Source: Herbaspirillum autotrophicum
GTDB taxonomy: Bacteria; Pseudomonadota; Gammaproteobacteria; Burkholderiales; Burkholderiaceae_D
Direction of reading: 5' to 3'
Length of the DNA: 64,000 nt
Assembly (NCBI RefSeq): GCF_001189915.1
Contig: NZ_LFLS01000025.1
Location: 1 to 64,000, forward strand
This document shows, in pieces, positions 1 to 64,000 of the stretch. Position 1 is the first letter of the stretch; each line of letters opens with the position of its first letter. A program made the position numbers and the translations under genes. The notes below the pieces were generated by a model. The model searched no databases. It worked only from the letters and a program-made list of their open reading frames with translations, and was not told where the DNA came from.

Positions 1-930
1 ATGCCGTTCGGTTTGTATCCGGTGTTTTTGATGAAGATGTTGTGTTTTGCCTTGTTTGCCTGCGCCTTCAATTTGCTGATCGGCTATACCGGCTTGCTGT
101 CGTTCGGCCATGCGGCGTTCTTTGGTGCGGCCGGTTATGTGGCCGGACATGCGCTCAAGAACTGGGGCGTGCCGACTGAACTGGGTCTGGTGCTGGGTAC
201 CGTCACCGGCGCGCTGATCGGTCTGGTGATGGGCCTGCTGGCGATTCGCCGGCAGGGGATTTACTTCACCATGATCACGCTGGCGCTGGCGCAGATGTTG
301 TACTTCGTGGCGTTGCAGGCACCGTTCACCGGTGGCGAAGACGGTCTGCAAGGCATCCCGCGCGGCAAGCTGCTGGGCTTCATTGATCTGGGCAACGATC
401 TGACCTTGTACTACGTGGTGCTGGCGATTGCGATTGCCGGTTTCGTGTTGATCGTGCGCACCATCCATTCCCCGTTCGGGCAAGTGTTGAAGGCGATCAA
501 GGAAAACGAACCGCGCGCCATTTCACTGGGCTATGACGTTGACCGTTACAAGTTGCTGGCGTTTGTGTTGTCGGCCGCGCTGACCGGTCTGGCCGGATCG
601 ACCAAGGCGCTGGTGCTGGGCTTTGAAACGCTGACCGACGTGCACTGGAGCATGTCGGGTCTGGTGGTGTTGATGACACTGGTCGGCGGTCTGGGCACCA
701 TCATCGGTCCTATCGTCGGCGCCGTGATCATCATCATGCTGGAAAACAAGCTCGGCGATATCGGCAACTGGCTGGCCAGCGTGACGCACATCGAGTGGTT
801 CACGACGCTCGGCGATTCGGTCACCATCGTTACCGGCTTCATCTTCATTGTTTGTGTACTGGCGTTCCGCCGCGGCATCGTCGGCGAAATTCTGGCGCTG
901 GCGGGCAAGAAGACTTCCGCGCCGCATTAA
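1..930 (+). CDS. livM: Branched-chain amino acid ABC transporter permease, LivM family (5' end at window edge)
   Basis: Inner-membrane permease of a high-affinity branched-chain amino-acid (or amide/urea-type) ABC importer. The 309 residues visible hold several hydrophobic segments and the LivM-typical run GYTGLLSFGHAAFFGAAGY near the N-terminus. The cytoplasmic coupling loop follows at about residues 165-200 (ENEPRAISLGYD). An ATG sits on the first base of the window, but family members usually carry about 20-40 more N-terminal residues and no ribosome site can be seen, so the true start may lie upstream. A strong terminator follows directly, so this is the last gene of its operon and partner genes must lie to the left. 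The substrate cannot be read from sequence. Confidence 0.85.
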   Translation: MPFGLYPVFLMKMLCFALFACAFNLLIGYTGLLSFGHAAFFGAAGYVAGHALKNWGVPTELGLVLGTVTGALIGLVMGLLAIRRQGIYFTMITLALAQMLYFVALQAPFTGGEDGLQGIPRGKLLGFIDLGNDLTLYYVVLAIAIAGFVLIVRTIHSPFGQVLKAIKENEPRAISLGYDVDRYKLLAFVLSAALTGLAGSTKALVLGFETLTDVHWSMSGLVVLMTLVGGLGTIIGPIVGAVIIIMLENKLGDIGNWLASVTHIEWFTTLGDSVTIVTGFIFIVCVLAFRRGIVGEILALAGKKTSAPH

Positions 931-952
931 GCAACCGCGTCCGGCTAAACAG

Positions 953-999
953 CCGCCGCACAGAAATCGGTAAAACGATTTGTGTGTGGCGGTTTTTTT
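953..999 (+). terminator. Rho-independent terminator after livM
   Basis: A 17-base arm (953-969) pairs almost fully with 976-992 around a 6-base loop and is followed by seven T. It closes the transcription unit of the transporter permease. Confidence 0.85.
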
Positions 1000-1072
1000 A
1001 TGGGCGCGCAATTTAAAATGCTCGCTGCCGATATGCCCCCGGAGGTTGCAGCAAAGGGGATGTAGAAACTGA

Positions 1073-1095
1073 ACTCGCCCTTGTTGAGGGCGAGT
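1073..1095. repeat. Perfect 9-bp hairpin upstream of the FAD monooxygenase
   Basis: ACTCGCCCT and AGGGCGAGT flank a 5-base loop about 70 bases upstream of the monooxygenase start. There is no T-tract, so it is not a standard terminator. It could be a leader hairpin or an operator. Function unknown. Confidence 0.4.
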
Positions 1096-1164
1096 CCGCA
1101 TTAACAAACAGAAAGAGTCATTCGTGTTCAGTTTTCATTTTGCGGCGGCGACGACGGCAATGCC

Positions 1165-2394
1165 ATGCGCATGACATCACTTAAGATAGCCATCGCCGGT
1201 GCCGGTCCCGGCGGACTTGCCGCTGCCTTGTATCTGCATCGGGCAGGGCATCACGTGACGCTGCTCGAGCGGTTTGCCGAACCGTCAGCAGTCGGCTCCG
1301 GTTTGATTTTGCAGCCGACCGGATTAACGGTGCTGGACGATCTCGGCCTGTTCGATGACATCGCCGCACTCGGCAGCCGTATTGATCGCTTGTTCGGCGC
1401 GGATGCAACTTCCGGCCGCACCGTACTCGATGTGCGCTATGCCGCCATCAAAGGCGGCCGTCATGGTATTGCCGTGCATCGGGCGGCGCTGTTTCATGTG
1501 CTGTTTGAAGCCGTACAGCGGGCCGGCATCGCTATCGATACCGGGCAGGAAATCGTTGGTCTGGAATCGTCCGTAGCGCAATCATGGCTGATCACGAAAG
1601 AGGCGCGCCGGCTCGGTACCTTCGATCTGGTGATTGATGCCAGCGGTTCACGCTCGCGTCTCAAGCGCTACGCCTTGCGCAGTTGTGAACCGAAACCGCT
1701 GACGTACGGTGCGTTCTGGGCCTCGTTGCGTGCTGACGCTGACAGGTCGGGCGATAACGCGCTGATTCAGCGCTACCAGAATGCAACTACGATGATCGGG
1801 TTGTTGCCGATCGGCAGGGCAGCGCCGGACCAGCCCGTAATGAAAGCTTTTTTCTGGAGTACCAAACCGGACCATGTCGAGGCCTTGATCGCGGCCGGGA
1901 TTGAAAGCTGGAAAGAGAAGGTCTGTTCCCTGTGGCCGGAGTGTGAATCGTATCTGGCACAGATCAATGATTTCGATGACATGACGCTGGCGCGTTATGG
2001 CCATCACACGTTGCCGATGCCGTTCGGTCCCAACCTGGCGATCATCGGGGACGCCGCCCATTCGACCAGTCCGCAGTTGGGGCAGGGCGCCAATATGGCA
2101 TTGCTGGACGCGCGTGCCTTGAGCCATGCGCTGGCGACCAGTACCGACCTGGCCTCGGCCTTGCCGCGTTACGCCGCCTCACGTCGCTTGCATATACGCA
2201 CTTTCCAGAGCTTGTCAGCGGCCTTCACGCCGTTTTATCAGTCCGACTCGACACTGTTCCCCTGGATTCGCGATAAGGTCGTGGCGACCCTGTCACGCGT
2301 GCCGCCGGCGCCGCAGTTACTGGCGTCGATGGTGGCGGGTACCTTGATCGATCCGTTCAAACCGATTGGCCTGACTGAACGGCGTTGGGAATGA
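1165..2394 (+). CDS. FAD-dependent monooxygenase (UbiH/salicylate hydroxylase-like)
   Basis: Class A flavoprotein monooxygenase of 409 residues, expected to hydroxylate an aromatic or quinone-like substrate using NAD(P)H and O2. The N-terminus carries the GxGxxG dinucleotide fold (GAGPGG, about residues 11-16) and an acidic residue ending strand two (LLERF). A second FAD-binding GD motif (IIGDAAHSTSP, about residues 292-302) is followed by GQGANMALLDA, all in family order. The first ATG is followed by a second two codons later, and either may start. It stands alone between a terminator and a short VOC gene. The substrate cannot be assigned. Confidence 0.82.
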   Translation: MRMTSLKIAIAGAGPGGLAAALYLHRAGHHVTLLERFAEPSAVGSGLILQPTGLTVLDDLGLFDDIAALGSRIDRLFGADATSGRTVLDVRYAAIKGGRHGIAVHRAALFHVLFEAVQRAGIAIDTGQEIVGLESSVAQSWLITKEARRLGTFDLVIDASGSRSRLKRYALRSCEPKPLTYGAFWASLRADADRSGDNALIQRYQNATTMIGLLPIGRAAPDQPVMKAFFWSTKPDHVEALIAAGIESWKEKVCSLWPECESYLAQINDFDDMTLARYGHHTLPMPFGPNLAIIGDAAHSTSPQLGQGANMALLDARALSHALATSTDLASALPRYAASRRLHIRTFQSLSAAFTPFYQSDSTLFPWIRDKVVATLSRVPPAPQLLASMVAGTLIDPFKPIGLTERRWE

Positions 2395-2512
2395 TGTTTT
2401 TCCGTCGTGAAAGCATTCGCTCATTGTCATAAAAGCAATGTATAAAGCTGTGGATAAGTCGATGATAACTTGGCCGCAGAATATTCAACATCACCTCTTC
2501 ACCTCACACATC

Positions 2513-2884
2513 ATGAAACTGTTGCCAGCCATTCCTGTTTTTCGCATCTTCTCGGTTGAAAAAGCCAAGGAGTTTTATCTTGATTACCTCGGTTTCTCGC
2601 TGGACTGGGAGCATCAGTACGAAGACAACTTCCCTTTGTATCTTCAGGTGTCGCGGTCTGGATTGATTATCCACTTGAGCGAGCATCACGGCGACAGCAC
2701 GCCGGGATCGACGGCATTCATCCCGGTAGAAGAGATTGATGCCTTTCATGCCGAACTCTCGCAAAAGAACTACCGCTTTGCCAAGCCGGGAGTCGACACC
2801 GAAGGCTGGGGGCGGGTGATGCAGATCGCCGACCCGTTCGGTAACCGGTTGCGATTCTGTGAATTCAATAAAGAAGAAGCCTGA
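2513..2884 (+). CDS. Glyoxalase/bleomycin-resistance (VOC) family protein
   Basis: A 123-residue cytoplasmic protein with the paired beta-alpha-beta-beta-beta layout of the vicinal oxygen chelate superfamily. It starts LLPAIPVFRIFSVEKAKEFY and ends with the typical DPFGNRLRFCEF. The pattern is closest to the bleomycin-resistance/glyoxalase branch that sequesters or modifies small molecules. The reading frame stays open further upstream, but the ATG at 2513 begins the conserved domain and is preferred. No strong Shine-Dalgarno is visible. No partner gene indicates the ligand. Confidence 0.8.
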   Translation: MKLLPAIPVFRIFSVEKAKEFYLDYLGFSLDWEHQYEDNFPLYLQVSRSGLIIHLSEHHGDSTPGSTAFIPVEEIDAFHAELSQKNYRFAKPGVDTEGWGRVMQIADPFGNRLRFCEFNKEEA

Positions 2885-3202
2885 GTCTGGTCCCCGGCCG
2901 GCAGCATTGATTTAAAAGCAATGCTGCCGCTTGGCGCTGAATACTTGCCGCAAGGCATGGCCGGTTGGTCGGTGCCGGCGCGAAAATCTTGTTCTGTTGC
3001 CGGCACTGCCCGCTATCGAAATACATTGCCTGGTGGTGGGGCAGGCCGGGGAAATTGTCCTGAAGCCGTCGCTGCCCAAGAGTAAAATAGACGTCCTGTC
3101 TGGCAGTCATCTCAGTCGGCTGCTTATCTTGTTTTATCCCCATTTCCGCGAAAGTTTTCCCGATGTATTCCTGTCTGCTGTTGTCGTCACGGGTGGTTTG
3201 CC
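2885..3202. other. Intergenic stretch holding one strong hairpin
   Basis: There is no supported gene here. The only clear structure is the 11-bp hairpin at 2899-2929. Short reading frames on both strands show no recognisable domain or ribosome site. Confidence 0.5.
2899..2929 (+). terminator. Hairpin after the VOC gene (terminator-like, no T-tract)
   Basis: CGGCAGCATTG and CAATGCTGCCG form a perfect 11-bp stem with a 9-base loop, 15 bases after the stop codon. It lacks a T-run, so it may act as an mRNA 3'-end stabiliser or a Rho-assisted stop. Confidence 0.45.
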
Positions 3203-3964
3203 ATGCCTGACTATTTCATTCTGTGTGCCGCTGCATTTCTCGCCGGGTTGGTTGATGCGGTAGTCGGTGGCGGTGGCCTGGTACTGATTCCTGCCTTGTT
3301 CTCGGTTTTCCCCAATATGGCGCCGGCCACCTTGTTTGGTACGAATAAAGTCGCCAGTGTCATGGGTACCTCCGCCGCAGCCATCAATTTCGCAAAAAAA
3401 GTCCGGATTCAGTGGAGTGCTGCTACCCCTGCAGCAATTGCGGCTTTTGCCTTGTCTTTTCTGGGTGCTTATACCGTTACCCATATTCCAACCGACCTGA
3501 TCCGCAAGGCCTTGCCGTTTGTGCTGATCGCGGTTGCTATCTATACCCTCAAGAAAAAAGACTTTGGCAAAACCCATGCGCCATTGCTTTCGGGCAGCAG
3601 GGAAAAATGGTTCGCGGTACTGATAGGTGGGGGCGTCGGATTTTACGATGGCGTTTTCGGTCCTGGTACTGGCAGCTTCCTGGTGTTCTTGTTTGTGCGG
3701 GTATTTGGCTATGATTTTCTGGCGGCCTCGGCCGTATCCAAGGTAGTCAACGTTGCTACCAACCTCGCCGCATTATTCTGGTTTTCCTATAGTGGCCACG
3801 TTATCTGGCAACTCGGTTTGTTGATGGCAATTTTCAATATCGCGGGTTCGTTGATTGGCAGCCGGCTCGCCATCAAACATGGCAGCGACTTTGTGCGCAA
3901 GTTATTCCTGTTCGTGGTGAGTGCCTTGATTTTGAAGACCGGTTACGATGCCTTCTTCAAATAG
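3203..3964 (+). CDS. TSUP/TauE-SafE family membrane transporter
   Basis: A polytopic inner-membrane protein of 253 residues with about eight hydrophobic segments. The duplicated TSUP signature is seen as AGLVDAVVGGGGLVLIPAL near residues 14-32 and GGGVGFYDGVFGPGTGSF near residues 145-162. Family members export sulfoacetate, sulfite or related organosulfur anions or move them across the membrane, but individual substrates vary. It is transcribed toward the two parS sites and mnmG. A tau transporter lies 15 kb away and is not evidence for a shared pathway. Confidence 0.85.
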   Translation: MPDYFILCAAAFLAGLVDAVVGGGGLVLIPALFSVFPNMAPATLFGTNKVASVMGTSAAAINFAKKVRIQWSAATPAAIAAFALSFLGAYTVTHIPTDLIRKALPFVLIAVAIYTLKKKDFGKTHAPLLSGSREKWFAVLIGGGVGFYDGVFGPGTGSFLVFLFVRVFGYDFLAASAVSKVVNVATNLAALFWFSYSGHVIWQLGLLMAIFNIAGSLIGSRLAIKHGSDFVRKLFLFVVSALILKTGYDAFFK

Positions 3965-3978
3965 CTTTTAGTCACGAT

Positions 3979-3994
3979 TGTTTCACGTGGAACA
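3979..3994. promoter_or_regulatory. parS-like ParB-binding site 1
   Basis: TGTTTCACGTGGAACA matches the near-universal parS palindrome TGTTTCACGTGAAACA at 15 of 16 bases. It lies just upstream of mnmG, with parA and parB 4-5 kb downstream. This is the usual setting for the centromere of an origin-proximal partition system. Confidence 0.88.
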
Positions 3995-4017
3995 ATCGGA
4001 TCATCATTTGGATAAAA

Positions 4018-4039
4018 ACATGGGGCTGCGGCTCCATGT
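4018..4039 (+). terminator. Possible weak terminator of the TSUP gene
   Basis: ACATGGGGC and GCTCCATGT form a 9-bp stem with one G-T pair and a 4-base loop. Only a short TTTC follows. The right arm overlaps the first bases of the second parS site. Confidence 0.35.
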
Positions 4040-4052
4040 TTCACGTGAAACA
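4037..4052. promoter_or_regulatory. parS ParB-binding site 2 (perfect)
   Basis: TGTTTCACGTGAAACA is an exact match to the consensus parS. It lies 58 bp from site 1, about 85 bp upstream of mnmG. Two close sites of this kind normally nucleate ParB spreading near oriC. Confidence 0.93.
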
Positions 4053-4097
4053 TTCGAATAAATAAGACAGGCCCCAATGCCTGCCTTAAAAAGACTT

Positions 4098-4103
4098 TAT
4101 AAT
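4098..4103 (+). promoter_or_regulatory. Candidate -10 box of the mnmG promoter
   Basis: A perfect TATAAT lies 35 bp upstream of the mnmG start. The matching -35 region is poor, so this is a weakly supported promoter call. Confidence 0.4.
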
Positions 4104-4137
4104 CACGCCTCTGTTCACCGTCTCCACGAGGCGCATT

Positions 4138-6078
<1,941 letters not shown>

Positions 6079-6079
6079 G

Positions 6080-6745
6080 ATGACGATGGCAACAATCAAT
6101 ACCAACACGTTGGCCGGGACCTTGCGCACCGGCGCACTGGAGCTGGGTCTCGATCTGAATCCGGCCCAGCAGGAAAAACTGCTGGCCTATCTGGCGCTGA
6201 TGGCGAAGTGGAACAAGGTGTATAACCTGACCGCATTGCGCGATCCGCAACAGATGATGACACATCATCTGCTGGACTCGCTGGCAGCGGTAGCTGCATT
6301 CAGCGGCGCCCGCAACGTACTCGATGTCGGTGCTGGTGGCGGCTTGCCGGGCATCGTGCTGGCTATCTGGGCCGAGCAGGCCGCGCCCGACATGCGCATC
6401 AGCATGATCGACACGGTCCACAAGAAAACCGCATTTCTGACGCAAGCCAAGGCTGAGTTGCAATTAAGCAATGTATCGGTCTATACGGCGCGGGTTGAAC
6501 AGTTGCAAGTTGAGCAACTGTTCGATGTGATTACTTCGCGCGCCTTTGCCGAACTCAATGATTTCATCAACTGGTCGCAGCATCTGCTGCAAGCTGGTGG
6601 TCGTTATATCGCCATGAAAGGCGTCTTGCCCGCAGATGAAATTTCCCGTTTGCCGGCTGGCTGGAAAGTCACCGGCAACCGCCAGTTGCAAGTCCCGGGT
6701 CTGGACGTCGAACGCCATTTGATCTTTATAGAAAGAGGGCACTGA
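6080..6745 (+). CDS. rsmG: 16S rRNA (guanine-527-N7)-methyltransferase RsmG (GidB)
   Basis: SAM-dependent methyltransferase that modifies G527 of 16S rRNA; its loss gives low-level streptomycin resistance. The SAM-binding LDVGAGGGLPGI motif, the NLTA(L)RDP segment and the ITSRAFA motif are all seen, and the length of about 220 residues is normal. The frame is open further upstream inside mnmG. The ATG at 6080, or the one at 6086, fits the family start and the AGGA just before it. It is co-transcribed with mnmG, and its stop overlaps the next start by one base. Confidence 0.97.
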   Translation: MTMATINTNTLAGTLRTGALELGLDLNPAQQEKLLAYLALMAKWNKVYNLTALRDPQQMMTHHLLDSLAAVAAFSGARNVLDVGAGGGLPGIVLAIWAEQAAPDMRISMIDTVHKKTAFLTQAKAELQLSNVSVYTARVEQLQVEQLFDVITSRAFAELNDFINWSQHLLQAGGRYIAMKGVLPADEISRLPAGWKVTGNRQLQVPGLDVERHLIFIERGH

Positions 6746-7281
6746 TGAAGAAACTCGTACTGAGTGCAATACTGGCCATCGCCAGTTTGCAAACCGTCAC
6801 CGCGCAAGAAGTCAGCGCCGTACCCGCAGTCGATCTCAAGCGCTATGTCGGCAAATGGTATGAAATCGCAAAATTCCCCAATAGTTTTCAAAAGAAATGC
6901 GTTGCCAACACCAGCGCCGAATATCGTGCGCGCGAGGATGGCGCGATTGATGTCATCAATCGTTGCAAGACCGCCGACGGCAGCGTCGATGAAGCACAGG
7001 GTCTGGCGCGCGTGATCGACACCGGCAGCAACGCCAAATTGCAGGTGCGCTTTGCACCGGCCTGGTTATCGTGGTTCCCGCTGGTGTGGGGCGATTACTG
7101 GGTGATTGATCTCGATCCCGACTATACGGTCGCCACCGTCGGTACGCCGGCGCGTGATTACCTGTGGATTTTGTCGCGCACACCGGCGCTGTCGGCGGCG
7201 CAGTACGAGACCGCAGTCAATAACGCGACCAAGCAAGGCTTCGATACTTCCCGTCTGATCAAAACGGTACAGGAGCAATAA
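6745..7281 (+). CDS. Lipocalin family protein (Blc-like), secreted rather than lipidated
   Basis: A 178-residue lipocalin with a cleavable signal peptide (residues 1 to about 20, ending VTAQ). The lipocalin motif KRYVGKWYEIAKFPN follows at about residues 31-45. Family members bind hydrophobic ligands such as lysophospholipids and help maintain the envelope. E. coli Blc is an outer-membrane lipoprotein, but no lipobox cysteine is seen here, so the product is probably periplasmic. The ATG overlaps the last base of the rsmG stop, which suggests translational coupling. Confidence 0.85.
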   Translation: MKKLVLSAILAIASLQTVTAQEVSAVPAVDLKRYVGKWYEIAKFPNSFQKKCVANTSAEYRAREDGAIDVINRCKTADGSVDEAQGLARVIDTGSNAKLQVRFAPAWLSWFPLVWGDYWVIDLDPDYTVATVGTPARDYLWILSRTPALSAAQYETAVNNATKQGFDTSRLIKTVQEQ

Positions 7282-7282
7282 C

Positions 7283-7915
7283 ATGCTGGCCACATTTCAC
7301 GCCCTCGGCATTACCGATGTCTGGCAACTGATTGCCGCTACCGTCATCTTTCTGATGTTGCCTGGACCCGGCACGTTTTGCGTGCTGACATGTTCGGCCA
7401 AGCATGGTTTGCGCGGCGGCTTTGCGGCTATCGCCGGCCTGATGCTGGGTGACATCGTCTTGATGTTCCTGGCAGCGATTGGCGTGGCGGCGTTGCTGCA
7501 TGCCAACCCGCTGCTGTTCAAGGGCATGCAGTATCTGGGCGCGGCCTATCTGGCTTATCTTGGTGTGCGACTGTTGTTGGCGCGTGGCGAAGACAGTGGC
7601 GCGCTGGTGCCGTTTTCCAATGCCGCCGATTTCCGTCGCGGTTTTCTGGTGACGCTGATCAACCCCAAGGCCATCGTGTTCTACATGGCGTTCTTTCCCG
7701 TGTTCATCGATCCGGCTACGCAACGCGGCAGCCTGACCTTCCTGACCATGGGCGCGGTAATTTGTACTTGCACGCTGTTGTATGGCAGCCTGCTGGTGGT
7801 GGCTGGAAATGCTGCCGCCAAACGACTGGCCCGTAATCGCACCATCGCTTCACTGGCATCACGCGCTGCAGGAATTTTCCTGATCGGCTTCGGCATCAAA
7901 TTGACGACAAACTAA
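7283..7915 (+). CDS. LysE/RhtB family amino-acid exporter
   Basis: A 210-residue inner-membrane protein with about six hydrophobic segments and the family signature LPGPGTFCVLTCSAKHGLRGG near residues 30-50. NPKAIVFYMAFFP follows in the second half. LysE/RhtB proteins export amino acids such as homoserine, threonine, leucine or lysine; the substrate is not predictable here. It starts one base after the lipocalin stop and is followed 7 bases later by parA, so it probably shares the long mnmG-parA transcript. Confidence 0.85.
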   Translation: MLATFHALGITDVWQLIAATVIFLMLPGPGTFCVLTCSAKHGLRGGFAAIAGLMLGDIVLMFLAAIGVAALLHANPLLFKGMQYLGAAYLAYLGVRLLLARGEDSGALVPFSNAADFRRGFLVTLINPKAIVFYMAFFPVFIDPATQRGSLTFLTMGAVICTCTLLYGSLLVVAGNAAAKRLARNRTIASLASRAAGIFLIGFGIKLTTN

Positions 7916-7922
7916 AACACCT

Positions 7923-8693
7923 ATGGCTAAAATTTTTTGCGTTGCAAATCAAAAGGGCGGTGTCGGTAAAACCACTACTGCCGTCAACCTGGCTGCCGGA
8001 CTGGCGCAACACAAACAGCGCGTATTGCTGGCCGATCTGGACCCGCAGGGCAATGCAACCATGGGGGCCGGCATCAACAAGTCGACCCTCGAAGGCTCAA
8101 TCTACGAAGTGCTGCTCGGCATGGCTGACATCAAGAGCGTGCGCAAGACTTCCGAAACCGGCAGTTTCGATGTGCTGCCGGCCAACCGTGAACTGGCCGG
8201 CGCCGAAGTTGAAATGGTGGAACTGGAAAACCGCGAAAAACGCCTCAAGGATGCGTTCGCAGCGGTCGCCGATGATTATGACTTCATCCTCATCGATTGC
8301 CCGCCGGCGCTGTCGCTGCTGACCCTCAACGGTTTGTGCGCAGCACACGGCGTGATCATTCCGATGCAGTGCGAATACTATGCGCTGGAAGGTTTGTCGG
8401 ATCTGGTCAATACCATCAAGAAGGTGCATGCCAAACTGAATCCGGATCTCAAGATCATCGGTCTGCTGCGGGTCATGTTCGACCCGCGCATGACCTTGTC
8501 GCAACAGGTATCGGACCAACTCGAACAGCATTTTGGCGACAAGGTTTTCAAGACGGTGATTCCACGCAATGTGCGGCTGGCGGAAGCGCCGTCGTATGGC
8601 ATGCCGGGCGTCAACTTTGATGCGGCTTCCAAAGGTGCGCAAGCGTATATCGCGTTTGGCGCCGAGATGGTGGAGCGCATCAAAACCCTGTAA
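7923..8693 (+). CDS. parA: Chromosome partitioning ATPase ParA (Soj)
   Basis: A 256-residue deviant-Walker ATPase that binds DNA non-specifically in its ATP form and moves ParB-parS complexes to segregate the origin region. The deviant Walker A KGGVGKTT lies at residues 11-18. The conserved DLDPQGNAT follows, then the Walker B-like FILIDCPPALS. Length and lack of an N-terminal HTH match chromosomal Soj-type rather than plasmid ParA. It precedes parB and lies near two parS sites. Confidence 0.97.
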   Translation: MAKIFCVANQKGGVGKTTTAVNLAAGLAQHKQRVLLADLDPQGNATMGAGINKSTLEGSIYEVLLGMADIKSVRKTSETGSFDVLPANRELAGAEVEMVELENREKRLKDAFAAVADDYDFILIDCPPALSLLTLNGLCAAHGVIIPMQCEYYALEGLSDLVNTIKKVHAKLNPDLKIIGLLRVMFDPRMTLSQQVSDQLEQHFGDKVFKTVIPRNVRLAEAPSYGMPGVNFDAASKGAQAYIAFGAEMVERIKTL

Positions 8694-8706
8694 CAACAGC
8701 GCCGGT

Positions 8707-8730
8707 CGGCCTGTGTTGAGGCACAGGCCG
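8707..8730 (+). other. Perfect 9-bp hairpin between parA and parB
   Basis: CGGCCTGTG and CACAGGCCG enclose a 6-base loop 14 bases after parA. No T-tract follows. It may modulate the parA-to-parB ratio as an attenuator or a processing/stability element; this is inference. Confidence 0.5.
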
Positions 8731-8774
8731 GGTGCGGATCGAATCTGCTGTATATCAATATCTGGATGAATGAC

Positions 8775-9686
8775 ATGGCAACGAAAAAATCAAAAGGCTT
8801 GGGCCGCGGACTGGAAGCACTGTTGGGTGGCTCCTCCGACATTACTGAAGAAGTGCCGGTGATCGCCGGCTCGCCGTCGGTGATGGCAGTGACCGATCTG
8901 CAGGCGGGTAAATATCAGCCGCGCAGCCGCATGGATGAAGGTGCGCTCAATGAGCTGGCGGCGTCGATCAAGGAGCAGGGTTTGCTGCAACCGATCCTGA
9001 TTCGCCCGATTGCTTCGCACAACGGTCATGACCGCTATGAAATCATCGCCGGTGAACGTCGCTTCCGTGCCGCCAAGATTGCCGGCCTGACGGAAGTGCC
9101 GGTATTGGTCAAGGATGTCGACGACCAGACCACGGCGGCGATGGCGCTGATCGAAAACATGCAGCGCGAGGATTTGAATCCGCTGGAAGAAGCGCAAGGT
9201 ATTCACCGCCTGATCACCGATTTCAATTTCACGCACGAACAGGCCGCGGTGGCGGTTGGCCGTTCGCGCAGCGCGGTTTCCAATCTGCTGCGCTTGCTGA
9301 ATCTGGCCAAGCCGGTGCAGACCATGCTGATGGCCGGCGATATCGACATGGGCCACGCCCGCGCCTTGCTGGCGGTCGACTCGGCGACCCAGATCAATCT
9401 GGCCAATCAGGTTGTGGCCAAGCGCATGTCGGTACGCGAAGCCGAGAAGCTGGTGGTGCGCACGACAGTGGAACAGGCTGCCACCAACAAACCGCACGGC
9501 AAGGGCGGCAAGGAAAAGTCGCGCGACATTTCACGCCTGGAAGAAGAACTGTCCGACTTGCTGGCAACGCAGGTGGCGATCAAGACTGGCGCCAAGAACA
9601 AGGGCCAGTTGATCATCAACTTCTCCGACCTCGATGCACTTGATGGCGTGATTGCCCGTTTGCGCGGCGAAATGGCCGAGCAATAA
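8775..9686 (+). CDS. parB: Chromosome partitioning protein ParB (Spo0J)
   Basis: CTP-dependent DNA clamp that loads at parS and spreads along the origin region. It opens with the family hallmark KGLGRGLEALLG. The ParB/CTPase domain has box II GERRFRAAKIAGL and the ENMQREDLNPLEEA segment. A central HTH (about residues 160-185, FNFTHEQAAVAVGRSRSAVSN, split here for reference) and a C-terminal dimerisation domain complete about 303 residues. An in-frame ATG exists three codons earlier; 8775 is preferred because CTGGA lies 9 bases before it. The consensus parS sites upstream of mnmG are its expected targets. Confidence 0.96.
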   Translation: MATKKSKGLGRGLEALLGGSSDITEEVPVIAGSPSVMAVTDLQAGKYQPRSRMDEGALNELAASIKEQGLLQPILIRPIASHNGHDRYEIIAGERRFRAAKIAGLTEVPVLVKDVDDQTTAAMALIENMQREDLNPLEEAQGIHRLITDFNFTHEQAAVAVGRSRSAVSNLLRLLNLAKPVQTMLMAGDIDMGHARALLAVDSATQINLANQVVAKRMSVREAEKLVVRTTVEQAATNKPHGKGGKEKSRDISRLEEELSDLLATQVAIKTGAKNKGQLIINFSDLDALDGVIARLRGEMAEQ

Positions 9687-9696
9687 ATTCCTCCGG

Positions 9697-9722
9697 GGCC
9701 GCGCACTGTGCGGCCTTTTTTA
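9697..9722 (+). terminator. Rho-independent terminator after parB
   Basis: GGCCGC and GCGGCC close a 7-base loop and are followed by seven T. It ends the partition operon and separates it from the converging toxin-like genes. Confidence 0.85.
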
Positions 9723-9732
9723 ATGCCGCTGC

Positions 9733-12700
9733 TCACCTCCGGGTTTGCAGCCAGGTATGTGCGTTACCCATCTGATTGATTTGCCCGAGCGGCAGCGCCA
9801 TATTCGCCGCCGCCTCGATGCGGACTCGCATCGGCAGCGACAGCGAGAAATTCCAGGTATGTGCTTTCAGTTTGACGGCTTCGCGCAATTGGCGCATGTC
9901 CGGCAACTGCTCATTGATCACCTTGTTGAACACATCGGGACCAGTGACATGGAAAATTTTCCGCATGTAAGCGTACAGCCGCCGCTCATTGGCGGTATTG
10001 ATATCGGACGACACTTCCGTGCGTTGCGCCGCAGTCAGGCGTCTGGGGCGCGGATTGACATAGAGCTCGGGCGACTGCAGATAGCGTCGGTAGCTTTCTT
10101 CTGAAATCGCGTGCAGCGTCGGATTGTTTTTTTGTGTTCCGAAGATGCTGGTGTTGTATTGCGTATCCATTCCCAACAGCGGATTCGAGACCGGATCATC
10201 CAATGCCAGGCCGTTCGCCGTAGTTCTGATTTCAATGCTGCCGGGCGGCGCCGTCAGCGTATCGTCGCAGTCCAGATACAAGCCGCCTTCATGATGCAGC
10301 AGGCGATAGCGCAGGACGTCAGCGGCGGATGCATAGTTGGTGGCAACGCCGCCATTGCCGTCGATTGCCGCGAGGTATTGATTGAAGTATTTGCTGTGTC
10401 GGAAACGCTGATAGAACGGCGTGTCTTCGAGCACCACCACCGACACGTTTGGCGCCTTGGTGCGAATATGCGCAAGATTGCTGGCGTAGGCGGCCCGATT
10501 GCGGTTGGACAGGTAGAGTTTCATTTCGTATGGATGGGAGCCCTGGCGCGCCATGACGGCATTGTTTTCCAGGCTGGCGAGGATGGTATCGCGGCGCGGC
10601 GCCGGAATTTCAGCACCGACCCAGATACTGTGAACGACGCGCGGGATCGGTTTGGCTGCCGGCGTCGTCGCCGCGGCAGACAATCTGAACGGCAGCTTGA
10701 GATCAATGCCCAGTGCCCGCAAGGTCGCTTCGCGCTGGCTGTCGGTGACGGTCCGCACGGCTTGCGGATTGACCGGCACCATTTCGTTATAGCGCGGGAA
10801 ATAGCGGGTTTGTTGCCATGGAAGGACATCGGTAAACGCATTCTCTTCGAGGTTATAAATGAGTCGGCGGTTTTGACCCGCGATCGTTGCAAAAAAATAT
10901 TCGACGCCATCGCTGGAACTGGACACTTTCTGGATCAGGCGCGCCACTTCGGCGTTGAATGGCCGTTCGGCCATTCTTCCCGCCAGCCGGCCCATTGTGC
11001 TTTGGCTGCCGCCGCCGCCGCGCAGTGAAATCTTGTGCCAGACATTGTTGGTGTCCGCCGCGCCGTAGCCGGCGGACTGGAGTTGCTCCGGATGGTTCGG
11101 GTCACGCTGGAACAGATCGCGGTAGCCGACGGTGTTTTTCGATGATTGCCAGTAATAGCAGGTCTGGCCATCGATTTGCACAGCAGTCATGCCGGCCGGC
11201 GTTGCCAGGGAGGCGACCCCGGAATGCGGCGTTGATGCTGGCGCCGGACTTGCTCCGGGCCGGGCTGGCTGGGGATGATCCCGGTTGCGGGCAGCGCCGG
11301 TGTCGCGGGCGGATTTGTGAAAGCGTGGGCCAAGAGCTGTGGATGATTTTGTACTGCCTGGTGTACCTCCTTGCGTTACGCCGTCCAGTGAGGCGCTGCC
11401 CAGATGCGCCAAACCTTCGAAAAACGACTGCCAGGCATCATCCTTGTGATCGTTCTGCAGCGCTTCATTGATATCGGAGAACGAGATGGCCGCGCGTATC
11501 AGCGACAGCGGGATAGTGATTTTCGGAGGCAGGAAAATCCCGGCGATATCGAGCGCCAGATTGATTCTGTCCCAGCGCTTCTGGCGATCTTCTTCAGCGT
11601 TGGTGGTGGTTCTGGCATCGGCATCTTCAATGATTTGCCGTGCCTGCATGCGGTAAGCGGCGCGCAGGAAATTGCCGGTAATGATCTCGTCATCGACATT
11701 GCCGTTGCGCAGACCGGTTGTTACGGTTGCTTGCCTGTCCGTTCTGGCATGCTGCCGCAGATAGTCGCGCATGGCGGAGTTGCGGATGACGCTGTGCTTC
11801 ATTTCTTCGCGACTGCCGAATTCTCGCAGGCGTTTTCCATCCGGGGCATCCGGCATATACAGAATGACTTTGGCGATACCGGTGTCGCGGAACGGGGTGT
11901 CGGGCGGGATATTGTTGTGGTTGTAGGCTTGCGAGATCGGCAGCAATTGCGGAGCGTGTTTGACCAGGACCGGCGCCTGCGTTCCGAACAGCAGGACATT
12001 GCCGAGTGCGTTGCCGCCGACGCTCAGCCTGCGTGCCTGCAGCGGTTGTCCGTTGTGCACGCTGGGGGTTGGTCCCAGTGCTGCCATTACCTGGCGCATG
12101 CTGTCGTCACTAATGTCGCCGCGAATTTTTGCTTCACGACTGTCCAGTCGCAAGCGCGCCTCCAGAAATTGCATGTATTGCTTTTCTCTGGCCGTACCCT
12201 CGGCGGAATCCAGTAAATGCGCCTGCAACAACTCCTGGTAGTGGCGCCCGATATCGACGGCGCGCAGCATGCGGCACAGATAGTCATGGGTCATGTGCGG
12301 CACGGCATAGCCATCACTATCCGTGACCGTCATTTCGTTCCAGCCGGCATCACCAAGCTGGCTGGCATTTGCCAGCGACAATGCCGTCAGGGTTTGACGC
12401 AAGGGAATTTTCCGGATGGTGGTCGGGTTGGGAATCGGTGGTTTGTGCTCCATATAGATTTGCGTCGTGACGGTCACCTGATCAGGATCGATATCAAATC
12501 CGAGGTCGTGTTTTATCTGTTCCCGTACCTTGTTGGCGGCATAGGTATTCAGAAATTCCGGATCAAGATATTGCCGCATGGAGGGCAGGCCGCTGGTCCG
12601 TATTGCTTTTAATGCGACTTGATATTGCTGAAATTCGGTACGCCATTTTCCAATGTCATCGGCAGTGGCCTTTTTCAGAAATGCTTCGACCAACAGCAAA

Positions 12701-14052
12701 TGGCGGGTATCGTTGATATTGGTGATATCGAACATGGCGTGCAGATCGCCGGCGCGGCGCAGTGCTGCATCGGGCGCGCCGGATGGTTGCCGGCCGCTGC
12801 TGATGGCAAAGGCAATATCGCGTTGCTGCCGGTCCAGCAGCGACTGAACCGTTTCGGCCGCCGGCGGCCCGACAATCGCATCGTAATGCAGGGACATCGT
12901 ATGGCCGGGACGAGCAGCCCGGGCGCGCTGTTCATCGTCGATGTATTCGAAAAGTTGCGTGCGCTGATCTTGCTGGTTCAGGCTGGTCTGCATGAAGTTT
13001 CGGTATTCCTGGGCCGATGCAAACTCCATCAAGCCTTGTCCGGGCGCCATCAGCAACACCGGACCGGAAGTGGTATCGGGGCGGTCAGCGATGCTGCGCG
13101 TGATCAGCAGCATGCCGTTCAGGAGCAATTTGCCGGGCGTGCCGTTTTCCTGCAGCGCCATGCGGAAGGCACCGGGTTTGTTGCCACTGCCTTGATCAAC
13201 GCTGCCGAGCTGGTCGAGTAGTTGTTTTCCGGTCACCGACAGGGTTGCTTCGTGAACGCGCAGTGCTGCTTCTGCCTGACGTTGTTCGCGAACCGCCGAG
13301 ATCAGCCGGGTTTTGGGCGAGCCAAGAGCGGGATTGAGGATGTCGGTCTGATCCCAATATTTTTTGACGGCATTCTGATATTCACCGGCACGGCGTTCGA
13401 TCGTGTTGCGCAGGACATTTTCAAACGCCATTACATGCGCCGTGGTCTCCATGCCGGGCACGATTTCAGCGGGATTATTGACGGCATTGCCGGCGGCATA
13501 AAAGAATCCGGTTTGTCCCACGTCATAGGTCGGGATACGCCCGGTATTCAATGCATTCTGCAATACCTGGCGCAAGCTTGCCGAGGACGTCGGCCGGCGC
13601 TCCGGAACATGGTTATCGCCGTCCAGGACCACGGTGGCATTGACATATCCGGTAACGTAGATCTGTTCCGGATCGAGTGGTTGCCGGACCTGCGGAAATG
13701 CCGCTGTCAGCGCGTCCCGGAAGGCACTGGCAATTACCGGCTGAAAGCCGGGCTGGGCAAGCAGCAATTGGCCGACGCGGGTATCCGCTTGCGCCAGTTG
13801 TGTCGTCAATGCGAGTACTGCTGACGACGTTGTCATCTTTCCGCTGGCGTTATACATCGGATCGATACTGCCGGGTGCGGCGCGTTTCTGCATCCCTTGT
13901 TCGCCGATGCGGATGGCGCTGTCCGGGGCAACCTCTTGCGAGCCTTGCCGGGTGTTTGCTGATGGCGGCGTTGACGTGTTGCTGCTGGCCGTTTGTCGCA
14001 GGTGCAGTTCCTGGACATTGATCTCGGTACAACTGGTTTCGATTCTGCTCAT
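9733..14052 (-). CDS. Giant toxin/effector-like protein with C-terminal TcdA/TcdB-type glycosyltransferase domain, copy 2
   Basis: A predicted 1439-residue protein, paralogous over its whole length to the gene upstream. The C-terminus (about residues 1134-1439) begins IPRVVHSIWVGAEIP and carries the sugar-nucleotide DXD motif as D1261-C-D1263-D1264, preceded by ADVLRYRLLHHEGGLYL. This pattern is known from the glucosyltransferase domains of clostridial large toxins and related effectors. A hydrophobic stretch near residues 830-860 (DIAGIFLPPKITIPLSLI) resembles the membrane-associated part of Pseudomonas dermonecrotic-toxin-like proteins. The N-terminus is polar and Ser/Thr/Asn-rich with no Sec signal. 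The reading frame is open further upstream; the ATG at 14052 matches the paralogue start. Secretion route and host target are unknown, and no secretion system is in the window. Confidence 0.72.
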   Translation of the reverse strand: MSRIETSCTEINVQELHLRQTASSNTSTPPSANTRQGSQEVAPDSAIRIGEQGMQKRAAPGSIDPMYNASGKMTTSSAVLALTTQLAQADTRVGQLLLAQPGFQPVIASAFRDALTAAFPQVRQPLDPEQIYVTGYVNATVVLDGDNHVPERRPTSSASLRQVLQNALNTGRIPTYDVGQTGFFYAAGNAVNNPAEIVPGMETTAHVMAFENVLRNTIERRAGEYQNAVKKYWDQTDILNPALGSPKTRLISAVREQRQAEAALRVHEATLSVTGKQLLDQLGSVDQGSGNKPGAFRMALQENGTPGKLLLNGMLLITRSIADRPDTTSGPVLLMAPGQGLMEFASAQEYRNFMQTSLNQQDQRTQLFEYIDDEQRARAARPGHTMSLHYDAIVGPPAAETVQSLLDRQQRDIAFAISSGRQPSGAPDAALRRAGDLHAMFDITNINDTRHLLLVEAFLKKATADDIGKWRTEFQQYQVALKAIRTSGLPSMRQYLDPEFLNTYAANKVREQIKHDLGFDIDPDQVTVTTQIYMEHKPPIPNPTTIRKIPLRQTLTALSLANASQLGDAGWNEMTVTDSDGYAVPHMTHDYLCRMLRAVDIGRHYQELLQAHLLDSAEGTAREKQYMQFLEARLRLDSREAKIRGDISDDSMRQVMAALGPTPSVHNGQPLQARRLSVGGNALGNVLLFGTQAPVLVKHAPQLLPISQAYNHNNIPPDTPFRDTGIAKVILYMPDAPDGKRLREFGSREEMKHSVIRNSAMRDYLRQHARTDRQATVTTGLRNGNVDDEIITGNFLRAAYRMQARQIIEDADARTTTNAEEDRQKRWDRINLALDIAGIFLPPKITIPLSLIRAAISFSDINEALQNDHKDDAWQSFFEGLAHLGSASLDGVTQGGTPGSTKSSTALGPRFHKSARDTGAARNRDHPQPARPGASPAPASTPHSGVASLATPAGMTAVQIDGQTCYYWQSSKNTVGYRDLFQRDPNHPEQLQSAGYGAADTNNVWHKISLRGGGGSQSTMGRLAGRMAERPFNAEVARLIQKVSSSSDGVEYFFATIAGQNRRLIYNLEENAFTDVLPWQQTRYFPRYNEMVPVNPQAVRTVTDSQREATLRALGIDLKLPFRLSAAATTPAAKPIPRVVHSIWVGAEIPAPRRDTILASLENNAVMARQGSHPYEMKLYLSNRNRAAYASNLAHIRTKAPNVSVVVLEDTPFYQRFRHSKYFNQYLAAIDGNGGVATNYASAADVLRYRLLHHEGGLYLDCDDTLTAPPGSIEIRTTANGLALDDPVSNPLLGMDTQYNTSIFGTQKNNPTLHAISEESYRRYLQSPELYVNPRPRRLTAAQRTEVSSDINTANERRLYAYMRKIFHVTGPDVFNKVINEQLPDMRQLREAVKLKAHTWNFSLSLPMRVRIEAAANMALPLGQINQMGNAHTWLQTRR

Positions 14053-14122
14053 GAGATTTTCCGGGAAGTGGCAGGAACGTATCGGCCTGTCATGGCTGCC
14101 GAGGGTTAGCGGAGCGACGGCG

Positions 14123-17100
14123 TCACCGTCTGGTTTCATCCCACGTGTGTGCATTGCCCATGATATTGATTTGTCCCAGCGGCAAACGTGTCTCTGCCCA
14201 TGCCGTGATATTGGTGCGCATGCTGGCCGGAAGGTGAAAATTCCAGGTATGTTCCTTCAGCTTGATGGCTTCGCGCAGTTGTCCCATTTCCGGCAATTGA
14301 TCGCCAATTACCCGATTGAAGACATTGGGACCGGTGACGTAAGAAATATCCCGCATATACGCATAGAGCAGTTTTTCATTTGCGGTGTTCTCCGCGCGGG
14401 TTTTCTGGCGCAATTGCTCGCGCGTGAAACGCCGGGGACGCGGGTCGGCATACAGATTGCGATTCAGGGAAAAGCGCCGGTAACTTTCTTCCGAAATTGC
14501 CGTCAGGGTCGGGTTGTTTTTTTGGCTGCCGAAAATGCTGGTGTTGTACTGGATATCCATGCCCAGCAAAATATTGGAGACCGGCTCGTCAAGCGCCAGG
14601 CCGGTCGGTGTGGTCTTGATGTCGATGCTGCCGGGCGCCGTCGTCAGGGTATCGTCGCAATCCAGATAAAGTCCGCCCTCATGATGCAGCAGGCGATAGC
14701 GCAAGACGTCTGCGGCAGATGCATAGTTGGTGGCAGCGCCGCCGTTGCCGTCAATTGCCGCCATGTACTGGTGAAAATATTTGCTTTGCCTGAACTGTTG
14801 AAAGAACGTTGTATCCTCCAGCACCACTACTTGCACCGTCGGCGCCTTGTCGCGGAGCTCCCGGAGATTATTTTCGAAAGCGGCCGCATTGTGATTGGAT
14901 AAATAGAGTTTCATTTGGTAGGGATTGGGACCGATGCCCGCCTTGACGGCGTTATTTTCCAGACTGGCCAGAATGCCGGCCCGCCGCGTCAGCGGTATTT
15001 CTCCGCCGACCCATACGCTGTGGATCACACGTGGAATAGGCACAGCATTTAACGGTTCGGTCAGGTGGGCGGTGAGGGGCAGCCTCAGATTGATGCCCAG
15101 CGCTTTCAACGTTGCTTCCCGATCGGCATCGCTGACGGTCCGCTTTATCACCGGGTTCAAGCGCTGCATTGCATTGTGCTTTGGAAAATACCGGGTGCCC
15201 CAGCGGCCGGCGGGATCACTGAACGCATTGTCCAGAAAGTCATAGGTCAGCCGGCGGACACCGTTGGCGATTTCAGCGGAAAAATAATCGATGCTGTCAT
15301 TCGGTCCTGGAATCCGGTGAACCAGGCGTTGTACCTCGCGGTTGGGAGCAATCTCGGTGATGCGCGCGGGCAGACTTTGCCCGCCGCCACCGCCGCGCAA
15401 GGCAAGTTTTCTCCAGACGTTGCCGGCATCGGGCGCACCGTAACCAGCGGACCTGAGCTGGTTCGGATGCGCCGGATCGCGCTCGAACAGATCGCGCCAG
15501 GCGACCAAGTTATCGGCAGAATTCCAATAATAGAAAGTGCTGCCCTCAATCTCTACTGATGACATGCCGGCCGGTACATTCAAGGTGGATTGCGGAGGTG
15601 CCGGCATGGCAGACATCGGGTTCGCGATGCGGGTATCCAGATTGCCGGCGTTAGGTGAGGATGATCCGGGCAGCGGTTTCAGATCGATTGCGGAACTGTG
15701 CGGAAGGGATGGCGCACTCGTGGCATTTTGAGAATGTTGCAGACCCGAGCTTAACTGCTTGCGTGCCATCAGCCCGTCGGTCAGGGCATCACCCAGATGT
15801 TCGATGGCATTGATGAATCCGCTCAAGGCCTCTTCCTTGTCGCCGCGTTGCGCGGCCTCCTGGCTGTTGCGGAAGGAGTGGAATGCCCGGCCCAGCGAGA
15901 GGGGAACAGTGAGTTTTGCCGGCAGCAGAATGCCGGCAATATCGAGTGCCATGTTGAGATGGTCTTGCCGTGCCTGATGCTGCACTTCTGCGTTGCTGAT
16001 GGTGCGGGCATCGGCATCGGCGATGATCTGTTTAACCCGGGTGCGATAGCAGGCCGCGAGGAAGTTGCCGGCAACGATGTTGTCTGTGATATCGGTGCGC
16101 GGAGTTGGCTGTTCCAGAATGTTTCTCACCTTGTCCCGGCCATCGAGTGCCACATGCTGCAACAGATAATCACGCATTGCCGGGTTGTTGATAAAGCTAT
16201 CGCGCATATCCAGACGGCAGCCGAATTCGCGCAAGCGGATTCCATCCGGTGCATCGGGCGTATAGGCGACGATTTTGGCGGTGCCGGTATCCGCGTTTGC
16301 CTGACCTGCGCGCCAGGTCCATGCACCGTAGTTCGGTGAAAGCCGTTGTGGCGGCAGCGGCGGATTGGTAGCAAACAGCAGAATGCCGCTGAGCGTATGG
16401 CCGCCGATCTGCAATTGGCGAGCCTGTACCACCTGGCCATTGGTGACGGCGTTCCGCGACGTTAGTGCCGCATGGACCCAGTTTCTGCTTTCATCGTTGA
16501 TGTCGCGGCGGATCATGGCCTCGCGTGCATCGAGCTGCAATTGCGCCGCCAGAAATTGCGCATATTGCCGTTCCCGCTCCCGGCCTTCGGCAGAGTCCTG
16601 TAAATGCGCTTGCAGCATGGCCTGATAGTGCTTGCCGATATCCAGCCAGCGCACCATGCGCGTCAGATAATCGTGCGTCAGCTGCGGCACCAGATAACCA
16701 TCGCTGTCTCTGGCGGTGACCTTGTCGCGATGCGCATCGTCAAGCGGGGCAGTGTTGCCGATCGCCAGTTCGGTCAACGTGCGGGTGGTGGTCTGCAACG
16801 ACATGGTAGTGGGCAGCGGCTCGGGCGGAACGTGTGCAACCAGTTCCGAAGTAATGATGCTGATGTCGTCGGGATCAAGTGACAGTTGCAGATCGTCGAG
16901 CAGTTGCTGTTGAATTCCGGCTTTGGCGTATTGATGCAGAAAGGCCGGATCCAGATATTGCCTCATCGGCGGCAAGCCGCTGGCCTGCATTTTCTGCAAA
17001 ACGAGTTGATATTGCTTTAATTCCTGAAGCCATTTGGTGCGGTCCTGCGGCGAGGCATTTTTCAGAAATTGTCTGGCCAGCAGTTGCTGACGTGTTTCTT

Positions 17101-18448
17101 GAATGCCGGTCGTATCGAAAGCCGGCCCTAAATCTGTCGCTGTCTTGAGCAAGGCCTCAGGTGTGCATCGTTGTCTGCGTGCAGTATCGAAGGCGTCGGT
17201 AATGTCGAGGTCCAGCTGTTCCAGCAGTGATTGAATACGATCAGCAGCGACCGGTGTGTCGATGATGTGGTATTGGAACGGCGTGGCATGGCTCACGCGG
17301 TCCTGCCGGGCGACATGACGCAGCAGCAGGGCGCGTTGTGCGGGATCATCCAGCCATCGCTGCAAGGTTTCCGTGTACTGGGCGGATGAAGCAAATTCCA
17401 TCAGGCCTTGTCCCGGAATGGACAGCAACACCGGGCCGGGTGTGGCATCGGGAGGTTCACTGGCGCTGCCGGTAAGCAGGAATATGCCGGCCAATGGAAT
17501 TGCTGTCGGTGCAGTATCGCTCTGCATGGCCACGGAAAAAATACCGAGACCGTTTTGGCGTGAGGCCGGATTGTCGGCGGCGTAAGCACGCCTGATCAAT
17601 TGTTCGCCGGCGGTGCTCAGGGTATTGTCGCCGACACGCAGTGTTGCTTCAGCCAGCCGTTGCTGCTGGTAGGCCGATACCAACTGTGCCTGAGGTGTCT
17701 GACGGGAGGCGCTGGTGGCATCGGGCTGGCGCCAGAAATCCCTGTATTTCTTTTGATAAGTCGCGCGGCTGTTGTCGGCGACGTGTTGCAGAATGGCGGA
17801 AAAGGCCGGGACGCCTGACTCCGTATCCATACCCGCAACGACCTCGGCAGGGTTGTTGACGGCGTTGCCTGCGGCATGGAAGAAACCGGTCTGTGGCGCG
17901 TTGTATTGCGGCGCGTGACCGCTGCTGATGGCGTTCTGCAGCGCCTGCCGGAGTGTCGTTGACGAAGTTGGCCGGCGTTGCGGAACCGCGTCGTCCCCCG
18001 GTAATTCAACAATTTCATTCACATAGGTGGTGACGTAAATACCGTCGAGGTCGATCGGCAGCACGAGTGCGGGAAACGCGGCATTGAGCGCCGAGCGGAA
18101 GGTGGCGGCGGTGACGGTGTGGAAGTCTGGCTGTCGTTGCAGCAGATGTCTGATCTGCGTATCTGCCGTGAATAATTGCACCGTCAGGCTGGATTCCGAA
18201 AGCGCTCCGGAACGGTCGCCGGTGATGGTGAATGGATGAATGCCGTTGCTGCCCGGGCTATACATGGCGTTGGCAAAGCTCGCGGCGACGGCGCGTTTTT
18301 GAGGGCGCGATATCGTGTTCTGGGTAATGCCGTTGTGCTCGATTGCCTGATCGCTGTCGCGTGGCGTGGTATGTCCTGGTGAGACCGGAACAACGTCGAT
18401 GCGATTGCTCAGGCGGGTATCTGCGCGGTCGATGCTGCTGATGCTCAT
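14123..18448 (-). CDS. Giant toxin/effector-like protein with C-terminal TcdA/TcdB-type glycosyltransferase domain, copy 1
   Basis: The first gene of a tandem pair: 1441 residues, collinear with the downstream copy. The start ATG at 18448 has AAGGAG 5 bases upstream and is much better placed than earlier in-frame starts. The C-terminal domain opens with IPRVIHSVWVGGEIP. It carries the DXD motif at about residues 1263-1266 (YLDCDDT) and ends with the shared GNAHTW motif. A mid-protein hydrophobic region (DIAGILLPAKLTVPLSLG) precedes a Pro/Ser-rich linker. The two genes are 70 bp apart and probably one operon. Known family domains transfer a sugar to host proteins; that activity is inferred here from the motif only. 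Confidence 0.72.
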   Translation of the reverse strand: MSISSIDRADTRLSNRIDVVPVSPGHTTPRDSDQAIEHNGITQNTISRPQKRAVAASFANAMYSPGSNGIHPFTITGDRSGALSESSLTVQLFTADTQIRHLLQRQPDFHTVTAATFRSALNAAFPALVLPIDLDGIYVTTYVNEIVELPGDDAVPQRRPTSSTTLRQALQNAISSGHAPQYNAPQTGFFHAAGNAVNNPAEVVAGMDTESGVPAFSAILQHVADNSRATYQKKYRDFWRQPDATSASRQTPQAQLVSAYQQQRLAEATLRVGDNTLSTAGEQLIRRAYAADNPASRQNGLGIFSVAMQSDTAPTAIPLAGIFLLTGSASEPPDATPGPVLLSIPGQGLMEFASSAQYTETLQRWLDDPAQRALLLRHVARQDRVSHATPFQYHIIDTPVAADRIQSLLEQLDLDITDAFDTARRQRCTPEALLKTATDLGPAFDTTGIQETRQQLLARQFLKNASPQDRTKWLQELKQYQLVLQKMQASGLPPMRQYLDPAFLHQYAKAGIQQQLLDDLQLSLDPDDISIITSELVAHVPPEPLPTTMSLQTTTRTLTELAIGNTAPLDDAHRDKVTARDSDGYLVPQLTHDYLTRMVRWLDIGKHYQAMLQAHLQDSAEGRERERQYAQFLAAQLQLDAREAMIRRDINDESRNWVHAALTSRNAVTNGQVVQARQLQIGGHTLSGILLFATNPPLPPQRLSPNYGAWTWRAGQANADTGTAKIVAYTPDAPDGIRLREFGCRLDMRDSFINNPAMRDYLLQHVALDGRDKVRNILEQPTPRTDITDNIVAGNFLAACYRTRVKQIIADADARTISNAEVQHQARQDHLNMALDIAGILLPAKLTVPLSLGRAFHSFRNSQEAAQRGDKEEALSGFINAIEHLGDALTDGLMARKQLSSGLQHSQNATSAPSLPHSSAIDLKPLPGSSSPNAGNLDTRIANPMSAMPAPPQSTLNVPAGMSSVEIEGSTFYYWNSADNLVAWRDLFERDPAHPNQLRSAGYGAPDAGNVWRKLALRGGGGGQSLPARITEIAPNREVQRLVHRIPGPNDSIDYFSAEIANGVRRLTYDFLDNAFSDPAGRWGTRYFPKHNAMQRLNPVIKRTVSDADREATLKALGINLRLPLTAHLTEPLNAVPIPRVIHSVWVGGEIPLTRRAGILASLENNAVKAGIGPNPYQMKLYLSNHNAAAFENNLRELRDKAPTVQVVVLEDTTFFQQFRQSKYFHQYMAAIDGNGGAATNYASAADVLRYRLLHHEGGLYLDCDDTLTTAPGSIDIKTTPTGLALDEPVSNILLGMDIQYNTSIFGSQKNNPTLTAISEESYRRFSLNRNLYADPRPRRFTREQLRQKTRAENTANEKLLYAYMRDISYVTGPNVFNRVIGDQLPEMGQLREAIKLKEHTWNFHLPASMRTNITAWAETRLPLGQINIMGNAHTWDETRR

Positions 18449-18710
18449 GAGTACTCCTTGGTGAGGAAGACGTTTTGCGCATGTTCTGACAGGCAAGCCG
18501 GAGTGAAACAAATGGATGAAGTTTCCAAAATGCAACTTCATGGTAATCATGGAAATGTCGCCGAGCGTAACTATCGGTTCAGGCAAAAACGGTCTTGGAG
18601 GAATACACCGGATCTCGTGCGCAGCGCATATGGATAGCTGAAAACATTCGTATCAGGGCTGCCAGGCCGCTTCTATACTGGCCCGATCATCCATTTCCTG
18701 TACGTATTCC

Positions 18711-19712
18711 ATGAAAAACATATTGCGCGCAGCGGTCTTTTTTACATCGGCATTGGCAGTGTTGTCGGGCGCATTTGCGCAGAGCAAGGAAGTCGTCATT
18801 GCCTATCAGGACATGGTGGTGCCATGGCGTTACGCGCAAGATACGCAGCAGTTGGAACAAAAGACCGGATACAAGATTACTTATCGCAAACTGGCCAGCG
18901 GTGCCGACGTGATCCGTGCGCTGGCATCGGGCGCCGTGCAGATCGGCGAAGCCGGATCAGCGCCGATTGCATCGGGTTTGTCGCAGGGGCTGGATATCCA
19001 GTTGTTCTGGATTCTCGATAACATCAATGACGCGGAAGCGCTGGTGGCGCGTAACGGCAGCGGCGTCAAGTCGTTGGCAGACCTGAACGGCAAACGTGTC
19101 GCGGTGCCGTTTGTGTCGACCTCGCATTTCCATACGCTGCTGGCGCTGGAGCATGCCGGTATTGATCCGCGCAGCGTCAAGGTGGTCAACATGCGACCGC
19201 CCGAAATTGCGGCGGCATGGGAACGCGGCGATATCGACGCGACATTTATCTGGGACCCGGTACTGGCGCGCGTCAAGAAAAGTGGCCGGGTACTGACGAC
19301 CTCAGGCCAGATCGCACAGCAAACCGGCAAGGCGACGTTCGACGGGATCGTCGTCAGCAAATCATTCGCGGCACAACATGATGTTTTCCTGACCGAGCTG
19401 GTCAAGGTGCTGGCCGCCAGCGATGACAATTATCGCCGCAACAAAGCGGCATGGAACGCCGATTCGGCGCAGGTGAAGTCGGTGGCGAAACTGTCCGGCG
19501 CGGAAGCCGCAGAAGTGCCGGCAAGTCTGGCGCTGTACGAATTCCCGACACTGGCGCAGCAAGCGTCGCCTCAGTGGCTGGGCGGCGGTGCGGCAAAGTC
19601 GCTGGCGGCCACCGCAGCGTTCCTGAAAACTCAGGGCACGATTCAACAAGTCCTGCCGGATTATTCCGTGGGAGTAAATGCCGCATGGGTACGCAAAGCA
19701 GCAGCACATTGA
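18711..19712 (+). CDS. tauA: Taurine ABC transporter substrate-binding protein TauA
   Basis: Periplasmic binding protein of 333 residues with a signal peptide ending at about residue 23 (SGAFAQ). The mature part starts [16 protein letters not shown] and is typical of TauA/SsuA-type NMT1 proteins, with [22 protein letters not shown] near residue 64 and the domain-closing [18 protein letters not shown]. It heads tauABC and overlaps tauB by 28 bases. Expected role is delivery of taurine or a related sulfonate under sulfur limitation. A -10-like TATACT lies about 35 bases upstream. Confidence 0.88.
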
Positions 19713-20530
19713 ATACGCTCGCGGCTGCGGCCGTGACACCGACCGCTGTTGCCGGCGGCCGGCTCGACATCAGCCGCTTGTCGGTACGGTTTGCCGGCGC
19801 TGCCGGCGATATGCCGGCATTGGCCGATGTCAATCTGGCGATTGCGCCGGGCGAATTCGTTGTCGCGCTGGGACCATCCGGGTGCGGCAAGACTACCTTG
19901 CTGAATTGTCTGGCCGGGTTTATCCGGCCATCGACCGGCGCCGCCTCGCTGGATCAGCAAGCGATCAACGGTCCGGGTCCGGAACGGGGCGTGGTGTTTC
20001 AGCGCCATGCCTTGATGCCGTGGCTCAATGTGATCGACAACGTGGCGCTCGGTTTGCGGTTTCGCGGCAGCAACCGCAGCGAACGCTATCGGGTGGCGCA
20101 ACAGCAATTGCAATTGCTGGGGCTGGAAGCGTATGCGCAGGCGCCGGTGCATCAGTTGTCGGGTGGCATGCAGCAACGGGTCGGGATTGCCCGCGCGCTG
20201 GCCAATGATCCGCGCGTGTTGTTGATGGATGAGCCGATGGGGGCGCTGGATGCGTTTACCCGCGAGTCGATTCAAGAGTTGCTGGTACGGGTTTGGCAGC
20301 GTACCGGGAAAACCGTATTTTTCATTACGCACAGCGTTGAAGAGGCCTTGTTTCTGGCGACCAGAGTGATCGTGATGTCCCCGCGTCCGGGCCGCATCGA
20401 ACACGTTTTTGAGGTGCCGTTTTCGGTGCAATATCTGGCGCACGGCGATGCCCGCGCAGTGAAATCCTCATCCGAATTCATTGCCTGGCGCGAACGCCTG
20501 TTGCAACTGGTTCACAGGGGAAGCACATGA
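19685..20530 (+). CDS. tauB: Taurine ABC transporter ATP-binding protein TauB
   Basis: A 281-residue ABC ATPase that powers sulfonate import. Walker [10 protein letters not shown], the Q-loop in [11 protein letters not shown], signature [15 protein letters not shown] and Walker [13 protein letters not shown] are all intact, followed by the H-loop FITHSVEEA. The frame is open upstream into tauA, but the ATG at 19685 has GGGAG nearby and gives a sensible protein. The first 30 residues are an Ala/Thr-rich extension not typical for TauB. The stop overlaps the tauC start (ATGA). Confidence 0.9.
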
Positions 20531-21426
20531 GTCGCGACACCACCTTGATTTCACGTTCGCTGCTCGAATCGGCGTGGCCGGATACGCTGGATTTCGTGGC
20601 CGCGACGCCGGGCTCCGCCGGGCAGCAGCTACCTGCTGCGGTAGTCCATCCACGGCCGGGCAGCGGCAAAACGCTGGGTATTACGCTGCTGACCATCGTC
20701 ACGTTGATCGTGGCCTGGTGGTGGGTGACGGCGCAGGGCTGGATCAAGCCCTTGTTCTTGCCATCGCCATCGGCGGTATGGAATGCCGGTGTCCAGGCCT
20801 GGAACGGCAATGTGCAAGGTGGGCTGCCGCTGTTGCAGCATCTGGGCTGGAGCCTGTTGCGGGTGTTCGGCGCATTTTTGCTGGCAGCATTGACGGCGGT
20901 GCCGGTTGGCTTGCTGATGGGGACCAGCCGCATTGCGCGCGGCATCTTCGATCCGTTGCTCGAGTTCTACCGGCCATTGCCGCCGCTGGCCTATTTGCCG
21001 CTGATCGTGATCTGGTTCGGCATCGATGAAACCGCCAAAATCTTGCTGATCTATCTGGCCTGCTTTGCACCGATTGCAGTGGCAACCCGAGCCGGCGTCA
21101 CGGGTGTATTGTCGGAACAAATCCACGCCGCGCTGTCGATGGGCGCGAGCAAATGGCAATTGATCGCGCATGTGATCTTGCCGGCGGCATTGCCGGATAT
21201 CCTGACCGGGTTGCGGATTGCCATCGGTTTCGGCTGGACCACGCTGGTGGCGGCGGAAATGGTTGCCGCGACTGCCGGTGTCGGGCAACTGGTATTGAAC
21301 GCGTCGAATTTTTTGCGTACCGATATTGTGCTGATGGGCATCACACTGATCGGCATCATCGCTTATCTGTTCGATCTGGCGATGCGCCGGCTGGAAGCCG
21401 TGCTGGTGCCGTGGCAGCAGCGATAA
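20527..21426 (+). CDS. tauC: Taurine ABC transporter permease TauC
   Basis: A 299-residue inner-membrane permease of the BPD_transp_1 fold with about six transmembrane segments and the cytoplasmic EAA loop ([32 protein letters not shown] region, residues about 195-225). The N-terminal 45 residues are a soluble extension before the first membrane helix. It is the last gene of tauABC. The taurine dioxygenase tauD, often found downstream, is absent here; the next feature is a terminator and an opposite-strand gene. Confidence 0.9.
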
Positions 21427-21456
21427 AAAAGGCCGGGATGCGTAGGCATCCCGGCC
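21425..21456 (-). terminator. Strong terminator for the minus-strand ABC exporter (between convergent genes)
   Basis: GGCCGGGATGC and GCATCCCGGCC form a perfect 11-bp stem with a 4-base loop. On the minus strand a run of six T follows, so it terminates the ABC exporter gene. It may also act as a weaker stop for tauC on the plus strand. Confidence 0.85.
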
Positions 21457-21490
21457 TGGTGTACTGCGACATCAAATCACGACAACCTGA

Positions 21491-23347
21491 TCAGGCGTTG
21501 CTGAGCATTTCCGGCTCATCGCTTTCCTCGCCGAGGAAACCACCGCTCTGATGCGCCCACAGGCGGGCATACAAACCATCATGCGCCAGCAACTCGGCAT
21601 GGCTGCCTTGTTCCACGATGCGTCCCTTGTCGAGCACGATCAGGCGGTCCATCGCGGCAATCGTCGACAGCCGGTGCGCAATCGCGACGACGGTCTTGCC
21701 TTCCATCAGCTTGTACAGACTGGCCTGAATGGCGGCTTCGACTTCCGAGTCGAGTGCGCTGGTGGCTTCATCGAGCAACAAGATCGGTGCATCCTTGAGC
21801 ATCACGCGCGCAATGGCGATACGTTGGCGCTGGCCGCCTGACAGCTTGACGCCGCGTTCGCCGACATGCGCATCGTAACCGGTACGACCGCGCGCATCTG
21901 TCAGCGTCAGGATGAACTCATGCGCTTCGGCACGCTTGGCGGCCGCGATCATGTCGGCATCGCTGGCGTCGGGGCGACCGTACAAGATATTGTCACGCAC
22001 TGAACGATGCAGCAACGAGGTATCTTGCGTCACCATGCCGACTTGCGCGCGCAAACTGTCTTGCGTGACATGGGCGATATCCTGACCATCGATCAGGATC
22101 TTGCCTTGTTCGACATCATAGAAACGCAGCAACAGATTGACGATGGTCGATTTGCCGGCACCCGAACGTCCGACCAGACCGATCTTTTCGCCGGGACGGA
22201 TGTGCAGTGTCATCTGATCGATGACCGGACGCTTGCCGCCATACGCGAAACTGACGTGATCGAAATGCAGATCGCCGCGGCTAACCCGCAAGGCTTGCGC
22301 ATCGGCGCGGTCATTCACATCGTGGGCGCGCGACAAGGTATTGATACCATCCTGCACGGTACCGACTTGTTCGAACAGCGACGCCATTTCCCACATCACC
22401 CAATGGGCGATACCGTTGAGGCGCAAGGCCATCGCAGTAGCGGCGGCGACAGCGCCGATTCCGAGCTGGCCCTGCGTCCACAGCCACAAAGCGATGCCGG
22501 CGGTACTCAAAATCAGCATCATGTTGAGCACATGATTGACCACTTCGAAACCGCTGACCAGACGCATCTGACGATTGACGGTGATCAGGAAGTCCTTCAT
22601 CGCACTGCGTGCGTAACCGGCTTCGCGACCGGCATGCGAAAACAGTTTGACGGTAGCAATATTGGTATAGGCATCCGTAATGCGACCGGTCATCAGCGAA
22701 CGTGCATCGGCCTGATTCTTGGCGACCTTCGACAAGCGCGGCACGAAATAGCGCAGCGCCGCCAGATACAACACCAGCCAGCTCAGGAATGGTGCCAGCA
22801 TCCACAAATCGAACGAACCGACCACGGCCACCAGCGTGACAAAGTAAATCATCACGAACACCAGAATGTCGCCAATGATCATGCAGACGTCGCGCACTGC
22901 CAGTGCAGTTTGCATTACCTTGGCGGCGACCCGGCCGGCGAATTCGTCCTGATAGAAGCTCATGCTTTGATTCAGCATGAGGCGGTGGAAATTCCAGCGC
23001 AGCAACATCGGAAAGGCGCCGGCCAGCGTCTGATGCTTGAACAGGGTTTGCAAGGCCACCAGAATCGGACTGGCGGCAAGGATGGCGGCCAGCAGCAACA
23101 GGCTGCTGCGTTCCTGCGTCCACAACATGGACGGCTGCACATGGCCGAGCCAGTCGACAATCCGGCCCATCATGGCAAACAGAATCGCTTCGAATGCGCC
23201 GATCATTGCGGTCAGGGCCGTCATGGCAAAAATATAGCCGCGCACGCCCTTGGTACAGGTCCAGATGAATTGCATGAAGCCGCGTGGTGGCGGCAATGGT
23301 TTGTTATCGGGGTAGGGGTGAATCAGTTTTTCAAACAGGTGAAACAT
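21491..23347 (-). CDS. ABC exporter, fused permease and ATPase (MsbA/MdlB-like half-transporter)
   Basis: A 618-residue type IV ABC exporter half-transporter that would work as a dimer. An N-terminal six-helix membrane domain (about residues 30-330) is followed by an ATPase domain. The ATPase has Walker A GRSGAGKST, signature LSGGQRQRIAIARVML, Walker B ILLLDEATSALD and the H-loop AIAHRLST. The ATG at 23347 has GGAG just upstream and is chosen over earlier in-frame codons. It is transcribed alone and ends at a strong hairpin terminator. Likely cargo is a lipid, drug or peptide; nothing nearby specifies it. Confidence 0.9.
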   Translation of the reverse strand: MFHLFEKLIHPYPDNKPLPPPRGFMQFIWTCTKGVRGYIFAMTALTAMIGAFEAILFAMMGRIVDWLGHVQPSMLWTQERSSLLLLAAILAASPILVALQTLFKHQTLAGAFPMLLRWNFHRLMLNQSMSFYQDEFAGRVAAKVMQTALAVRDVCMIIGDILVFVMIYFVTLVAVVGSFDLWMLAPFLSWLVLYLAALRYFVPRLSKVAKNQADARSLMTGRITDAYTNIATVKLFSHAGREAGYARSAMKDFLITVNRQMRLVSGFEVVNHVLNMMLILSTAGIALWLWTQGQLGIGAVAAATAMALRLNGIAHWVMWEMASLFEQVGTVQDGINTLSRAHDVNDRADAQALRVSRGDLHFDHVSFAYGGKRPVIDQMTLHIRPGEKIGLVGRSGAGKSTIVNLLLRFYDVEQGKILIDGQDIAHVTQDSLRAQVGMVTQDTSLLHRSVRDNILYGRPDASDADMIAAAKRAEAHEFILTLTDARGRTGYDAHVGERGVKLSGGQRQRIAIARVMLKDAPILLLDEATSALDSEVEAAIQASLYKLMEGKTVVAIAHRLSTIAAMDRLIVLDKGRIVEQGSHAELLAHDGLYARLWAHQSGGFLGEESDEPEMLSNA

Positions 23348-23579
23348 GCGATCTCCAGAAGATCGGCTTAATCCACGTCGGATAGACATGTGTTGGCCGA
23401 CAATCATGGATTTTAACTGGTAATGGATTTTTTTGACGGCGCCGCCGGAGAATTGGGGACAGATACAACTTTCTGATCGGGTTATAGTCCAAATGAGCAC
23501 TGTTGTATTTCATCCGGGACAGGCGGAATCGCGCTTGAATGCCCGGCGGCAATTGTTGGCACAACGTAGAAAGTGTTGA

Positions 23580-25334
23580 ATGAAAGTCCAGGCCAAAAAC
23601 AATACCAACTGGCGCGCCGTCTGGCGTCTGATCAAACCGTTCTGGAGTTCGGAACAAAAATGGAAAGCGTGGGGTTTGCTCACGGTCATCATTGCACTGG
23701 TGTTGGGCATGGTCTACATCAACGTGCGCATCACCAACTGGAACCGCGATCTGTACGACTCGCTGGAACAGAAAAATTTCCCGGTCTTCAAGGCGCTGCT
23801 GTGGCAGTTCACCTATCTGGCATTCACGTATATCGTGGTCGCCATCTATCGCAGTTATCTGGTGCAGTCGCTGCAATTTCGCTGGCGCGCCTGGATGACT
23901 GACAAGTATATGGCGACCTGGCTCGCCAACCAGGCTTACTACCGGATGGAACAAGGGCATATTGCCGATAACCCGGATCAGCGGATTGCCGAAGATTTGC
24001 GGGCGCTCACTTTCAACGCCCTGAGTCTGGTGCTGGGGTTCATTTCCAGCGCCGTCACGCTGGTGTCGTTCGTGGGCATCCTGTGGACCGTGAGCGGACC
24101 GGTGGCGTTTGCCCTGCTCGGCAAGCAATGGACGATTCCCGGTTACATGGTGTGGTTTGCGATTGCCTATGCATTCGTCGGGTCGTGGATTATCTGGTGG
24201 ATCGGCAAACCGCTGGTGAAGCAGAACTTTGATCAGGAGCGCTTTGAAGCGAACTACCGTTTCGGTCTGATACGCGTGCGTGAACATGCCGAAGGCATCG
24301 CGTTCTATCGCGGTGAAGCGCAGGAACGCCGGCAACTGGGTACGCGCTTCGAAGATATCCGGCGCAACTGGTGGGACATCATGCACACCACCAAGCGACT
24401 CAATATTGCCGTCAATTTCTACGGTCAGTTTTCCATCATCTTTCCATTGCTGGTCAGTTCGCCGCGTTATTTCGCCGGCGTCATTTCACTCGGTGTCGTG
24501 ATGCAGATTGCCAGTGCTTTCGGGCAAGTACAGGATGCCTTGTCGTGGTTTATCAATGCCTTTACCACGCTGGCAGACTGGAAGGCCAGCATCAACCGGC
24601 TGGCCGGTTTCAATCAGGCGGTGGAGCAGGCACAGCGGCAACCGAGCGACATCGTGGTGGAACGCGATAATGTCAGTGCCATGCAGATTGAAAAACTGGA
24701 TCTGGCGCTGCCCGATGGCAAGGTACTGACCAGCGGCCTGAGCGGCACCATCAATCGCGGTCAGCGGGTATTGGTCAGCGGGCCATCGGGTTGCGGCAAA
24801 TCGACCTTGTTCCGCGCGATTGCCGGCATCTGGCCCTATGGCAGCGGCGCCATCCGTATTCCGCAAGACAGCAAACTGATGTTTGTACCGCAGCTCAGTT
24901 ATTTGCCGATCGGGACCTTGCGCGCAGCGGTCGCTTATCCCTCGGATGAGAAGGCTTACACCGATGAGGCAATCGGGCACTATCTGGATTTGTGTCGTTT
25001 ACCGCATCTCAAGGATTCGCTGGATACTGCGGCCAACTGGAGCAAGCGTTTGTCACCGGGCGAGCAGCAGCGGCTGGCGTTTGTGCGGGTCTTGCTGAGC
25101 CGGCCCGATGCGGTATTTCTCGATGAAGCCAGCAGCGCCATGGATGGTGAAACCGAAGACGTGTTGTACTCGCTGCTGTTGCAAGAATTGCCGGACGCCG
25201 CCGTGGTCAGCATTGCCCACCGTGAAACAGTGGCGCGCTACCATCAGGAGCGCTGGCATTTCTCGCGTGCACCGGCAGCGGCGGCAGACGAGCCGCATCC
25301 GGCAGCCTTTGTTCTCAGCACTCAGTCGCTTTGA
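23580..25334 (+). CDS. ABC transporter of the SbmA/BacA-YddA (ABCD-like) family
   Basis: A 584-residue fused membrane and ATPase protein, probably homodimeric. The N-terminal region MKVQAKNNTNWRAVWRL leads to an SbmA_BacA-type membrane domain with the conserved TNWNRDLYDSLEQKNF near residue 50. The C-terminal ATPase has Walker A GPSGCGKST and Walker B AVFLDEASSAMD; the signature loop reads LSPGEQQRLAF instead of LSGGQ, which is usual in this family. Relatives take up cobalamin or peptides or move long-chain acyl compounds. The 3' end overlaps the convergent MFS gene by 20 bases. Confidence 0.88.
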   Translation: MKVQAKNNTNWRAVWRLIKPFWSSEQKWKAWGLLTVIIALVLGMVYINVRITNWNRDLYDSLEQKNFPVFKALLWQFTYLAFTYIVVAIYRSYLVQSLQFRWRAWMTDKYMATWLANQAYYRMEQGHIADNPDQRIAEDLRALTFNALSLVLGFISSAVTLVSFVGILWTVSGPVAFALLGKQWTIPGYMVWFAIAYAFVGSWIIWWIGKPLVKQNFDQERFEANYRFGLIRVREHAEGIAFYRGEAQERRQLGTRFEDIRRNWWDIMHTTKRLNIAVNFYGQFSIIFPLLVSSPRYFAGVISLGVVMQIASAFGQVQDALSWFINAFTTLADWKASINRLAGFNQAVEQAQRQPSDIVVERDNVSAMQIEKLDLALPDGKVLTSGLSGTINRGQRVLVSGPSGCGKSTLFRAIAGIWPYGSGAIRIPQDSKLMFVPQLSYLPIGTLRAAVAYPSDEKAYTDEAIGHYLDLCRLPHLKDSLDTAANWSKRLSPGEQQRLAFVRVLLSRPDAVFLDEASSAMDGETEDVLYSLLLQELPDAAVVSIAHRETVARYHQERWHFSRAPAAAADEPHPAAFVLSTQSL

Positions 25335-26862
25335 TCGTTTGCATGGCATCGTCATCGGCATCGTCCTGCGCGGTATGAGGATGGCGCAGGACGCTCAGTG
25401 AAATCAACGCACCGATCAGGGTGACCAGCGCCAGTATCAGCAACGTTGCATGATAGGCATCGGCATACACGCCGACCAGCGCGGCATGGTTCATGACCAG
25501 TCCCGGCGGCAGTTGCGTCAGGTCGCCGCTGGCTACCCGGTTGGCGAGTTCACGCAAGGCACCGGCATCAGCGGGCGCGGCCAGTCGCGTGTGCAGCGAT
25601 GACCAGCTGAAGGCGCTGACGATGGCGCCGGTAATGGCGATGGCAATCGCTTCGCCGGCAACGCGCATGGTGGTGAAAATACCGGTGGCCATGCCGGCGC
25701 GTTCCTTGGGCACCACGCTGACCGACAAATCATCCATCAAGCCCCACGGCAGACCGGCACCAAGACCGATCAGCAACAGTGGCCAGATGATGGCGTTGGT
25801 CTGGGTGCCGATGTCGATGGTCGACAGCCATAACAAGCCCACTGTTGCCAGCAACAGACCGATTCCCGCCAACAGTCCGGCCGGGATTTTTTTTGCCAGC
25901 ATGCTGGCGATCAATGGCACGAACATGATCGGTGCCGATAGTGGAATCATCATCAGTCCGGCACTGACTTCATCGTAGCCTTCAATACCGACAAACTGGA
26001 TCGGCAGCGTGATCAGCAACACCACGTAACAAAAGGCGGTGGCGATCGGCAGCGATTGCACGCCGACAAAACGCGGATAGCGGAACAGCGACAAATCCAG
26101 CATGGGACGTGCAACCCGCAATTCAATCGTAATGAACAAGCCCAGCAATATCACGAAGCCGCCAAACAGCAAGATCACCGGGATGCTGCTCCAGCCACTT
26201 TGCGGTCCTTGCATGATGCCGCAGGTCAGCAGCAGCAGGGCCCCGGTGAAGGTCAGTGTGCCCGGCCAGTCGAGACCACCGGCATCCGGGTTGCGGGTTT
26301 CGCGCATGTGCGGCAGACCGAATATCAACACCAGTGCGCCCAGCACGACATCGGTGGCGAACACGGCGCGCCAGCCGAACCAGTCAATCAGATAGCCAGA
26401 CCACAGCGGACCGAATGCCAGACCGACGCCGAAGGTAGTACCGAGCAAACTGAATGCGCGGGTACGCGCCTGACCTTCGAATTCCTGCGCCAGTGCAGCG
26501 GCACCGCCCGACATGGTGGCCGCGGCGGCGACACCTTGCACGGCCCGCAGCAGATTCAGCGTGAACAGGTTGGGCGCAAAACTCATCAGCAGCGAGGCCA
26601 GCGTGAACCAGATCACGCCGATACGGAATACGCGCTTGCGTCCCAGTTGATCCGCCAGGGCGCCGGCGGCCATGACGCAACTACCGAAGGCCAGAATGAA
26701 AATATTGACGACCCAGTTGAGGGCTACGGTACTGCCGCCGAACGCGCGCGCAATGGCGGGCGTGGCGACGGCCGGACCGGTAAAGCTGAATGGCAGCATC
26801 AGCCCTGCCAGGCAGACGGCGGCCAGCACCAGTATTTTGTCGCGTGAAGTAGGTGGGGTCAT
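25315..26862 (-). CDS. MFS multidrug transporter, DHA2 (EmrB/QacA) type
   Basis: A 515-residue major facilitator of the 14-TM DHA2 class, using the proton gradient to export toxic compounds. The motif A loop reads GALADQLGRKRVF (about residues 67-79), and the motif C region AFGPLWSGYL follows. The gene is divergent from a TetR-family regulator across a 188-bp gap with repeated 12-bp boxes, so local repression by that regulator is likely. It converges on and overlaps the ABC transporter at its 3' end. Confidence 0.88.
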   Translation of the reverse strand: MTPPTSRDKILVLAAVCLAGLMLPFSFTGPAVATPAIARAFGGSTVALNWVVNIFILAFGSCVMAAGALADQLGRKRVFRIGVIWFTLASLLMSFAPNLFTLNLLRAVQGVAAAATMSGGAAALAQEFEGQARTRAFSLLGTTFGVGLAFGPLWSGYLIDWFGWRAVFATDVVLGALVLIFGLPHMRETRNPDAGGLDWPGTLTFTGALLLLTCGIMQGPQSGWSSIPVILLFGGFVILLGLFITIELRVARPMLDLSLFRYPRFVGVQSLPIATAFCYVVLLITLPIQFVGIEGYDEVSAGLMMIPLSAPIMFVPLIASMLAKKIPAGLLAGIGLLLATVGLLWLSTIDIGTQTNAIIWPLLLIGLGAGLPWGLMDDLSVSVVPKERAGMATGIFTTMRVAGEAIAIAITGAIVSAFSWSSLHTRLAAPADAGALRELANRVASGDLTQLPPGLVMNHAALVGVYADAYHATLLILALVTLIGALISLSVLRHPHTAQDDADDDAMQTIKATEC

Positions 26863-26974
26863 GATGAACTGCCAGCGGAAAGGTGAGCGGAAGACGCAAT
26901 ACGATGCATTGGTTGGCCGGACAGCAACGCCGCCGGACCGCGTAAATGAGTCATGAAATTTTAATTACGTAGTG

Positions 26975-27041
26975 ATCGATATAGAATACTCGTTCAGGCA
27001 TAATAACGTTGTCAAGGGTTTTTATAGCAATCGATATAGAA
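26975..27041. promoter_or_regulatory. Two direct ATCGATATAGAA boxes in the MFS-TetR divergent region
   Basis: The identical 12-mer occurs at 26975-26986 and 27030-27041, 55 bp apart start to start, between the divergent genes. The second copy lies just upstream of the TetR start. They are candidate operator sites for the TetR regulator; this is inference. Confidence 0.5.
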
Positions 27042-27050
27042 AGAATCAAC

Positions 27051-27650
27051 ATGGCAGAACGCGGACGTCCACGCAGCTTTGATCGCGAGCAAGCGCTGTT
27101 GAGCGCACAGGATCTGTTTAGTCGTCACGGTTATGAAGGCACTTCGCTGACCGATCTGACCTCGGCCATGGGAATTACGGCGCCCAGCCTGTACGCGGCG
27201 TTCGGCTGCAAGGAAGAGTTGTTCAAGGAAGTGATTCGTCACTATCAGACCAATGAAGGCAGTTTCAGCGCGGCAGCACTGAATGCCAACACCACCGCCC
27301 GGGTGGCAATCGAAAAGATGCTGAACGGCGCGGCGCAGAATCTGGGCGCTACCGGTGGCTGCCTGGTGGTAACGGCCGCGACCAAATGCGGCGCCGCCAA
27401 TGAAACGGTAGATGCCTTTCTGCAAGAGAACCGGATTGCCAAAACGGAAGAAATCAAAAGCCGTCTGTTGCGCGCGGTAGAGGAGGGTGAACTGGCCGCC
27501 GGTACCGATGTCCGTGGTCTGGCCACGTTTTACGGCACGGTATTGCAGGGCATGTCGATTCAGGCGCGCGACGGTACTTCGCGCAAGGCGCTCAAGGCAG
27601 TGGCCGCCGCTGCCATGCTGGCGTGGCCGGTATCGGCGCCGCAACAGTGA
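27051..27650 (+). CDS. TetR/AcrR family transcriptional regulator
   Basis: A 199-residue regulator. Residues about 8-55 form the TetR DNA-binding domain with the HTH LTDLTSAMGITAPSLYAAFGCKEELF. The C-terminal ligand domain includes GATGGCLVV, typical of the TetR_C_33-like branch (with AcrR/NemR relatives). The start MAERGRPRSF at 27051 is the family start, although the frame is open 14 codons earlier. Divergent orientation points to control of the adjacent MFS pump. Confidence 0.9.
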   Translation: MAERGRPRSFDREQALLSAQDLFSRHGYEGTSLTDLTSAMGITAPSLYAAFGCKEELFKEVIRHYQTNEGSFSAAALNANTTARVAIEKMLNGAAQNLGATGGCLVVTAATKCGAANETVDAFLQENRIAKTEEIKSRLLRAVEEGELAAGTDVRGLATFYGTVLQGMSIQARDGTSRKALKAVAAAAMLAWPVSAPQQ

Positions 27651-27729
27651 GCCGACATACTTTTTTTGCATAACCACCCGACAGCGCTTGTGCCAGAATG
27701 AAATCACTCTGACAAAAGGAAAGCGCAAC

Positions 27730-28578
27730 ATGACTGAACCCATCGTTTACCTCAACGGCGAACTGACTCCGGTGTCCGAAGCCAAGGTATCCGTACTGGA
27801 TCGCGGCTTCATTTTCGGTGACGGCGTCTACGAAGTGATTCCCATGTATGACCGCAAACCGTTTCGCGGTGCGCAACATCTGGCACGCCTGTTTCGCAGT
27901 CAGGCCACGATCGGTATTCCAAATCCGCATAGCGCTGACGAATGGCTGGCATTGATTGACCGCGTGGTACGCGCCAATGACTTGCGCGACCAGATGATCT
28001 ATATCCAGGTCACCCGTGGGGTTGCCAAACGCGCCCATGCATTTCCGAAGGACGTGACGCCAACCGTGTTCATCATGACCAATGCCATGGTGCTGCCATC
28101 GGCAGAAGTACGCGCCGCCGGCGTGGCTTGCGTGACCATGGAAGACAAGCGCTGGCTGAATTGTCAGATCAAGGCCACGTCGCTGCTCGGCAATGTGCTG
28201 GCAGCGCAGCACGCCGCAGAAGAGGGCGTGACGGAAGCGATCCAGTTCCGCGATGGCTTCCTCAGTGAAGCATCGTCATCCAACGTCTGGGTGGTCAAGA
28301 ATGGCAAATTGCTGGCGCCACCGAAGGACAACCTGATTCTGGAAGGCATCCGCTACGGCCTGATCGAAGAATTGTGCGCGGCCAAGGATATCCAGCTGGA
28401 GTCGCGTCGCATCACGCAGGAAGAGGTATTCGGTGCTGATGAATTGATGTTGTCGTCGGCCAGCAAGGAAATCCTGCCGGTGGTCACGGTAGATGGCCGC
28501 ACTATCGGCAACGGCAAACCGGGACCGGTGTGGGCCAGGCTGTATGCCGCGTATCAGGAAGCCAAAGCGGCGCTCTGA
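27730..28578 (+). CDS. dat: D-amino acid (D-alanine) aminotransferase, class IV PLP enzyme
   Basis: A 282-residue PLP-dependent fold-type IV aminotransferase. It opens YLNGELTPVSEAKVSVLDRGF and has the catalytic lysine context NCQIKATSLLGNVLA at about residues 141-155. The cofactor phosphate site lies at FLSEASSSNVW. These features fit D-alanine transaminase rather than BCAT. It makes D-glutamate from D-alanine for peptidoglycan. GGA lies 10-12 bases before the ATG. It belongs to the dat-ybeD-lipB-lipA cluster, interrupted here by a chemoreceptor and a LysR/DUF2917 pair. Confidence 0.9.
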   Translation: MTEPIVYLNGELTPVSEAKVSVLDRGFIFGDGVYEVIPMYDRKPFRGAQHLARLFRSQATIGIPNPHSADEWLALIDRVVRANDLRDQMIYIQVTRGVAKRAHAFPKDVTPTVFIMTNAMVLPSAEVRAAGVACVTMEDKRWLNCQIKATSLLGNVLAAQHAAEEGVTEAIQFRDGFLSEASSSNVWVVKNGKLLAPPKDNLILEGIRYGLIEELCAAKDIQLESRRITQEEVFGADELMLSSASKEILPVVTVDGRTIGNGKPGPVWARLYAAYQEAKAAL

Positions 28579-28680
28579 CAACGATGCGGATGTCTTGCCG
28601 CGCAGTAATGCGGACAAGGCATCCGGAACGAGGGCGGCGCATGGCGTAAAATGTCAGCATTCCATTCAAGGCCGCCTATC

Positions 28681-28953
28681 ATGACTATCCCCCCAGAAGA
28701 ATCCCTGATCGAATACCCGAGCGATTTCCCTATCAAAGTGGTGGGGATCAAGCATGAACAATTTGAAGACCTGATCGTGGAAATGATCGTGCAGCACGAT
28801 CCGACTTTCCACAATGGCAAGCTGGAAAAACGCCCGTCGTCGCAAGGCAATTACCTTTCATTGACGGTCACGGTACGTGCTACCAGCCGTGAACAACTTG
28901 ATAATCTTTATCGTGCGCTGTCTGCGCATGAAATGGTCAAGTTCGTGCTGTAA
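28681..28953 (+). CDS. ybeD: DUF493/YbeD family protein
   Basis: A 90-residue ferredoxin-like ACT-type small protein. It begins MTIPPEESLIEYPSDFPIK, contains KVVGIKHEQFEDLIVEM and ends with the conserved LYRALSAHEMVKFVL. Its function is unsettled, but it is conserved next to lipB across Proteobacteria, and that association is preserved here with lipB 3.4 kb downstream. The frame is open 10 codons earlier; the ATG at 28681 gives the standard family start. Confidence 0.92.
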   Translation: MTIPPEESLIEYPSDFPIKVVGIKHEQFEDLIVEMIVQHDPTFHNGKLEKRPSSQGNYLSLTVTVRATSREQLDNLYRALSAHEMVKFVL

Positions 28954-29004
28954 TCGCCGGGCGCTGCGCAACAGCCGCAGCGCCGGTATTTCTGCCCGGG
29001 CGAC

Positions 29005-30549
29005 TCAGCCGCGATTGAGCTTGAACACGCTGACAATCTGCGCCAGCCGGCTGGCCTGATCCTGCATTGATTGCGCCGCCGCTGCGGCTTGTTCCACCAG
29101 CGCCGCATTTTGTTGCGTGCTCTCATCCATTTGCGTAATGGCCTGGCCGACCTCACTGATACCAGAGCTCTGCTCCTGACTGGCCGAGCTGATTTCAGCA
29201 ACGATATCGGTCACGCGGCGCACGCTGTTGACCACTTCATCCATCGTGACTCCAGCCTGTTCCACCAGCTTGCTGCCATTGCCAACCTTTTCCACCGAAT
29301 CATCAATCAGGGTCTTGATTTCCTTGGCCGCTGCCGCACTGCGTTGCGCCAGACTGCGCACTTCCGATGCCACCACCGCAAAGCCGCGCCCCTGCTCACC
29401 GGCGCGGGCAGCTTCGACCGCAGCATTCAAGGCCAGAATGTTGGTCTGAAATGCGATGCCATCGATGACGCTGATGATGTCGACGATACGGCGCGAAGAG
29501 TCATTGATCGACTGCATGGTATCGACGACTTGTGCAACCACAGCGCCGCCCTGAGTGGCGACCGCCGACGCCGACACTGCCAGCTGGTTGGCCTGACGCG
29601 CATTATCGGCATTCTGTTTCACGGTCGAAGTCAGTTGCTCCATGGCCGATGCCGTTTCTTCCAGCGAACCGGCCTGTTGTTCGGTACGTGACGACAGATC
29701 CAGGTTGCCGCTGGCAATTTCGCTGGACGCGGTGCTGATGGTGTCGGTGCCGACGCGCACCTGCGTCACGATTTTGAGCAGGTTGTCATTCATCGCCTTT
29801 AGCGCGGTCAGCAATTGCCCGGTTTCGTCCTTGCTGGTCGGCCCGAAGTCGGAACTGAGGTCGCCGTCGGCGACCGTTTTGGCAATGCTGACGGCCTGCG
29901 TCAGCGGGCGCGTGATGCCGATGGTCAGCAACCAGGCGAGGAAGCCGCCGAGCGCCAGTTCGATGACACCGAGACCGATCAGCATGGTGCGACTGGAGAG
30001 ATATTTGTCATGCACGGCTGCGGCCGCAGCATTGATTTCGTTGCGTTTGGAATCGCGGAATTTGGCGACGATACTGGTGTAAGCGGAAAATTGCGGTTGG
30101 AAATTGGTGTCTGCCAACTGTTTTGCTTCTGCCACGTTGCCGGCATCCTTGAGCTTGAAGATATCGCTGCGCGTTTTTTGATAGCGATCACGCACGGTAT
30201 TGATTTCAAGCATGAGCGCCTTTTCTTCCTCCCGCGTCACGTTTTCTTCGATTCTTTTGCGAATCGGCGTGATGCGTTTGCTTTCAGCCGCGATTTCTGA
30301 CTGAAAGACTTTCTGCATCCTGGCGTCATCCAGATTGATGATCGCCAGCGTGCGGATGCCGCTCTCGCGGATGACAGCCAGCCATTCGTTGGCATCGCGC
30401 TCATCGTTGAGCGACTCCGTCGTCATCAGTGTGACGGAAGTGTCGATTTTTTGCATTTGCCAGATACTGATTCCCAGCATCAGCACCATCAGCATCAAAA
30501 TAATGCAAAAGCCAATTCCCAGACGCACGCCGATTTTCATGTTTTTCAT
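29005..30549 (-). CDS. Methyl-accepting chemotaxis protein
   Basis: A 514-residue class I chemoreceptor. It has a first membrane helix at about residues 8-30, a periplasmic four-helix-bundle domain of about 150 residues, a second membrane helix near 185-205 and a HAMP linker. The long signalling coiled coil carries the conserved tip [34 protein letters not shown] (in two parts around residue 385). No C-terminal NWETF-type CheR tether is present. The start at 30549 is preferred because AAGGGG sits 6 bases upstream; the ATG five codons earlier would read through that ribosome site. Ligand unknown. Confidence 0.93.
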
Positions 30550-30734
30550 TATGTTCCCCTTCAATCAACATCTCCGGGCTGTCCTCGTCTGAGTACGCGA
30601 GACGGGTTTCAACGCCGGCGATGGTTCCCCCTGTTGGTCTGTCCAACATAGAGGAAATTTATCGAAGGGAGTGGATGAACAGAGCGGCTTTTCAGAGCCA
30701 GCTTGAGGTTTGGGCCAACTGGCGGCGATGTGAC

Positions 30735-31649
30735 TCAGCCGGGCCAGCGACTATCAGATTTGAACTGGCTCATTTCGGCCTTGATCCAGTTGCGAAAATG
30801 ATGAATCTGCACCTTGTTGAGCGATTCCGGCATGCACACGAAATAGTAGGAAAAGTCACTTTTGACGGCAATATCGAACAAGCGCACCAGATTGCCCGCA
30901 GCAATTTCCTGCCAGGCAATGGTGTGCCGGGTCAGCGCAATGCCGGTGCCATCAACAGCGGCCCGCACGGTCAACGATGAATCTTCGATGACCAGACCGC
31001 CGGCCGGCTCCGGCAAATCCAGTCCGGCAGCCTGAAACCACGGTTGCCAGGATTCGGCCGCATCCATGCGCAGTAAATTGCAGTCGTGCAATTGTTGCGG
31101 CGTTTGCGGCAGGCGGCCGCTACGATAATCCGGGCTGGCGACCGGATAGTAAAAGTCATCCAGCAGTTTCTCGGAAGCCAGCCCGGTATACCGGCCGCGA
31201 CCGAAACGCAGGCCGACATCGATGAATTCTTGCGCCAGGTCACTTAACTGGCTGCTCGACTGCAATACGACTTCGATGTCCGGATGCAAATTGATGAATT
31301 TCCACAAGCGCGGCGCTAGCCAGCGCGAGGCGAACGAGGGCGAGGCAGAAATCACCAGCCGTTTCTGCCGGCTCTGGATTTGCAGGGTTTCTGCAGCGAT
31401 GGCAATGTCACTCAGCGACTTGCGGATCGTGGTGGCGAAACGCTGGCCAGCGTCAGTAATGGTAATGCGCTTGCCGTTGCGGGCAAACAACTGCACCCCC
31501 AGTTCTTCTTCCAGTGCGCGCACCTGATGGCTGATTGCGCCCGGCGTGACATGGATCTCATCGGCCGCGCGCGAAAAGCTCCCATACCGTGCCGCCGCCT
31601 CGAAGGCCCGCAGCGCAGCGAGTTGCGGCAATTTTCTGTAGTCAGCCAT
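30735..31649 (-). CDS. LysR family regulator, GcvA-type
   Basis: A 304-residue LysR protein. The N-terminal winged HTH (RAFEAAARYGSFSRAADEIHVTPGAISHQVRALE, residues 14-46 in pieces) is GcvA-like in its VTPGAISHQ recognition helix. A periplasmic-binding-like effector domain follows. It is divergent from a DUF2917 gene across about 150 bp, an arrangement common in Burkholderiales, and probably controls it. The effector is unknown. Confidence 0.9.
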   Translation of the reverse strand: MADYRKLPQLAALRAFEAAARYGSFSRAADEIHVTPGAISHQVRALEEELGVQLFARNGKRITITDAGQRFATTIRKSLSDIAIAAETLQIQSRQKRLVISASPSFASRWLAPRLWKFINLHPDIEVVLQSSSQLSDLAQEFIDVGLRFGRGRYTGLASEKLLDDFYYPVASPDYRSGRLPQTPQQLHDCNLLRMDAAESWQPWFQAAGLDLPEPAGGLVIEDSSLTVRAAVDGTGIALTRHTIAWQEIAAGNLVRLFDIAVKSDFSYYFVCMPESLNKVQIHHFRNWIKAEMSQFKSDSRWPG

Positions 31650-31796
31650 GGCTTGTGAGGAAAATTAGCAAGAATGAGGAATATATATCGTTTTGGATTG
31701 TTGTGACCGCTGACTAGAATAAACAGGCAAATCAGACACATACGAGCAACGTGCTTGCTCAAATCCGCCCGCAGGGGCCTTCTAAGGAGCTTCGTC

Positions 31797-32126
31797 ATGC
31801 AAAAAGTATTCACAAGGAAGATGCTGCACATTGATGCCGGTCAGGCAATTTCATTATGGGAACGCAATATGGTGCGCCTGCAAGTGGTATCGGGGCGGGT
31901 CTGGATTACTGCCGAAGGCGTGGATGATGACTACTGGCTGAATCCCGGCGAGGAGATGGAGTTCAGCGGTGGCAAGCGCATCGTGGTGGAAACCGGCAAC
32001 CGTCCCGGCAGCATTGCAGTCCAGCCCTTGCGTCCGCCATCCTTGCTCAATGCCATATTGAACGGGCACTGGTTGCAGAATGGCCGTACCCGTGGGCGAT
32101 TTGCCAAGACTTCCCCTTGTTCGTGA
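31797..32126 (+). CDS. DUF2917 domain protein
   Basis: A small 109-residue cytoplasmic protein. The cupin-like core reads SLWERNMVRLQVVSGRVWITAEG, followed by DDYWLNPGEEMEF, characteristic of DUF2917. Function is unknown. AAGGAG lies upstream of the ATG at 31797, which is preferred over an upstream in-frame codon. Divergent placement with the GcvA-type LysR gene suggests regulation by it. Confidence 0.85.
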   Translation: MQKVFTRKMLHIDAGQAISLWERNMVRLQVVSGRVWITAEGVDDDYWLNPGEEMEFSGGKRIVVETGNRPGSIAVQPLRPPSLLNAILNGHWLQNGRTRGRFAKTSPCS

Positions 32127-32324
32127 CCGCCGCCGCCGAATGACCATGACTACCACCCGGATCTGCCCTCAATAGTCAGTGCCGGATAACAACGTTGCAT
32201 GCCATAAAAACAACAGTCGAGAGCGCCGATAGCAACTGTTCACTCCCATGCCAGCCATTGACGCAAGCAAACGGGAATTTCCCGTACCAAACGCGAGTGC
32301 GCAGTTTTGGTTACACTTGGCGCT

Positions 32325-32975
32325 ATGCGAATTTCCCCTCAGATCATCACGCGCGGCACTGAGTCGTACCAGACCAGTTTTGATGCCATGCGGGCCTTCA
32401 CCGACCAACGTACGGCAGAAACACCCGATCAGCTATGGATCGTCGAGCATCCTCCGGTATTTACCCTGGGATTGGCGGCTGATCGCTCACATGTGCTGAC
32501 TCCGCACGACATTCCGATAGTACAAACTGACCGTGGCGGCGAAGTGACATATCACGGGCCTGGCCAGGTGGTCATTTATCTGCTCATGGATTTGCGTCGC
32601 GCTGCGCCGGGCGCGCGCCTGTTTGCGCGCGAGTTTGTGCAAAAAATCGAGCAGGCTGTTATCGATACGCTGGCGGCGTATAATCTCGCAGGCGAACGCA
32701 AGCAGGGCGCGCCGGGCATTTATGTCACCGAAGGTGTGTGGCAAGGTGCCAAAGTCGCAGCGCTGGGCTTGAAAATCCGTAGCAACGGCTGTACCTATCA
32801 TGGAGTGTCGCTCAACGTGGACATGGATCTGACCCCGTTTTCCTGGATCAACCCTTGCGGTTACGAAGGTCTGGCGACAGTGGACATGAAAACCCTGGGC
32901 GCCGCTGCCGTGCTGGGCGATGTGCAATCGCTGCTGGCCAATCAACTTATCGAGCACTTCGGTCGTCCCGGATGA
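32325..32975 (+). CDS. lipB: Octanoyl-[ACP]:protein N-octanoyltransferase LipB
   Basis: A 216-residue enzyme that transfers octanoate from acyl carrier protein to the lipoyl domains of the 2-oxoacid dehydrogenases and GcvH. The signature [18 protein letters not shown] is present at about residues 71-88. The catalytic lysine lies in [11 protein letters not shown] and the catalytic cysteine in INPCGYEGL. The ATG at 32325 is chosen; a TTG six codons upstream is possible. lipA follows after 16 bp. Confidence 0.96.
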
Positions 32976-32991
32976 CCGTAACATCACTACT

Positions 32992-33987
32992 ATGACAACC
33001 GAAATCACTCCAGTCGCCACTCCGGCCGAATCCTCCGCCGCCGCTTCCCGTCACAACCCGCTGGACAAGCAAAAGGGTGCCGGCAAGACCGCGTGGATAC
33101 CGATCAAGATCGTGGCTGCGGAAAAGCTCAAGAAACCCGACTGGATTCGCGTCAAGGCCGGTTCGCCGACCACCCGTTTCTACGAAATCAAGGACATCCT
33201 GCGCGCCAATAATCTGGTGACAGTATGTGAAGAAGCATCTTGCCCGAATATCGGCGAGTGTTTCGGCAAAGGCACGGCCACCTTCATGATCATGGGTGAC
33301 AAGTGCACCCGGCGTTGCCCGTTCTGCGACGTTGGCCATGGTCGTCCCGATCCGCTCGATGTCAATGAACCCGAAAATCTGGCCAAGACCATCGCTCAGC
33401 TCAAGCTCAGCTATGTGGTGATCACCAGCGTCGACCGCGACGATTTGCGCGATGGCGGCGCCGGCCATTTTGCCGCCTGCATCCAGCGCGTACGCGAACT
33501 GTCGCCAGCGACCCGGATTGAAATTCTGACACCGGACTTCCGTGGCCGTATGGACCGCGCTCTGGAAATTCTGAAGATGGCGCCACCGGATGTCATGAAC
33601 CACAACCTCGAAACCGCGCCGCGACTGTACAAGGAAGCCCGTCCCGGTTCCGATTACGAATACTCGCTGAACCTGCTCAAGCGCTTCAAGGATCTGCACC
33701 CGAATACCCCGACCAAGTCCGGCATCATGGTCGGTCTCGGCGAAACCGATGAAGAAGTATTGCAAGTCATGCGCGACATGCGGGCACACAACGTCGACAT
33801 GCTGACCATCGGTCAATATCTGATGCCAAGCGGCGATCACTTGCCGGTCCGTCGTTACGTGCATCCCGACACCTTCAAGATGTATGAAGAAGAAGCCTAC
33901 AAGATGGGTTTCGTCCACGCCGCCGTCGGCGCCATGGTGCGCAGTTCTTACCATGCCGATCAGCAGGCGCACGGGGTTATCGGCTGA
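32992..33987 (+). CDS. lipA: Lipoyl synthase LipA
   Basis: A 331-residue radical-SAM enzyme inserting two sulfurs into octanoyl groups. It has the auxiliary cluster motif [12 protein letters not shown] (CX4CX5C, about residues 78-89) and the radical-SAM CX3CX2C (CTRRCPFC, about residues 104-111). The conserved C-terminal serine context MVRSSYHAD is also present. The start MTTEITP at 32992 leaves an N-terminal extension typical of betaproteobacteria. The stop codon TGA is the last three bases of the GCTGA duplicated by the Tn7-like insertion, so the gene is intact although the transposon begins at the very next base. Confidence 0.97.
33983..33987. repeat. Target-site duplication GCTGA, left copy
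   Basis: GCTGA lies immediately outside the left transposon end and is repeated immediately outside the right end. Five base pairs is the duplication length made by Tn7-family elements. The last three bases are the lipA stop codon. Confidence 0.92.
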
Positions 33988-34086
33988 TGTTGACGATTAG
34001 TAGTTCGTAAGAAAATCCAGAAGTTGATGAGATAAAATCAATAGTGGCGAGATAATTCGGAGAGGATAAATCACTGGAAGACAATG
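33988..34086. repeat. Left (lipA-proximal) transposon end with three contiguous TnsB-type repeats and a fourth weaker one
   Basis: Terminal TGTTGACG is followed by repeats at 33996-34016, 34017-34038 (CCAGAAGTTGATGAGATAAA) and 34039-34057. A weaker copy lies at about 34068-34085. All point inward and share the core AG-TTG-TGAGA-AAAT with the right end. Head-to-tail packing without gaps resembles Tn7R, although the tns operon lies at the other end. Confidence 0.85.
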
Positions 34087-34167
34087 GTGACTCTTGATTC
34101 TTTCCCTTCCGAAGAGTGAAAACTCTTGGCGGATTTTTGTCATTTTCCGCCTAGGGCTGGACCGCAG

Positions 34168-35841
34168 ATGGCAGATGCAAATGAATTGATGATCGCCGCC
34201 TTGCCCTCCGATGGGCATGGCTGGCGTATCGACTGGTTCGGGGAGATTGCCTTCCCGAACCGCATGATTCGACGTAAGCAGCCATCCGTTCTCCTTCATC
34301 TGTCTCGTGTGATCGATAAACGTTACCGTGAAGACCACTCGGTTCTTCTCAATCCTGAATCCACATTCGTCGCCAAGCAACGCAAGGTATGGGTTTCCGT
34401 AGGAACCCTGCCGTTACTTCGTATTGGAGATATCTGGCGAGATGGTCGGTTGGACACTGCATCTGACTATGAGCTTGAGAGCTTCCTCGATTTAGAGATT
34501 AATTCAGAGACCACCAGCTTGATCAAGGCTGGGCTCAACTTGGAAGAGAATGGCTTCTTGCTACCTAGAGGAGAGCATCCTTGGCACATGCAAGCCACAC
34601 AATCTTACTGCACGATGATTGACTTGCCTGGTGAGCGCAGATTGATCATTCCTTGTATTGAATTGATTCGCTTCTATTTCGGATCCTCAAGCAACTTGCT
34701 GACCAAGTTGTTTCTACCGCCGCTCAGCCGAGAAGCGTTGTATAGCAAAGCCCATTTCAGCAAGATCAATGGCCAGCTGTCATTGGCGTTAGCGGAAGGG
34801 ATATCAGGTGCATCAGCTGCTGACATCGGCCGTATGCATTTAGATTCCGATGCTTGGCGGACCGCTGTCAATGTGGGCACATCGCTTCTTAAAGCATCGG
34901 TGTCACGTCAGGAAATATATCCCCAGGCGCATTTCCCATTCGAAGGCGTCACCACACTGACAGCATCTGGAAAGTGGCTGTCATTTTCTAGCCAGCCACG
35001 GGCAACGTTCCTCGTGTATAGCCTTCGCTCATGTTCGCATCCATTCCCATTCCGCTCTCTGAGATACAACGTGACAACTCGGCGCATTGCGCAGACGCAG
35101 AGTGCGCAAAATGGAACACCAGTACCACGGATAGTTAAACCGCCGCGACGTTCATCAGATCAACAACTTGTGGAAAAAGACGCATCTGAGAAATTCACGC
35201 GGCAGGCTCATCCAATATGGGTAGTACAGCGCTTTACGGATCTGACAACAAAGACAATCTGGAAAAACCGTGTTTTGTCAGTACCATCCACCGGAGCAGT
35301 CATTGTCACGACGACGGCAAACGACACTAACTCAGCAGTTGGAGATACGGGATCAGATCGACGCGTACGTTCAGTTGATTTGCAAATCAAGACGGAAAAA
35401 GAGACTGAATTTCCCGTACCAGGCTTTCTTAAAGATATCGTCGATGAGTTGAAAACTTTGAGGGACTCCAAAGTTGAGCTCTTAACTGAGAGCGACGAAG
35501 ACGGTTGGACGATCCCTATCTTGGTGTCAACGGATGAAGAAGGTGAAATCGATTTGAACCTGTTCGTTGAGATCGGGAACAATCAATTGCGAGAGAGAAG
35601 AGTCGCGGCCTTCTCTGTCATCAACGAAAAAACGAATATTGTTCTCGTGACGATCGAATTAGATCCTGTCTATTCGAAATCCTATCCAACAGATGGCGAG
35701 TCTAGCTTGCAAGATACGTTGCGGCGAGCAGCGGCAGATTTTATTTCTAGGAATCGTGACACTAAGATCGAAAAAATCGGCGAGGGAGCTGCATATTTCG
35801 GTGTTTCGTGGTCATCCAGTTCGAGTGGAAATGAACACTAG
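34168..35841 (+). CDS. TnsE-like transposon protein (tentative)
   Basis: A 557-residue protein encoded 180 bp inside the left end. I see a layout that recalls Tn7 TnsE: an N-terminal GHGWRIDWFG (residues 16-25), a middle IPCIELIRFYFG (about 161-172), a region ending FLVYSLRSCSHPFPF (about 285-299), then a polar linker. The last 130 residues have an amphipathic helix (FLKDIVDELKTL) and the strand pair ERRVAAFSVINEKTNIVLVTIELD. In Tn7, TnsE directs insertion into replicating or conjugating DNA. The similarity is judged from memory, so the call is tentative. A TTG at 34126 would add 14 residues; the ATG at 34168 with AGGG upstream fits better. It is alone on its strand and followed by an exonuclease gene. 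Confidence 0.5.
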   Translation: MADANELMIAALPSDGHGWRIDWFGEIAFPNRMIRRKQPSVLLHLSRVIDKRYREDHSVLLNPESTFVAKQRKVWVSVGTLPLLRIGDIWRDGRLDTASDYELESFLDLEINSETTSLIKAGLNLEENGFLLPRGEHPWHMQATQSYCTMIDLPGERRLIIPCIELIRFYFGSSSNLLTKLFLPPLSREALYSKAHFSKINGQLSLALAEGISGASAADIGRMHLDSDAWRTAVNVGTSLLKASVSRQEIYPQAHFPFEGVTTLTASGKWLSFSSQPRATFLVYSLRSCSHPFPFRSLRYNVTTRRIAQTQSAQNGTPVPRIVKPPRRSSDQQLVEKDASEKFTRQAHPIWVVQRFTDLTTKTIWKNRVLSVPSTGAVIVTTTANDTNSAVGDTGSDRRVRSVDLQIKTEKETEFPVPGFLKDIVDELKTLRDSKVELLTESDEDGWTIPILVSTDEEGEIDLNLFVEIGNNQLRERRVAAFSVINEKTNIVLVTIELDPVYSKSYPTDGESSLQDTLRRAAADFISRNRDTKIEKIGEGAAYFGVSWSSSSSGNEH

Positions 35842-35990
35842 TCGAACAACGAGGAGCATCGTACGCAGCATTGTCGTAGACTCAGTGGTGTAAGGCCGGA
35901 CAAGGATGGCCGTGGCCCGTAACTGATGCCTCGTAACGATGAAAACATCCTGATGCATGTGATGCAAAACATATTTCACGAGAGATACTC

Positions 35991-36461
35991 TTGAAAATTT
36001 TCTTGGATACTGAATTTACAGACTTTGTGCGACCGCATCTGATTAGCATCGGTATGGCGGCGGATTCAGATGATGAATTCTATGCGGAGATACCTTATCC
36101 TTACGACGAATGCAGTGATTTCGTGCGAGAAGTGGTCCTTCCATTGTTGGGTAAATTTCCTGATGCTACCTATTCGAAGCAAGAACTGGCGGAGAAACTA
36201 AGGTCCTGGTTGGATGTGCTCAATGCGGCACACGGGACTTTAGAAATCTGCTTCGATTTTCAGACCGATTGGGATTTGTTCATTGACGCTTTGGACTACC
36301 AAGTACCGAAGTGGTGTGTGCAGAAGCAAGTCAATCGCAACATCAATGAATTGCTTTACTATGAATACCATAAGAAAAACGCCCTTCCGGAGCATCATGC
36401 TCTCTATGACGCGAGAGCAAATCGGTTTGCTTATCGAGAGCGGCCAGATGTAGTTGATTGA
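35991..36461 (+). CDS. DEDDh 3'-5' exonuclease/exoribonuclease (Rv2179c-like)
   Basis: A 156-residue protein starting MKIFLDTEFTDF. The acidic pair D6/E8, a middle aspartate at D93 (or D95, FQTDWDLF) and H135/H136 with D140 (HHALYDA) complete the DEDDh set used for two-metal 3'-5' hydrolysis. The short length and the DTEF opening match the Rv2179c-like exoribonuclease family rather than DnaQ. It uses a TTG start preceded by GAGAGA. It lies 150 bp after the TnsE-like gene and in the same direction. It may be a cargo defence nuclease or a single-gene passenger. Confidence 0.75.
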   Translation: MKIFLDTEFTDFVRPHLISIGMAADSDDEFYAEIPYPYDECSDFVREVVLPLLGKFPDATYSKQELAEKLRSWLDVLNAAHGTLEICFDFQTDWDLFIDALDYQVPKWCVQKQVNRNINELLYYEYHKKNALPEHHALYDARANRFAYRERPDVVD

Positions 36462-36488
36462 AATCAATTTTCCTAATTGGTTTTCTAA

Positions 36489-36504
36489 ATCGCAATATTG
36501 CGAT
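36489..36504. promoter_or_regulatory. Perfect 16-bp palindrome downstream of the exonuclease
   Basis: ATCGCAATATTGCGAT is fully self-complementary, 28 bp after the exonuclease stop. It looks like a protein-binding site rather than a terminator since there is no loop or T-run. The binding protein is unknown. Confidence 0.45.
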
Positions 36505-36840
36505 ACCGGAGTCGTTGCATGGCAAGTCAACGTATCGGACGGACTGGGTTATATGCATTGGTTTGGAGCGAACTCCTATCCCAGTTTGCGAATCGTTTTA
36601 ATATTTCTGATGCGATGCTTGAGAAAATATTCATAAGCCGGGATTAAGTTATTGAACTAAGCGACAGTCTCCCTCGCGTTCCATAATTCTGGCGGGTTGA
36701 GGGCCGGAATATTGAGGGCCAGCTAAATGAAGTCCTAGGCGATCCCGGCTAGAGGCGATAAGTATTTCTCTTTCAGCGCAATCATCCGGAGAGCGGTTTA
36801 CCTGTGACGAGAATGTTGTCGCGTCGTTTTAGATTTTGAC

Positions 36841-36863
36841 CACTGATATTTAAAATATCAGTG
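36841..36863. promoter_or_regulatory. Operator-like dyad upstream of ietA
   Basis: CACTGATATT and AATATCAGTG form a perfect 10-bp inverted repeat with a 3-base centre. It lies 94 bp before ietA. TTGACC abuts its left side, and TAATAT follows at 36865-36870. The spacing between these boxes (23 bp) is too long for an ordinary sigma-70 promoter, so the dyad may be an activator or repressor site. This is inference. Confidence 0.6.
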
Positions 36864-36956
36864 TTAATATAGCAGTAACCCTTTTTAGGCGTTAAACTTC
36901 AAGAAGAAATCTGATCAAGCTCGTCGTCCGGGGTTGACGAGTCCAAGGAAAAGAAA

Positions 36957-37955
36957 ATGGCTAACGGTGATCAAATCAAGGCGATGCTACGCGCCTACAA
37001 AGACGCAGACGAGAATCAGTTCATGACTCTCGCACTGCAGATTGCTGCGCGAGAAGCCAAGGCTGGCCATGGGAAGCTGGCCGGAGAGATCCGAGAGCTG
37101 GTCGATAATGTCAAAGCCCGCAGCCCTGAAGTCATCATCAGCGCAACTCGCAAGCCGACTCCGATTCGCCAACCCAAGGGGGAGTTGGCAGATCTGGTTC
37201 ATGTAACCTATCCTGAAATACAGCTCGACGACCTCATTCTTGAGTCTGATACGCGTGAGCGGCTGGACAGAGTCCTCCGCGAGCAGCGTCAGTCTGCTCT
37301 CTTGGCTGAACATGGCCTTGAAGCACGCCGGAAGGTCCTACTTATCGGCCCACCGGGCACGGGAAAAACAATGACCGCTGCGGCATTGGCCTGCGCCCTG
37401 TCGCTTCCTTTATTTACTCTGCGGCTGGACAGCCTGTTCACCCGCTACATGGGTGAAGCCACGGCCAAGCTGCGCCTGATTTTCGACAGCATCCAACAGG
37501 TGCGTGGCGTTTATCTCTTCGATGAGTTTGACGCCATTGGGCAGCAGCGCGCGACGAACAACGATATCGGCGAACTACGCCGGATCCTGAATGCCTTCCT
37601 GCAGATGGTCGAGCAAGACAGCTCTCAAAGCATCATCGTCGCTGCCACGAACCATCCGAAGATTCTAGACGAAGCGCTCTTCCGGCGATTCGACGATATT
37701 CTCCAATTCGCGCTTCCAACAGCCGATGAGTTCATCGAACTGATGCGTCGGCGCACTCCCAAGAAATATCGCTCTTTAGAATGGGATTTGCTCGGACCTT
37801 TGTCGGCTGGCCTCAGCTATGCCGATGGCAAGCGTGCCTATGACGACGCCCTGAAAGAAATCATCGGTAACGGTGGCCGCGCTATCACAATCGAAGCTCT
37901 GATCAAAGCAATCAAACAACGCATTAAAGATAAGAAGACCTTTACCAACAATTAA
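36957..37955 (+). CDS. ietA: IetA-like AAA+ ATPase (defence/plasmid stability pair with a subtilase)
   Basis: A 332-residue AAA+ ATPase. Walker A GPPGTGKT lies at about residues 131-138, Walker B VYLFDEFDAIG near 184-194, sensor 1 IIVAATNHPK near 225, and the arginine-finger context LFRRFDD follows. The N-terminal 100 residues are a small helical domain. It is followed 19 bp later by a subtilase, the gene order of IetA-IetS, first described as a Ti-plasmid stability locus and later reported as an anti-phage system. The ATPase likely controls or delivers substrates to the protease. GGAAAAG lies just before the ATG. Confidence 0.85.
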   Translation: MANGDQIKAMLRAYKDADENQFMTLALQIAAREAKAGHGKLAGEIRELVDNVKARSPEVIISATRKPTPIRQPKGELADLVHVTYPEIQLDDLILESDTRERLDRVLREQRQSALLAEHGLEARRKVLLIGPPGTGKTMTAAALACALSLPLFTLRLDSLFTRYMGEATAKLRLIFDSIQQVRGVYLFDEFDAIGQQRATNNDIGELRRILNAFLQMVEQDSSQSIIVAATNHPKILDEALFRRFDDILQFALPTADEFIELMRRRTPKKYRSLEWDLLGPLSAGLSYADGKRAYDDALKEIIGNGGRAITIEALIKAIKQRIKDKKTFTNN

Positions 37956-37974
37956 GATCTAGTAGCGGGGGCAT

Positions 37975-40515
37975 ATGGCTGGGGAAATAGAACGTCTGCC
38001 ACATCTGTGGCTGGGGGATCGTTCGACCATCGAACAAGGATATCGTCGACGCCCCGGAGGCCCGATGGGTGGCCTAGAGGTTGCAAATGTGGATCGGCAG
38101 ACGCACGGGAGGCGGCTCAAGCGTTCCTTGGAAGACATCTTGCCTATCTTGGTGGAGCGACGGAGTGAGATTGCCGCTCAACAGATCCCTACGTCGCCCG
38201 GGATTATCTTGGAGTTTGAAAGTTTTCCTGAGTTGGAACTGGCGCTGCCGCGACTTGACTCTGGCCGTGGCGATATTCAATTGCTGAACGTGCGCGAGGC
38301 GAACAATAAAATGTACGCTACCTGTTTTGTTCCTGACGGCAAGATCAACTCGTTGATCACGAAGATCGACGACTATCTCAATCGCGAGACAGATAAGACT
38401 CGCGAACCAAGAAACAAGGAGTTAGCGCAAAGTATTCAGTCCATCGGGGTCGCAGCGTTCGAAGCGCTATGGACCGACATCGGTCCAATTCCGGCCGACA
38501 ATGAGCTGCTCTGGTGGGAGCTTTGGCTGCGTTCCGAGAACTTGACGCCACAAACCGTATATAACCGGTTCCACTACGCTGCCGAGCGCTTTGAGATACA
38601 CCTTGCTGTCCAGCGGCTTGAGTTTCCCGAACGAGTGGTCGTGCATGCTCGCTGCACAAAAGCACAACTGGCCCGCTCGTTCATTATCCTGAACATGATT
38701 GCCGAGATCCGGCGCGCAGACGAGCCTCTTGTCGTTCCAGAGCGCATGACCGTGCATGAGCAAGATGCAATCATCGAAGCCCTTGAGGATCAGATCACTG
38801 GGGACAGCAACGTTGTTGTCTCCGTGCTTGATACTGGAATTTTGAGAACCCATCCGCTGCTGGAGCCTGCGCTGAATGTAGCCGACATGCACACCGTTAA
38901 TGCCAACTGGGGCACAGCTGACCATGAGGGTCACGGTACGAAGATGGCTGGCTTGGCCCTCTATGGATGTCTTCACACCGCCGCAGTACAGCCTGAGGCA
39001 GAACCGGTCGAACACCGGCTCGAATCAGTGAAGATCATACCGCCTCCCAATTTCGAGGTAGAGAGAGATCATGAGGTGCTCGGCAAGGTGATTGCGCAAG
39101 CAGTTGCACGCTGCGAAATTTCGGCTCCCCGCCGTCGTCGGGTCATTTGCAAAGCCATTACCACTACTTCGCACGAATCTGGAGAACCGTCAGCTTATTC
39201 GGCAGCAATCGATCAATTAGCATTCGGCCATTCTGTCGTTGATGGGAACGACCCCACGAATCGGCGCCTCTTCGCCATCAGTGCCGGCAATGTAGCGCCT
39301 GACGACAGGTGGTTGACGTATCCAGCTTCCAACCGAAATTACATGGTTGAACAGCCTGCCCAAGCGTGGAATGCGCTAACCATTGGAGCCTTCACTGATA
39401 AAATTTCACTCCCAGCATCGCCCGACTACGCAGGTTGGCAGGCCCTGGCGGGACGGGGTGACTTGAGTCCTTTCAGTTCCACATCCCACGGTTGGAGCCG
39501 TGAGTGGCCGATAAAACCTGAGGTGTTGTTTGAGGGGGGAAATCTGGCCGTTGATCCTACAGGCACAGAGACCAGCCAACCTCATACATTACAAATGCTG
39601 ACCACAAGCAGAGTGGGGGCACATCGTCCAACGGTGACGTTCAACATGACGAGCGCTGCCACCGCTTTGGCCTCCCGTTTAGCGGCCCAGATCATGGTGG
39701 CATACCCAGATGCCTGGCCCGAAACCGTTCGAGGTCTGATTGTTCACCACGCGAGTTGGACGCAAGCACAGAAGAACCGCTATCTCACCGACAACTCGCA
39801 GGCCACCAAGCGCAAGATGTTGCAGACATGTGGTTTTGGCGTCGTGTCGCCAGAAAAAGCCCTGCATAGCGTTCGCGATGGCGTGACGATAATGGTACAG
39901 GCTACGCTGCAGCCCTACAAGGTTGAAAAATCCCGAGGCAAGATGAACAAGCTGCGTCTGTTCGAACTTCCTTGGCCGAAAGACGTACTGCTAGGCCTCG
40001 GTGAACAGACGGTCCATCTGAAAGTCACGCTATCCTATTTCGTTGAGCCCAGCCCGGGTAAGCGCGGTTGGGAAAAGAAATACCGCTACGCATCGCATGG
40101 ACTCAGGTTCACCCTGCGCCGATGGGATGAAAGTGCACAAGACTTCAATCACCGTATCAATCATGCGCTGTTGGACGACGCGGAGGAAATCCCTGAGTCC
40201 AATCAAGATACTGGTTGGACTTTGGGTGCCAAACTCCAAACGTTCGGCTCAGTCCACTCTGATACATGGACTGGTACCGCTGCTGAACTGGCAACACGAA
40301 ACATTCTCGGGGTCTATCCAGTGATTGGTTGGTGGCGAGAACGGCTCAAGCTGAAGCGCGCGCTGACGAATGCCCGCTTTGCGCTGATCTTTTCATTGGA
40401 GGCTCCAGGCGCTGATCTGGATTTGTACGAGCAACTGCAACAACAAATCGACGTCGGACCGCTTGATCTACAAGGCTTGATGGAAGGAGACCTGGAACTT
40501 GGCAACCAAGAGTAA
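37975..40515 (+). CDS. ietS: IetS-like subtilisin-family (S8) serine protease
   Basis: An 846-residue protein, much longer than secreted subtilisins and lacking a signal peptide, so cytoplasmic. About 275 N-terminal residues precede the S8 domain. The catalytic triad can be placed: D286 in SVLDTGILRTHPL, H320 in DHEGHGTKMAG and S560 in FNMTSAATALASRLAA. A beta-rich C-terminal region of about 250 residues follows. Pairing with an AAA ATPase is diagnostic of ietAS. The last codons overlap the next gene's start by 17 bases and contain that gene's Shine-Dalgarno. The trigger and proteolytic target are unknown. Confidence 0.87.
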   Translation: MAGEIERLPHLWLGDRSTIEQGYRRRPGGPMGGLEVANVDRQTHGRRLKRSLEDILPILVERRSEIAAQQIPTSPGIILEFESFPELELALPRLDSGRGDIQLLNVREANNKMYATCFVPDGKINSLITKIDDYLNRETDKTREPRNKELAQSIQSIGVAAFEALWTDIGPIPADNELLWWELWLRSENLTPQTVYNRFHYAAERFEIHLAVQRLEFPERVVVHARCTKAQLARSFIILNMIAEIRRADEPLVVPERMTVHEQDAIIEALEDQITGDSNVVVSVLDTGILRTHPLLEPALNVADMHTVNANWGTADHEGHGTKMAGLALYGCLHTAAVQPEAEPVEHRLESVKIIPPPNFEVERDHEVLGKVIAQAVARCEISAPRRRRVICKAITTTSHESGEPSAYSAAIDQLAFGHSVVDGNDPTNRRLFAISAGNVAPDDRWLTYPASNRNYMVEQPAQAWNALTIGAFTDKISLPASPDYAGWQALAGRGDLSPFSSTSHGWSREWPIKPEVLFEGGNLAVDPTGTETSQPHTLQMLTTSRVGAHRPTVTFNMTSAATALASRLAAQIMVAYPDAWPETVRGLIVHHASWTQAQKNRYLTDNSQATKRKMLQTCGFGVVSPEKALHSVRDGVTIMVQATLQPYKVEKSRGKMNKLRLFELPWPKDVLLGLGEQTVHLKVTLSYFVEPSPGKRGWEKKYRYASHGLRFTLRRWDESAQDFNHRINHALLDDAEEIPESNQDTGWTLGAKLQTFGSVHSDTWTGTAAELATRNILGVYPVIGWWRERLKLKRALTNARFALIFSLEAPGADLDLYEQLQQQIDVGPLDLQGLMEGDLELGNQE

Positions 40516-41473
40516 AAGTGCGCTTGAAACCCTGATGAACTGGGTCGAACGCTATTCGAGCTCGCCCAACACTTGTCGTGCATATCGGCGGGAACTTGAC
40601 CGCTTGCAAGCTTGGCTTCTGGGACAGAAACTGACCTTCGAATCTGTCAGCCGAGCACACCTGGAACGCTACCTTCGCGCCTTTGCTGCGGGAGAGACCT
40701 TGGCCACAAGACCGGGTGCGAAAAGCGTTCGCACGCTTTCTTTCACGCGTGACGTAGTCCTTCGAATGCTGTCGGAATTGGAGCGCAAAGGCCTTCGAAA
40801 GACCGCACAGATCCGCGATCTAAAAATTCCTGGGGCCGGTGTGAATGGGATGTCGCAAATGCTCCCGTCATGGGAGGAACTCTCCGAATGGGATATGCTG
40901 CGCCAGCAATGGCATGATCGCCCTCAGCCGAAGACAGGATCTCGCGATCCACTGGACCGGCAGTTCTTCATCGCGGAGTTCATCTTCTGCATGGCGCTGT
41001 CGTCACAAGAACTGGCCGATAGTGTTATGTCAGATTTCAAGGCTCTGGACGGTGCTTGGCAGCTTCAAATCCGGCAGGCCCACGTACTGACGGACAGGTA
41101 CGTTCAGGTACCTGCGCCGGCGATGGCGATGCTCAAGCGCTACAGGGAGTCGCGCGGTCTCTCCAGTTACCCGGATGCCAGTGAGGCCGATGTGCCGATC
41201 GTAGCGAGACAACGCACCGAGCGTCGGGTTAACGCCTGGGCGATCGCGAAGTGCTTGGATCAGCTATCAAAGCCAACTGGTGAAGGGGGGCAGCAGCAAC
41301 CCCGCCGTCTCTCGAGCCGCCTCCTACGGCGTTATCTGATTCTGAGGAGCTTATCGAGGCAGGTAGACGAACGGTCTCTCAGGAAACACGTTCGGTCCAA
41401 CTATGCGGTCAACGTGTTGTCAGCGAACATGAACGACAAGGGTAACAGCGTTGCTAATTCCTTGGCCATGTGA
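40499..41473 (+). CDS. Inactivated tyrosine-recombinase-like protein, coupled to ietAS
   Basis: A 324-residue protein with a TTG start preceded by AAGGAGA, overlapping the ietS end. Residues about 5-105 look like the SAM-like core-binding domain of phage-type integrases (SSPNTCRAYRRELDRLQAWL). The middle follows the integrase catalytic fold but lacks key residues: where active enzymes have GLRxSEL it reads ALSSQELADSV, so the box I arginine is missing. The beta-hairpin lysine (GKGxK) is replaced by HVLTDRY. No box II HxxR-G-H...Y is visible, and the tail is Arg-rich. It could be a degenerate integrase, a DNA-binding third component of ietAS, or a TnsF-like target selector, which is also an inactivated tyrosine recombinase. 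A frameshift near the G6 run at 41285 is possible. Confidence 0.65.
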   Translation: MATKSKSALETLMNWVERYSSSPNTCRAYRRELDRLQAWLLGQKLTFESVSRAHLERYLRAFAAGETLATRPGAKSVRTLSFTRDVVLRMLSELERKGLRKTAQIRDLKIPGAGVNGMSQMLPSWEELSEWDMLRQQWHDRPQPKTGSRDPLDRQFFIAEFIFCMALSSQELADSVMSDFKALDGAWQLQIRQAHVLTDRYVQVPAPAMAMLKRYRESRGLSSYPDASEADVPIVARQRTERRVNAWAIAKCLDQLSKPTGEGGQQQPRRLSSRLLRRYLILRSLSRQVDERSLRKHVRSNYAVNVLSANMNDKGNSVANSLAM

Positions 41474-41625
41474 TGGCTACCAAAATCGATTGTTGCTCTC
41501 CAAGGGATCGAATGGTGTTGATTTCGAAAACTGCAAAACTGCGCTACTTAGCTGGTTAGCTTCTATCCAAGTTGCCCCATGTTTAGAACACAATCCTGCT
41601 TTTGACCCGAGCTGGAGAATAGAGG

Positions 41626-41973
41626 TCAATGTCTAGTGGCGGGGATCCATTGCCATGCCGGAGTAAGATCGACCCAGTCGAAGTCAGCTCCGAGACTTCC
41701 ATCGTCGTTGACGATGCGTAGGCGCGTATTGTCTTTCGTGACGAACAAAACCTTGCCATAGCTTTGCGGCCGGTGTTGTGCTTTTTTGCTGGCATCCTTG
41801 GCATCATGTTTGGTTTCTAGCATGTGTGACTCGGAAGACTGCTCATCTGGATATTCCAGGCAAACGATGAAGTCAGGATAAAAGTAGTTGGCGAGTCCCG
41901 TTGGACAATCCACACTGCCAGAATTTTCAATAAATACACAGGGTCGATATGGAAATAAATATATTGTGTTCAT
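41626..41973 (-). CDS. Small PD-(D/E)XK nuclease-domain protein, probably a restriction-enzyme remnant
   Basis: A 115-residue protein. YPDFIV (D34) followed 19 residues later by LETKH (E53-T-K55) is a textbook PD-(D/E)XK active site. The spacing and the following SYGKVLFVT recall the C-terminal nuclease domain of type III restriction Res subunits and related helicase-nucleases. No helicase part is present, so it is most likely a decayed fragment. It could also be a standalone nuclease or an anti-restriction piece. It is the only cargo gene on the minus strand here and its DNA is visibly AT-rich. Confidence 0.5.
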   Translation of the reverse strand: MNTIYLFPYRPCVFIENSGSVDCPTGLANYFYPDFIVCLEYPDEQSSESHMLETKHDAKDASKKAQHRPQSYGKVLFVTKDNTRLRIVNDDGSLGADFDWVDLTPAWQWIPATRH

Positions 41974-42146
41974 GCTTAATCCGAGTATAAATACTGTTTA
42001 TATATACAGATTAATGAAGCATCAAAGTGAGCGAGATAATCAGGACATAACTTCACACAGCTAGCTGATCAAGACAACAACGATTCCGATTGCATTTAGG
42101 TTACGTCTATTTCATTATGGCAAATAACCTAATGGACGGAGACGTG

Positions 42147-44312
42147 ATGATTGTGGGTAGCGACAGGCAGTTTGATATCGTAGACCGTTACAGCGAAGTA
42201 GCTCCATTTTTGACGCAGGTGGTGCAAGCAGCAGATGCCCATCGTAACGCACTTGGTTTTTTTCCGGCAAGTGTGATTGAAGGTTTCGCAAGGCAAGAGC
42301 GCTTGCTTGTTCTTACTGAAAAGCGCGGTGTCGAGCAGTGTTACGCCGGACACTTGCTTTTTCGGCCACATTTTCCGCGGGCGCACATCATGCAGATGTT
42401 GATTCTTCAGGAATACCGACGATTAGGACTTGCCGGTAGGCTCGTCGATCATCTTAAGGCGCAATCGACACAACAAGGCTTCATTTCGATCTATGCGCGG
42501 GTGGCGGAAGATTTGGTCGAATCGAATCAATTTTGGCATCGACAAGAATTTTATGTGCAACGCGTCGAACGTGGCGGAGTGCAACGCAATCGACAAATTC
42601 TTGTTCGATGTCATGAATTGGCGACGCCTCAACTTTTCCCGACCAGTGGTATTGACGTAAATAACCCCCTAGGGCTTGTGAACTCCGCAGCGGACGTTCT
42701 GCCGTTGTTCTTACTTGATTTAAATGTGTTGTTTGATGTTGCTCCTCGCCGCCGCCTACACGATGGCGCTGCAAGCTTGTTCCAAGCGGAGAGGTCGAAT
42801 TTTTTTCGGCTTGCGATCAGCACGGAGGTTCGTGAGGAATTGCGTAGAACTGCGCACGTCGGACGTACAGATCCGATGGAAGCTTATATCAATATCTACC
42901 CCTCATTTCCTTTGTCGGATGGCGAAGAAACAGCGGTCATACTGGAACAACTGGCGACACTTGTCTTCCCAGATAGATTCGTCGAGGGCAAGCTAAGTGC
43001 AAATGACTACTCCGATCTCCGTCATGTCGCGACAGTTATTGAACATGACCTCGCTGGACTAATTACGAACGACGGTGCCATTCTTACCGCAGCTCCCGCT
43101 ATCAAGTCAAAGTATGGCATCGAGGTTGTTTCGCCTGCTGCATTCAAGCTCGATGGACTCGACCCGGCGGCGAACACAGCGTTCAATACGCCGGAGGCCG
43201 CTACACTAACACTGCTCGAGGTCTCACGTGGAGACGATCCGTCTATTAGGACGCTTTTGTCCAAGGTAGGTCTTTCCGGATCCTCGATGGCGGCAGGCTG
43301 GCTTCCTATTGATGCTACGGGTCGTATTGCGACGTGTTGTGCCGTCTGGAGTGGTGCTATACCTATCGGATACGCGACGTGGGGGGCTAAAGGGGCAACC
43401 GGGATTACGACAGTTCGTATCGCGGTTGATGAGTCAAGTTCGCAGTCTCTCAGCGCTACACGAATACTTTTGATGTATTTGTTAGAGAAAATCACAGCTC
43501 AGGATTCGCAGAATATCAAGCTCGAACTTCCGCAAAACCAGTCTCAGGTACGCGAGTTAGCTACAGGCTTTGGATTTCGTGGAACGCCCGATCAGCAATG
43601 TTTGACCAAGCTTGTTCTTGGCAGCGTGCTGACAGCGAAAACTTGGAATTCGGTCCAATCCAAATTGGCAGCAAAAGATGGGCTGAAATTGCCGGATACC
43701 ATGCCTCATTTTCGAAATATCGATCAACAAATTCAAATTTTTACGCCCAATGGGAATCAAAGGCATGTAGCGTTGGATGAACTCGAAACACTTTTATCGC
43801 CGGCGCTTTTTTGCTTGCCGGGAAGGCCTGCAGTAATGACGCCGATTCAGAGTGACTTTGCCGCTGAACTACTAGGGAGTTCACCGCAAGCATCATTGCT
43901 ACCGCGTTTGACGGCTTCGCTATATCATGATCGCCACTATTTAAGCGGTCCTCGAACATTGCGGCATTTTAAGAGAGGGACCTTGATCCTGTTTTATGAA
44001 TCAACAAAAAATCATGGTCGCGCTGCAGTGATCGCGATTGCACGAGTGCGCGAAGCATATCTCCGGCCGGTCGACGCGGATGTTACAGATCTTGAACACT
44101 CCGTACTTACGGCGGAAAATTTGGAGCGAATCGGGAAGTCGAAAATGAAAACTGTGACAGTATTCGACAATATTTTTATATTGCCGCGACCTGTTCCATT
44201 GGCGTCGCTTCGACGTATGGGCTGTGGTGAATCGAATCAGTTGATTACCACACGTCCACTAACGGATCCACAATTGCAAGAAATTTTATCTGAGGCTTTT
44301 GAACGTGATTAA
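42147..44312 (+). CDS. Multidomain GNAT-PIN-GNAT-PUA-like protein, coupled to an ASCH protein
   Basis: A 721-residue protein with an unusual domain chain. Residues about 1-165 form a GNAT acetyltransferase fold (MLILQEYRRLGLAGRLVDHL acetyl-CoA loop). Residues about 185-335 form a PIN-type RNase fold with aspartates at D191 (LLDLNVLFD), an E near 230 (STEVREEL) and DD in SDLRHVATVIEHDLAGLITND. A second, weaker GNAT-like unit (about 345-505) precedes a C-terminal PUA/ASCH-like region (GRAAVIAIARVREAYL near residue 630). The combination suggests recognition, cleavage and acetylation of RNA or a nucleotide-bound target. The ATG at 42147 has GGAG upstream; a TTG 19 codons earlier is possible. The next gene overlaps the stop. 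Confidence 0.7.
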   Translation: MIVGSDRQFDIVDRYSEVAPFLTQVVQAADAHRNALGFFPASVIEGFARQERLLVLTEKRGVEQCYAGHLLFRPHFPRAHIMQMLILQEYRRLGLAGRLVDHLKAQSTQQGFISIYARVAEDLVESNQFWHRQEFYVQRVERGGVQRNRQILVRCHELATPQLFPTSGIDVNNPLGLVNSAADVLPLFLLDLNVLFDVAPRRRLHDGAASLFQAERSNFFRLAISTEVREELRRTAHVGRTDPMEAYINIYPSFPLSDGEETAVILEQLATLVFPDRFVEGKLSANDYSDLRHVATVIEHDLAGLITNDGAILTAAPAIKSKYGIEVVSPAAFKLDGLDPAANTAFNTPEAATLTLLEVSRGDDPSIRTLLSKVGLSGSSMAAGWLPIDATGRIATCCAVWSGAIPIGYATWGAKGATGITTVRIAVDESSSQSLSATRILLMYLLEKITAQDSQNIKLELPQNQSQVRELATGFGFRGTPDQQCLTKLVLGSVLTAKTWNSVQSKLAAKDGLKLPDTMPHFRNIDQQIQIFTPNGNQRHVALDELETLLSPALFCLPGRPAVMTPIQSDFAAELLGSSPQASLLPRLTASLYHDRHYLSGPRTLRHFKRGTLILFYESTKNHGRAAVIAIARVREAYLRPVDADVTDLEHSVLTAENLERIGKSKMKTVTVFDNIFILPRPVPLASLRRMGCGESNQLITTRPLTDPQLQEILSEAFERD

Positions 44313-44802
44313 CCCAGAACACATTTTGATTTCGCTGGCACCACGCCATGCAGGGAACATTTTTTCGGGGCGAAAGCAGATTGAACTGCGGCGTCGTTCT
44401 ATGAATGTTGTTCCAGGAACAATCGTATGGGTATACGTTACCTTACCTATTGGATCAATTGTTGGCTGTGCAAAAATCGCGGCCGTGCATAAGTCCACGC
44501 CGAATGCATTGTGGAGAAGATTTGGAGCAGTATCGGGCTTAACGAGGGGCGAATTTTTGGAATATCTCGACGGATTGGAAGAGGGTGTCGTACTGGTGCT
44601 TGAAGACACAGAGATGCTGGATCAACCCTTGTCCTTGGACGCGCTTCGCGATATAGCCGACGGTTTTAATCCGCCTCAATTCTTTATACGGCTTGGAGAG
44701 GAACATCCCTTATTTGATACATTCTCGGGCTCTTCGCCACAGTTCAGATCAAAATTTGAAGGCGTTGCGCCAATTCTTAATCAAATACAGGCAATGTGTT
44801 GA
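44305..44802 (+). CDS. ASCH domain protein
   Basis: A 165-residue PUA-superfamily ASCH protein. It opens INPEHILISLAPRHAGNIF and then SGRKQIELRRR, the standard ASCH RNA-binding entry, followed by the beta-barrel VPGTIVWVYVTLPIGSIVGCAKI. The GTG at 44305 is chosen because GAGG lies 9 bases upstream; it overlaps the previous stop by 8 bases (GTGATTAA), so the two products are made together and probably act together. ASCH proteins bind RNA or modified nucleosides; some are nucleases or amidohydrolases. It may be an antitoxin or sensor for the PIN/GNAT partner. The gene converges on tniQ. Confidence 0.8.
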   Translation: MINPEHILISLAPRHAGNIFSGRKQIELRRRSMNVVPGTIVWVYVTLPIGSIVGCAKIAAVHKSTPNALWRRFGAVSGLTRGEFLEYLDGLEEGVVLVLEDTEMLDQPLSLDALRDIADGFNPPQFFIRLGEEHPLFDTFSGSSPQFRSKFEGVAPILNQIQAMC

Positions 44803-44967
44803 TGCCAGCGCCTTGGAACGAGAACTAAAACCTACAGTTACCTACAGTTCGGATGTTCATCGATGAAATTGGAAGGGGGAGAAGTATTTCCATACTAATG
44901 AGCGTAAAAATTTCTTTGTTTTTCATGAGTCTCAAATTTGGATAGAACTTGCAGGGAGATTGCCAAC

Positions 44968-45981
44968 TTAAGATTGATCGCGCCAATTTGAAAATTTCTC
45001 AACAATCGAACTGTACCAACTTGGCGGATCAATAAAATCCTTCATCAGTACGTTGTATCGAACCGCACGTGCTCGCCAAGCGGCCTCTAATCTAAGATCG
45101 ATATCAGAAAGCAGCCAAGCTGCTAATTGGGCCAAGTGGTGACGTTCCATAGTCGGGCGCATCTCGAAAGAAATATGCCCTTTAGTAAGAGAAATATCCT
45201 GAAATCCGATCTGACTCAAAACAAATTCCCTAAGTCTGACATGCTTGTATCGCGAGGTCATAAGCCTGCATAGCTGATGCATGACTGCAAATTGGCCAAA
45301 ATCCCAATTGCTGTTCGACACGGTTGCGTCTAGTGCACGACTAGCATCGAGCAATAGTTCGGATGCCTGCCTGTCATATGAAATAGCCACTACATTTGGG
45401 GCATCTCGCAAATCGAATGCGCACGCATGACAATACGAAACAGGCGTAGTCTCCAGCACATCCAGGCGCGCAATATCAATACGGTGAACGGCAACTGCAA
45501 CACCGCAGGCAGGGCAGCGGTCAAGAAGCATAGTTCCGTGCCGTGTACAGACAGTATTGAATGCAACTCGCCAGCGTTTTCTGAAGTAGGGAATCTGATC
45601 CTCGGTCAAACATGCTGGGCAGAACTGCAGCCCATGTCCCTCGTGCTTACGGTGATACAACTTCAGTGCGAGCATCCATTGCAACATGCCGGACAACCTG
45701 AATTTTCTGTAGAGTAGCCCTTCGTAAGCCCGCAACGTAGTATTCAATGTAACGTCCGGATGCGTTCCGGTTCTATTGCTTAACTTGTCCAACAGCCATG
45801 GCGGTGCCAGGCGATCAATGTCTCGATTCCAAACTTGTCTCTGATTGCCATAAATCAGATTACAAAACGTCTGCACCTTCAAACCGTGCCCATGCGCCAG
45901 ACGTACAAGCCAGCAGGAAAGCAATTCGTCAGGCAAGGGCTTATAGTGAATCGGCCATAACGATGACGTTGGACTCGCCAT
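44968..45981 (-). CDS. tniQ: TniQ/TnsD-family target-selection protein
   Basis: A 337-residue protein, last gene of the tns operon, starting 5 bases after the tnsC stop. The N-terminal domain has PLPDELLSCWLVRLAHGHGL, the typical TniQ entry. Two zinc-ribbon pairs follow: CPACL near residue 118 with CTRH...CPACG up to about 160, then a YCHAC. The long C-terminal DNA-binding extension of Tn7 TnsD is shorter here. TniQ bridges the DNA target and TnsC. Whether it reads the lipA end, or is a short adaptor used by another selector, cannot be decided from sequence. Confidence 0.9.
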   Translation of the reverse strand: MASPTSSLWPIHYKPLPDELLSCWLVRLAHGHGLKVQTFCNLIYGNQRQVWNRDIDRLAPPWLLDKLSNRTGTHPDVTLNTTLRAYEGLLYRKFRLSGMLQWMLALKLYHRKHEGHGLQFCPACLTEDQIPYFRKRWRVAFNTVCTRHGTMLLDRCPACGVAVAVHRIDIARLDVLETTPVSYCHACAFDLRDAPNVVAISYDRQASELLLDASRALDATVSNSNWDFGQFAVMHQLCRLMTSRYKHVRLREFVLSQIGFQDISLTKGHISFEMRPTMERHHLAQLAAWLLSDIDLRLEAAWRARAVRYNVLMKDFIDPPSWYSSIVEKFSNWRDQS

Positions 45982-45986
45982 GATAT

Positions 45987-46886
45987 TCAGAGACGCTGGT
46001 ATTGCTTACGCTTTGACGGCGGCACCCAAGGCAAGGAATTGATCCGATCCAGAGTAATATGCTCTACCTTGCTACGAATCGCATCCACAGCTAGTTCTTT
46101 GACCAGATCACACATGTCGCCTAGCGTCCCCTCGCTGCGCATGTGAATGGCGAGCATCATGTTTGGGTTTTTGAGGTTCGAAGGGCGCTTAAGTGGTGTG
46201 CGCAATTCCAGTGTTGCCAGCAGTGAGCCGAACTCATTGTCTGCTCTCCATATTGGCAGATGTTCCGGAGTGAAACGACTGGACATTTGCGGATCGGTGT
46301 TAAAGGCGTTGTAGGCATCCTCGATACCCGCTGCTACCATGGTGACCATCGTTTCGTTGCCGAGACTTTTGAGTGCGTTACGAAATTCTTGCTGTCGGTT
46401 CAGACTGCCGGCGATTAGATGATGGATTTCATCCACGATCAGCATATGCACTTCCATTTGACGGAATAAGCGCTTTATCTGGGAATATTTCTCCGACACC
46501 GATGCAGTCGGTTTATATGGCGTCATCAGTACATCAAGGATACGAGTATAAAAATCTGAAATATCCGGCTTGGGCGGTGCTTCTACCATCACTACCGGGC
46601 AGATCGTTACTTCGCCTTCCGGATGCGTTTCGGGCAGGTGGAGTGACAGAAAACGTTTCAGGATCGAGGTTTTTCCATTGAATGACGGTGCAACCAGCAG
46701 CATATTTGGCATGCGGGTGATCTTGGGATAAGCCAACAGATCTTCCATGCGCGCCAAAATGCGCTTGGCATCTTTGTAGCCCAGCCACGAGCCCTCGCGG
46801 ATCGAAAAAATTCGTACCTCGTCGCTACGCTCCGCCAAGGCGCGGGCCGTATCGTTCAAGTGTGGATAGGGATTATCAGTAGTCAT
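45987..46886 (-). CDS. tnsC: TnsC/TniB-family AAA+ transposition regulator
   Basis: A 299-residue AAA+ ATPase that forms filaments on target DNA and links target selector to transposase. Walker A reads APSFNGKTS (about residues 66-74) and Walker B MLIVDEIHHL (about 151-160). This is the TniB pattern found in Tn5053-like and short Tn7-like elements rather than full-length Tn7 TnsC. Its ATG overlaps the tnsB stop (TGATG). Sensor and arginine residues appear intact, suggesting activity. Confidence 0.93.
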   Translation of the reverse strand: MTTDNPYPHLNDTARALAERSDEVRIFSIREGSWLGYKDAKRILARMEDLLAYPKITRMPNMLLVAPSFNGKTSILKRFLSLHLPETHPEGEVTICPVVMVEAPPKPDISDFYTRILDVLMTPYKPTASVSEKYSQIKRLFRQMEVHMLIVDEIHHLIAGSLNRQQEFRNALKSLGNETMVTMVAAGIEDAYNAFNTDPQMSSRFTPEHLPIWRADNEFGSLLATLELRTPLKRPSNLKNPNMMLAIHMRSEGTLGDMCDLVKELAVDAIRSKVEHITLDRINSLPWVPPSKRKQYQRL

Positions 46887-48802
46887 CAGTCGTCGTCATT
46901 CAGCGGCTGAACCGCATCTGGGTCGTAGCCACGCACAGCGGTAGGCAGCGCAGAAGGCGTCGGGTTGCCGACCTTGGGCAACTCTATTGCCTTGCCCTTG
47001 CGAGCTTTCTCATGTTCAGTTCTACGTTGCTGTGCCCGTCGTGCCGCTTTAGTCTTTTCTGCGGCTTCTGCCTCCACCGCACGTTGTTCGTTGAGCAGAG
47101 CAAATACTGCCTTCTCGTTTTCGTGTGGAATGCCTTTTTCGTCGGCCCGCCGATGCGCTTCACGGAGCTCCCAGATGCTGACTGGCGGCAGACTAGTATC
47201 GCGGTAGGGAATGGCAAAATAGCGGCTGGCGATCTCATCGAAAAAATACAACTGACTGATGTCCCGTGGGTCACGGTGAAACAGGAATTTGCGGCGATGG
47301 CGCGGAAATTCAGGGTGAGGGGTATTGATCCACGGACGCAGCACATCGTGATAATAGTGGACGTCATCGATCAGTACGCCGTAATTCTGGACCGTACGTT
47401 CGATGAATGGCATGAAATCGATACGCAGCTTCTCCTCGTCCAGGCGTCGCGCCGGTAATCCGCGACCTGGTTTCCCCTTGGTGCCTAGCAATCCCTCTCG
47501 CCACTTGGTGAGCGGAGTGGTGCCGATGCCAGCGTGTACCTTGCGATGGTATCGCGCGAAAAACAGCACCAGCCATTTTTCCAACTCGCTGAAGGTCATG
47601 CATGCATTGCCTTCCGAGTCGTATACTCCTTTTTCGTCCGGTCCTGAAAATGTTGCACCCTTGACCGTTTTGAGTCCTTCCGACACGGTCCCCATTAGCC
47701 GCTCAATGTGCGCGCCGTAGCGTGGCTTCTTTACCGGGCGCAAATGAAGATCGATATCGTATTCGTTACAGGCTACCTTCAGCATATCGCCTCGAAATTC
47801 GCGCGCGTTATCCATGTGGAGTATGCCCATTACACCCCAGCACGGCCAATCCGCAGAAGTAACACCCAATCTGGTCATCCATTGTTCCTTCGGCATAATT
47901 GCATGGGAGATACACATGCCCGCTGACATGGCGGATGGTGCGTCGAGAGATAGATACATGCCCAGGCAAACGCGACTGTTTACGTCAATGGCCAGGGTGA
48001 TCCATGCCCTGCGAATCGATTTGCGATATACATCGTCCACGATAATGACTGGCAGTAGTGTGTGGTCGATTTGAACCAACGCCAGCGGCCAATCGGTATC
48101 CGGAATGACACCCTTGATTGGATCAAATTGATCATGCGCTGCCGCTTCACCTTTTCGACGGGCGATGCGCTCACGTCCATTGGTACGCTCAATACGCGCT
48201 CGAATGGTATTCAGCGCTGGCAATCGGAGTTGTGCATTGGAACATAGGCGTCTGATTTCTTCGACGGTCGATGCTATCGATGCGTTTTGCTCCGTATCGT
48301 GGAAATTTTCCAGACAATCCGCGATGATGGCTTCGACCTCGGGGGACAGCCTGCTTTGCCCCCTGCCGCCTCTAAGACCGGAGGTGGGTAATAGCGAGGA
48401 TAGTAATCCGGTCTGGCGAAACGCAGCGACCCATCGATAGATGGTTGGCCGGCTGACGCCTGCTGCGACCGCGATTTTGTCGGCTTTTCCTCCGGCGCGC
48501 TGGTGGGACGGTGCGGCGAGTAACGGTTCGATGTGACGACGACGCTCTTCAGCAATTTGCCAATCCGCATCTGATATTTCCCATAAATTGGGTTCCGTGC
48601 GCGATTGTGTAGACGGTAGAGATTCGATTTTCTTTGGAGGACCAATGTCGCCAATCTTCAGCAGCACCTTCTCGCCAGACGCCACTTCTTTAGCCAAGAC
48701 TAAGTTAATGTCTGCCAGTGCCAAAATGATGTACTCACGGCCGTTGTCGGAGACCGTCGCGCCTTCTTTAAGCCATAGCTGCGTAGGTTCTTTTTTGCTC
48801 AT
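46886..48802 (-). CDS. tnsB: TnsB/TniA-family DDE transposase
   Basis: A 638-residue RNase H-fold transposase that binds the end repeats and joins 3' ends to the target. An N-terminal HTH (ADKIAVAAGVSRPTIYRWVAAF) and linker precede the rve catalytic core. The triad is D246 (VQIDHTLLP), D331 (HMDNAREFR) and E367 (GAHIERLMG), a D-84-D-35-E arrangement. A basic C-terminal tail with KAARRAQQRR is expected to contact TnsC. Earlier in-frame starts exist, but the ATG at 48802 overlaps the tnsA stop as ATGA and is preferred. Confidence 0.95.
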   Translation of the reverse strand: MSKKEPTQLWLKEGATVSDNGREYIILALADINLVLAKEVASGEKVLLKIGDIGPPKKIESLPSTQSRTEPNLWEISDADWQIAEERRRHIEPLLAAPSHQRAGGKADKIAVAAGVSRPTIYRWVAAFRQTGLLSSLLPTSGLRGGRGQSRLSPEVEAIIADCLENFHDTEQNASIASTVEEIRRLCSNAQLRLPALNTIRARIERTNGRERIARRKGEAAAHDQFDPIKGVIPDTDWPLALVQIDHTLLPVIIVDDVYRKSIRRAWITLAIDVNSRVCLGMYLSLDAPSAMSAGMCISHAIMPKEQWMTRLGVTSADWPCWGVMGILHMDNAREFRGDMLKVACNEYDIDLHLRPVKKPRYGAHIERLMGTVSEGLKTVKGATFSGPDEKGVYDSEGNACMTFSELEKWLVLFFARYHRKVHAGIGTTPLTKWREGLLGTKGKPGRGLPARRLDEEKLRIDFMPFIERTVQNYGVLIDDVHYYHDVLRPWINTPHPEFPRHRRKFLFHRDPRDISQLYFFDEIASRYFAIPYRDTSLPPVSIWELREAHRRADEKGIPHENEKAVFALLNEQRAVEAEAAEKTKAARRAQQRRTEHEKARKGKAIELPKVGNPTPSALPTAVRGYDPDAVQPLNDDD

Positions 48803-49449
48803 GATGCAAGATGGACAAGAATATCGTCGTCGAATGCGACATCCAGATTGGTAATCAGTCGCCGCGTAAGTATCAGATTCCAGATGACGGGAAGCCAATA
48901 AAGCTTTTCGTCGTCGTTGGCGGCTATGCCTCGGAGTAAACTTTGTAACGTTGTACCACCATCTCTGTCTACCAATTGAATGACTTGCGCGTAGTCTTTA
49001 TTTGCTGGTTCGACGTTGCGGTACTCCCTCAAAAATTTGAGATTTGTCAAGCGCGGTGTGCGAATCTCCTTTTCTGTCGTTGTGCGAAATTCCCAGCCAC
49101 GCTCAGCGACATACTGATCTGCAGCTGCAAACTTCGGAGCATACTTCTCGGCGTTCCTCTTTAAATCGCTTGAGTGCTTGATTTCGGTAAGCAATGGTGG
49201 ACGGGTATGGCCGGTTTCCGAGTCCGCACGAAAATGTACCAGTACATCGGGTGTATATCCTCTGGCAATGCCAAGTATCGGAATGTTGACGGGTTGCTCC
49301 TCGAACCTTTCGACTTCGTCGTCGAAATCCAGAAGTAGCAGGTACTCTTTTTCCAATATAGATTCGAAGCCACCCATTTTTCCATTCTTCCGGCTGGCAA
49401 AACTTCCTGTCACGGACAGATGATTTTTTGGGATCTTACGAACTGGCAT
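48799..49449 (-). CDS. tnsA: TnsA heteromeric transposase endonuclease subunit
   Basis: A 216-residue endonuclease that cuts the 5' strands, making excision cut-and-paste. The nuclease domain has GGFESILEKEYLLLL (E29/E33), YTPDVLV (D68) and LLTEIKH (E89-I-K91), the E-D-xK set of the restriction-enzyme fold. A helical C-terminal domain that would contact TnsB follows. The ATG at 49449 has GGAAGG upstream and replaces a longer reading with 28 extra residues. It is 70 bp after the primase-helicase gene and overlaps tnsB. Confidence 0.94.
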   Translation of the reverse strand: MPVRKIPKNHLSVTGSFASRKNGKMGGFESILEKEYLLLLDFDDEVERFEEQPVNIPILGIARGYTPDVLVHFRADSETGHTRPPLLTEIKHSSDLKRNAEKYAPKFAAADQYVAERGWEFRTTTEKEIRTPRLTNLKFLREYRNVEPANKDYAQVIQLVDRDGGTTLQSLLRGIAANDDEKLYWLPVIWNLILTRRLITNLDVAFDDDILVHLAS

Positions 49450-49519
49450 AACAAATACCTTCCGTATAAAAAACCACTTTATTCGATATAACCATTGCGC
49501 AAAGTCGGCTGCGCAATTT

Positions 49520-51907
49520 TCATGCGCGTCCAAAGCTAAGCTGTTGCTGATCGACTTCTACCTTATATCCCATCGCTTTGTATCCACGCTGCCGTTTCTC
49601 CCACATCCGGGAGAGTTGCGGGTGATCCAATTCCGCGTAATCGTGAATCAAAATATCTGTCTTGTCTGCATGGTCACGATGTAAGCGGCCCGCATACTGT
49701 TGTAAGGTTCCCGCCCAGGAGATTGGGAGCGTCAATATCAACGTATCCAGCGGAGCATGGTCAAATCCTTCGCCGACCAACTGGGCGCTGGCCAATAATA
49801 TGTGTGGCGCGTCCGGCGGCAGTTCGGCCAACGCCTTGATAACTAATTGTCGTTCTTTTGCTTTCATACGGCCATGGAGCATAAAGCAGGGGTAATCGAC
49901 ATTTGTGAAATAGGCGTTTAACAAATCGAGATGTTCGGTACGCTTGGTCAAGAGCAATACTTTTCTCCCATCATTGAGTGCGCTAATTGCATCTGCAACA
50001 ATCCGTGCATTTCTGTCTCTGTCCTCGGCCAGGAGCCGGATGACCTCTTGAATGCTCGCATGTGGCGGGATAGTTGGCGTCGGGAGATGATGAACTCGTA
50101 CCGTCAGTTGTTCTGGAACATGTGCCGGTCGTTGCGCGACGTGTCTGACTGGGCCGCACTGCATGAACATGATAGGGTGATGGCCATTACTCCGAATCGG
50201 TGTTGCGCTGAGGCCAAGTACATAATGCGAATTGGCCTGTTTCAAAACACCTTCGAAAGTTTGCGCGGATAAATGGTGGGCTTCATCGACGATGATCTGC
50301 CCATATCGACCGAATAGTTCAGGCAGATCTTCCCGGCGTGCCAAGCTTTGGATAACGGCAATGTCTAGCAATCCGGTCGCTTTTTTCTTACCCGCGCCGA
50401 TCAACCCGATTTTTTGCTCATCGAGTACAACAAAAGTTCCAAGGCGTTCTTGCCATTGCCGCATGAGATCCGCGCGATGAACGATCACTAGTGTGCTGAC
50501 CTTCCTGCGAGCGATGATCGCTGCCGCAGTCACTGTTTTCCCGAATGCTGTCGGCGCGACCAACATGCCAAAATCGTGCGGCAGAACGGCCTCTAATGCC
50601 TCTTGCTGGTCTGGTCGTAATACACCTTGAAACGAGGCGTTTAAGACGCAGCCTTTTGAGCGAGCGTCATCCAGCCGCAAATCGATTTTGTTGGCGGTAA
50701 GTAGCGATCTGACATCGTTCATGCAGCCGCGCGGTAGTGCCATGTGCTTTGGATGATTTTCGGCACGACCGATGACGCGTGGTTTATCCCATGCGGACAT
50801 ACGCATGGCCTGTGCTTTGTAGAAATCGGGATTCTGGAATGCTGCTAACCGGACCAAGCGATTCATCAGCGTTTGCGGCAGCCCTGCCTTTTCGATGAAT
50901 ATCTGGCCGGCAATCGTGGCTATTACGGCTCTTGGCATAACGCCCGTAAGTTGGATATTGGGCTTGGCAGGTGCTATCCATGGCGTATCCGCATTCTCGT
51001 CTGGTACTTCGGCGTAAGCGATATCCAGAGGGTGCCGATCACCGACCAATTTGTTAAGTATCGCTTCGATATGCACTTGCGGAAGCGGCTTGATACTTTC
51101 CAAGAATATCCATTGATCGGGCAATGGCTGCAGATTGGCATCAACAAAAACGCTACGGCCAAGGTCGCGAGGGTGCTTTTGCAATGGTAACGCGATCAGA
51201 TTGCCAAAGCCGCCCTTTGGCATTGTGTCCTGATTGGGAAATAGCCGATCATACGATTCCAACTTCAGTTGCCGGGTACGAGCACAAGTTGCACTTATCA
51301 ATGCGGTGCCGAGCCGTCTGGCATCACGGGCCGGGGTTGGATTCGCAAAAAATAGCCACAAATGCGCACCCTCGCCGGACCGCGAAATCTCCAGCGCTGC
51401 CGGGAGGTCGTTTTCTATGCAGGTTTGCAGTACCGCCTTGGCGTCTTCGCGCCAATCTGCATCATCGAAATCGATGGCTAGGAAATAACAGCGGTCATCG
51501 GCAAGTAGAGGGTAAACACCGGCAGTAATTTTGCCTTTGAGGTGACTGGAGATGACCTCGTTGGTGACTGGCGCGAAGAGACTTTTCGTGCATTCGCTGC
51601 ACTTGATGACAGGTTTTTGGCATACGCCATTGCGCCACTCGTTGGCGCAGACAGGCGAATATCCTGGCTTACCTGTCTTTTTGCTTTCCCAGCGTACAGG
51701 GTAGACATCGTCTCTTCCATGAAAAAGGCGTCGGAAAAGCTTGATCTTCGCCTCCGGAGATAAGATGCTAGCGACGGTAGAGGGGGTATTGGCGGTTGCG
51801 TAAACTGTATTTAGTTGTGGAATCGCAATTCCGTGCTTGGAAATGAGTGCTCGGAGCATGTCATTTTCAGCCCGCAACCGAAAGAGTTCAGCATCGACCT
51901 TTGACAT
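49520..51907 (-). CDS. Archaeo-eukaryotic primase-SF2 helicase fusion (TOTE conflict-system type), first gene of the tns operon
   Basis: A 795-residue protein. A short N-terminal coiled coil (ELFRLRAENDMLRALI) is followed by LFRRLFHGRDDVYPVRW and a Cys pair (CSEC). The primase core has motif I FLAIDFDD (D146, D148, D149) and motif II SGEGAHLW (H182). The C-terminal half is an SF2 helicase with Walker A APTAFGKT (near 450-457), DEAH at VDEAHHLSAQ (about 540) and a late motif VI QYAGRLHRDH. This fusion is known from systems named TOTE. Location upstream of tnsA in the same direction, 100 bp from the end repeats, implies expression with the transposase, possibly repressed by TnsB. It may aid gap repair, defend the element, or regulate transposition. 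Confidence 0.88.
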   Translation of the reverse strand: MSKVDAELFRLRAENDMLRALISKHGIAIPQLNTVYATANTPSTVASILSPEAKIKLFRRLFHGRDDVYPVRWESKKTGKPGYSPVCANEWRNGVCQKPVIKCSECTKSLFAPVTNEVISSHLKGKITAGVYPLLADDRCYFLAIDFDDADWREDAKAVLQTCIENDLPAALEISRSGEGAHLWLFFANPTPARDARRLGTALISATCARTRQLKLESYDRLFPNQDTMPKGGFGNLIALPLQKHPRDLGRSVFVDANLQPLPDQWIFLESIKPLPQVHIEAILNKLVGDRHPLDIAYAEVPDENADTPWIAPAKPNIQLTGVMPRAVIATIAGQIFIEKAGLPQTLMNRLVRLAAFQNPDFYKAQAMRMSAWDKPRVIGRAENHPKHMALPRGCMNDVRSLLTANKIDLRLDDARSKGCVLNASFQGVLRPDQQEALEAVLPHDFGMLVAPTAFGKTVTAAAIIARRKVSTLVIVHRADLMRQWQERLGTFVVLDEQKIGLIGAGKKKATGLLDIAVIQSLARREDLPELFGRYGQIIVDEAHHLSAQTFEGVLKQANSHYVLGLSATPIRSNGHHPIMFMQCGPVRHVAQRPAHVPEQLTVRVHHLPTPTIPPHASIQEVIRLLAEDRDRNARIVADAISALNDGRKVLLLTKRTEHLDLLNAYFTNVDYPCFMLHGRMKAKERQLVIKALAELPPDAPHILLASAQLVGEGFDHAPLDTLILTLPISWAGTLQQYAGRLHRDHADKTDILIHDYAELDHPQLSRMWEKRQRGYKAMGYKVEVDQQQLSFGRA

Positions 51908-52003
51908 ACGAGGCTCGTTTTGCGAAGATAAGTTCGGCGATCCACCGGTAGTAACTGCATTGCCCCAATGGCCGCCTCCTAGAGTTGGTGCAACAAGCTT
52001 AGA

Positions 52004-52098
52004 ATTGTCTTAACAACTTCTGATATTTGTCTCACCAGCTTCTGGACAAATATACTTCAAAACAGCTAATTTGTCTCATGAGCTACTGATCGTTCACA
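52004..52098. repeat. Right (tns-proximal) transposon end with three spaced TnsB-type repeats
   Basis: Read on the plus strand, copies lie at 52004-52023, 52025-52045 (ATTTGTCTCACCAGCTTCTG) and 52069-52090, all pointing inward, before the terminal CGTTCACA. The outermost copy is spaced from the others. The copies share the core with the left end in inverse orientation. They overlap the likely promoter region of the primase-helicase/tns operon. Confidence 0.87.
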
Positions 52099-52103
52099 GC
52101 TGA
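52099..52103. repeat. Target-site duplication GCTGA, right copy
   Basis: GCTGA directly follows the terminal ACA of the transposon and equals the five bases before its left end. Joining the two copies restores an empty site in which the lipA stop is followed by TCAGATAAG. Confidence 0.92.
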
Positions 52104-52104
52104 T

Positions 52105-52146
52105 CAGATAAGTATATGCAATCAATGTAGTTGATTCGCTTATCTG
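52105..52146. promoter_or_regulatory. Nested inverted repeats upstream of the Rrf2 regulator
   Basis: Outer arms CAGATAAG (52105-52112) and CTTATCTG (52139-52146) enclose inner arms AATCAA (52120-52125) and TTGATT (52131-52136). All are perfect. The block ends 20 bp before the Rrf2 start, so it is a likely autoregulatory operator. It begins two bases outside the transposon's duplicated target. Confidence 0.65.
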
Positions 52147-52165
52147 TAAGGCGTATAACGACAGT

Positions 52166-52600
52166 ATGAAATCCAGTCGGTTTGCGGTGGCGGCACATAT
52201 TCTGGTCAGCGTCGAGTACGCGACCCGGGGTGGGGAGGTTTATTTCCCGTCCAGTGCCATTGCCACCAGCGTCAATACCAATCCCGCCTTTGTGCGCGAG
52301 TTGCTGTGCAAGCTCGGCAAGGCGGGGCTGGTGGTGACCAAGGAAGGCAAGGGCGGCGGCGTGCAACTGGCGCGGCCGGCGTCGGCAATCAATCTGGCGG
52401 ACGTCTATCAGGCAGTGGAAGACGGGCCGGTACTCAAACGCAACACCCGTTCGAAAGACCTTTGCTGTCCGGTCAGTTGCGGCATGGAAAAGGTGCTCGA
52501 TCCGGTCATGGCAGATGTTGAAGGGGCTGTGTTGAAAACCTTGCAGGGGCGCAAGCTATCCGATCTGGTCAACAAGATTGACCCCAGAGCCGGACACTAG
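52166..52600 (+). CDS. Rrf2 family transcriptional regulator
   Basis: A 144-residue winged-helix regulator. The N-terminus has SSRFAVAAHILVSVEYATRGG and a recognition helix in NTNPAFVRELLCKLGKAGLV with the wing EGKGGGVQLARP. The C-terminal cysteines (LCCPVSCGM) are positioned near the segment that binds an Fe-S cluster in NsrR/IscR, but the spacing is not canonical, so ligand binding is uncertain. Several relatives (YwnA-type) control nearby exporters, and an MFS gene follows 154 bp downstream. Confidence 0.88.
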   Translation: MKSSRFAVAAHILVSVEYATRGGEVYFPSSAIATSVNTNPAFVRELLCKLGKAGLVVTKEGKGGGVQLARPASAINLADVYQAVEDGPVLKRNTRSKDLCCPVSCGMEKVLDPVMADVEGAVLKTLQGRKLSDLVNKIDPRAGH

Positions 52601-52704
52601 GCGGCCATTTCTCAGCGACGGGTATTTTTGATCCAGGGATCCAGGGAGGGAATCGGGTCTTTTTTTATTTCTTAAACTGTATTCAAATTAATTACAGAAT
52701 AGAG

Positions 52705-52729
52705 CCGGCACCGCTGCAATCGGTGCCGG
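52705..52729 (+). other. Leader hairpin upstream of the MFS gene
   Basis: CCGGCACCG and CGGTGCCGG pair perfectly around a 7-base loop, 25 bp before the MFS ATG. An upstream T-rich stretch could belong to a promoter or terminator. It may be an attenuator; there is no direct proof. Confidence 0.4.
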
Positions 52730-52754
52730 TTGGCATCTACAACAGGAGTTTTAC

Positions 52755-54014
52755 ATGGAACAAAATCCGTCTGCATTCAACGCGTCAGGTGACAGCTTGG
52801 CCGAACTGCCGCTGGAAGGGGAAGATGAAGTCGTCTCCAGAGCTTCGCCGCTGCGTTCGTGGTTATCGGTCGTGTCGGTGGCGATTGGCGCGTTTGCATT
52901 TGTGACGACCGAATTTTTGCCGGTCGGTCTGCTGCCGCAAATTGCGTTGGACCTGAACGTGTCACAGGGAACCGCAGGATTGATGGTTACCATTCCCGGC
53001 ATCATCGCCGCCATTTCGGCGCCGGGCTTGATGCTCGGTGCCGGACGCATCAACCGGCGGCTGATCTTGCTGGTGTTGTCGGTATTGTTGCTGGCATCCA
53101 ATCTGGTTTCGGCATTTGCGCCCGGTTTCGGCATCATGCTGTTGGGACGCGCTTTACTGGGTGCGGCGCTCGGTGGTTTCTGGACACTGGCACTGGCCAC
53201 CTCAGGACGACTGGTGAAGCAGGAACATGCTGCCAAAGCCACCGCCATGATTTTGAGCGGCGTCACCTTTGCCACCGTGATCGGCGTACCACTCGGGACC
53301 TTCATCAGCGGGTTGTCATCATGGCGGGTTTCCTTCATGGCGACCGGCGCCCTGGCCGCATTCGCTTTGGCGGCACAGGTTTTGTTGTTGCCGTCGTTGC
53401 CGTCAAAAGCAGCGATTCGTTTCAGTGACATGCGCGCTTTGTTGGGTCGCTCCAATCCGCGCAAGAGTCTGTTGATGGTGGCACTGGTGTTCGGCGCGCA
53501 CTTTTCGTCGTACACCTATGTCGCGCCATTCCTGGCCGAAAGCGGCTTCAGTCTGTCGGCGATCACCACAGTGTTGCTGGGTTTCGGGTTTGTCGGCTTT
53601 GTTTCCAACCTGGCGATCTCGACGACCGTCACGCGTCACCTGCAAACTTCGCTGTTTTCGATTGTCGCGGTATTGATGGTTGCCTTGTTCTCGTTGCCGC
53701 TGCTGCATGCATCGGTGGCCGGCGTCACTGTCATGGTGTTGGCATGGGGTATCGCCTTCGGTGCCATTCCGCTGTGCCTGAGCATCTGGCTGCAATTGTC
53801 GTCGCCTGATTTGCCGGAAGCCGGATCGGCCCTGTTCGTCAGCATCGTTCAGGTTGCGATTGCGCTCGGTTCGTTCAGCGGCGGCGTGATCGTGGATGGC
53901 TTCGGTATCTCGGCCACGATCTGGCTCGGCAGCGTTCTGGCGCTGGCCGGTCTGGTGATGATTGCCAGTTTCGGCATGAACAACAAGAAGCTGCATGAAG
54001 TGTTGCAACATTGA
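52755..54014 (+). CDS. MFS transporter, DHA1/AraJ-like sugar-efflux type
   Basis: A 419-residue 12-TM major facilitator with a soluble N-terminal segment of about 35 residues. The first helix reads VAIGAFAFVTTEFLPVGLLPQIA, typical of YdhP/AraJ/SotB exporters, followed by the motif A region GRINRR and RALLGAALGGFWTLA. AACAGGAG lies just before the ATG. A hairpin sits in the leader. The Rrf2 gene upstream is co-oriented and could regulate it. The substrate may be a sugar, an amino acid or a drug. Confidence 0.85.
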   Translation: MEQNPSAFNASGDSLAELPLEGEDEVVSRASPLRSWLSVVSVAIGAFAFVTTEFLPVGLLPQIALDLNVSQGTAGLMVTIPGIIAAISAPGLMLGAGRINRRLILLVLSVLLLASNLVSAFAPGFGIMLLGRALLGAALGGFWTLALATSGRLVKQEHAAKATAMILSGVTFATVIGVPLGTFISGLSSWRVSFMATGALAAFALAAQVLLLPSLPSKAAIRFSDMRALLGRSNPRKSLLMVALVFGAHFSSYTYVAPFLAESGFSLSAITTVLLGFGFVGFVSNLAISTTVTRHLQTSLFSIVAVLMVALFSLPLLHASVAGVTVMVLAWGIAFGAIPLCLSIWLQLSSPDLPEAGSALFVSIVQVAIALGSFSGGVIVDGFGISATIWLGSVLALAGLVMIASFGMNNKKLHEVLQH

Positions 54015-54022
54015 GTGAAGAT

Positions 54023-54048
54023 GACGTGCAGTCGCTTGACTGCACGTC
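54023..54048 (+). terminator. Perfect 11-bp hairpin after the MFS gene
   Basis: GACGTGCAGTC and GACTGCACGTC enclose a 4-base loop 9 bases after the stop. No T-tract follows, so termination is probable but not certain. Confidence 0.5.
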
Positions 54049-54173
54049 AGGATGTCCGCGCATCAGACCCGTTGCGGCGTGCAGCAAAAAACAGATAAGT
54101 TAGCGTGGAAATATTCTTTTCCTCCGCATGCATGATCCGCTAGAGTCGCGCCTTTACTCTTTCCGCCACCATC

Positions 54174-55418
54174 ATGAATTCCGCTGCACGCTTTTTCCAC
54201 CTCGCCGACCGTTCGCGTCGTGCCTTGCAGCGGATCGCTGCCCTTGCATTAATGACGGCAACATTGAGCGGTTATGGCGCTGCCGCAGCCGCGGCAGATG
54301 TCATCCGCATCGGTGCGCCGCTGCCGGTCACCGGCGCGTTATCACCGGAAGGCACCAAGCTGCGTCAGGGTTACGATTTGTGGCTGGAGCAAGTCAATGC
54401 AGCCGGTGGCATCAAGGTCGGTGACAAACGTCGCAAGGTCGAACTGGTGTTCGGCGACTACCAATCGAATACACCGCGTGCCGTGCAATTGGCGGAAAAA
54501 CTGATCGCTGAAGACAAGGTCGATTTTCTGTTTTCGCCATTCGGTTCGGGCGCGACCAAGGCCGTCAGCTCCGTTGCTGAAAAATACGGCACACCGATGA
54601 TTGCCTCGTCGGCCTCGTCCTATGAAGTATTCAATCAAGGCTACAAGAATCTGTTCGGTATTTATACCGACAACAGCACCCTGACCGAACCGATTGCCAC
54701 GCTGGTCCGCGCCAAGGGACCGGAAATCCGGCGTGTCGCGATTCTGGCGCGCAATGATCTGTATCCGCTGTCGCTGGCAAATGAATTTGAGAAATCGGCC
54801 AAGAAGCGCGGCTTCGAAGTGGTCTATTTCGAACGCTACCAGATCGGCACGCTGGACCACGCTGCTGCCATCAGCCAGATTCGCAGCAGCAAACCGGACT
54901 GGATCATCGTCACCGGCTATATCAATGATCTGATTCTGGTGCGCAAGCAACTGGCGGATCAAAAAGTGAGCACGCCTGCACTGACCATGATCAATGGTCC
55001 GGCCTATTCGGAATGGGCCGCAGCTTCCGGCGACCTGGCAGAGAATGTCACGACGGCGAGCTGGTTCCATTCGGTACTGCGTTACAAGTCGACCGATATC
55101 TTCGGTTCCACTGAACGCTTCGTCAAATTGTTCCATGACAAATACAAGGTCGATCCGGACTTTACACAAGCTTCCGGTGCCGGCGTCGGCGTGCTGTTGC
55201 AACTGGCGATTGAACGCGCCGGCAGCATCGACCACGAAAAGGTCCGGGCGGCACTGCGCAAGGGTAACTTCGCCACCTTCTTCGGCCCGCTGAGTTTTGA
55301 TCCGACCGGCATCGCCAATTCCTACACACCACCGGTATTCCAGATTCAGAATCGCAAGGTAGCGGTGGTCTATCCACCGGAAGTCAAAACTGCCGATTTC
55401 CGTCTCGGCCTGCGTTAA
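54174..55418 (+). CDS. Branched-chain amino acid ABC transporter substrate-binding protein (LivK-type)
   Basis: A 414-residue periplasmic binding protein of the Peripla_BP_6 class. A signal peptide with a long Ala-rich segment ends at about residue 40. The mature protein starts DVIRIGAPLPVTGALSPEG, with VQLAEKLIAEDKVDFLFSPFGSG near residue 105. It heads a compact five-gene liv unit plus an isomerase-like gene. Such proteins bind branched-chain amino acids, amides or aromatic acids; the isomerase neighbour favours an aromatic or organic-acid ligand. This is inference. Confidence 0.9.
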   Translation: MNSAARFFHLADRSRRALQRIAALALMTATLSGYGAAAAAADVIRIGAPLPVTGALSPEGTKLRQGYDLWLEQVNAAGGIKVGDKRRKVELVFGDYQSNTPRAVQLAEKLIAEDKVDFLFSPFGSGATKAVSSVAEKYGTPMIASSASSYEVFNQGYKNLFGIYTDNSTLTEPIATLVRAKGPEIRRVAILARNDLYPLSLANEFEKSAKKRGFEVVYFERYQIGTLDHAAAISQIRSSKPDWIIVTGYINDLILVRKQLADQKVSTPALTMINGPAYSEWAAASGDLAENVTTASWFHSVLRYKSTDIFGSTERFVKLFHDKYKVDPDFTQASGAGVGVLLQLAIERAGSIDHEKVRAALRKGNFATFFGPLSFDPTGIANSYTPPVFQIQNRKVAVVYPPEVKTADFRLGLR

Positions 55419-55422
55419 GCAT

Positions 55423-56286
55423 ATGTACTGGCAGATCATCGCCAACGGGCTGCTGCTCGGCGGCCTGTACAGTTGTATCGCCGCCGGCTTTTCGCTGGTG
55501 TGGGGTGTCCTCAATATCATCAACATCCTGCACGGATCACTGATCGTGCTGGGTGCGTATCTGGCGTATTTCGCGCATGTCGAGTATGGCCTCAATCCGT
55601 TCCTGATGGCCGTGCCGGTGGGATTGGCCACCTTCGTGCTGGGTTATTTCACGCAACGACTGGTGATCAACCGGGTGGTGGGGAAACCGGTGTTGATCAC
55701 GCTGTCACTGACCTTTGGTCTCGACCTGATCCTGAACGACGCGATGATCACGCTGTTCCGCGCGGACTACCGCAAGATTCTGTTCGATCCGCCGTTGGGC
55801 GTGCTCGAATTCGGCAGCATCATGCTGCCGCTGGACCGCATGATTGCGACAGCGATGTCGCTGATCAGCGTGATACTGGTCTGGCTGTTGTTGCGCTCGA
55901 CCCGGCTCGGACGCGCCATCATTGCGGTGCGCGCCGATATCGCTACCGCACCGCTGATGGGTATTCGCGTGCGCGATATCTATGCACTCAGTTTCGCAAT
56001 TGCCGCTGCACTGGCCGGTGTATCGGGGGCATTGCTGGCAGCGATCTTCCCGATCTCTCCATTGATGGCCGGCGGCTATCTCGGCAAGTCATTTGCGATT
56101 TGCGTCTTTGGCGGCCTCGGCAATTTGCCCGGTGCGATTGCCGGCGGTCTGGCGTTCGGCCTGATTGAAAGCCTCGGCTCGGCTTGGTTCGGTCCGCAAT
56201 ACACGGCGACGGTTTCGTTTTGCGTATTGCTGGCGCTGCTGTATTTCAAGCCCAATGGCATGTTCGGCAAGCGAGGTTTTGAATGA
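55423..56286 (+). CDS. livH: Branched-chain amino acid ABC transporter permease LivH
   Basis: A 287-residue permease. The first helix MYWQIIANGLLLGGLYSCIAAG and SLVWGVLNIINILHGSLIVLGAY are LivH hallmarks, and the coupling loop reads ADIATAPLMGIRVRDIYALSF (around residue 175). It starts 5 bases after the binding protein and overlaps livM by ATGA, so translation is coupled. Confidence 0.92.
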   Translation: MYWQIIANGLLLGGLYSCIAAGFSLVWGVLNIINILHGSLIVLGAYLAYFAHVEYGLNPFLMAVPVGLATFVLGYFTQRLVINRVVGKPVLITLSLTFGLDLILNDAMITLFRADYRKILFDPPLGVLEFGSIMLPLDRMIATAMSLISVILVWLLLRSTRLGRAIIAVRADIATAPLMGIRVRDIYALSFAIAAALAGVSGALLAAIFPISPLMAGGYLGKSFAICVFGGLGNLPGAIAGGLAFGLIESLGSAWFGPQYTATVSFCVLLALLYFKPNGMFGKRGFE

Positions 56287-57251
56287 GCGCAGTGTGGAAC
56301 AACGTACGGCGTTATTCGCTGTGGATGGCGGTCGCCGCGCTGGTATTGCTGGCGCCGACGGTATTGGCAGCGGATGGCGGCGCTTACTCATTACGACTGG
56401 CGACCACGCTGGCGATGTACGTAGCGCTGGCGTACTCATGGAACATGATTGGCGGTGTCGCCGGCTATCCCTCATTTTCAACTGCGGCATTTTTCGGACT
56501 GGGCGCTTATATCGGCGGCCTGTTGCAAACCTGGGGCGTGGCCTTGGCACCGGCGGCGCTGGTTGCCGGTCTGGGTGCGGGATTGTTCGCGGCATTGTTG
56601 GGCACCCTGATCTTGCACTTGCGCGGTCACTATTTCGCCATCGCTACCGTGGTGGTGGCTGAAGTATTGCGCGAATTGATTCTGAATGCGCCGGACCTGA
56701 CCGGTGGCGGCATGGGACTCAATTTACCCTTGTTGTCAGGTTCGGTCCTGAATCAGGCGCAAGTGTATTTCGTCGCCATGAGCGCTTGTGCCTTGGCGGC
56801 ATTCATTGCCAACTTCCTGCTGGTACGCAGTCGCAGCGGTTTCGCGCTGGCCTGTATCGCACAGAACGAGGCCGCTGCTGCCACGCTCGGCGTCAATGCC
56901 CGCATTCATAAAACAGTGGCCTTCACATTGTCGAGCGCCTTTCCCGGTATCGCCGGCGCCATCTATGCATCGTGGGTCAACTATATCGACCCGACCGATG
57001 TGTTCGACGTCACGCTGTCCGTCAAACCGATTGTCATGGCATTGATGGGCGGTGCCGGCACCCTGGTCGGGCCGTTGCTCGGCGCTTTGAGTTTTGTCGC
57101 GGTGGAAGAAGTGGTATGGCGCAATCTGCTGCATTTCCACAGCGGCATGCTGGGCATCCTGATCGTATTGCTGGTGATTTGCCTGCCGGGCGGATTGACC
57201 AGCCTGTGGCAGATAGTACGGCGCAAGTTGTCGAAGGGAGCGGCGCGATGA
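56283..57251 (+). CDS. livM: Branched-chain amino acid ABC transporter permease LivM
   Basis: A 322-residue permease with the LivM features ALAYSWNMIGGVAGYPSFSTAAFFGLGAY, LRGHYFAIATVVVAEVLREL and the loop QNEAAAATLGVNARIHK (around residue 200). It overlaps both livH and livG by four bases. It is clearly distinct from the livM at the start of the window, so the genome has at least two such systems. Confidence 0.92.
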   Translation: MSAVWNNVRRYSLWMAVAALVLLAPTVLAADGGAYSLRLATTLAMYVALAYSWNMIGGVAGYPSFSTAAFFGLGAYIGGLLQTWGVALAPAALVAGLGAGLFAALLGTLILHLRGHYFAIATVVVAEVLRELILNAPDLTGGGMGLNLPLLSGSVLNQAQVYFVAMSACALAAFIANFLLVRSRSGFALACIAQNEAAAATLGVNARIHKTVAFTLSSAFPGIAGAIYASWVNYIDPTDVFDVTLSVKPIVMALMGGAGTLVGPLLGALSFVAVEEVVWRNLLHFHSGMLGILIVLLVICLPGGLTSLWQIVRRKLSKGAAR

Positions 57252-58018
57252 GTGCATTACTGGAATTGCGCGGGGTATCGCGTCACTTCGGCGGCGTCAC
57301 TGCGATCAACGATTTGGATCTGGATATTGAAGCCGGTCAACTGATTGGCCTGATCGGTCCGAATGGTGCCGGTAAAACCACCCTGATCAATCTGATGACC
57401 GGTGTATTGCGCTCCACCGGCGGCAGCATCAAACTGGACGGTCGCGATATTTCACGTTTGCCGCCGCACCGTATTGCACGTGCCGGTGTGGCACGTACTT
57501 ATCAGGTCGTACAGCCATTTCCGCGCATGTCGGTGCTCGATAACGTGGCTGCCGCCGCACTGTTTGGCGGTGGTGCCGGCTCGTTTGCCGAAGCGCGGCG
57601 GCAGGCCTTGGAACATTTGCAATTCTGCGGACTGGAAGCCTCTGCGGCGCAACTTGCAGGGACGTTGTCACTGGCCGGTCGCAAGCGCCTGGAACTGGCG
57701 CGCGGCCTGGCGCTGAAACCCAAATTGCTGCTGCTCGATGAAGTCAACGCCGGCTTGAATCCGAATGAACTCGACGGCGCCATCGCGCTGATTCGGGCAA
57801 TCGCTGCGCGCGGCATCACCATATTATTGACCGAGCATTTGATGCGACTGGTGTTGCAAGTGTGCCAGCGCGTGATCGTGCTGCATCATGGCAAGCTGAT
57901 TGCCGATGCCAGTCCGACTGAGGTAGTGCGCGATCCGGCAGTGATTGCGGCGTATCTCGGATCGCGTTACGCCAATGCTGCGGCAACACCCGTCGATGCA
58001 GCGGGAGCAACGTCATGA
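57248..58018 (+). CDS. livG: Branched-chain amino acid ABC transporter ATPase LivG
   Basis: A 256-residue ABC ATPase. Walker [10 protein letters not shown], the Q-loop [14 protein letters not shown] and Walker [13 protein letters not shown] are present. The signature is [15 protein letters not shown] instead of LSGG, a tolerated LivG variant. The conserved LivG glutamate after Walker B is in the DEV segment. The start ATG overlaps livM; in-frame codons further upstream are within livM and rejected. Confidence 0.92.
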
Positions 58019-58749
58019 GCCAGGCCGAAAAGTTATTGCACGTCAGTGGTCTCAGCGCCGGTTACGGCGACATCGGCGTGCTCAGCGATATTTCGCTGGA
58101 AGTTGCTGCTGGTGATCTGGTGGCACTGATCGGTTCCAACGGCGCTGGCAAATCAACGTTGTTGCGCGCCTTGTCAGGCATGTTGCCTGCTACTGCCGGC
58201 AGCATCCGTTTTGGCGGTCAGGATCTCGCGCAGCAGGCGCCGGAGCAGATTGTCGGCACCGGCCTGATCCACGTGCCGGAAGGGCGGCGTCTGTTTGCCG
58301 GCCTCAGCGTACGCGATAACTTGCTGATCGGTGCTTATCTGCGTCGCGACGGCAAGCAAGCGATCCGTGCCTCGATGGAGGAAGTATTCACGCTGTTTCC
58401 CAGACTGGCAGAACGGCGTCGGCAGGATGCGTCGACTTTGTCCGGAGGCGAACAGCAAATGTGCGCCATCGGTCGCGGTCTGATGGCCAAGCCGAAATTA
58501 TTGCTGATCGACGAATTGTCACTGGGACTGGCACCGCGCGTGGTGGAAGAACTGGTGGCGGCGCTGGCCAGCATCAACGCTGGTGGTACCGCGTTGCTGG
58601 TAGTCGAACAAGACGTCGAGATTGCACTCGGACTGGCGCACCATGCACTGGTGCTGGATCAAGGCCGTGTGTTGTTGAGCGGCGCCGCGGCAGAGCTGCG
58701 CCAACACCCATTAATTCATGCCGCCTATCTGGGCGAGGATATCGTATGA
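58015..58749 (+). CDS. livF: Branched-chain amino acid ABC transporter ATPase LivF
   Basis: A 244-residue ABC ATPase pairing with LivG. Walker A GSNGAGKST, Q-loop LIHVPEGRRLFAGLSV, signature LSGGEQQMCAIGRGLM and Walker B LLLIDELSLGLAP are all present. VPEGRR-F is the LivF hallmark. It overlaps both neighbours by ATGA, so the unit is one transcript. Confidence 0.94.
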   Translation: MSQAEKLLHVSGLSAGYGDIGVLSDISLEVAAGDLVALIGSNGAGKSTLLRALSGMLPATAGSIRFGGQDLAQQAPEQIVGTGLIHVPEGRRLFAGLSVRDNLLIGAYLRRDGKQAIRASMEEVFTLFPRLAERRRQDASTLSGGEQQMCAIGRGLMAKPKLLLIDELSLGLAPRVVEELVAALASINAGGTALLVVEQDVEIALGLAHHALVLDQGRVLLSGAAAELRQHPLIHAAYLGEDIV

Positions 58750-59402
58750 CAGACCATTCTTTACCAGCAACTGCGCCGGGCGCTCGTCCGCGCGTCGAGT
58801 TCTATTTCAGTTTCATTTCGCTGTGGTCGTATATCGGCAGTCTGCCGTTTCAGCAATTGATTGCGCGCCGTGATGTCGAGGTGATCTACAAGCCGATGGA
58901 TCTGTATCAGGTGTTTGCCGCGACCGGCGGCAAGCCACCCAAAGAGCGGGCACCGGCGCGTCAGGCGTATCGCCTGGTGGAAATGGCGCGCTGGCGCAAG
59001 GTGCGCAATATTCCACTGAATAATGAACCGCGTTATTACCCGGCACAACCGTCGACCGGGCACCGCATGCTGCTGGCGGCATTGAACGGCAAGGCGCCGG
59101 CGGCTGCCACCCACGCCTTTGTGCATGCGGCGTTGAAAGCGGTGTGGGCCGATGAATTGAATATCGAAGACCCGGCAACCCTGGTCACGCTCGCCAATGA
59201 CAGCGGGCTGGATGGCACCGCCTTGCTTGCAGCCAGCGAAGATCCGCTGTTGCATGCGCGAGAACAAGAACTGACTGCCGAAGCGCTGCAACGCAATGTG
59301 TTCGGCGCACCGTTTTACTATTTCAACGAACAGCCATTCTGGGGCCAGGATCGGCTGGAATTGCTGGAAGCGGCAATTATTGAAAGCACGGCCTCCAACT
59401 GA
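58746..59402 (+). CDS. DsbA-fold isomerase of the HCCA isomerase (2-hydroxychromene-2-carboxylate) family
   Basis: A 218-residue thioredoxin/GST-kappa-like protein. It opens RVEFYFSFISLWSYIGSLPF, the signature of 2-hydroxychromene-2-carboxylate isomerases, where a serine replaces the DsbA cysteine pair, and ends FGAPFYYFNEQPFWGQDRL. Family members are glutathione-dependent isomerases of naphthalene and other aromatic degradation, or unrelated GST-kappa proteins. It overlaps livF by four bases, making it the last gene of the liv unit. A role in processing the imported compound is inferred. Confidence 0.85.
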   Translation: MTDHSLPATAPGARPRVEFYFSFISLWSYIGSLPFQQLIARRDVEVIYKPMDLYQVFAATGGKPPKERAPARQAYRLVEMARWRKVRNIPLNNEPRYYPAQPSTGHRMLLAALNGKAPAAATHAFVHAALKAVWADELNIEDPATLVTLANDSGLDGTALLAASEDPLLHAREQELTAEALQRNVFGAPFYYFNEQPFWGQDRLELLEAAIIESTASN

Positions 59403-59671
59403 TATCGATGCATGATGACCGGTGGTTTTTCGCGCTGTGCGGGCGAAAGACACTGGTCGCCGGTCGCTGCGGCAAGTCCGTCTCGCATCCCATCCTCCGG
59501 TAACCGGTTGCCGGCCACAGGCGACGACGCGTCGCGCGTCCGGCAAAAATTTGCCTCGGCAGCCGATTCATCTCCATAATAGAATGCAGCCCGACCCCTG
59601 AGCGGGTCAGGTCCATTCCGGGCACACCGGATGCATTTTTATCGTATCGATGTCATTGCCGAGCACCAACT

Positions 59672-60349
59672 ATGCGAATTTTGCTGGTAGAAGACCACAG
59701 GCCGTTGTCAGAATGGCTGGCAATGACACTGCATCGTGAAAACTATACGGTCGATTGCGTCTACAACGGCGAAGATGCCGACCATTTGTTGCTGACTCAG
59801 CAATATGATCTGGTGATTCTCGACATTTCCCTGCCCGGCATGAATGGTGAAAAAGTACTGCAGCGCCTGCGCAGCCGCAACAACAACGTCCCGGTGTTGA
59901 TCCTGACTGCAAACAATTCGGTACAGGGGCGGGTCAGCGGATTGAATACCGGCGCCGATGACTACATGGCGAAACCGTTCGACGTCAGTGAACTGGAAGC
60001 ACGCATCCGCGCCTTGCTGCGACGCTCCAGCCAGCATGCCAATCCGATCCTGCAATGCGGCACGCTGGTGTATGACACCAATAGCCGCCTGTTCGTCCTC
60101 GATGGCAAACAACTGTCGTTGACGCGGCGCGAACATGCCGTGCTCGAAACCTTGATCAGCAAGGCCGGCAAGACCGTCAGCAAGCAGGCGCTGGCCGAAA
60201 GCCTGTTCGCGATGGCCGACGAGGCTTCGCCGGATGCCATCGAAGTCTACATTCACCGCCTGCGCAAGAAGCTGGAGCACGGCGATGCCGCCATCATCAC
60301 GCTGCGCGGTCTGGGTTATCTGCTGAAGCAACATAATGCGACTGCATAG
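59672..60349 (+). CDS. OmpR-family response regulator (TctD/QseB-like)
   Basis: A 225-residue regulator. The receiver has the acidic pair at LLVEDHRPL, phospho-acceptor D51 (LVILDISLPGMNG) and the lysine in DDYMAKPFDVSELEAR. The C-terminal winged helix has TRREHAVLETLI and VYIHRLRKKLE. The start is at ATG 59672. The 14-base overlap with the sensor kinase shows co-expression. Targets may be the divergent substrate-binding protein genes downstream. Confidence 0.93.
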   Translation: MRILLVEDHRPLSEWLAMTLHRENYTVDCVYNGEDADHLLLTQQYDLVILDISLPGMNGEKVLQRLRSRNNNVPVLILTANNSVQGRVSGLNTGADDYMAKPFDVSELEARIRALLRRSSQHANPILQCGTLVYDTNSRLFVLDGKQLSLTRREHAVLETLISKAGKTVSKQALAESLFAMADEASPDAIEVYIHRLRKKLEHGDAAIITLRGLGYLLKQHNATA

Positions 60350-61724
60350 CCTGCGCGCCCGGTTTCTAGTCTGGCTGCTGGTGCCGCTGGCATTGTTTGT
60401 CGCGTTCAACAGCTGGGTCGCGTATCGCAATGCCATTCAGATGGCGACCGTGGTGCATGACCGCCTGTTGCTTGGTTCGGCGCGCATTATCGCGGAGCAG
60501 GTGCATTACGAAGATGGCATGTTGCAGGTGGTGATTCCGCCGGCAGCGCTGGAATTGTTTCAGTCAGATGCACAGGATCGGGTGTATTACCGCGTCACCG
60601 GGCCCAATCACGGTTTGCTGGCCGGCTCCATTGATTTGCCGGATTTCAAACGGCCGCTGAAATCCGAAGAGTCGGCCTATTTCGATCTCCTGTTCCGCAG
60701 CGAACCGGTGCGCGTGGTGGTATTTTCACAACCGGTATTTGCCGCGCCGGAACATGGACCGGTCATGATCGAAGTGGCGCAAACCAGAAATTCCTATCAG
60801 GCCCTGGCCGATGAAATGTGGACCCACGCCGTGCTGCAACAGTTCTTGCTGTTGGGTTTGGCGGCGTTGCTGGTGTGGCTGGGCATGCGTTGGGGACTGG
60901 CGCCGCTGATCCGTTTGCGCGACACCATGCGACAGCGCAAGCCGAATACGGTGGAGCCGCTGGACATTACCTCGGTACCGAATGAGCTGGTGCCGCTGGT
61001 GCAGGGCATGAATGATTATGTGCAACGTCTGGACGAACACATGTCGGCACACAGCCGCTTCATTGCGAATGCTTCGCATCAGTTGCGCACGCCGCTGACG
61101 GTATTGAATACGCAGGTCAATTACGGTTTGCGCAGTCCCGATATCGAAAGCAAGGACGCCGCCTTGGGTGCCATCAACAGCGGCGTGCAGCATGGCATCC
61201 GGCTGGTGAATCAATTGTTGACGCTATCGACAGCGGAAGTGCATCTGGATAAGCAATCGCGGCAGTCCGACATCGATCTGATCGCGGTGGTGCAACGGCT
61301 GTTGGAAGAACTGGCGACGCTGGCGCAGACCAAACAGATTGATCTTGGCTTTGACTTCGACGAAGACGTGGTGATGGTGCATGATGCCTCGTCCATGCTG
61401 GATGAACTGGTATCCAATCTGGTCGACAATGCCTTGCGCTATACCCCGGCCGGTGGCATCGTCACGGTCGGTGTGAAGCGCGAGGATGGGGCGGTCGTGC
61501 TGTGCGTCGAAGATAACGGACCCGGCATCCCTGCTGCCGAACGTGAACGCGTCTTCGAGCGCTTCTATCGTTTGCACGGCGACCGTTCGGATGGCTCGGG
61601 ACTGGGTCTGGCCATCGTGCAGGAAATCGCCACCGCCAGCGGCGCGCAAGTACAGTTGTCGACGCCGGCGCAGCACGCGGGATTGCTGGTGACGGTGAGG
61701 TTGCCGGCGCAGCGTCCGCAATGA
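60336..61724 (+). CDS. Sensor histidine kinase (TctE-like)
   Basis: A 462-residue inner-membrane kinase. A membrane helix lies at about residues 10-30, a periplasmic sensor of about 130 residues follows, and a second helix at about 167-187 leads to a HAMP-like linker. The phosphorylated H248 is in ANASHQLRTPLTVLNTQ. ATPase boxes include N (LVDNALRYTPAGG), G1 (EDNGPGIP) and G2 (GSGLGLAIV). This order matches TctE, the sensor for tricarboxylate-type substrates, though the ligand is not predictable. Confidence 0.92.
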   Translation: MRLHSLRARFLVWLLVPLALFVAFNSWVAYRNAIQMATVVHDRLLLGSARIIAEQVHYEDGMLQVVIPPAALELFQSDAQDRVYYRVTGPNHGLLAGSIDLPDFKRPLKSEESAYFDLLFRSEPVRVVVFSQPVFAAPEHGPVMIEVAQTRNSYQALADEMWTHAVLQQFLLLGLAALLVWLGMRWGLAPLIRLRDTMRQRKPNTVEPLDITSVPNELVPLVQGMNDYVQRLDEHMSAHSRFIANASHQLRTPLTVLNTQVNYGLRSPDIESKDAALGAINSGVQHGIRLVNQLLTLSTAEVHLDKQSRQSDIDLIAVVQRLLEELATLAQTKQIDLGFDFDEDVVMVHDASSMLDELVSNLVDNALRYTPAGGIVTVGVKREDGAVVLCVEDNGPGIPAAERERVFERFYRLHGDRSDGSGLGLAIVQEIATASGAQVQLSTPAQHAGLLVTVRLPAQRPQ

Positions 61725-61727
61725 CAC

Positions 61728-62732
61728 CTATTTCGCGGCTTCCACGAATTCTGTCGTATAGGTTTTTGCCAGATTGATGGTTTGCCGGCGTACTGCTGCC
61801 GAAATCAGCGATAACGTCTTCAGTACTGTCGGCGGTCCGGCCTCCGGCATCAGGCCGTCGGTCGCATACATGGCCTTGCTGGCGGCGAGCGTCCTGATAT
61901 AGGCATTCCGGTCGCCGGCAAAATAGGATTCCGGAACCGCCATGGCAATCTCTGTCGCCGTGTGCGTCTGGATATATTTCAGCGATCTGACCAGCGCATT
62001 GACCAATTTCTGTACCTGCAACCGGTGTCCGGCTATCCATGCTGCCTGCATGTAAAGACTGGCGGCCGGGTAGGGGCCGCCGAATATTCTTTGGGTTTCT
62101 TCGGCCGAGCGCAGATCGATCAGGATATGAGCATCGCCATTCGAAACCAGGCGCGATGCAGTGGGTTCGGTGGTCATGCCGGCGTCGATCTTGCCGGTAT
62201 TGAGCGCATCAATGAACGTATTGCCGGAGCCGGCCGGCAATATCTTGTATTGGTTGGCCTTGATGCCGTTTGACTGTGCCAGATATTGGGTCAGGAAATG
62301 GGTCGAGGAGCCGAGTCCGGTCACACCCAGTGTCTTGCCGCGAAAGTCGGCCGGAGAACGGATTTTTTCATTCATTGCGGCTGACACCAGTACCATTTCT
62401 CCCGGTACCAGCATCAGTTGAATGACGGACTGCACCGCGCGTCCGCGTGCCTGCAGATAAATCGTGTGATCGTAAAAGCCGACCACGCCTTGCACCGCTC
62501 CCGCCAACAACTCATCTTCGGCATTGACCCCCGATGGTTCGCTCAGCAATTCGATATTGAGACCTTCTTCCCTGAAATAGCCCAGTTGCTCGGCCAGTTT
62601 GACCGGCAGATAGATTTGCTTTTCGATGCCCGCCACCATCAGACGTATCTTGCTGTCGTCGGCCCTCGTGCCCGAGATCAGCAGTGCGTTGAGGCCAGCG
62701 ATCAGTAATGCGCAGTGCAATAGGCGTTTCAT
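61728..62732 (-). CDS. NMT1/TauA-type ABC substrate-binding protein
   Basis: A 334-residue periplasmic protein with a signal peptide ending at about residue 24. The mature part begins SKIRLMVAGIEKQIYLPVKLAEQLGYF, then has GVVGFYDHTIYLQARG and TLGVTGLGSSTHFLTQYLA. It is paralogous along its length to the divergent gene at the right edge. It converges on the two-component operon, 4 bp from the kinase stop, and has no permease or ATPase partner in the window. It may be a solute sensor for the kinase or an orphan binding protein. Confidence 0.85.
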   Translation of the reverse strand: MKRLLHCALLIAGLNALLISGTRADDSKIRLMVAGIEKQIYLPVKLAEQLGYFREEGLNIELLSEPSGVNAEDELLAGAVQGVVGFYDHTIYLQARGRAVQSVIQLMLVPGEMVLVSAAMNEKIRSPADFRGKTLGVTGLGSSTHFLTQYLAQSNGIKANQYKILPAGSGNTFIDALNTGKIDAGMTTEPTASRLVSNGDAHILIDLRSAEETQRIFGGPYPAASLYMQAAWIAGHRLQVQKLVNALVRSLKYIQTHTATEIAMAVPESYFAGDRNAYIRTLAASKAMYATDGLMPEAGPPTVLKTLSLISAAVRRQTINLAKTYTTEFVEAAK

Positions 62733-63046
62733 TTATCCCGGCCTCCTCGTCAGCCTGCTTTTCACCAGCGTCTCCACATGCCTGAATGCTGTTCGCGACA
62801 TATTCCGGTTCTTTATTTTCAGTGAGGACGCTGCGCCATGTTGATTTGCATGGCGCCTGCATCCGGTGTGGCAGTGCCGATTGCACGCATTGCCGATGTT
62901 GCACTGCAACCAAAAATAGCCGGATTTAGAAAGCAGATTGTAAGTTATGTCCCAATAGAATGATTTCCCTCGCAAGACCAAACATAACAAGACGTCGCAA
63001 CGCACGACGCAAGCTGCCCATCCCAAAAGATACCGGAGACTGTCAC
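62733..63046. other. Divergent promoter region between two paralogous binding-protein genes
   Basis: No gene is supported in this 314-bp region. It must hold promoters for both flanking genes. One 8-bp inverted repeat is visible at 62833-62856. Confidence 0.5.
62833..62856. promoter_or_regulatory. Inverted repeat in the divergent control region
   Basis: GCGCCATG and CATGGCGC flank an 8-base loop, about 100 bp from one start and 190 bp from the other. It may be a binding site for the neighbouring OmpR-family regulator, or a leader hairpin; this is inference. Confidence 0.4.
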
Positions 63047-64000
63047 ATGAAAAAAATACTGCCCGCATTGCTGCTGCCGACCTTGTTGGTCAGCGCCATG
63101 GCTACCGCACCTGTCACGGCTGCTGCTGCCGATGCCCCCAAAATCACGATCATGGTGGGCGGCATCACCAAGATGGTGTATTTGCCGGCCAAACTGGCTG
63201 AGCAACTGGGTTACTTCAAGGAAGAAGGCCTCAACATCGAATTGCAATCGCAACCGGCCGGCGTCGATGCAGAGAATGAATTGCTGGCGGGCGCAGTGCA
63301 AGCCGTGGTCGGCTTTTATGATCACTCGATTGACCTGCAAAGCAAAGGCAAGGAAATCAGTGCCATCGTGATTTTTGGTCAAGTGCCAGGCGAAGTCGAA
63401 CTGGTATCGAGCAAAGCGCCATCGATCAAGAGCATGGCCGATGTCAAAGGCAAGACGCTGGGCGTGACCGGTCTCGGTTCTTCGACCAATTTCCTGACAC
63501 AGTATCTGGCCTACAAACATGGCATCACTTCCAAGGAATACTCGGTGTTGCCGGTCGGTGCGGATAACACCTTCATCGCGGCGATGAAGCAAGGTCGCAT
63601 CGATGCCGGCATGACCACCGAACCGACGGTGTCGCAAATGCTGAAGACCGGCGAAGCATCGGTGCTGGTGGATATGCGCACGGTTGACGGAACCGTCAAG
63701 GCGCTCGGCGGCTTGTATCCGGCCTCCAGCCTGTATGTACAGCGCAACTGGCTGGACAGCCACAAGCCTGAAGCCGCCAAACTGGCGCGCGCCTTCGTCA
63801 AGACCCTGCGATTCATCAAGACCCACAGCGCGGCGGAAATCGCCGACAAGATGCCGAAGGATTACTACGGCAACAACAAGCCGCTGTATGTCCAGGCATT
63901 GCAAAACTCGCTGCCGATGTATTCGGCTGATGGCCGCATGCCGGTTGGCGGTCCGGAAACGGTATTGTCGGTGCTGTCGGGATTCAATCCCAACGTCAAG
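63047..64000 (+). CDS. NMT1/TauA-type ABC substrate-binding protein, 3' end cut by window
   Basis: The first 318 codons are visible and remain open to the window edge. A signal peptide ends at about residue 27 (TAAAADAP). The mature part reads KITIMVGGITKMVYLPAKLAEQLGYF, then AVVGFYDHSIDLQSKG and LGVTGLGSSTNFLTQYLA. It parallels the divergent gene at 61728-62732 over its visible length. CCGGAGA lies about 10 bases before the ATG. Family length is about 330 residues, so little is missing. An associated permease and ATPase may follow beyond the window. Confidence 0.85.
   Translation, partial: MKKILPALLLPTLLVSAMATAPVTAAAADAPKITIMVGGITKMVYLPAKLAEQLGYFKEEGLNIELQSQPAGVDAENELLAGAVQAVVGFYDHSIDLQSKGKEISAIVIFGQVPGEVELVSSKAPSIKSMADVKGKTLGVTGLGSSTNFLTQYLAYKHGITSKEYSVLPVGADNTFIAAMKQGRIDAGMTTEPTVSQMLKTGEASVLVDMRTVDGTVKALGGLYPASSLYVQRNWLDSHKPEAAKLARAFVKTLRFIKTHSAAEIADKMPKDYYGNNKPLYVQALQNSLPMYSADGRMPVGGPETVLSVLSGFNPNVK

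Follow-up and report, generated by a model that had tools for sequence, protein, structure and literature searches.

A Tn7-like transposon at the lipA gene and a probable lipA-homing branch related to Tn6022

Introduction

TniA, TniB and TniQ make up the core of the Tn5053 family, and the TnsE pathway of Tn7 is directed towards replicating conjugal plasmids. The sites of Tn7-type elements named in the accessible text of a review comprise glmS, yhiN, comM, parE, tRNA genes and plasmid resolution sites (PMC11406308). As described in the accessible part of another source, Tn6022 elements bring together TnsA, TniA/TnsB, TniB/TnsC and a small TniQ, and carry, close to their left end, remote TnsE genes (PMC10293859). 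In this regard, the same part of that source considers many partnerless TniQs too short for target selection and suggests that selectors may act in trans (PMC10293859).

The stretch of DNA analysed here, hereafter the window, spans 64,000 nucleotides of Herbaspirillum autotrophicum and contains a Tn7-like element inserted at lipA. By membership the element is closest to the Tn6022 group, with which it shares the set of four core proteins, a probable TnsE homolog near the left end (c1) and the presence, in a genome from the same host family (G228), of a c1 relative adjoining a truncated comM, yet it departs from two features of the group. The target of Tn6022 is comM and not lipA, and Tn6022 has TnsF in an operon with TniQ, whereas no TnsF was recognised, as judged by gene content, in the lipA elements; in the window the gene after tniQ is on the opposite strand, and the complete element of Massilia frigida shows no TnsF candidate by gene content. 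Moreover, Tn6022 disrupts its target gene, while the lipA branch keeps it open. With Tn7 the element has in common a 5-bp duplication, TGT/ACA tips and insertion in a set orientation close to the 3′ terminus of a conserved gene, which is glmS for Tn7 in the accessible text of PMC11406308. Tn7, however, has a TnsD that reads glmS, whereas the window has a single 337-aa TniQ and no large TnsD; insertion at lipA falls inside the reading frame or where it ends, and the similarity to TnsE is visible in profile comparison only. The Tn5053 family, too, has one TniQ and is not known to use any further targeting pathway, according to the same accessible text (PMC11406308), but the window's element has in addition TnsA and a TnsE-like gene, and its site lies at a chromosomal gene rather than at the resolution site of a plasmid. 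Tn6230 (yhiN) and the elements targeting parE or tRNA genes likewise use a chromosomal attachment site (PMC11406308, accessible text) and are set apart, by their descriptions, by the site itself. On the other hand, CRISPR-associated transposons are defined by a Cas effector and a guide array, neither of which was found here.

Among the papers listed by our searches and in the main texts covered, we met no description of lipA as a site of Tn7-type elements; the words "lipA" and "lipoyl" are absent from the main texts of PMC10293859, PMC8649781 and PMC10702557, and "lipA" gave no match in the main text of PMC11406308. The gene would join the chromosomal sites known for Tn7-type elements. Altogether, with a probability that we put at about three in four, the island belongs to a branch of Tn7-like transposons that homes to lipA and is related to Tn6022, with TniQ as the putative reader of the site and defence-like genes as cargo.

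The transposon and its borders

The element occupies positions 33988..52098 of the window (18,111 bp; features in Table 1). Its left tip, TGTTGACGATTAGTAG, begins at 33988 and its right tip, TGTGAACGATCAGTAG on the complement strand, finishes at 52098; the two are identical in 18 of their first 24 bases (P ~4e-7 for one fixed pair of 24-mers under equal base frequencies), and a perfect 5-bp duplication, GCTGA, stands directly outside both. TGT/ACA tips with a 5-bp duplication, a feature of Tn7-like elements, are likewise found in the elements of M. frigida and Gallionella described below. Both ends of the window's element also carry arrays of ~20-bp repeats that resemble TnsB sites, another Tn7-like trait. 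When the whole window is ranked against the repeat consensus, the top four sites (0, 0, 2 and 3 mismatches) all fall within the two ends, while the repeat at 33998, with 5 mismatches, is level with two sites outside the element and the weak third left-end repeat has 9; as the consensus was built from these same ends, the ranking is descriptive. The left end is present as a single copy in this genome. Left ends have stops early in all frames, with a mean longest frame of 9.8 codons vs 18.0 (SD 1.5) in a Markov null, for which no selection is claimed because these ends are related to one another and similar repeats occur in the right end too.

Table 1. Positions of the target gene, ends and genes of the transposon in the window
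Feature	Position	Strand	Remarks
lipA (lipoyl synthase), target gene, frame open	32920..33987	+	TGA stop within left GCTGA copy
Target-site duplication GCTGA, left copy	33983..33987	.	
Left end: tip TGTTGACGAT, putative TnsB-type repeats	33988..34057	+	33998-34017, 34018-34037, weak third ~34038-34057
c1, left-end gene, 557 aa, probable remote TnsE homolog	34168..35841	+	no Pfam/NCBIfam family
c2, RNase AS-like	35991..36461	+	far under NCBIfam cut-off
IetA-like AAA ATPase	36957..37955	+	PADLOC defence model
IetS-like subtilase	37975..40515	+	PADLOC defence model
Tyrosine-recombinase-like protein, 324 aa	40499..41473	+	
GNAT/PIN protein, PDC-M11A defence candidate	42090..44312	+	PADLOC
ASCH-like protein, PDC-M11B defence candidate	44299..44802	+	PADLOC
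TniQ, 337 aa, most likely the (putative) lipA selector	44968..45981	-	
TniB/TnsC AAA+ ATPase	45987..46886	-	
TniA/TnsB DDE transposase	46886..48898	-	homolog matches start ~30 codons into ORF
TnsA endonuclease	48799..49533	-	homolog matches start ~28 codons into ORF
AEP-TOTE primase/SF2 helicase, accessory	49520..51907	-	between tnsA and right end
Right end: tip TGTGAACGAT, putative TnsB-type repeats	52003..52098	-	52003-52022, 52025-52044, 52069-52088
Target-site duplication GCTGA, right copy	52099..52103	.	

All the proteins of a Tn7-like core are encoded, namely TnsA, the DDE transposase TnsB, the AAA+ protein TnsC and TniQ. What we take to be the motif residues of these families (E, PD and EIK in TnsA; D-D-E in QIDHT, MDNA and GAHIE in TniA; GKT and VDE in TniB) are present and nearly invariant among the three or four related proteins aligned. 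An earlier, sequence-only reading of this DNA had claimed a Tn7-like transposon with exact borders, a tip match of 18 in 24 bases with inward repeats in both ends and a core that looked intact, and on all three it was right; what it had missed is that the left end abuts the stop codon of lipA and that insertion at this site recurs in other genomes.

lipA as a recurrent insertion site

Within the genus, the 3′ end of lipA was read in 29 relatives, six of which (G008, G013, G019, G028, G029 and G032) have a Tn7-type end at most 7 bases from the stop codon, and G021 may keep a decayed seventh one. Relatives of c1 stand directly after the lipA-site end in G008, G019, G028, G029 (partial) and G032. 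At the level of the family, the c1 profile matches in 25 of 245 genomes and 11 of 44 genera, and every copy of more than 30 residues and more than about 50% identity adjoins lipA. A scan of GTDB with two peptide patterns gave 42 named loci; lipA lies at most 300 bp upstream of c1 in 33 of them (distance between tblastn matches) and 1.2 to 5.9 kb upstream in three (L147, L145 and L125). The six without lipA upstream of c1 (L138, L141, L143, L146, L149 and L151) include a sequence that starts just 143 bases ahead of the c1 match (L151) and a 57% c1 fragment in a genome whose lipA looks empty (L149). The hosts named belong mostly to betaproteobacterial families (Oxalobacteraceae, Comamonadaceae, Sphaerotilaceae, Rhodocyclaceae, Azonexaceae and Gallionellaceae), plus one Aeromonas and one member of the Geobacteraceae.

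Genome comparison further shows the site-specific, oriented insertion of Tn7-like elements, with TniQ on the strand opposite to lipA in each of the 13 elements that have both genes on one contig: the window's own, G032, G145, and those of M. frigida, Curvibacter, Glaciimonas, Undibacterium, Herminiimonas RYN_545, Rhodoferax U11-2br, Rhodoferax C4, Polaromonas, Roseateles and Gallionella (TniQ being partial in Undibacterium and Herminiimonas). Rhodoferax U11-2br has an extra TniQ fragment in reverse orientation. Tips were sought at 44 loci, 34 of them with an SSYHA[DE] motif, by a search limited to 12-40 bp past the motif and with reference tips drawn from these same loci; 31 of the 34 gave a tip, all at 23-32 bp past the YHAD codons of LipA and 15 at exactly 26 bp, the calls at L115, L130 and L144 scoring just 10-11 of 16. 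Among the three loci left uncalled, L120 has a tip at 45 bp. The offset is 27 bp in the window, where the native lipA stop is kept, and 26 bp by hand count in Gallionella, and in 22 of the 31 loci the lipA frame, as it now stands, terminates within the element, with tails such as VNNQ or VNAQ. Given that the tip is mostly 26 bp (23-32, one 45) past the YHAD codons, insertion takes place in the last codons, at the stop or just after it, and LipA stays open because either its own stop survives, as in the window, or the transposon tip supplies a short tail and a stop. A tip that closes the reading frame of its target is an unusual way of sparing a core gene. As judged from these comparisons, the lipA branch appears to work like Tn7, using the end of a conserved gene at a near-fixed distance and in one orientation.

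Just ahead of the insertion point are the codons of the RSSY motif. In the accessible part of a preprint (PMC13232139), this conserved catalytic motif of LipA donates a ligand to the enzyme's auxiliary iron-sulfur cluster, and lipoyl formation requires both the arginine and the second serine of the motif. The 3′ DNA of lipA is accordingly under strong constraint.

Two further complete elements were found at lipA. The one of M. frigida (L118/L100) measures 11,015 bp, with GTGGC on both sides, and changes the deduced native LipA tail QAHNAGVAISA to QAHNAGVAVNAQ; in a search of 17 genomes, its own included, four congeners (G165, G204, G140 and G174) showed the empty site, with the native tail and a single GTGGC. 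The element of Gallionella STA_52 measures 23,653 bp (G557:C2:124792-148444), lies directly after lipA and has GTAAT on both sides, and a second ACA-GTAAT occurs internally with no matching tip. Its left-end slot holds a second TniQ-family protein in place of the TnsE homolog (L251, L252 and L275), and no c1 was detectable by hmmsearch among the ORFs of 128400-148300 (best E 0.52); the same contig has a 38% TniQ ~80 kb away and a 39% c1 ~28 kb from that TniQ. TnsA, TniA, TniB and TniQ are thus common to the three complete lipA elements, whereas c1 is found in the window and M. frigida but not in Gallionella.

The left-end gene as a probable remote TnsE

The assignment of c1 to TnsE rests on profile comparison, since c1 gave no match to the Pfam model PF18623, which itself matched just one genome among 274 of the class. 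A c1 profile of 34 sequences compared with six TnsE proteins scored 58.6 (probability 89.5%, P 2e-6) with a single 352-column alignment that covers the greater part of either protein. The result depends on the four rows that diverge most, since with the remaining 30 the score was 34.8 and the probability only 11%. As controls, column shuffles reached at most 24.65 (30) and 25.6 (60) and the reversed profile 18.25, and an unrelated TniQ profile also reached 24.65. A search of c1 against solved structures returned nothing (best E 1.1), and among 72,556 plasmid records three weak ones appeared at 27%. As in the Tn6022 group, c1 is located near the left end on the strand opposite to the tns genes, its TnsE homology being one of profile only, and it is probably a remote TnsE of the Tn6022 kind. 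Identities to c1 range from 37 to 80% within 300 bp of lipA vs 28 to 43% elsewhere (the 57% fragment of L149 aside), a wider overlap than for TniQ, and in a tree of moderate support the lipA rows and the other rows interleave.

Which protein reads lipA

In the 12 lipA elements besides the window's own, TniQ is 46-77% identical to the window TniQ (48% in Gallionella), and the TniQ ORFs compared here have 336-364 aa. By comparison, the eight TniQs located elsewhere than at lipA share 29-40% identity with the window TniQ, in three cases over just 165-188 residues. Another six are unplaced, with lipA and tniQ on different contigs (G008 65%, G537 62%, G550 55%, G558 47%, G560 42% and G556 37%); the lipA site is occupied by a Tn7-type end in G008, G537, G550, G556 and G558, and the gap in identity may therefore not be clean, as the 37% TniQ of G556 sits in one of these genomes. 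The TniQ tree is weakly resolved. Since all three complete lipA elements have TniQ, including the one of Gallionella without detectable c1, which carries most weight here, TniQ is their common factor, and the conserved 3′ coding sequence of lipA is most likely read by this small protein. In the Gallionella element, the second TniQ-family protein could be the reader.

By analogy with Tn7, excision of the element and its joining to the target would be the work of TnsA and TniA (TnsB), with TniB (TnsC) coupling these two proteins to a selector. The small TniQ would provide this selection by recognising the 3′ coding sequence of lipA, so that insertion would follow the single orientation and the spacing found by comparison, with LipA kept open by its own stop or by the tail and stop derived from the tip. 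The left-end TnsE homolog would serve a second pathway towards other DNA, and the defence-like genes would ride as cargo. A stronger version of this scheme, which we hold tentatively and at somewhat less than even odds, is that the ~340-aa TniQ alone, with no TnsD-type extension, TnsF or guide RNA, reads the RSSY-encoding DNA, and that the transposon end acts as a spare 3′ coding end giving LipA its tail and stop. If true, Tn7-type target selection would have a minimal mode of a new kind, coupled to a transposon end that closes the gene. In this line, the lipA branch offers a concrete substrate for the question of how partnerless Tn7-like elements with a short TniQ find their site.

Alternatively, lipA might be marked by a factor of the host or one provided in trans, such as another selector or a guide RNA, leaving TniQ with a mere relay function, as proposed in the accessible text of PMC10293859 for short-TniQ elements with no partner. 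This seems unlikely to us, given that the same site is used across several bacterial families, that no Cas effector is found among the proteins of the element (the PADLOC label of CRISPR-associated PrimPol falls on the AEP domain only), and that two complete elements showed no CRISPR-like array and the window's element no Rfam match.

Rather unlikely, too, is a reading of lipA by c1 instead of TniQ, through a relative of TnsE turned into a sequence-specific homing factor. In 33 of 42 loci c1 is found at the end facing lipA, which would fit such a role, as would the short TniQ and the lack of a recognised TnsF-like partner, but relatives of c1 with 37-43% identity are found both at lipA and elsewhere, interleaved in the moderately supported tree, the Gallionella element is at lipA with no detectable c1, and a c1-like protein also stands beside the truncated comM of G228.

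The flanks of the window's element

A query with the two flanks of the element joined was compared with the 34 genomes of the genus, the own one included. Its lipA half was present in 32 of the 33 relatives and its rrf2 half in nine, never together: the two genes are far apart on one contig in G005 and G016 and on separate contigs in seven relatives. The sequence-only reading had predicted an empty site GCTGA-TCAGATAAG, which was not found in the 33 relatives. It had also taken another junction in relatives as a sign against its interpretation, and on paper such a junction exists, since rrf2 is not beside lipA in the nine of 33 relatives in which it was found. An aminotransferase gene directly precedes rrf2 in G016 and lies ~4.5 kb from it in G015, while in the own genome it is on another contig.

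Both the separation of lipA and rrf2 in the nine relatives and the location of this aminotransferase gene would be accounted for if the two junctions came from different events, the right flank having been added by a later rearrangement or an assembly error; but the 5-bp match outside both tips is perfect, with a chance of 1 in 1024, and the genome has one left-end copy only, which make this explanation quite improbable. An older relocation of rrf2 in the own lineage, before the element arrived, is preferred because the duplication is perfect, the junctions of the sister elements are clean and M. frigida has congeners with empty sites. From the perfect GCTGA duplication we infer that lipA and rrf2 were already neighbours at that arrival.

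The notion that the position at lipA reflects coincidence or the inheritance of one old insertion could appeal to the fact that some copies of the element are remnants, yet it is hardly credible and already contradicted by the differing junctions, with variable offsets and duplications (GCTGA, GTGGC, GTAAT), empty sites in the congeners of M. frigida and hosts in several families.

Among genomes in which rrf2 was found, this gene and the adjoining MFS gene (52166..54014) follow lipA only in the window.

Cargo and accessory genes

The interior of the element had been described from sequence as unfamiliar cargo. Its first gene, c1, is probably a TnsE homolog, and several others match the PADLOC models of IetA, IetS and PDC-M11A/B. 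For IetA and IetS the NCBIfam models match under their cut-offs only. The IetA/IetS-like and PDC-M11A/B genes are, by similarity to these models, likely anti-virus cargo, and the lipA branch marks a spot to look for defence cargo in Betaproteobacteria.

As a TnsF candidate, the tyrosine-recombinase-like protein is unsupported, with no relative among the sister-element ORFs compared. The AEP-helicase was likewise rejected as part of the transposition core: of the 30 loci returned, 20 were examined, the own one included and with flanks of at most 1.5 kb each, and among these only the own element and that of M. frigida have tnsA next to the AEP-helicase, while another locus has c1 there. In these two lipA elements, which come from different genera, the AEP-TOTE primase-helicase (77% identical) is placed past tnsA, towards the right end. 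The term "TOTE conflict" gave no literature match.

Relatives of c2 stand beside tnsA in G032 and G008 and ~5 kb past tnsA in G145, with weaker matches in L120, L138, L139 and L252, and none was found in the complete M. frigida element. c2 is a possible core gene, as it recurs, yet its position shifts between elements. RNase AS-like exonucleases occur in or near elements in the window, L048, L049, L102 and L252, possibly as a module with a defence or accessory role. In G032 and Azonexus GS18 the RNase AS-like gene has next to it a metallophosphoesterase-like gene, or a fragment of one, recognised by eye.

Other observations concern single loci. The M. frigida element contains a tandem repeat with a unit of 15-16 bp, CCCCACCGGTGACAA (L118 6935-7211). 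At L143, a clear left tip, TGTGAACAATCAGTAG, is present ~154 bp before c1 and away from lipA, which looks empty in that genome, a possible off-site insertion of the lipA-homing branch. Finally, ~8.9 kb past the left tip of L150 (Herbaspirillum sp. RYN_592), a right tip and GGTGT are followed at once by another tip-like sequence, which suggests tandem insertions at lipA.
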